DNA of 23,199 nucleotides from Bacillus sp. JCM 19058 (lineage in GTDB: Bacteria > Bacillota > Bacilli > Bacillales_H > Bacillaceae_D). Of this stretch, positions 1-23,199 are shown in pieces. The position numbers were made by a program, and so were the translations under genes. Position 1 is the stretch's first letter; every line of letters starts with the position of its first letter. The stretch lies in the NCBI GenBank assembly GCA_001310555.1, contig BAXO01000082.1, positions 1-23,199 on the forward strand, read 5' to 3'. The notes under the pieces were generated by a model. That model was not told the DNA's origin and ran no database searches. It was given only the letters and a program-made list of their open reading frames with translations.

Positions 1-968
1 GATGGGCAATATACTCTAGGGCTTCACCTACTAGTTTTAAAGCTGTCAAATCCCCTTTTTTCGCGCATTCGAAAACAAACTCTGTCGTAAGCTTTTTCCC
101 TTTTTCATAATGCTCCTTAAGCAACCCGGAATTGTGTTTCTCTTCTAATACGTTCTTCTCAATTGCAATACCTGAGGATACGGCCTCTAAACAACCATAT
201 CTCCCACAACTACATTGTGGTCCATTTTTAACCATTTGCATGTGACCAACCTCACCGATAGCATTTCTTGTTCCAGTCAGTAAAGTGCCGTTTGAAACAA
301 TTCCAGCCCCTATCCCATTCCCTAAAGATAAATAAAGCATATGCTTAACATCTAGACCAACCCCATAGAAATGTTCCCCTAAAGCAGCCGCATTAGTATT
401 ATTATCAATAATTGTCTTTAGCCCAATCTTGTACTCAATTTCTTTTTTTAAGTTCAACATTTTTCCATTCTAAATTTGCGGAAGAAACAATAATTCCGTT
501 GTTAACATCTACTAAGCCAGGGGCAGCTACACCAATCCCTAGAAAGTTGGACATACCCTTTTCTTTTCCTAATTGCTTTGTCTTTTCAATAATATCAATA
601 ATTGTCGGAATCTTATTTTCTTTCTCTTTTGGTGTCTGGACAGCTATTTTTTCACGAACACTAGCTCGCAAATCTATAATTCCACATGTGATTTTTGAGG
701 AGCCAATATCAACTCCCAAAATATATCCACCTTGCTCATTGATTCCAATTCTAATTGGCCTCCTTCCTCCAATAGACTTACCCTCCCCTAGTTCTTTCAC
801 AATGCCAGCAGATAATAATTCGGCAACTAGGGTCGAAACTGTGCTGTTACTCATACCCATCGTTCTAGCTAATTCAAGCCGAGATATACCATCATGTTTT
901 TGAATTGTTCTTAAGATAGCCATTCGATTTATTTGTTTAATTAATAATGAATTCCCTGTAATCACCAT
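1..968 (-). CDS. ROK-family transcriptional regulator (NagC/XylR type), 3' end cut by window edge, one frame break
   Basis: This is a sugar-responsive repressor of the ROK family. An N-terminal winged helix (RTIQKHDGISRLELARTMG and the segment after it) binds DNA, and a sugar-kinase-like body follows, with the phosphate loop GVDIGSSKITCGIID, GIGVAAPGLVD, the acidic IDNNTNAAALGE segment and the zinc motif GH..CSCGRYGCLE near 190-245. The frame is open back to 1028, but the ATG at 968 is preferred because GGAGGAG lies just upstream and the ATG at 1028 has no ribosome binding site. The frame breaks at a run of seven T at 443-449; reading it as six restores the ROK protein to the window edge. About 320 residues are visible of the roughly 390 usual for the family. 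It is the last gene visible in a minus-strand catabolic locus and probably regulates it. The family call is firm; the ligand is unknown. Confidence 0.88.
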
Positions 969-1063
969 TTGCTCCTCCACACTTCTTTTTTCAATCGACG
1001 AAATAAGTTTGTATTTCTTTTCTACCATTTAAAAGAGGTAAAGTCAATATAATCATTAATATT

Positions 1064-1084
1064 CATTTTGACTAATCAAAAATG
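1064..1084. promoter_or_regulatory. Small inverted repeat upstream of the ROK gene
   Basis: CATTTTGA and TCAAAAATG face each other around CTAA, about 100 bp upstream of the preferred ROK start. It could be an autoregulatory operator. This is inferred only from its symmetry and position. Confidence 0.3.
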
Positions 1085-1115
1085 AAAACAAACTCTTACT
1101 ACTTTCTTTTACTCA

Positions 1116-1164
1116 AGACTAGGACAATCATTTTAGCAATTTCTAAGCAATATTGTCCTAGTCT
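1116..1164. repeat. Long inverted repeat with 13-bp perfect arms
   Basis: AGACTAGGACAAT (1116-1128) is exactly complementary to ATTGTCCTAGTCT (1152-1164). The 23-nt centre contains a second small palindrome (TTAG...CTAA). It lies between the end of the epimerase gene and the start of the ROK gene. There is no T-tract on either side, so a classical intrinsic terminator is unlikely. A structured RNA or an operator is possible. Confidence 0.55.
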
Positions 1165-1272
1165 AAAGTCTATCAAACTACTCGAAAGATACACTGACTT
1201 CTGAAATCACTTTTCACTTCATTCTTGAATATACCTGAACATTTCATCTACCTACAATACTTTTCTACACCC

Positions 1273-2390
1273 TCACCCATACTGCCTAAGCTTCTCCTCA
1301 TCTACCTCCCAGCCAATACCTACTCCTTTTGGAAGCGATACTTTCCCTTTATAAACGTTTGCTTTTTCACGCGACGGATCATCCGCTAAATATAACGGAC
1401 CATTTAGATCGACTGGGGATTGAATTCGTAACACATGAAACAAATGTGCACTCGCATAAAAAGCTAGTGAAGACTCTGTCAGCCCCCCGCCAAGTAATTC
1501 TAATCCAGCGGCTTGAGCCATTTCTCCACACCGTTTTGCTGGCAACAATCCACCCATTTTAGTTACTTTAATAACTACCGCATCACATGCCTCTAGCTGT
1601 ACAGCACGAATGACGTCTTCAGGTGTCCAAATACTTTCGTCCAACGCTATCGAGACTGTCGTAGATTCTCGAAGCTTTGCATGCCCGAGTAGATCATGTG
1701 CTGATAGCGGTTGTTCGAATACATCAACACCGATTGCTTCCATCTCTTTGGCAAGACCAATCGCTTCTTTTAATCGATATGCTTGGTTCGCATCAACTCG
1801 TAAGTAGGCATCTGGAACAATTTTTTTTGACAGCTTTTATTATTGCTAAATCAAATTCTGGATGAATCCCAATTTTGAGATCAACTCCATTGAAGCTTAG
1901 ATCTTTAGCAAGATACGCTTTTTCCTCCGCCTCCTTAACTGATTTCGCACTAATTAAATATGAAAGTGCGATCTGCTCCTGTTGTTTAGACTGCCATAAA
2001 TGGGAAAGCGGTTGCCGACATTTTTTTTCCGATTAAATCCATTATTGCTATATCGACCGCAGCTTTGGCTATCGGTTGACCTCTTGTCAACCCCGAGGCA
2101 ATTTCTTGATCCATCACGTTATGCATAGAGCGAAGATCATATAAATTAAGGCCGACTAGCTTCTTTGAAAAATAATTTCTAATCGTACTGGCAACCGTTT
2201 CCAATGTTTCATAGCTCCAACGATGGCTTGGACGCGCTTCTCCCCAACCTTCCTCACCGTCCTCTGCGGTCATTCGCACATAGACATGAGGTACTCCTGT
2301 TTTCTGATCACCGACTTTCCCACCAGAAATATAAAAATCTTCATTCATCGGTAATTTTAACGGAAATACATCAAGCGCTGCAATCCGCAT
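1273..2390 (-). CDS. Enolase-superfamily protein (mandelate racemase/muconate lactonizing enzyme type), two frame breaks
   Basis: This is a predicted cytosolic epimerase, racemase or cycloisomerase of the MLE/dipeptide-epimerase branch. Once two A8 runs on the coding strand (2021-2028 and 1821-1828) are read one base shorter, a 371-residue protein results, the normal family length. The capping domain starts MRIAALDVFPLKLP. The barrel carries the metal-binding order D (RVDANQAY), E (FEQPL), D (ALDES) and the late Lys (VVIKVTKMGG). The position of the usual KxK motif reads DLK, so only the second Lys is kept. The neighbouring M55 D-aminopeptidase and solute-binding protein suggest uptake and conversion of an amino-acid-derived or sugar-acid compound. 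Substrate cannot be read from the sequence: L-Ala-D/L-Glu epimerase, N-acylamino acid racemase and hydroxyproline-betaine epimerase are all possible. Confidence 0.85.
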
Positions 2391-2457
2391 AGACTGCTCA
2401 CTTCCTTTCGAAAATAACGACTCTTTAATCTCATAGATACTTTATAAAACTAGAAAT

Positions 2458-2476
2458 GGGAGCTTGGTAGGCTCCC
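2458..2476 (-). terminator. Hairpin between the solute-binding protein and epimerase genes
   Basis: GGGAGC and GCTCCC form a 6-bp stem around TTGGTAG. It lies downstream of the solute-binding protein stop and upstream of the epimerase start. On the minus strand it is followed only by a weak U-rich stretch, so it may attenuate rather than end transcription. Confidence 0.35.
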
Positions 2477-2615
2477 TTGTTTATATCAATATAAAATGGA
2501 CCTTTATGCAGTGGGGAATTCCTTCACCCCCTCTGAATGTAAGTTAAATCAACCGTTATGTTAGCGGCCGTATAGCATTGTTGATGAGAGTTTTTTGGAA
2601 TAAATGCTCGCCCGT

Positions 2616-3997
2616 TTAATCCGCTTGAGCAGCCTTTGCATCTTGAATTTTCAACTCCGATTCTCCCCTTAAATCCCTCAATGCTGTATTGACATCGACT
2701 CCAGTATCTCTCATTTTTTCTAACGCTGAACCAATATCAACATATTGATTCCAATAACTAAAGTCTTCGTCAAAAATTGCCGGTTCTAATACAAACCATG
2801 CATCCCTATTTTGGTTTTCATAAGTCGGTTCATCAGCAGCATATTGGCTCATAACTTCCGGATCTCGTAACACACTGACAGCAGAACCGTTTCTGATCAT
2901 TTGAACTTGACTGTCAGGTTCAATAAATGCTTTAAACACTTGAAAAGCTTCATCTTTTTGCTCACTGTAGTTAGCAATCACGAGTGGGTACGTACTTAAG
3001 TAAGGACCGACTTCTGGATGATCGGGTCTCACCGGTATAGGTGCCATTTCTATATTGCCTAAAAATTCCTCATCTAAGGAGGTTAAAAACATATTATTTG
3101 AAGTCATCATGCTGCTCGCTGTTCTGGAAACAGGTTCCCTTCTGCGTCAAGCTCAGCTACCCCTGGAATGCTAAAGTATCGGTCCATCTTATCAAAATAT
3201 TCTCGGATATTCGGATCGTCTTCAATAATGACTTCACCTGTCTCCGGATCTGTAAAATTCAGAGCGTATTGGCGTAATGGATAAACGGCAGCCGAACTCG
3301 TACCACCTCCATGGAACTGAAAACCGAGATATTCAACGCCATTTCTTTCCCCTGTTAAACGCTCGGCTAATTCAAATGTTTCCTCCCACGTCATTGGAAT
3401 ATTAGGATCAGGATACGGTTCTCCGAACAAATCAAAAATTTCTTTATTGTAATATAGAGCAACGTGAGATGCCCCGTCTGGAATTCCGATGATTTCTCCT
3501 TGCCCTAATCCTCGGACATATGCCAGAGAAGATGGGCGAAGACTATCTAAATCAAACCCGTGCTTTTCAATTAAGTCATCTAGCGGTTCAACCAAGTCAT
3601 ACTCAAATAATACTCTCATATTAAAGAACGGCTGGTTAATAATATCTGGATAAACGCCACTCGCAAATAGCTCTTCAAGCTGATCAGCATTTCCATTGTA
3701 TGGGACATATTCAAGTTCAATATTCGGTAGTTTCTCAGCAATATAATCGAATCGGTTATGAAACGTTTCTTCAGAGGCCATTGCAATTTGAATAGTGACA
3801 GGCTCTGCATTTTCTTCTTGATTAGTATTTTCGCCTACAGTATTATCAACTTCTGTCTCAGCTGTATCCCCTTCTCCTGATGGATTTGAATCTGTTTCAT
3901 TAGAACACGCGACAAGTAACAAGATTGGCAAAAAAAGAACGATTAAAAACAACATCACCCTACTTCTTTCAGATAACCATTCCATTATTTCGTCCAT
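2616..3997 (-). CDS. ABC-transporter extracellular solute-binding lipoprotein (family 1), one frame break
   Basis: This is a membrane-anchored substrate-capture protein of a sugar-type ABC importer. It has a positively charged start, a hydrophobic segment and the lipobox LVAC, with the lipidated Cys near residue 31, followed by an acidic Asn/Glu-rich linker. The body shows the SBP_bac_1 pattern (HVALYYNKEIFDLFGEPYP, then MTWEETFELAERLTG). The frame stops near 3110 after FPEQRAA and resumes immediately in another frame with MMTSNNMFLTSL. One missing base gives a continuous 460-residue protein of normal length. As written, the two halves overlap by ATGA, which would split one domain. No permease or ATPase gene lies beside it. 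The start is uncertain because two close ATGs exist and neither has ideal Shine-Dalgarno spacing. Confidence 0.85.
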
Positions 3998-4263
3998 CCC
4001 CTTGTTTTCATTTTGACATTACTCGTGCACATTTAAAGGATAAGCAGCTAAATAGTCAGCATAGTATTCATTCACTTAACCATAAACGCTTTGAACAATA
4101 ACACATCCCATCCTTTTCACCTCCTTCAACTCTTCCCAGACAGCATAGAATGGCTTCACCAGAATCAACTCGTATACCGACTAAACGAATTGAGTGCGCA
4201 GATAGAATCTCCAGTACCATATCAAGTGCTCTATACAAAGTAATTTCCTACGGGTTTTCTAGA

Positions 4264-4279
4264 TCGAAAGCGCTTACTT
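4264..4279. promoter_or_regulatory. Catabolite-responsive element (cre)-like box
   Basis: TCGAAAGCGCTTACTT fits the Bacillus CcpA consensus WTGNAANCGNWNNCWW with one mismatch (C for the invariant T). It lies about 270 bp upstream of the solute-binding protein start. Carbon catabolite control of a sugar-type importer would make sense. Confidence 0.5.
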
Positions 4280-4402
4280 TTAAATGAATAGCCAGTTCGT
4301 AAACAACACTAATTTTGTTCCTTTTATTCAATTGGTGTGCATTCACCTAATTCAGACAATTTAATTCATGGCTTTTTTTCCGTGTGCATTACTTATTCCG
4401 TC

Positions 4403-4420
4403 TTAGTAATCGATTACTAA
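4403..4420. promoter_or_regulatory. Perfect 18-bp palindromic operator candidate (LacI type)
   Basis: TTAGTAATCGATTACTAA is a perfect palindrome with the central CG typical of LacI/GalR-family operators. It also matches the cre consensus with one mismatch. It lies between the M55 gene and the lipoprotein gene, and related sites recur at 6604 and 6845. Confidence 0.6.
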
Positions 4421-4549
4421 AACCGTGAGTTTTTTACATCACTTGTTTCTCTTATAGTCTCTCCTACTCGTGTAAATATGATTTACTGCTTTGCCCAGAA
4501 GCGATTCGTCATTTGCTATCCCGCGTTTTAATTATTAAAACGACATTAC

Positions 4550-5344
4550 TTAAAGTGCCCGACCAAATAATTGCACTAAATCAGTACCTTTATATAAAGC
4601 TTCTAACCCATTTAAACGAATACTCTCTTTTCCATCATAATAACGAGAATCAGCTATATCGGTACTAATAAAATGAATTAATAATTCATAAGGAGCTTTC
4701 AACGTATAGGGTTGGACCTTAGCTTTGTTTTCAACCGCCTGTTTGATAACTCCTTCTAAATCCTGATACACCTTTTGTGGTGCTTTTAATAAACCTCTAT
4801 GACGGCCTAAGCCTATTTTTGTTTGATACGTCGTCACATGTTCAAGCGTTTCCTTTGCTTCTGCACACGTTTTATCATCACCTGTCACTAAAAGAACAGG
4901 TACTTCGTGCAAGCCAAATAATAAACTGTCTAATCCTATTTCACCGATTTCATGACCATTGAGCTTCAAATATTGCCATCCCTTCGATGTCATCGTATGA
5001 TCTCGAATGGCGTCCTTCACCCCTCCTTTCCCATGGTAGCCAATTAAGAATGCTCCATCGAAACTAGCATCTACTCCGGCAAAGCGCTGTTCTGTCTTTA
5101 ATCCTCCCACACAGTAAGTCGCTGCAGGGTGGAGGTGTTCCATGAGAAAGTTAAATCCACTACTATGCGCGTCTTTAACAATAATCTCAGTCGCCCCTTC
5201 CTGCACTAAGGACTCTACGATTACATTGACCTCTTTCGTTAACAACTGACGCGCTTCGTTATATAATGACTCCCCTCTGCGTAACTGTTGGGGCAAGATG
5301 ATTCCAGCAATTCCTTCCATATCAACACTTATATAAAACTTCAT
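4550..5344 (-). CDS. M55-family D-aminopeptidase (DppA-like)
   Basis: This is a zinc-dependent aminopeptidase that releases N-terminal D-amino acids from short peptides; the family model is Bacillus subtilis DppA. The protein has 264 residues, close to the family length. Counting from the chosen ATG puts the zinc-ligand positions where DppA has them: D8 and E10 (SVDMEGI), H60 (KDAHSSGFN) and H104 (GYHGKGG), followed by DHT near 115-117 and Glu at 132/135 (GHEIGEIG). This register also supports the start, which has AAAGGAGCG nine bases upstream. The gene has no homopolymer of seven or more bases and is unbroken. It follows the hydroxyacid dehydrogenase by 63 bp on the same strand and is probably co-transcribed with it. 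A role with the epimerase in using D-amino-acid-containing peptides is an inference. Confidence 0.9.
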   Translation of the reverse strand: MKFYISVDMEGIAGIILPQQLRRGESLYNEARQLLTKEVNVIVESLVQEGATEIIVKDAHSSGFNFLMEHLHPAATYCVGGLKTEQRFAGVDASFDGAFLIGYHGKGGVKDAIRDHTMTSKGWQYLKLNGHEIGEIGLDSLLFGLHEVPVLLVTGDDKTCAEAKETLEHVTTYQTKIGLGRHRGLLKAPQKVYQDLEGVIKQAVENKAKVQPYTLKAPYELLIHFISTDIADSRYYDGKESIRLNGLEALYKGTDLVQLFGRAL

Positions 5345-5407
5345 TATTATCGCTCCTTTTTTCGCGAATGGCCTGTAACAGTTGTTTTTCTCAGTCTGTA
5401 CGCCACT

Positions 5408-6397
5408 TTAAGCAAGGATATCAAGCTCTCTTTCCTTAACCTCTCCGTGCATTTCCTCACCTGTTAAAAATCGTTCCAGCTCCTGCAGTACGAATTGTCC
5501 GATTCTGCCAAGTCCATTGTTCACAGCCCCTGCAATGTGAGGAAGCAAAACTACATTTGGCAAAGTTCGAAAAGGGTGATCCTTCGCAGGAGGCTCAGGA
5601 TCAGTTACATCTATACAAGCAAATAATCGACCTTTTTCAAGCACCTTAACTAACGCTGCTTCATCAATTAAGCTTCCTCTAGCAGTGTTAATTAGAATTG
5701 CATTGTCTTTCATTAATTGCAAACGTTCGCTATTAAACATATGATAGGTTTCTGGAATCGACGGCGCGTGGATCGAAACGACATCTGACTGTAGTAATAG
5801 CTGTTCTAATGATACTTGACGGGCACTATATCGGATCTCATCATCTTCTTTTAAGGTTGGATCGTATATGAGTATATCGACATCAAAGTTTTTCAGTAGA
5901 CGGATATAATGTCTTCCGGCTCTCCCGGCTCCGACGACCCCTACCGTTATACCAAATAATTCTCTAACTTGATTTTTACCTTCACTCCATTGACCTAATC
6001 TCGTATTCTCACTCAGCTGCCACATATTTTTTAGTGATGTAATCGTTAAACCTAATGCTGTTTCTCCGACTCCTTTAGATAACGGGTCTGCTGCGCTAGA
6101 AAGACGAATACCCTTCTCCCAAAATTGTCGAGTGACGACTCCCTTCACGCTTCCAGCACCATGGAGGACAAGCTTTAAATTAGGCGCGTGCTTTAGTATT
6201 TCACCTTCTAGCTTGGCAGCTCCCCATGAAGTAATTGCTATTGTTGCATCAGCCAGTAGTTCCACCATCTCATCTGCTGAAAGCGCTCCTTTGCCAGTTT
6301 TCATTACGACATTCATCGCTTCTAGCCTTTTTAAATCTTCTTTCGTAAAAATACGTTGTAAGTTTTCGTTTCTGACTAAGGATACGATTTTATGCAT
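5408..6397 (-). CDS. D-isomer-specific 2-hydroxyacid dehydrogenase family protein
   Basis: This is a predicted cytosolic NAD(P)-dependent oxidoreductase that interconverts a 2-keto acid and a D-2-hydroxy acid. The 329 residues hold the split substrate domain and a central Rossmann domain with GVVGAGRAG (153-161) and the acidic end IYDP (177-180). The catalytic triad is complete: Arg240 (NTARG), Glu268 (DPEPP) and His287 (PHIAG). The protein is unbroken. It is the first gene of a two-gene minus-strand unit with the M55 peptidase. Upstream lies a 1.4-kb gap with two repeated operator-like sites (6604 and 6845), which could control it. The substrate is unknown; relatives act on phosphoglycerate, glyoxylate or lactate-type acids. 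Confidence 0.9.
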   Translation of the reverse strand: MHKIVSLVRNENLQRIFTKEDLKRLEAMNVVMKTGKGALSADEMVELLADATIAITSWGAAKLEGEILKHAPNLKLVLHGAGSVKGVVTRQFWEKGIRLSSAADPLSKGVGETALGLTITSLKNMWQLSENTRLGQWSEGKNQVRELFGITVGVVGAGRAGRHYIRLLKNFDVDILIYDPTLKEDDEIRYSARQVSLEQLLLQSDVVSIHAPSIPETYHMFNSERLQLMKDNAILINTARGSLIDEAALVKVLEKGRLFACIDVTDPEPPAKDHPFRTLPNVVLLPHIAGAVNNGLGRIGQFVLQELERFLTGEEMHGEVKERELDILA

Positions 6398-6603
6398 TGT
6401 CAGATCCCTTCTTTTTTATTCTTAAATTATCCATTCGTTTAGCGCTCATTCACCGTTAGTTTTGCTAAGCTTGGTCCCATTTTCCCGTCTACACCAAGGA
6501 GTCATCAACAACCTTCCGATTAAGCTAAAGCGCAGGAGTAGGATCGGCTTAGCTTTCCTCTAGTTCCGCACGAGTTTGTACGATATTCATTCCCTCGCGC
6601 TAT

Positions 6604-6617
6604 AGTAATCGGTTTCT
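6604..6617. promoter_or_regulatory. Operator-like box, copy 1 of AGTAATCGGTTTCT
   Basis: AGTAATCGGTTTCT is an imperfect form of the palindrome at 4405-4418. It fits the CcpA cre consensus with one mismatch. It lies about 210 bp upstream of the hydroxyacid dehydrogenase start. The similarity to copy 2 extends for about 55 bp (a T-run, then AACAGAA and another T-run). Confidence 0.5.
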
Positions 6618-6844
6618 TTTTTTGATTAAAAAAATGAACAGAAGTATTTTTCCTTTTACGAAAAAAACCGCTGAACAAAAAGCCAGTGTATTATTTACTC
6701 CCCCCTCCTTTTTAGGAATGGCAATGATCATAAGGTCAATCATGAAGCTGTTTTCGATTATATTCTTGCGTAAACGAGTTCTTGTTCACTAACTCTAGCC
6801 CTTTCAGAGAATTATCTGTCAATATATGGTCTACCTTTTACTTA

Positions 6845-6858
6845 AGTAATCGGTTTCT
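6845..6858. promoter_or_regulatory. Operator-like box, copy 2 of AGTAATCGGTTTCT
   Basis: This copy is identical to the box at 6604-6617, including six following T residues, and lies 241 bp away in direct orientation. Two upstream operators for one promoter, or a duplicated regulatory segment, would explain it. Confidence 0.5.
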
Positions 6859-7026
6859 TTTTTTATTTATCACTTTAACAGAAATTTTTTTACAATTGCA
6901 ACTCTTTTTATAATTTTTTATATATTCAATTTTCAAATCACAATTGTGCGATCATCAAGGACTCACAAACGTTCTTCGAAATGAACCACCGTCGTCTCAC
7001 TGATACCGGGCATGTACGGCTGCATT

Positions 7027-7061
7027 AAAAAAGCAATCATTTTCAGTCAGAAAATGATTGC
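7027..7061 (-). terminator. Rho-independent terminator of the decayed F5/8C-FIVAR gene
   Basis: An 11-bp perfect stem (GCAATCATTTT at 7033-7043 and its complement at 7051-7061) with a 7-nt loop is followed on the minus strand by six U (7027-7032). It lies 80 bp past the stop of the gene remnant, so the terminator has outlived the gene. Confidence 0.8.
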
Positions 7062-7140
7062 AAAATTACTAATGACTCTTAGCGTCTGATAAGCTTTCTT
7101 CGGAAATAACAACTGATCTCTCTGAGAGGTGATGAAAGCT

Positions 7141-7440
7141 TTATTTCAATCCTTCGCGTGCTGAATTTAGCTCAGCTAATTGTTGATCAAGCTCTGCTTA
7201 CGTCACATCCATTTTGTTCAGCGTTTTTTTCTGTCGCTTGGAAAGCTTCATTTCTGTATAGTCGTCCTTATCTAGGTTTTCGTCGTTGATTTGTATCATT
7301 CGATTTGTTAATGCAGATTTATTGCCAATCTTATTGTTACTACTAAATACTTCAAATTCAGTAAAGGAATACCCAAATATAGTTGCTCTTTCTACCCCTT
7401 CAAACTTAACATATCGTGTTTGTGAGCGGTATGAACATGA
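7141..7440 (-). pseudogene. 3' remnant of a secreted protein gene: end of an F5/8 type C domain plus a FIVAR-like repeat
   Basis: About 100 codons are readable on the minus strand. The first part, TRYVKFEGVERATIFGYSFT followed by EFEVFS, matches the final strands of an F5/8 type C (discoidin) carbohydrate-binding domain. Next comes a helical segment beginning KSALTNRMIQINDENLDKDD with YTE after it, ending AELDQQLAELNSAREGLK; the spacing and YT...AELD pattern resemble the FIVAR repeats of secreted Gram-positive glycosidases. An in-frame TAA at 7198-7200 (probably CAA originally) interrupts it, and the natural stop is at 7141. Upstream of about 7440 the similarity fades and no N-terminal part or signal peptide is found. 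Unlike other breaks in this window, this is a nonsense change with large-scale loss, so real decay is likely. It may once have belonged to the neighbouring catabolic locus. Confidence 0.65.
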
Positions 7441-7822
7441 AATGAGAACGGTCCCATAATTACATATATTGGAGTTCTGAGCTCTGTTGCATTTATTCTT
7501 GCATTTTACTGTCGGACAAATAAATAAAATGACTATTCGTCATGAAGGTTCCTCTAGAAAAGCTGATAAATAAACAGTCTGTCTCCTTCTTTCCTCTACT
7601 CCTAATCTCCTCTCTCAATTATCGACTGCTCGTCAATATGCTTATTGATAATACCTTGGCCGTCTTCATTCAAGCGGTATCTCTCACTCACCTATAATTA
7701 AGTATTCATAGATTACTACTCTTAACAATATAGAGAATCTCTTTTTAATGGTAGGAGTTTTACAATGAATAAAGAATATAGTAAGCGCTGAATAAAAGCT
7801 TCATAGAAAAGAGGGAGACAAA
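7441..7822. other. 382-bp stretch between the gene remnant and the SGNH hydrolase
   Basis: The left part may hold further unrecognisable remains of the decayed gene. The right part is the promoter region of the hydrolase. AGGAG followed by an 8-codon frame (MNKEYSKR, ATG at 7765) lies just before it and is too short to call. Confidence 0.4.
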
Positions 7823-8923
7823 ATGGCCGAAGAGCGTCAAACCATTCACGTCGGAAAGTTAGACAAACATATGAAAGCCGAATCAACGGTCGGAGGTGAA
7901 CTGCAATGGTTTAGCCCAATGCAAACAACTTTTCAGATTAGTGGTTTTGCTTGGTTTCAAGAGGAACAAACATACCGGCGCTTGCCAAAACAACCAAAAT
8001 ACGAAATAACGGAGGCTGTAGATATTTTGGCTAACTGTACAGCTGGGGGACAAATTCGTTTTCGAACTAATGCAACGACATTGAGAGTAAAAGTAAAGCT
8101 ACAAGGAAAAGCAAATATGTACCATATGCCAGCTACTGGGGAATGTGGTTTTGATTGCTATATTGGTGATCCTGGGAACCAACGTTTTTGCGGTGTGACA
8201 AGTTATAACCATAGTCAGGAGCAGTATGAAGCGAATCTTTTTGAAAGACAAGAGGATGATTCTATTCTTGTGACACTGCATTTCCCTCTTTATCAAGGTG
8301 TGGAGAAAGTACAAATTGGACTTAATGCGAATGCAGTCATACAACGACCTCCAGATTATGATTGCCATAAAAAGCTCATTTTTTTATGGGACATCCATTC
8401 TCCAAGGCGGATGTGCTTCTCGCCCAGGAATGCTTATACGAATATTTTAAGTCGCCGCTTTAATCAGGAGTTTATTAATCTAGGTTTTTCTGGAAATGGT
8501 AAAGGAGAAGCTGAAATGGCAAGGCTAATCCGGGAAATCGAAGAGCCTGCCTGCCTTGTATTAGATTACGAGCCTAACTGTGTAAGCACCGCATTATACA
8601 AAGAAACATTGCCTAGGTTTATCCAAATATACCGAGAAACTCACCCGACAGTCCCTATTTTAGTCATTTCAAAATACCCGTACGCACATGAAAGGGTGAA
8701 CTCCACTCTACAACAGGACCGGAGCGAGCGCTTAACCTTTCAAAAACAGCTTATCCAGCAGCTGCAAACAGATGGAGACAGCCATCTTTATTTTTATGAT
8801 GGAACTGACTTACTCGGTGAAAATTGGCATGAAAAAACGGTTGATGGCTCCCATGCCACTGATTTAGGCTTTATGTCAATGGCAGAAGCATTGACTCCTG
8901 TCATTCGAGGCATTTTAAAATAA
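7823..8923 (+). CDS. SGNH/GDSL-family hydrolase, active-site serine segment misread by two compensating frame changes
   Basis: This is a predicted esterase or carbohydrate deacetylase. An N-terminal beta-sandwich (to about residue 180) precedes an SGNH domain. As written, the reading frame is open for 366 residues, but residues 186-203 read IFLWDIHSPRRMCFSPR, where the family has its serine block. Reading the T7 run at 8379-8385 as six gives IFYGTSILQGGCASRPG, a clear GDSL serine motif. One added base near 8432 returns to the frame YTNILSRRFNQEFINLGFSG. The Gly/Asn block (LGFSGNGKGE) and the catalytic pair D341/H344 (DGSHATDLG) are in the normal frame. The start has GAGGGAGA seven bases upstream. 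The gene is alone on the plus strand. Relatives are often polysaccharide deacetylases, which would fit the carbohydrate context. Confidence 0.85.
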   Translation: MAEERQTIHVGKLDKHMKAESTVGGELQWFSPMQTTFQISGFAWFQEEQTYRRLPKQPKYEITEAVDILANCTAGGQIRFRTNATTLRVKVKLQGKANMYHMPATGECGFDCYIGDPGNQRFCGVTSYNHSQEQYEANLFERQEDDSILVTLHFPLYQGVEKVQIGLNANAVIQRPPDYDCHKKLIFLWDIHSPRRMCFSPRNAYTNILSRRFNQEFINLGFSGNGKGEAEMARLIREIEEPACLVLDYEPNCVSTALYKETLPRFIQIYRETHPTVPILVISKYPYAHERVNSTLQQDRSERLTFQKQLIQQLQTDGDSHLYFYDGTDLLGENWHEKTVDGSHATDLGFMSMAEALTPVIRGILK

Positions 8924-9033
8924 ATAGGTGTTGTACGAATATGGAAAATTGAGAAAGAAATAAGTAAATAGAACATTAGAAGCTCCCCTTCACATCCCGC
9001 CTATGCTCCACTTAGAGGATGAGCTCTAAAAAC

Positions 9034-9056
9034 GGTGACTAAATATTAATGTCACC
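9034..9056 (-). terminator. Terminator-like hairpin downstream of the MFS gene
   Basis: GGTGAC and GTCACC form a 6-bp stem around an A/T-rich loop, followed on the minus strand by GTTTTTA. It lies between the convergent hydrolase and MFS genes and best serves the minus strand. Confidence 0.5.
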
Positions 9057-9122
9057 TTGAGCTAGCCGCCCCTAATTCGAGCAACAACGTTATGTACCAT
9101 GACTCTATCTCAATGCAGAGTA

Positions 9123-9148
9123 AGGCTAGCTGCTCACCCAGCTAGCCT
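9123..9148. terminator. 10-bp perfect hairpin between convergent genes
   Basis: AGGCTAGCTG and CAGCTAGCCT pair around a 6-nt loop (CTCACC). It lies just past the end of the MFS gene. Neither strand has a clear U-tract, so it may be a stabilising 3' structure or a weak bidirectional terminator. Confidence 0.45.
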
Positions 9149-9189
9149 AAAAGTTGATTAAGTTAGCTAATCATACTAACTGCTGATTC

Positions 9190-10404
9190 CTAGCCTTTTG
9201 TTTTTTTGTTAGCGATTAGCCAGACGATACCAAGCGCGAAAAGCAAGCAGCAGACGATATAATAAATACTCGACAAACTATAAAACTCCAGCAGTAAGAA
9301 TGCTGTTATAGGACCAAAGGCAGCTCCGACATCAACAGCGATCGTATGCGCTGTAATTACCTTTACTCGATCAGATTGAGCCGCTGCCGTGAGCGCTAAT
9401 GTATCAGTAGTTGTGACAAAAACAGTTGATAGCAACTGAAAGACGAAAAGAAAAATGATGAGATACACAATCGACGGTTGTATAGCAAAGAGTAGGAAAA
9501 GACTGCTGCAAAAAAAACAGCGGGATGAGAAGCACCCTTGACATCATCGCTTGATTGCGAAGCAATTTTCCGATAACAGGTGCGAGAAACGGGTCCCAGC
9601 CCCAGCGAACCGCTTGAATAACCCCTGCGATTGTTGCAGCTCCGATCGCAAACTGTCCGATTGACCAATCGCTCAAGTAGCTTCGTTCGATTAACGGACT
9701 AAGCGTTGAAGCAAACACACCAAAGACAACAAACCCTAGCATTAAGCCTGTCACTAGAACAAGCTGAATGTAAGGAGATAACCAATGCTGTAAAACCGAC
9801 TTGCTCCCCGCATCCTCACTCTTTGTTGCTCCCTTCACCTTCGGTACGACCATCGGAATAAACAGCATAGAAAGCAGTCCAATTAGTCCGAAAAGCAAAG
9901 TCACAACAAGAACCGAAAATTGATCGGCAAAAATGCCTCCCCCGAGCATGCCCAGTAAGCCTCCGATTCCCCATAGCCCGTTGTAAAGACCGACTAAATG
10001 GCCTCGATTTTGCGAAGACGAAACCTCACCAACCGTTAAATATCCTCCCAACCTTAGAAAGGACCAGGCAACTCCCCATAATATACGCATAATGACAAGT
10101 AGCCAAAACTCCCCTGCAATTCCATAGGATATCGTTGTCAAAACGGCTAGTATACTCGCAATCATCACTCCAGCCTTATCGAATAACGCTGATAAAACAG
10201 GCCGACTAACGGATTCACAGGCAAACGAATAAAGCGATTGATTGAAAGCAGAAGCCCAATTTGCCAAATGGCTGTTAAGCCGAACTCCTGCCAATAAAGG
10301 GGCAAAGCGATAAAAAGCATTGAGTCTCCGAGAACGGCTGCGGCTGTAATCAAAGCGATACCTACGACACGCTTTTTGGCTGTCACCTGCTTACTCCCTT
10401 CCAT
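9190..10404 (-). CDS. Major facilitator superfamily transporter, two frame breaks
   Basis: This is a twelve-helix inner-membrane secondary transporter of about 404 residues, probably an efflux or sugar/drug permease. The N-terminal helices (GIALITAAAVLGDSMLFIAL) and the basic loop after helix 2 are typical of MFS proteins. The frame needs one added base near 10185 (FYQR to LFDKAGVMIAS) and one fewer base in the A8 run at 9510-9517 (LFF to AIQPSIVYLIIFLF). A T7 run at 9201-9207 falls in the last codons; if it is also one base long, the tail reads NKKQKARNQQLV with a stop at 9171. The ATG at 10404 overlaps the end of the upstream pyrophosphatase gene by 14 bp and has AAGGA eight bases ahead. 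A GTG at 10386, preceded by AAGGGAG, is an alternative. The two genes form an operon divergent from an SgrR-like regulator. Confidence 0.85.
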
Positions 10405-10999
10405 TCAGCCATTCCTTAATCACATGCTTCGCCTGAAACATCGCCTGGCTGCGATGATCAAGGGGCTGAATTTGCTGGTACTCTGCAAGTGAGAGACCGT
10501 TACTGAGAATGAAAATACTTCCATAGCCTGCTCTCGTCTCTACATTTTCCTGATCGGTGATCCAGCCATTCAGTACCCCTTCACAAATCGTCTCCTCCCC
10601 ATCAGGAAAAGAAATTGCAATCGCACTGTTAAAAGAAGCCTGTCGCCGACTCATTGGCAAGCCAGAGAGCTTTTGCAGCAATAACCTTGCTCGCAGTTGA
10701 TCGTCTCCGGCTGCAAAACGTGCTGTTTTCACCCCGGGAAACCCGTTTAACCCATGTATGGTCAGTCCAGAATCTTCCCCAAGAAGGATCGATTGCGGAT
10801 AGCTTTCTTTTAATGCGGTTACTTTTAATTTTGCATTACCGGCAAACGTGTTCTCTGTTTCTTCAATATCTGCAAATTCTTGCGGTAATCGTTGAACATC
10901 AATTGGCAGCTCCTTTAATGCTTGAGCGATCCAATCCATTTTCTGTTTATTCCATGTAGCAATGGTTAGCTCGATTGTACTCTCCTCCTCTCCCTCCAT
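10391..10999 (-). CDS. HAM1/RdgB-type non-canonical purine NTP pyrophosphatase, divergent
   Basis: The family hydrolyses dITP, XTP and related nucleotides to monophosphates and keeps damaged bases out of nucleic acids. Visible motifs: the start block TIELTIATWNKQK, NTFAGNAKLKVTAL, the metal-binding GEDSGLTIHGLNGFPGVKTA and the C-terminal HRSQA. Two usual signatures differ: GYDPIF reads GYGSIF, and SHR reads DHR, so this may be a specialised paralogue. The frame is open upstream to 11125, but the extension is low in similarity. The ATG at 10999 lacks a ribosome binding site, while GGAGGGAGAGGAGG occurs just inside the frame, so the true start may be a non-ATG codon close to the conserved TIELTIATWN. 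It overlaps the MFS gene start by 14 bp, pointing to translational coupling. Confidence 0.8.
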   Translation of the reverse strand: MEGEEESTIELTIATWNKQKMDWIAQALKELPIDVQRLPQEFADIEETENTFAGNAKLKVTALKESYPQSILLGEDSGLTIHGLNGFPGVKTARFAAGDDQLRARLLLQKLSGLPMSRRQASFNSAIAISFPDGEETICEGVLNGWITDQENVETRAGYGSIFILSNGLSLAEYQQIQPLDHRSQAMFQAKHVIKEWLNGRE

Positions 11000-11301
11000 T
11001 TTAGCTTTTATAAAGAGGAAAAAAAAGTGTAGACTTATAGAATATACTTTTCCCCTTTTCTGAGAAGTCTTGGTACGAAAGGGAAACCTTATTATTTCAA
11101 GATGCATCACCTTGAGTTGAACCAACTACCTTACTCGGAGATTCTTTCCGTTTTTCAGAATGCACGTATTCGGATTGGGCCAGTTACCTTACTCGGGGAC
11201 TCTTTTCGTTTTTCATGATGCAATTATTCAGGTTCATCCAGCTTGCCGAGACACGCTTTCCGCATCAAGCTATTTTTTATATAAAGGAAGAAGGCTAATC
11301 G
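11000..11301. promoter_or_regulatory. Divergent promoter region between the pyrophosphatase/MFS unit and the SgrR-like gene
   Basis: No gene is supported. The region is dominated by a 58-bp tandem repeat (11069-11242) and must contain the promoters for both directions. No clear -35/-10 pair could be assigned by eye. Confidence 0.5.
11069..11242. repeat. Three in-phase copies of a 58-bp tandem repeat, the outermost degenerate
   Basis: Copies at 11127-11184 and 11185-11242 both begin TACCTTACTCGG and share 45 of 58 positions by hand count. A third, weaker copy at 11069-11126 keeps the TTTCA.GATGCA part in the same phase. The block fills the divergent promoter region upstream of an SgrR-like regulator, so a repeated binding site is a reasonable reading. 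Confidence 0.7.
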
Positions 11302-13091
11302 ATGAAATTGCTCGAGCATTACTCTGCATTAGTTAAGAACCTGCCATACAGAGTTCCTCTAAATATTACCGTTGCCGCTATTGCAAAGCTTCTTAGCTGC
11401 ACGGAGCGGAACGCAAAAATAATCATTCGCAAGCTTCATCAGGCTGGCTGGATTGAATGGAAGGCGGGCAGGGGCAGAGGAAATCGCTCTGAGATCTCTC
11501 TTCTTGCCGACCGGGATGATCTCGTTATTCAGCAGGCAAAAGCTATAGCTGCAGGAGATTCAACCATTGACAAGGCGATTCAATTCACTCGAAAATACGA
11601 CCTTGATGAACAGCTTCATAAAGAGCTGATTCGTTGGTTCTTCTTTTCCTCTGACGCATCAGCACCGTTAGTTGATCCGAACGGAAAGGATACCATTCGC
11701 TTCCCTTCCTATCGTTCCTTGCCCGTTCTCGATCCACTTCGCATTTATCGTCGCACAGAAAATCATATTATGCGCCATATTTTTGATACGCTCGTTACTT
11801 ACGATGAGCAGCTTGAGAAGCATGTTCCTCAACTGGCTCACTCCTGGTCACACAATGACACCTTTACTCAGTGGGTTTTTCATTTGAGAAAAGGAGTTCA
11901 ATTCCACAACGGCAAGGAGATGACAGCAGCGGACGTCTGTTATAGCCTTTTGCGGCACCGAGCACAGACATCTCCCTTTCACTCACTGTTTACTATGCTT
12001 GAAGCCGCAACTCCTGCCGATGAAAGGGTTGTAATGATTGATTGCTCTGCTCCTTGTCCGAGCTTTCTCGCAATTGCCGCCTCTTTAGGTGGAAGCATCG
12101 TTCCTGAAGAAAGCAGGATGGCTGAATCGTTCTCCAAGCTTCCGATTGGAACGGGCCCTTTTCGAATAAAGCTTAATAACAGTAATAAACTTACGCTAGA
12201 AGCGTTTCCAAATTACTATGGGTATCGTCCTTTATTAGATGAGGTGAGCCTTTATTTCTTGCCCCAGCTCTACGATAGCCAGAATATTGAGCCTTCTCTT
12301 GGAGAGGAGCAAGCAAATTTTTATCCTTATCCTTACTTGATTCATAACCTCCAACAATATAAGCAGGAGCGTCTGATCGATCGAGGAGCGAAAATTCTTG
12401 CTTTAAACCTAAACAACGGTATTCTTGCCGTGGATCAGTGGCTCAGAAAAGCGATTGCTACTCTGTTGCCGGCAAAGAAATTAATTAAAGAATTAAAGGG
12501 AAATCGCTTTGCTCCAGCCTCACGACTGCTCCTGGAGCATGAGGTCGAAAGAGAGCAAACGAGTACTCCTGCTGTGTCCGAATGGTTAAGAAAAAGCTCC
12601 TACCGAGGAGAAACGTTAAAGCTATTCAGTTATCACGGGGCCGGTAACGAAAATGATGCCCGTTGGATCAGAAAACAGCTAGGCCAAGCGGGAATTTCGG
12701 TCAGCTTCATTTTTTTTCGACTACGATAAGCTCCACAGCAGTTCACTTGGCAAGGAGGCAGACTTCCTTTTAGGAGAGCAGCTGTCAGATGAGGATCCGC
12801 TGCTCACTTACTTAACCTCTTTTTTTAGGGGATCAAAGCTTGATTTCCCTACATTTAAACGTGCAAACGAAACAAATGATCCAATCATTTCTTCGTCAGA
12901 TGGACAGAAATAAACGGCTGTATGCTTTTCAGCAAGTGGAAAATGAATTAATATCGAGCGACAGCATTATATTTTTATATCGACTCCAGCAATTTGCGAT
13001 CTATAAAGAGGGATTGGAAAATATATCTCTTAATGCATTAGGGTGGGTCGATTACACTAAAGTCTGGTATAACCGAACGAAAAAACGCTAA
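11302..13091 (+). CDS. SgrR-like transcriptional regulator with solute-binding (SBP_bac_5) domain, two frame breaks
   Basis: This regulator joins an N-terminal winged helix (residues 1 to about 110; ITVAAIAKLLSCTERNAKII is the recognition region, then GWIEWKAGRGRGNRSE) to a periplasmic-oligopeptide-binding-like domain that senses a ligand in the cytoplasm. The binding domain is marked by HIFDTLVTYDEQ, WVFHLRKGVQFHNGKEMTA and GTGPFRI. The frame needs one fewer T at 12710-12717 (restoring IFFDYDKLHSSSLGKEADF) and at 12820-12826 (restoring TSFLGDQSLISLHLNV). The corrected length is 595 residues, normal for the family, and it ends with the characteristic LGWVDYTKVWY. The start has a GGAAGAAGG ribosome binding site. 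In Escherichia coli, SgrR controls the sugar efflux gene setA. Here the divergent MFS gene occupies an analogous position and is the likely target. Confidence 0.87.
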
Positions 13092-13444
13092 GCCTTCACT
13101 GCGGTGAATAAGAGGAGCGTTTCCTTTTACGAGCAAGCTCCCTTCCGTTTTTTTCTCTATCGGAACGGCTCGCTCACACTGGATTCACTCTTCGAATCGG
13201 TACAAGTGGCGTTACTCGTCGGTTCGTAGCAGACACGGTACATTTCAGGTTTATTTTTCTGCAACATTCAGTTTTTTTTGTGCCGTCAACAATTGTTTCA
13301 AGCATATATAAGAGTCTATATAAAAAGTGTGTCAAAACAGGCTTAGCCAATTCTGACACACTTTTTTTACTGCTTGATTAATTTTCTGAAATTGATCTAC
13401 AAGTATGGTAAAATAAGGGCACTAAAAAAAGGAGGCGTTTTTAT
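13092..13444. other. 353-bp gap between the SgrR-like gene and the Tet-like GTPase
   Basis: It contains a strong terminator (13322-13366) and a probable extended -10 box TGGTAAAAT (13406-13414), then the AAAGGAGG ribosome binding site of the leader frame. The rest (13092-13320) shows no gene. Confidence 0.5.
13322..13366 (+). terminator. Strong intrinsic terminator
   Basis: AAAAAGTGTGTCA (13322-13334) pairs perfectly with TGACACACTTTTT (13354-13366), and the T-run continues. The stem is 13 bp. It lies 230 bp past the SgrR-like gene and just before the promoter of the next gene, so it insulates the two. The stem can work in both directions. Confidence 0.8.
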
Positions 13445-13552
13445 ATGCGGCAATTAAATATCAATAACGAAAAGAAAGGACAAAAAACGATGACGATAAA
13501 GAGGGTAATTTTATATGAAAGTACTCAACATTGGAGTGTTGGCCCATGTTGA
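13445..13552 (+). CDS. Possible 35-codon leader peptide overlapping the start of the Tet-like GTPase gene
   Basis: An ATG at 13445 has a near-perfect AAAGGAGG nine bases upstream, better than the site of the main gene (AAGAGGG before 13515). It opens a 35-residue frame ([20 protein letters not shown], then 15 more) whose stop at 13550-13552 lies inside the GTPase gene. Tet(M) genes are known to be controlled by leader-peptide translation and attenuation. The position supports a similar role, but the peptide is not recognised and no attenuator hairpin was identified between the two starts. Confidence 0.4.
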
Positions 13553-15464
13553 TGCTGGTAAAACAACATTAACAGAGCACATTCTCTTTAAGTCCGGCAT
13601 TATTGAAGAAGCCGCTCTGTCGATCAAGGTACGACAAAAACAGATTCATTGGAAATTGAGCAAAGACGAGGCATTACAGTAAAATCGGCTGCGGTCTCTT
13701 TCACAATTAACGATTTGAAAGTCAATTTGATTGATACGCCAGGCCATGCTGATTTTATTTCTGAGGTCGAGCATTCCTTAAGCATTTTGGATGGCGCGAT
13801 TCTTGTCATTTCTGCCGTCGAAGGTGTACAAGCGCAAACTAGAGTATTGATGCAAACGTTAAAAGAACAATGTATCCCTACCGTTTTATTTATGAATAAA
13901 ATTGACCGTCTCGGTGCGAACTACAAAAAAAACACGTGCGATGATTCAAAGGCTGTTGGATGAGCATATTTGTGACATGAACGAAGTCATAAACGAAGGC
14001 CGTGCATCCGTTCGCATTACTCAGGCTAATCCTACCGAAATAGGATGGGTTGAGACGCTGGCCTTAAAAAAATGACGCTCTCTTTCATGACTATGCTAAT
14101 GATATAGCGATACGAAGAGAACGGCTTGAGGACGAATTACATCAGCAAACAAAAATAGGTAACGTGTTCCCGCTTTTTGCCGGCTCGGCTGCCAAAGGGA
14201 TTGGAGTTAGCCAGCTGCTTGAGCGCTTAGGTCATTCTTTCCTGTAAATATTCAATCGAATCTAATGGCAAAGCCGCTTTCCGGAATCGTATTCAAAGTT
14301 ATGAAAACAACGACTGGGGAACGAAAGACGTTTATTCGTCTGTTTGAAGGAACGATTCGAGTCCGAGATGAGATAGCGGTTATATCGCAGGACGGACGAA
14401 CTGCTTCTACCAAAGTGAAGCAGCTGCAATCCTTGCAGGATGGAAATCAGATTTCTGTAAACGATATTGCCTGCGGGGATATTGCCATTATAACCGGAGG
14501 AGATTTAAAGGTAGGTGACATTATCGGTGCTGCATCCGACAAATTGAGAGTTCTTCAATTTCATAAGCCACCGATTCTAGTAAAGGTTTCGGCTAAGCAT
14601 CAAAAGGAGGAACAAATACTCCATAACGCTTTACTTAACCTTACAATGGAAGATCCTTTCCTGAAATTTGTTCAGGACGCGAACACAAAGGAAAATACAA
14701 TTCACCTATTCGGCAAAATACAGCAAGAAGTTCTTGCCGAGTCCATTAAACATCAATATGGAATCGAAGCGACGTTTTCAGCACCAAAAATAATTTGTAT
14801 TGAAAAACCGAGTTCCATCGGAACAGCTGTTGAATATATGGGTGCATCAAATAACCCCTTCTTCGCAACAGTCGGATTTCGAATCGAACCAGGTCTTGAT
14901 GGCTCAGGATTGCAATATCGGTTAGAAGTCGAGCTGGGCTCCCTTCTTTTATCCTTTCAGAAAGCCATTAAGGAAACGGTAAAGAAGGTCTTGCAGGAAG
15001 GGTTGTACGGGTGGACCGTAACTGACATTACAGTGACTTTGACACATACAGGATACGATAGTGTCCAATCAACTGCGAACGATTTTCGCAGCTTAGTCCC
15101 ACTCGTATTAATGAATGCCTTGCAGAAGGCGGAAACGAATGTTTATGAACCGGTAAACAAATTTCAGTTGATCCTTCCCGAATTCGGTTTAAGCAAGGTC
15201 TTATCCCAGTTGTCTGCTCTAGAAGGAACTTTTCACGAGCCACAATATCAAAATAAAAACGTTCACCTAAATGGGACGATCCCAGTACGCACTTCCGACA
15301 CGCTAAAGTCCGAGCTCTATTCGCTAACGAGCGGAGAAGGAATGATTTCGTTTAAGCCTAACGACTACGTAAAAGTAAAAGCTGATTTCCCTAAGAACAG
15401 TCGAACACAATTAAATCCATTGAATCGCGGAGAATACCTACTCCACTTAAATAAAATCAAGTAA
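13515..15464 (+). CDS. Tet(M)/OtrA-like ribosomal-protection translational GTPase, four frame breaks
   Basis: This EF-G paralogue belongs to the family that removes tetracycline from the ribosome. Visible GTPase motifs: P-loop AHVDAGKTT, switch [20 protein letters not shown] and AGSAA. Later come domain II ([20 protein letters not shown]) and EF-G-like domains III-V, ending [12 protein letters not shown]. The frame needs four edits: one base added near 13613 (restoring [17 protein letters not shown]), one fewer A at 13925-13932, one fewer A at 14066-14072, and one base added near 14227 (restoring [15 protein letters not shown]). The net result is 649 residues, close to Tet(M) length. The long sections between edits are well conserved, so the gene is probably intact in the organism. 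Whether it gives tetracycline resistance or is a housekeeping relative cannot be told from the sequence. No transposon surrounds it. Confidence 0.85.
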
Positions 15465-15599
15465 TGTCACACACGCGAAATCCAACGCTTTGGGCTTTCA
15501 GCCTCGCGACTATTTCGGTAAATCGAAATTTGGTCGACAGGCTGACCGATAAACCATTTGATTTTGCGATGAATGAAGAACAAATTTCGATCAGGAAGC

Positions 15600-15632
15600 A
15601 GGAGCGCGACAGCTATCGCGCTCCTCTTTTGG
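15600..15632 (+). terminator. Terminator of the Tet-like GTPase gene
   Basis: AGGAGCGCGA (15600-15609) and TCGCGCTCCT (15616-15625) form a perfect 10-bp stem with a 6-nt loop, followed by CTTTT. It lies 135 bp past the GTPase stop. Confidence 0.65.
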
Positions 15633-15649
15633 ATAGAGAGTTAATTCGA

Positions 15650-15719
15650 CAGGAGAGACTCTTTTTTTCGGCGGGAGAGCCGGGGGATCCGACGGGAGAG
15701 ACGCTTCTTTCGACGGATT
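15650..15719. repeat. Cluster of short imperfect GRCRGGAGAG repeats
   Basis: GACAGGAGAGACTC with a T-run, GCGGGAGAGCCGGGG and GACGGGAGAGACGCTTCTTT follow one another in about 70 bp. The composition is richer in G than the surroundings. It may be a copy of a dispersed intergenic element, but no second locus is in the window. Confidence 0.4.
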
Positions 15720-15927
15720 AGGATAAACCACTTCCATTGCCCAACTGCACCAAGCTGCCCGTCACATTCTATGTCCTGTACTTCCTCCCCATCACGTACG
15801 GGGCATGCATTATTGCCATTAACCACCTGCGATTGAGAATAGTCCAAAGCGGGAACTCGACTCATCTGCTTGAAAAAAAGCATCTAGTCCTGGCGTTAAG
15901 GAAGTTTATTATAAATGGCAGGTGTGA

Positions 15928-16716
15928 TTACGGCAACTCTATACCAAAATAGGTGCGTAGCGCATCTGCATGCTCCTTATCCGTCTGTGGAATAAATACT
16001 TGAACGCCTTCTTCTGTGAAAATGCGAAACTCTTTGCCTGCAATCGAATTACGGCCACTTGCTGTCCGGATAGCAGCCATGGCTTCCTTTACAAATATTG
16101 ATTCTGGCGCGTGTTCACACCAATATGTGGCCATAATAAAATCCTTCGGCAATTGCGGTTCTTCGGTGAAGGAGTATATGCGGCTCCATTGCTTATTTTT
16201 TTCTTTCACACAACATCCAACCATAATAAGGATCCTTTTCCAGCCTATAATATTCATCGCCCTGCTGCTGCACCAAATTCTCAACCATCTTTATCGGCCT
16301 GCGCGGGACAATTCCTCCCACGCCCACATCGCATAAGTAAAGCTCGCTCTCTACCTGTACCTGCAACACATGATGGCGCCTTTTCGGTGGAGGGTTCGGC
16401 TCATCTCTCCAAAACCTGGAAAACAAATCAGTCACGGTAAATCCGAGCTCCCGCAAGAGCCAGCTAAACAGGCATTCAGTTCAAAACAGTATCCGCCGCG
16501 ATGCTGGTCTACGATTTTCTTAAAGAGGTCGGGAATTTCCAATGATAGAGGGATCCCCTTTAAAATATCGAAATTCTCATAAGGCACTGCATGAAGATGG
16601 CGCTCCTGAAGTTGAGTTAATGTGGCTACGCTTACATCGGTCGGACCAGTATAGCCAATTCTTTTCAAATAAAGAGCAACATCCAGCTGCTTCTCCTCAG
16701 TATGACTTTCCTTCAT
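15928..16716 (-). CDS. Arylamine N-acetyltransferase, two frame breaks
   Basis: This cytosolic enzyme transfers acetyl from acetyl-CoA to arylamines, hydrazines or related compounds through a Cys-His-Asp triad. Cys77 is in RGGYCFELN, the His in KRRHHVLQVQV and the Asp in YLCDVGVGG. The N-terminal block HLHAVPYENFDI is typical of the family. The frame needs one base added near 16461 (restoring LLRELGFTVTDLFSRFWRD) and one fewer base in the T7 run at 16196-16202 (restoring RKNKQWSRIYSFTEEPQ). The corrected protein has 262 residues, normal for bacterial members. AAAGGAG lies eight bases before the start. It is divergent from the antiporter gene. The natural substrate is not known. Confidence 0.88.
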
Positions 16717-16867
16717 GTTCTCGACTCCTTTAATATATTAATAACAGAAAAGCTTACTACTATTATAAACCTTTCATCATAGTGAGTAGAATAATAAATT
16801 CGACAAAGTCGTTTTTCCTTTTTACAAGAAACGAATACAGCTAAGGATGGTTGTATTAAAAACGGTG

Positions 16868-16896
16868 TTGTATATTTAATTATTATATTTTATAAT
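16868..16896 (+). promoter_or_regulatory. SigA-type promoter of the NhaC-family gene
   Basis: A perfect -10 TATAAT (16891-16896) lies 17 bp after a weak -35 TTGTAT (16868-16873) in very A/T-rich DNA. Transcription would start near 16903, which rules out the upstream GTG at 16902 and supports the ATG at 16935 as the start of the antiporter. Confidence 0.6.
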
Positions 16897-16934
16897 TATT
16901 CGTGTCGTTATTAAAAGTAGAAAGGAAAATATGG

Positions 16935-18452
16935 ATGGAACATATAGGATTATTGTCGCTACTTCCCCCGCTCATCGCTATTATTATGGCGTTGGTCACA
17001 AAAAATGTCATTATCTCTTTATTTACCGGCCTGTTTACAGGCGTATTGATCCTATCACAGGGTCGACCACTCCAAGCGACAATGGATACAATCGGAAACT
17101 ATTTGTTCACACAGCTAACCGATAGTTACAATGCAGCAGTATTGGTTTTACTAGTGTTCATCGGTGGATTTGTCGCCCTTATGGAAAAATCGGGAGGAGC
17201 GGCAGCTTTCGCAAAGAGTACGATAAAATATATTAACACTAGAGCGAAGGCGCAGCTAGCAGCTTGGTTTGGCGGAATAATCGTTTTCTTTTCCGATTTA
17301 GGTACTCCACTTATTGTTGGACCCGTTTTCGAAAAAAATTTATGACAAAGTGAAGGTTTCCCGTGAGAAATTGGCTTGGATCATTGATTCTACTGCTTCT
17401 CCTGTCGCGGTATTGATCCCGTTTATTGGCTGGGGAGTTTATATCATGGGGTTAATTAAGCAAGAATTTGACAACTTACAGGTGACTGAATCTGAGTTTA
17501 CCGTATTTGTCCAAGCCATTCCGTTTCAATTTTATTCTTTTTTTAGTTATCCTAATGGTACCGCTCGTTGCGTTCACGAAATTGGAATTTGGCGCGATGG
17601 CAAAAGCGGAAAAAAGGGTCCGCGAAACAGGGGCATTGTACTGGAAAGACTCTAAACCGTTAAGAAAGACTGAACAAGTTGAAGATTTAACTTCAAACAG
17701 TAACCCTCTACTAATCTGGTTGCCATTGCTTGTACTATTTGTTACCTTATTCGGTCTATTAGTCACGTTCGGTTTCCCGTTCGAGCCAGTAGCCGGCGGA
17801 GATTTCAGAATTTCGTTAAGCACTGCATACTTATTCGCAAGTGTTATCCTTGTCCTCCTCATGATTGTTTACAAAGTAAAAACGATGACGGAAACGTTTG
17901 AAATTTATTTGTCAGGTATGCAAAAAAATGATGTATGTCGCCGTCATCTTAGTATTGGCGTGGGGATTGGGTACCGTTTTAAGCGATTTGGGAACAGCAG
18001 CTTACATCGTTGAGATCATGGAGGGAAATGTTCCTGGCTTTATAGTGCCGGCAATCCTATTTATTGCGGGAGCCATAATGTCGTTTGCAACAGGAAGCTC
18101 TTGGGGAACTTACGCGATTATGCTTCCATTAGCTATTCCGATGGCGCTAGGCCTGGATGCGCACATGATAGTTTGTATTGGCGCGGTCTTATCAGGTGGA
18201 ATGTTTGGCGATCACTGCTCACCAATTTCAGATACAACTGTTTTATCGTCAACTGGCGCAGGGTGTGACCATATTGATCATGTAAAAACACAATTACCCT
18301 ACTCTTTATTAAATGCCGCGAGCGCACTAGTCGCTTATATCATCGCCGGAATTACAGGAAATGTGATTTCATTACTCATTGCCGTAACGCTTATGTTCGT
18401 GTCTGTCTTTTTTATTTCCAAAATGCAGGCTGCCAAATTAGCGAACCGGTAG
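16935..18452 (+). CDS. NhaC-family Na+/H+ antiporter, three frame breaks
   Basis: This is a multi-helix membrane protein of the NhaC family, exchanging sodium (or coupling an organic acid) for protons. The start at 16935 has AAAGGA eight bases upstream. The N-terminal part LLSLLPPLIAIIMALVTKNV and the C-terminal signature GDHCSPISDTTVLSSTGAG, then CDHIDHVKTQLPYSL, are diagnostic. Three runs must be read one base shorter: A7 at 17332-17338, T7 at 17538-17544 and A7 at 17922-17928. The corrected protein has 504 residues and continuous hydrophobic segments, with one charged cytoplasmic loop near the middle (MAKAEKRVRETGALYWKDSK). It would help keep sodium and pH balance, which fits an alkali- or salt-adapted host. 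It stands alone, with its own promoter and terminator. Confidence 0.88.
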
Positions 18453-18457
18453 CTCTA

Positions 18458-18486
18458 AGCCTCTCGCAATCGGGAGGCTGTTTTTT
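18458..18486 (+). terminator. Terminator of the NhaC-family gene
   Basis: AGCCTC (18458-18463) pairs with GAGGCT (18474-18479), followed by GTTTTTT. It begins 5 bp after the antiporter stop codon. Confidence 0.75.
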
Positions 18487-18529
18487 AAAATCGATTTTTC
18501 TAAATTCTCATTCGTCTTTCCTAGAAAAG

Positions 18530-18980
18530 TTACATTAATTTTTTTTAACTCGAATAACAAAGTGCTTTTTAACGCTTCTAATTCGCGGTTACTCGGTTTC
18601 ACCCGATCCGCGTACATCGTTTCTTTAGACGTCCACCAAACCGGCCATTCCGGATTCGGCTCACTTAACCTTCTAGGAAAAATGTGCCAGTGCATATGAG
18701 CATCACCGTTACCGAGCAACTCGTAGTTTAGTTTGTCTGGCTTAAAAGCATGATAGACAGCTTCCGATACTTTACTCATTTCAACTAAAAATTTTTCTTT
18801 GTCACCGCGGTTTAATTCGTGTAATTCGTGTTTATGTACATTACTAAGAAAAAGCGTATAGCCTTCGAAATATTGATGATCTCCTATTACCACATACCCT
18901 GTTTCAAGCTCGGTTACAAAATATTTGTTCCTCCCTTTCTTAATCAATTCGATTCGCTCACATATTAAACATTCATTCAT
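18530..18980 (-). CDS. HIT-family nucleotide hydrolase/transferase, frame runs on past its likely stop
   Basis: HIT proteins hydrolyse or transfer nucleotides at phosphoramidate- or polyphosphate-type linkages. The active-site triad motif HMHWH is at residues 95-99 within NGDAHMHWHIFPRRL, and CLIC near the start fits the zinc-containing branch. AAGGAGGT lies just before the start at 18980. As written, the frame continues to 18438, through the antiporter terminator and into the antiporter gene. An A8 run on the coding strand at 18539-18546 explains this: with seven A the protein ends ELKKLM at a TAA at 18530-18532, giving 149 residues. The extra tail (NVTFLGKTNENLEKSILKNS and 12 more) is then an artefact. 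The gene is convergent with the antiporter. Confidence 0.85.
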
Positions 18981-19433
18981 GCGTGTACCTCCTTACTCTT
19001 ATGTTATGAAGCTTAAGTATTTTATAATTGATGAAAATCTGACCAAATCAATCGATTCCTCTAACACTAGCCATACAGAAGTCTTATGACGTGGACCATG
19101 TTAGTTTAATAGAAAAAGTTGTCACCTTAGATCTTTCGGCGAACATTTTGCATGTGATAGTAAGAATGCTGGGTACAGCCTATACTTTCCTCCGCGTTCA
19201 CATCCTGTGTGGGAAAACTGAGTAACATAGCCATTTTTTAATTAAAATATCTGATTAAATTATAGTCCATTCATCACTCTGTTTCTTTATAACACTCGGT
19301 ATGCGAATAAAACTATGCAAAAAGAATTATTAAACATGTAAAATGTCTTAAATAAAGTTACCTAGTAGGTTATACTTATTAATAGATATAGAAAATAGGG
19401 TAGTGACCAACACTAAGGGGGAGGACTAAGACT
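18981..19433. other. 453-bp gap upstream of the small AUU-start gene
   Basis: A/T-rich sequence without a supported gene. It must hold the divergent promoters of the HIT gene and the small gene to its right. No repeat or clear operator was seen. Confidence 0.45.
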
Positions 19434-19763
19434 ATTAGCACGCCAAAAAATAAAGACTTTAAGCATTATGTAAACAAAGAAACACTCACACTCCATCATC
19501 TTGGAGAGCCTGATAAATATGAAAAATGGGCAATGGAAATTGACTTTGAATTGAAAGAAAAGCTCCCGGATGGCAAAATGTATGTTCTCAGTAGACCTAA
19601 AAATAACCCAGTCGAAAAGCCTAGTTTTGAGTTACTAGATGAGGCTTATGTGAAGGAAAATTTTGTCGAAATTGACGACATCTATTTATTTATAGCAGTC
19701 GCAATTGAGATGAAAGCTGGAAAGATAGAAAAAGCAAAAAAACTACTTAAAGATATATTGTAA
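19434..19763 (+). CDS. Small protein of unknown function, probably starting at an AUU codon
   Basis: The 109-residue protein is not recognised. It is charged and soluble in appearance, with a C-terminal amphipathic helix (AIEMKAGKIEKAKKLLKDIL) and no signal peptide. An ATG at 19533 gives only 76 residues, but the same frame is open and protein-like upstream (TPKNKDFKHYVNKETLTLHH). No ATG, GTG or TTG occurs in frame between the upstream TGA at 19404 and the ATG at 19533. A strong GGGGGAGG sits nine bases before an ATT at 19434, so translation from AUU is the best reading. It is followed at once by a terminator. A sequencing error at the start codon is the alternative. Confidence 0.6.
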   Translation: MSTPKNKDFKHYVNKETLTLHHLGEPDKYEKWAMEIDFELKEKLPDGKMYVLSRPKNNPVEKPSFELLDEAYVKENFVEIDDIYLFIAVAIEMKAGKIEKAKKLLKDIL

Positions 19764-19769
19764 GGAATC

Positions 19770-19796
19770 CCCGCCAATTACAGCGGGACTTTTTTT
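19770..19796 (+). terminator. Terminator of the small AUU-start gene
   Basis: CCCGC (19770-19774) and GCGGG (19783-19787) form a short GC stem, followed after AC by seven T. It lies 7 bp past the stop codon. Confidence 0.65.
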
Positions 19797-20059
19797 GTTC
19801 GTGTAAAGTTTGGCACACTCCCACGACGTTGTTTGGCCCCTAATTTCCGCAAAAATTTTCAAAGCTCTTGCTTCTATACGTCCTTCACTTTATAACGGAA
19901 GCTATACTTTCCAGCGCATCGTTGTTCGCTTTCGATAAATCCATCACGATGCTTTTGGACACGACTTATTTCTCAGACTCTAAAGTTTTTCTCATCGTTT
20001 CCAAGCTTTATAATATAACGAAGTTTTACAAGACTACTCAAAGTTTGCTATTTATAGAG

Positions 20060-20082
20060 AGAGCCGTTAGGTTAGCGGCTCT
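20060..20082. terminator. Hairpin at the 3' end of the nucleotidyltransferase-fold gene
   Basis: AGAGCCG and CGGCTCT pair around a 9-nt loop, 14 bp past the minus-strand stop at 20096. There is no clear U-tract on either strand, so the terminator role is only likely by position. Confidence 0.4.
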
Positions 20083-20095
20083 TATACCATAATTG

Positions 20096-20683
20096 TTATA
20101 GTGTTATTCCGTTCTTTTTATAAATCCATTCTTTAAATTGATTTAATGATTCAATTTTATGGTTTATAACAGCCTCATAAACATCTACACTGAAAAATAC
20201 TTTACGATACTTAGGATGACTATGCAAATGGCTTTTTATTTCTAATATTGACTTTCTTTTCATATCATCAATTTGCATTTTTAATTCTTTTAATCTTTTT
20301 TTGCTTTTGTTTAATTTCTTCTGAACCTATTGCCCAAATATCAATTTTCCATTGATGTCCAAAAAGATAAGTATGAACTCCCCAGTATAGTCCATTTGGT
20401 AAATGATGAGTTTTCCCAATTAATTCATTCCTAAAACTCATTTTTGACGGGGTTAATCTGATAGAAATATCTTTACCTAATTCAAAAAAAATCTTCATTA
20501 GACATTGTATCCGATTCAAGGTAAATATCTAAATCTCTCCACGTCATCATTTTTAAAAAAATAACTCCCACTAACTTGTGGATTACCCAACTTTTTTAAT
20601 GCATCGTACAATCCTAATGTGTAAAGAATTTCATTTGCCTCGTCCAATATCGTTTCATTTAAAGTTTCTAAGTCTACATCCAA
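20096..20683 (-). CDS. Small nucleotidyltransferase-fold protein, three frame breaks
   Basis: About 194 residues. The pattern GSYFLKMMTWRDLDIYLE fits the nucleotidyltransferase motif hG[GS]-x9-DhD exactly (G39-S40, then D50 and D52), and a third acidic residue is at D114 (WKIDIWAIG). Such proteins transfer a nucleotide to a small molecule, RNA or protein. Three runs must be read one base shorter: A7 at 20555-20561, A8 at 20484-20491 and T7 at 20296-20302. Each correction joins protein-like segments (FFELGKDISIRLTPSKMSFR; RLKELKMQIDDMKRKS). The start is taken as TTG at 20683, preceded by GGGGGTG; no ATG is available in frame. It stands alone, without a HEPN partner, so a classical MNT-HEPN toxin pair is not supported. 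Target unknown. Confidence 0.65.
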
Positions 20684-21258
20684 CCTAACACCCCCATTTT
20701 CAACTTTGCCGATTAGAGCATAAATATTTTAAATAAGGCTTCTACCTTCGCATGGTGGGCATGAATTACCAACAAACCATCCCCTTTTAGTAATCCATTT
20801 TACGGGAAACTAACAAACGAATATTTCTCATGGCACGTGCTCAATGATTTCTGCATCTTCATTTCGCATAATCTTCTGTTAATAATACCTATTTATATTT
20901 TTTCTGTTTTCCATAAATGACCTTCCTTCTGTAATTCGGTATGAATTTCAAGTGATAACTTAGATTCCATCCTGTATGTGATAAACTATTGTCACTACTC
21001 CTCTACTTGAACGATGTCATCTGAGCACTTCGGTTGTTACGTTAATTTTTAATTATTCAAGCATATAAAAGAATTGGATGTTTGCGTGTGTTTTTATGGG
21101 CAAATTGTATGGTAACCCCAACATTTAGTATAGAACCTAAAAAAATCTATCGTTTCCTATCCAAAACCCTAAAATTAAAAAACACCCACAACCGTTGGTG
21201 TATCACCAGTTGCGAGCATCATTTAACATTTTGAAATGTACGTAAATCCACTAGATAA
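20684..21258. other. 575-bp gap before the tRNA cluster
   Basis: No gene is supported. The right end carries the terminator of the tRNA operon (21177-21201); the rest is A/T-rich, without visible repeats. Confidence 0.5.
21177..21201 (-). terminator. Terminator of the rRNA-tRNA operon
   Basis: On the minus strand ACACCAA pairs with TTG...GGTGT (21182-21201), followed by six U (21177-21182). It lies about 58 bp past the last tRNA gene. Confidence 0.75.
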
Positions 21259-21340
21259 TACCGGTGGTCGGGGTCGAACCGACACTCCCGAAGGAACACG
21301 ATTTTGAGTCGTGCGCGTCTGCCAATTCCGCCACACCGGC
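21259..21340 (-). tRNA. tRNA-Leu (CAA)
   Basis: Anticodon loop CTCAAAA on a CACGA/TCGTG stem, with the long variable arm of a class II tRNA. The 3' CCA is not encoded. It is the last tRNA of the cluster. Confidence 0.93.
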
Positions 21341-21350
21341 ATATGAAAGA

Positions 21351-21426
21351 TGGCGCGCCCGAGAGGAGTCGAACCCCTAACCTTTTGATCCGTAGTCAAC
21401 GCTCTATCCAATTGAGCTACGGGCGC
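21351..21426 (-). tRNA. tRNA-Arg (ACG)
   Basis: Anticodon loop CTACGGA, acceptor GCGCCCG/CGGGCGC, encoded CCA. The A at position 34 should be edited to inosine. Its place between two Leu tRNAs differs from the Bacillus subtilis trnD order. Confidence 0.94.
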
Positions 21427-21439
21427 ATATTTGAGCTTA

Positions 21440-21528
21440 TGGTGCCGAGGGCCGGACTTGAACCGGCACGGTAGTTACCTACCGCAGGATTTTAAGTCCT
21501 GTGTGTCTGCCAATTCCACCACCCCGGC
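21440..21528 (-). tRNA. tRNA-Leu (TAA)
   Basis: Anticodon loop CTTAAAA on an AGGA/TCCT stem, long variable arm, encoded CCA. Confidence 0.94.
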
Positions 21529-21540
21529 GAGGAGTAATGA

Positions 21541-21613
21541 TGGAGGCGGCACGGATTTGAACCGGGGAATAAGGGTTTTGCAGACCCTTGCCTTACCACT
21601 TGGCTATGCCGCC
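21541..21613 (-). tRNA. tRNA-Cys (GCA)
   Basis: Anticodon loop CTGCAAA, acceptor GGCGGCA/TGCCGCC, encoded CCA. Confidence 0.94.
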
Positions 21614-21627
21614 ATTGACAAAAATAA

Positions 21628-21699
21628 AGCGGAAGACGGGATTCGAACCCGCGACCCCCACCTTGGCAAGGTGATGTTCTACCACTGAACTACTTCCGC
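21628..21699 (-). tRNA. tRNA-Gly (GCC)
   Basis: Anticodon loop TTGCCAA, acceptor GCGGAAG/CTTCCGC, no encoded CCA. Confidence 0.93.
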
Positions 21700-21703
21700 T
21701 TAT

Positions 21704-21778
21704 TGGCTGGGCTAGCTGGATTCGAACCAACGCATAACGGAGTCAAAGTCCGTTGCCTTACCGCTTGGCTATAGCCCA
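21704..21778 (-). tRNA. tRNA-Gln (TTG)
   Basis: Anticodon loop CTTTGAC, acceptor TGGGCTA/TAGCCCA, encoded CCA. Only 4 bp separate it from tRNA-Gly. Confidence 0.94.
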
Positions 21779-21793
21779 ATCATCTTTTCAAAG

Positions 21794-21867
21794 GGCGGCT
21801 GATGGGAATCGAACCCACGGATGCCGGAACCACAATCCGGTGCGTTAACCACTTCGCCACAACCGCC
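21794..21867 (-). tRNA. tRNA-His (GTG)
   Basis: Anticodon loop TTGTGGT. The extra 5' G opposite the discriminator C, the identity element of tRNA-His, is present. No encoded CCA. Confidence 0.93.
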
Positions 21868-21880
21868 ATAAATTGTTAGA

Positions 21881-21954
21881 TGGCAGGGGCAGTAGGAATC
21901 GAACCCACACTGGAGGTTTTGGAGACCTCTGTTCTACCGTTAAACTATGCCCCT
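21881..21954 (-). tRNA. tRNA-Trp (CCA)
   Basis: Anticodon loop CTCCAAA, acceptor AGGGGCA/TGCCCCT, encoded 3' CCA. Confidence 0.94.
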
Positions 21955-21963
21955 AACTTTAAA

Positions 21964-22048
21964 TGGTGGAGGGGGACGGATTCGAACCGCCGAACCCTAA
22001 GGGAGCGGATTTACAGTCCGCTGCGTTTAGCCACTTCGCTACCCCTCC
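21964..22048 (-). tRNA. tRNA-Tyr (GTA)
   Basis: Anticodon loop CTGTAAA, long variable arm as in bacterial tRNA-Tyr, encoded CCA. Confidence 0.94.
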
Positions 22049-22129
22049 ATAAGGAAACAATACCTATCTTACACATATTTTTCATTTTAGTCAACAAATG
22101 ACTACACTAGATAAAACCTTTTAAAAAAA

Positions 22130-22202
<73 letters not shown>

Positions 22203-22212
22203 GAAAACAAAA

Positions 22213-22288
22213 TGGTGGCTTGGGACGGAATCGAACCGCCGACACATGGATTTTCAGTCCATTGCTCTACCGACTGAGCTACCAAGCC
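22213..22288 (-). tRNA. tRNA-Phe (GAA)
   Basis: Anticodon loop CTGAAAA, acceptor GGCTTGG/CCAAGCC, encoded CCA. Confidence 0.94.
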
Positions 22289-22304
22289 GATTATGTATTT
22301 ATAA

Positions 22305-22381
22305 TGGCGGTCCGGACGGGACTCGAACCCGCGACCTCCTGCGTGACAGGCAGGCATTCTAACCAACTGAACTACCGGACC
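22305..22381 (-). tRNA. tRNA-Asp (GTC)
   Basis: Anticodon loop CTGTCAC, acceptor GGTCCGG/CCGGACC, encoded CCA. Confidence 0.94.
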
Positions 22382-22411
22382 ATTGAGCGCCTCGTTACAA
22401 CAAAAACAATT

Positions 22412-22488
<77 letters not shown>

Positions 22489-22535
22489 CCGTTTTCTGTT
22501 TAACTACCTTTATCGACTATCTCTACTCGTGCCAA

Positions 22536-22611
22536 TGGTGGAGGATGACGGGTTCGAACCGCCGACCCCCTGCTTGTAAGGCAGGTGCTCTCCCAGCTGA
22601 GCTAATCCTCC
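22536..22611 (-). tRNA. tRNA-Val (TAC)
   Basis: Anticodon loop CTTACAA, acceptor GGAGGAT/ATCCTCC, encoded CCA. A 119-bp spacer separates it from tRNA-Glu, the longest in the cluster. Confidence 0.94.
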
Positions 22612-22730
22612 GTAGAAAAGGATGTCTAGGGCACGCTTTGCAAAAAGTATGACAAGACTGCCCGCAAATGCATGTAGCATTCACTGATCACTTCAATAAA
22701 TACATTAGCGACATTTTTATCAAAAATTAG

Positions 22731-22805
22731 TGGTGACCCGTACGGGATTCGAACCCGTGTTACCGCCGTGAAAGGGCGGTGTCTTAACCGCTTGACCAAC
22801 GGGCC
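22731..22805 (-). tRNA. tRNA-Glu (TTC)
   Basis: Anticodon loop CTTTCAC, acceptor GGCCCGT/ACGGGTC, encoded CCA. Confidence 0.94.
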
Positions 22806-22823
22806 CAGTTATATAAATTATTC

Positions 22824-22917
22824 TGGCGGAGAGCGAGGGATTCGAACCCTCGAGACGGCTTTACACCGCCTACACGATTTCCAATCGTGCTCCTTCGGCC
22901 AACTCGGACAGCTCTCC
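22824..22917 (-). tRNA. tRNA-Ser (GGA)
   Basis: Anticodon loop TTGGAAA, long variable arm, acceptor GGAGAGC/GCTCTCC, encoded CCA. Confidence 0.94.
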
Positions 22918-22924
22918 ATACGAA

Positions 22925-22996
22925 CTCCACAGGTAGGATTCGAACCTACGACCGATCGGTTAACAGCCGATTGCTCTACCACTGAGCTACTGTGGA
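22925..22996 (-). tRNA. tRNA-Asn (GTT)
   Basis: Anticodon loop CTGTTAA, acceptor TCCACAG/CTGTGGA, no encoded CCA. It is the first tRNA after 5S rRNA, as in Bacillus subtilis trnD. Confidence 0.93.
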
Positions 22997-23003
22997 ACAA
23001 TGT

Positions 23004-23119
23004 GCCCGGCAACGTCCTACTCTCACAGGAAGAAGCCTCCAACTACCATCGGCGCAGAAGAGCTTAACGACCGTGTTCGGCATGGGAACGGGTGTGACCT
23101 CTTCGCTATCGCCACCGGA
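23004..23119 (-). rRNA. 5S ribosomal RNA
   Basis: A 116-nt block on the minus strand with the conserved 5S segments GGTGGCGATAGCGAAGAGG, CACCCGTTCCCATGCCGAAC and TGTGAGAGTAGGACG, and pairing 5'/3' ends (CCGGTGGCG with CGTTGCCGG). The ends are set by analogy with Bacillus 5S and may be off by one or two bases. Confidence 0.93.
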
Positions 23120-23199
23120 CTGTTATGGATTGGCTTTCTTGGCCAATATAGTTGCAGAGAGAGGATTCTCTCAAAACTAAATCATGCGCCTGCGTTTGC
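23120..23199 (-). other. Part of the 23S-5S rRNA spacer
   Basis: This short stretch upstream of 5S on the minus strand contains GAGAGAATCCTCTCTC, a small inverted repeat of the kind found in processed rRNA spacers. The 3' end of 23S rRNA is not recognisable here and should lie just beyond the window. Confidence 0.5.

What the first reader, a model, noticed from the sequence alone, without database searches (positions are those of the whole stretch)
443..20561. Every frame-breaking A/T run of 7-8 nt inside a recognisable gene is exactly one base too long
In nine genes of unrelated function plus the HIT gene I found 17 runs where removing one base restores a conserved protein: 443-449; 1821-1828; 2021-2028; 8379-8385; 9510-9517; 12710-12717; 12820-12826; 13925-13932; 14066-14072; 16196-16202; 17332-17338; 17538-17544; 17922-17928; 18539-18546; 20296-20302; 20484-20491; 20555-20561. 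A 6-nt run in the ROK gene (near 56-61) is in frame. The one-directional error and the length threshold point to base-calling or consensus error, not gene decay. Whole-window gene counts from this sequence would be badly inflated.
Basis: partly seen in the sequence, partly recalled or inferred. Interest (0 to 1): 0.75.

Follow-up and report, generated by a model that had tools for sequence, protein, structure and literature searches.

The report
Overlong A/T runs: likely sequencing error
In this stretch of bacterial DNA, long runs of A or T inside otherwise normal genes are written one letter too long and break the genes, most likely because sequencing or assembly misjudged run length rather than because the genes are dead.

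Summary
The pattern is real in the letters. Frameshift-aware alignment of ten genes to relatives puts 11 of the 17 listed runs at or beside a frame change, all 11 of them +1. Of the other six, two lie in a tetracycline ribosomal-protection-like gene and were left out, three lie in a stretch for which I found no homologue, and the HIT run lies at the end of the homologous part. Among homology-covered A/T runs, 11 of 13 of length 7-8 break frame, 0 of 50 of length 5-6. Two corrections: three further shifts are -1, away from long runs, so the error is not one-directional; and in the esterase a -1 follows the run about 16 codons later. Decay is unlikely: 0 in-frame stops in 3563 codons. The run-length spectrum fits relatives' if about 43% of runs of 6-8 were lengthened by one, though the signal outside genes is weak. 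A second assembly of the esterase keeps both shifts but differs in a T5 run. Best reading: run-length calling or consensus error; platform not identified. Ordinary.

The parts
443..449 (-). T7 in ROK-family gene; +1 frame change beside it
   Evidence: best point base 440, about 34% identity
1821..1828 (-). T8 in mandelate racemase/MLE-like gene; +1
   Evidence: one homologue (L025)
2021..2028 (-). T8 in the same gene; +1
   Evidence: one homologue (L025)
8379..8385 (+). T7 in SGNH esterase; +1
   Evidence: 8 of 8 homologues
8430..8434 (+). -1 frame change in SGNH esterase, no long run
   Evidence: 11 of 11 homologues
9510..9517 (-). A8 in MFS transporter gene; +1
   Evidence: 10 of 11 homologues
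10172..10178 (-). -1 frame change in MFS gene, no long run
   Evidence: 32 of 37 homologues at 10172, 5 at 10178
12710..12717 (+). T8 in SgrR-like gene; +1
   Evidence: 6 of 9 intervals overlap the run
12820..12826 (+). T7 in SgrR-like gene; +1
   Evidence: 8 of 9 overlap, 1 adjacent
16196..16202 (-). T7 in arylamine N-acetyltransferase (NAT) gene; +1
   Evidence: one homologue (L033) and Pfam pieces
16469..16473 (-). -1 frame change in NAT gene, no long run
   Evidence: one homologue (L033) and Pfam pieces
17332..17338 (+). A7 in NhaC-like antiporter gene; +1
   Evidence: 2 of 2 homologues
17538..17544 (+). T7 in the same gene; +1
   Evidence: 2 of 2 homologues
17922..17928 (+). A7 in the same gene; +1
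   Evidence: 2 of 2 homologues
18539..18546 (-). T8 at the end of the HIT gene; inconclusive
   Evidence: no shift inside the homologous part
13925..14072 (+). two listed runs inside a tetracycline ribosomal-protection-like gene; not tested
   Evidence: pieces scanned apart only
20296..20561 (-). three listed runs in a stretch without known homologue; not confirmed

Best explanation
The contig comes from a Bacillaceae chromosome whose genes are probably intact. Somewhere between signal and consensus, A/T runs of true length 6-7 were often (about half the time in genes) written one base too long, and a few single bases were lost elsewhere. Shown: the frame changes, their sign, the length threshold, the absence of nonsense codons, the shifted run spectrum. 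Inferred: that the underlying DNA has the shorter runs, and that the cause is base calling or consensus. The platform is not identified.
For: 11 of 13 homology-covered A/T runs of 7-8 break frame by +1 and 0 of 50 of length 5-6. 0 in-frame stops in 3563 aligned codons beside 14 shifts. The same aligner found 0 shifts in 20 alignments between relatives (those genes were picked as hits with open frames, so this mainly controls the method). Run spectrum: 10.3, 12.1, 3.9 A/T runs of 6, 7, 8 per 10 kb, against 16-23, 6-8, 1-2 in five relatives; lengthening by one of 43% of runs of 6-8 raises the log-likelihood by 12.6. Most extreme of 80 segments. A second assembly of the esterase differs from the window in a T5 run. 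Run-linked indels are a known error of several platforms.
Against: Three shifts are -1 and not at long runs. The protein from a Logan contig carries the same +1 and -1 in the esterase; if it came from independent reads, these two would be real. Outside genes the lengthening fit is weak (fraction 0.21, log-likelihood gain 0.95). Ion Torrent on average shortens long runs and nanopore has more deletions than insertions, so no named platform fits fully. No other sequence of this organism was found for the MFS and SgrR genes.
Confidence: 0.88

Rival explanations
1. Real gene decay, for example in a mismatch-repair-deficient or recently relaxed lineage, with slippage mutations at A/T runs.
For: Slippage mutation favours A/T runs (established knowledge). 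The two esterase shifts are in a second assembly. A gene-like stretch with an in-frame stop lies at about 7141-7539.
Against: 0 in-frame stops in 3563 codons; 11 of 11 run shifts in one direction; seven of ten aligned genes hit while identity to relatives stays up to 76%; no deficit of long-run lengthening inside genes compared with outside.
Confidence: 0.06
2. The longer runs are in the DNA and the frame is restored by transcriptional slippage, as proposed for Blochmannia and Buchnera genes.
For: Otherwise conserved genes with a frame change at A/T tracts; transcription insertions in bacteria concentrate in A/T runs and rise with run length (PMC5574713, passages).
Against: Runs of 7-8, where the Blochmannia paper discusses tracts of 9 or more; up to three per gene; three -1 shifts outside long runs; the transcriptome study detected no restored frame.
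Confidence: 0.03
3. Programmed frameshifting or phase variation at the runs.
For: Runs of 7-8 A/T can serve as slippery or phase-variable sites (PMC3711429, passages).
Against: Unrelated genes; at the seven shifted sites compared in four genes no relative has a 7-8 run, and one has a 6; PMC3711429 expects unclustered frame-transition genes that match a full protein to be sequencing errors.
Confidence: 0.02

Closest known systems
Ion Torrent PGM flow-call and high-frequency indel errors (PMC3623719, passages; PMC4719071 sections 7 and 8)
   Same: A/T insertions together with single-base losses, about one indel per 1000-2000 bases of reference there and one frame change per about 760 coding bases here, few substitution-type defects
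   Different: There long homopolymers are on average under-called; here every confirmed long-run shift is an over-call. The window's platform is unknown.
Frameshifts at poly-A tracts in Blochmannia genes (PMC3017870, passages)
   Same: Conserved genes with a frame change at A/T tracts and little other decay
   Different: There tracts of 9 or more in very AT-rich genomes and eight genes in a genome; here 7-8, 41% GC, seven of ten aligned genes in 23 kb, plus shifts outside runs
Frame transitions in prokaryotic genomes (PMC3711429, passages)
   Same: Isolated frame changes with a full-length match elsewhere, which that study expects to be sequencing errors
   Different: That survey used complete genomes and gene clusters

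Membership tests
Homopolymer-length sequencing/consensus error | Errors concentrate in homopolymers and depend on run length | tested here: met
   11 of 13 runs of 7-8, 0 of 50 of 5-6; 3 of 14 shifts are elsewhere
Homopolymer-length sequencing/consensus error | Affects coding and non-coding DNA alike | tested here: inconclusive
   Fitted lengthened fraction 0.50 in genes, 0.21 outside with little gain in fit
Homopolymer-length sequencing/consensus error | Independent accurate reads show a different run length | not testable with these tools
   No reads; one other assembly of one gene agrees at the T7 and differs at a T5, origin of its reads unknown
Pseudogene decay | Nonsense codons accumulate beside frameshifts | tested here: not met
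   0 in-frame stops in 3563 codons with 14 shifts
Slippage-rescued frameshift genes | Mixed run lengths in the transcripts | not testable with these tools
   No RNA data
Slippage-rescued frameshift genes | Shifts lie only in homopolymer tracts | tested here: not met
   Three -1 shifts away from long runs
Programmed frameshifting | Slippery site conserved in homologues | tested here: not met
   No 7-8 run at seven shifted sites in the relatives compared; 0 shifts in 20 alignments among relatives

The most novel reading that the evidence does not exclude
The longer runs are in the DNA of a free-living Bacillaceae, and an unusually slippage-prone RNA polymerase (or other recoding) reads them back into frame across the genome, outside any reduced endosymbiont.
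Probability: 0.03. Interest if true: 0.8.

Novelty: not a real feature. Interest (0 to 1): 0.12.

Why it matters
Gene calls from this contig are fragmented and would be misread as pseudogenes or as many short new genes: the aligned genes show about one frame change per 760 bases (14 in 3563 codons). The lesson is to annotate such contigs with frameshift-aware methods and not to infer decay or recoding from them.

Tried and rejected
No whole genome is held for the window. An exact 36-base search of the viral contigs found nothing. Two protein searches that could have shown another assembly of the same organism over the SgrR and MFS genes did not: the only full-identity SgrR hit among the 120 listed is the window's own 475-aa protein, and the best of 84 MFS hits are about 57-60% identical (one 184-aa partial is 65%).

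I first thought the -1 shifts were losses of G before C. That was dropped: at the MFS site the residue is Thr in all 32 homologues that place the shift at 10172, which does not point to a lost G. Ion Torrent as a named cause was considered and left open because its average bias at long runs is the opposite.

tRNA and 5S genes were looked at as a background for indels: 17 tRNA genes are recognised, but this says nothing about long A/T runs in genes. Homologue loci dropped after because the script picked a wrong ORF and the score was low: four of five for MR/MLE, three of four for SBP, two of three for NAT. Whether the SBP gene is shifted near 3113 was not settled (its second ORF, 2616-3110, has no Pfam family).

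Full report
What the window is. The window appears to be an entire 23,199-bp contig: the protein database gives that contig length for the window's own SgrR-like protein. It holds 17 tRNA genes and a 5S rRNA gene at one end. The closest named relatives by protein are Bacillaceae such as Salipaludibacillus, Evansella, Salinibacillus and 'Bacillus sp. J14TS2', at 49-73% identity. No whole genome is held.

The observation. I aligned window DNA to relatives' proteins with an aligner that allows single-base shifts. Eleven of the 17 runs are at or beside a +1 change: 443, 1821, 2021, 8379, 9510, 12710, 12820, 16196, 17332, 17538, 17922. Placement is tight for 8379 (8 of 8 homologues), 9510 (10 of 11) and the three in the NhaC-like gene (2 of 2). 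It is looser for 12710 (6 of 9 intervals overlap the run) and for 443 (best point three bases outside). 1821, 2021 and 16196 rest on one homologue each. The HIT run 18539 lies at the end of the homologous part, without a shift inside it, so it is inconclusive. For the three runs at 20296-20561 I found no homologue. Two runs lie in a gene whose pieces match tetracycline ribosomal-protection proteins below the curated cut-off; I left that gene out.

More than chance. Over the homology-covered parts of ten genes, A/T runs of 5 (43) and 6 (7) are in frame; one 5-base run is flagged only because the T7 at 8379 lies next to it. Runs of 7 break frame in 7 of 8 and runs of 8 in 4 of 5 (Fisher p=1.3e-10). 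The exceptions are 3930, in a signal peptide, and 18539. A T7 at 9201, at the end of the MFS gene and outside that count, is crossed in frame by three alignments.

Three more shifts are -1 and not at long runs: in the esterase near 8434, in the MFS gene near 10172, in the NAT gene near 16472. The sign rule therefore holds for the long A/T runs only. In the esterase the +1 at the T7 and the -1 about 16 codons later cancel, which leaves one 366-aa open frame with a garbled stretch in between.

Decay or error. Against decay: 0 in-frame stops in 3563 aligned codons beside 14 shifts. The same aligner gave 0 shifts in 20 alignments between relatives; those genes were picked as hits with open frames, so this controls the method more than the biology. 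The run spectrum points the same way. Five relatives have 16-23, 6-8 and 1-2 A/T runs of 6, 7 and 8 per 10 kb; the window has 10.3, 12.1 and 3.9. A model in which a fraction of runs of 6-8 is lengthened by one fits with fraction 0.43 for the whole window and 0.50 in genes. In the 5.7 kb outside genes the fitted fraction is 0.21 with little gain in fit, so the spectrum alone does not show the effect there. Among 79 segments of 20 kb from 64 genomes none reaches the window's ratio of long to six-base runs (1.54; maximum 1.09).

A second assembly. A protein from a 6592-bp Logan contig is identical to the window's esterase over 89% of its length. It carries the same two frame changes and differs in a T5 run, after which it is out of frame with relatives. 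If it was built from the same reads, the calls are made at read level and are unstable; if it is independent, it would favour real changes at 8379 and 8434. I could not tell which; the passages of the Logan preprint that I saw (PMC12424806) do not say which platforms it includes.

Cause. Bragg et al. (PMC3623719, passages) describe Ion Torrent PGM errors: over-called short and under-called long homopolymers, and high-frequency indels at about one per 1000-2000 bases that are mostly A/T insertions or C/G deletions. The rate, and A/T gains together with single-base losses, resemble this. The direction at long runs does not, and at least one of the -1 sites (MFS) does not look like a lost C or G. 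A review (PMC4719071, passages and sections 7 and 8) gives net shortening of long runs for PGM and more deletions than insertions for nanopore; for nanopore R10.4 most homopolymers are reported right at consensus level (PMC9262707, passages). I therefore name no platform.

Recoding. Genes whose frame may be restored by slippage are known from Blochmannia, where tracts of 9 or more are discussed (PMC3017870, passages). In E. coli and Buchnera transcription insertions rise with run length, but no restored frame was detected (PMC5574713, passages). Here runs are shorter, three shifts lie outside runs, one gene has three breaks, and relatives have no run of 7-8 at the seven shifted sites compared, one having a run of 6. 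A survey of frame transitions (PMC3711429, passages) expects isolated cases that match a full protein to be sequencing errors.

Verdict. A real pattern in the letters, most likely a run-length calling or consensus artefact with occasional single-base losses; confidence 0.88. Not a new biological feature.

Noticed in passing
window 7141-7539, minus strand: Gene-like stretch with an in-frame stop near 7198-7200 and no upstream part; it reminds me (recalled) of the end of an F5/8 type C domain, but Pfam gave only a weak hit below cut-off to another family (GP17, E 0.004). Possibly a true gene remnant.
   Followed up: partly
window 13515-15464, plus strand: Broken gene whose pieces match tetracycline ribosomal-protection proteins of the translation GTPase kind, each piece below the curated cut-off. 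Described only.
   Followed up: partly
window 20100-20690, minus strand: Gene-like stretch without a family or homologue in the searches made.
   Followed up: partly
window 2616-3997, minus strand: Substrate-binding-protein gene in two frames that meet near 3110; no long A/T run at the join; sign of the shift not settled.
   Followed up: partly
   Followed up: no
window 8790-8794: T5 in the esterase where the Logan protein P0001 implies one base fewer than the window and goes out of frame.
   Followed up: partly
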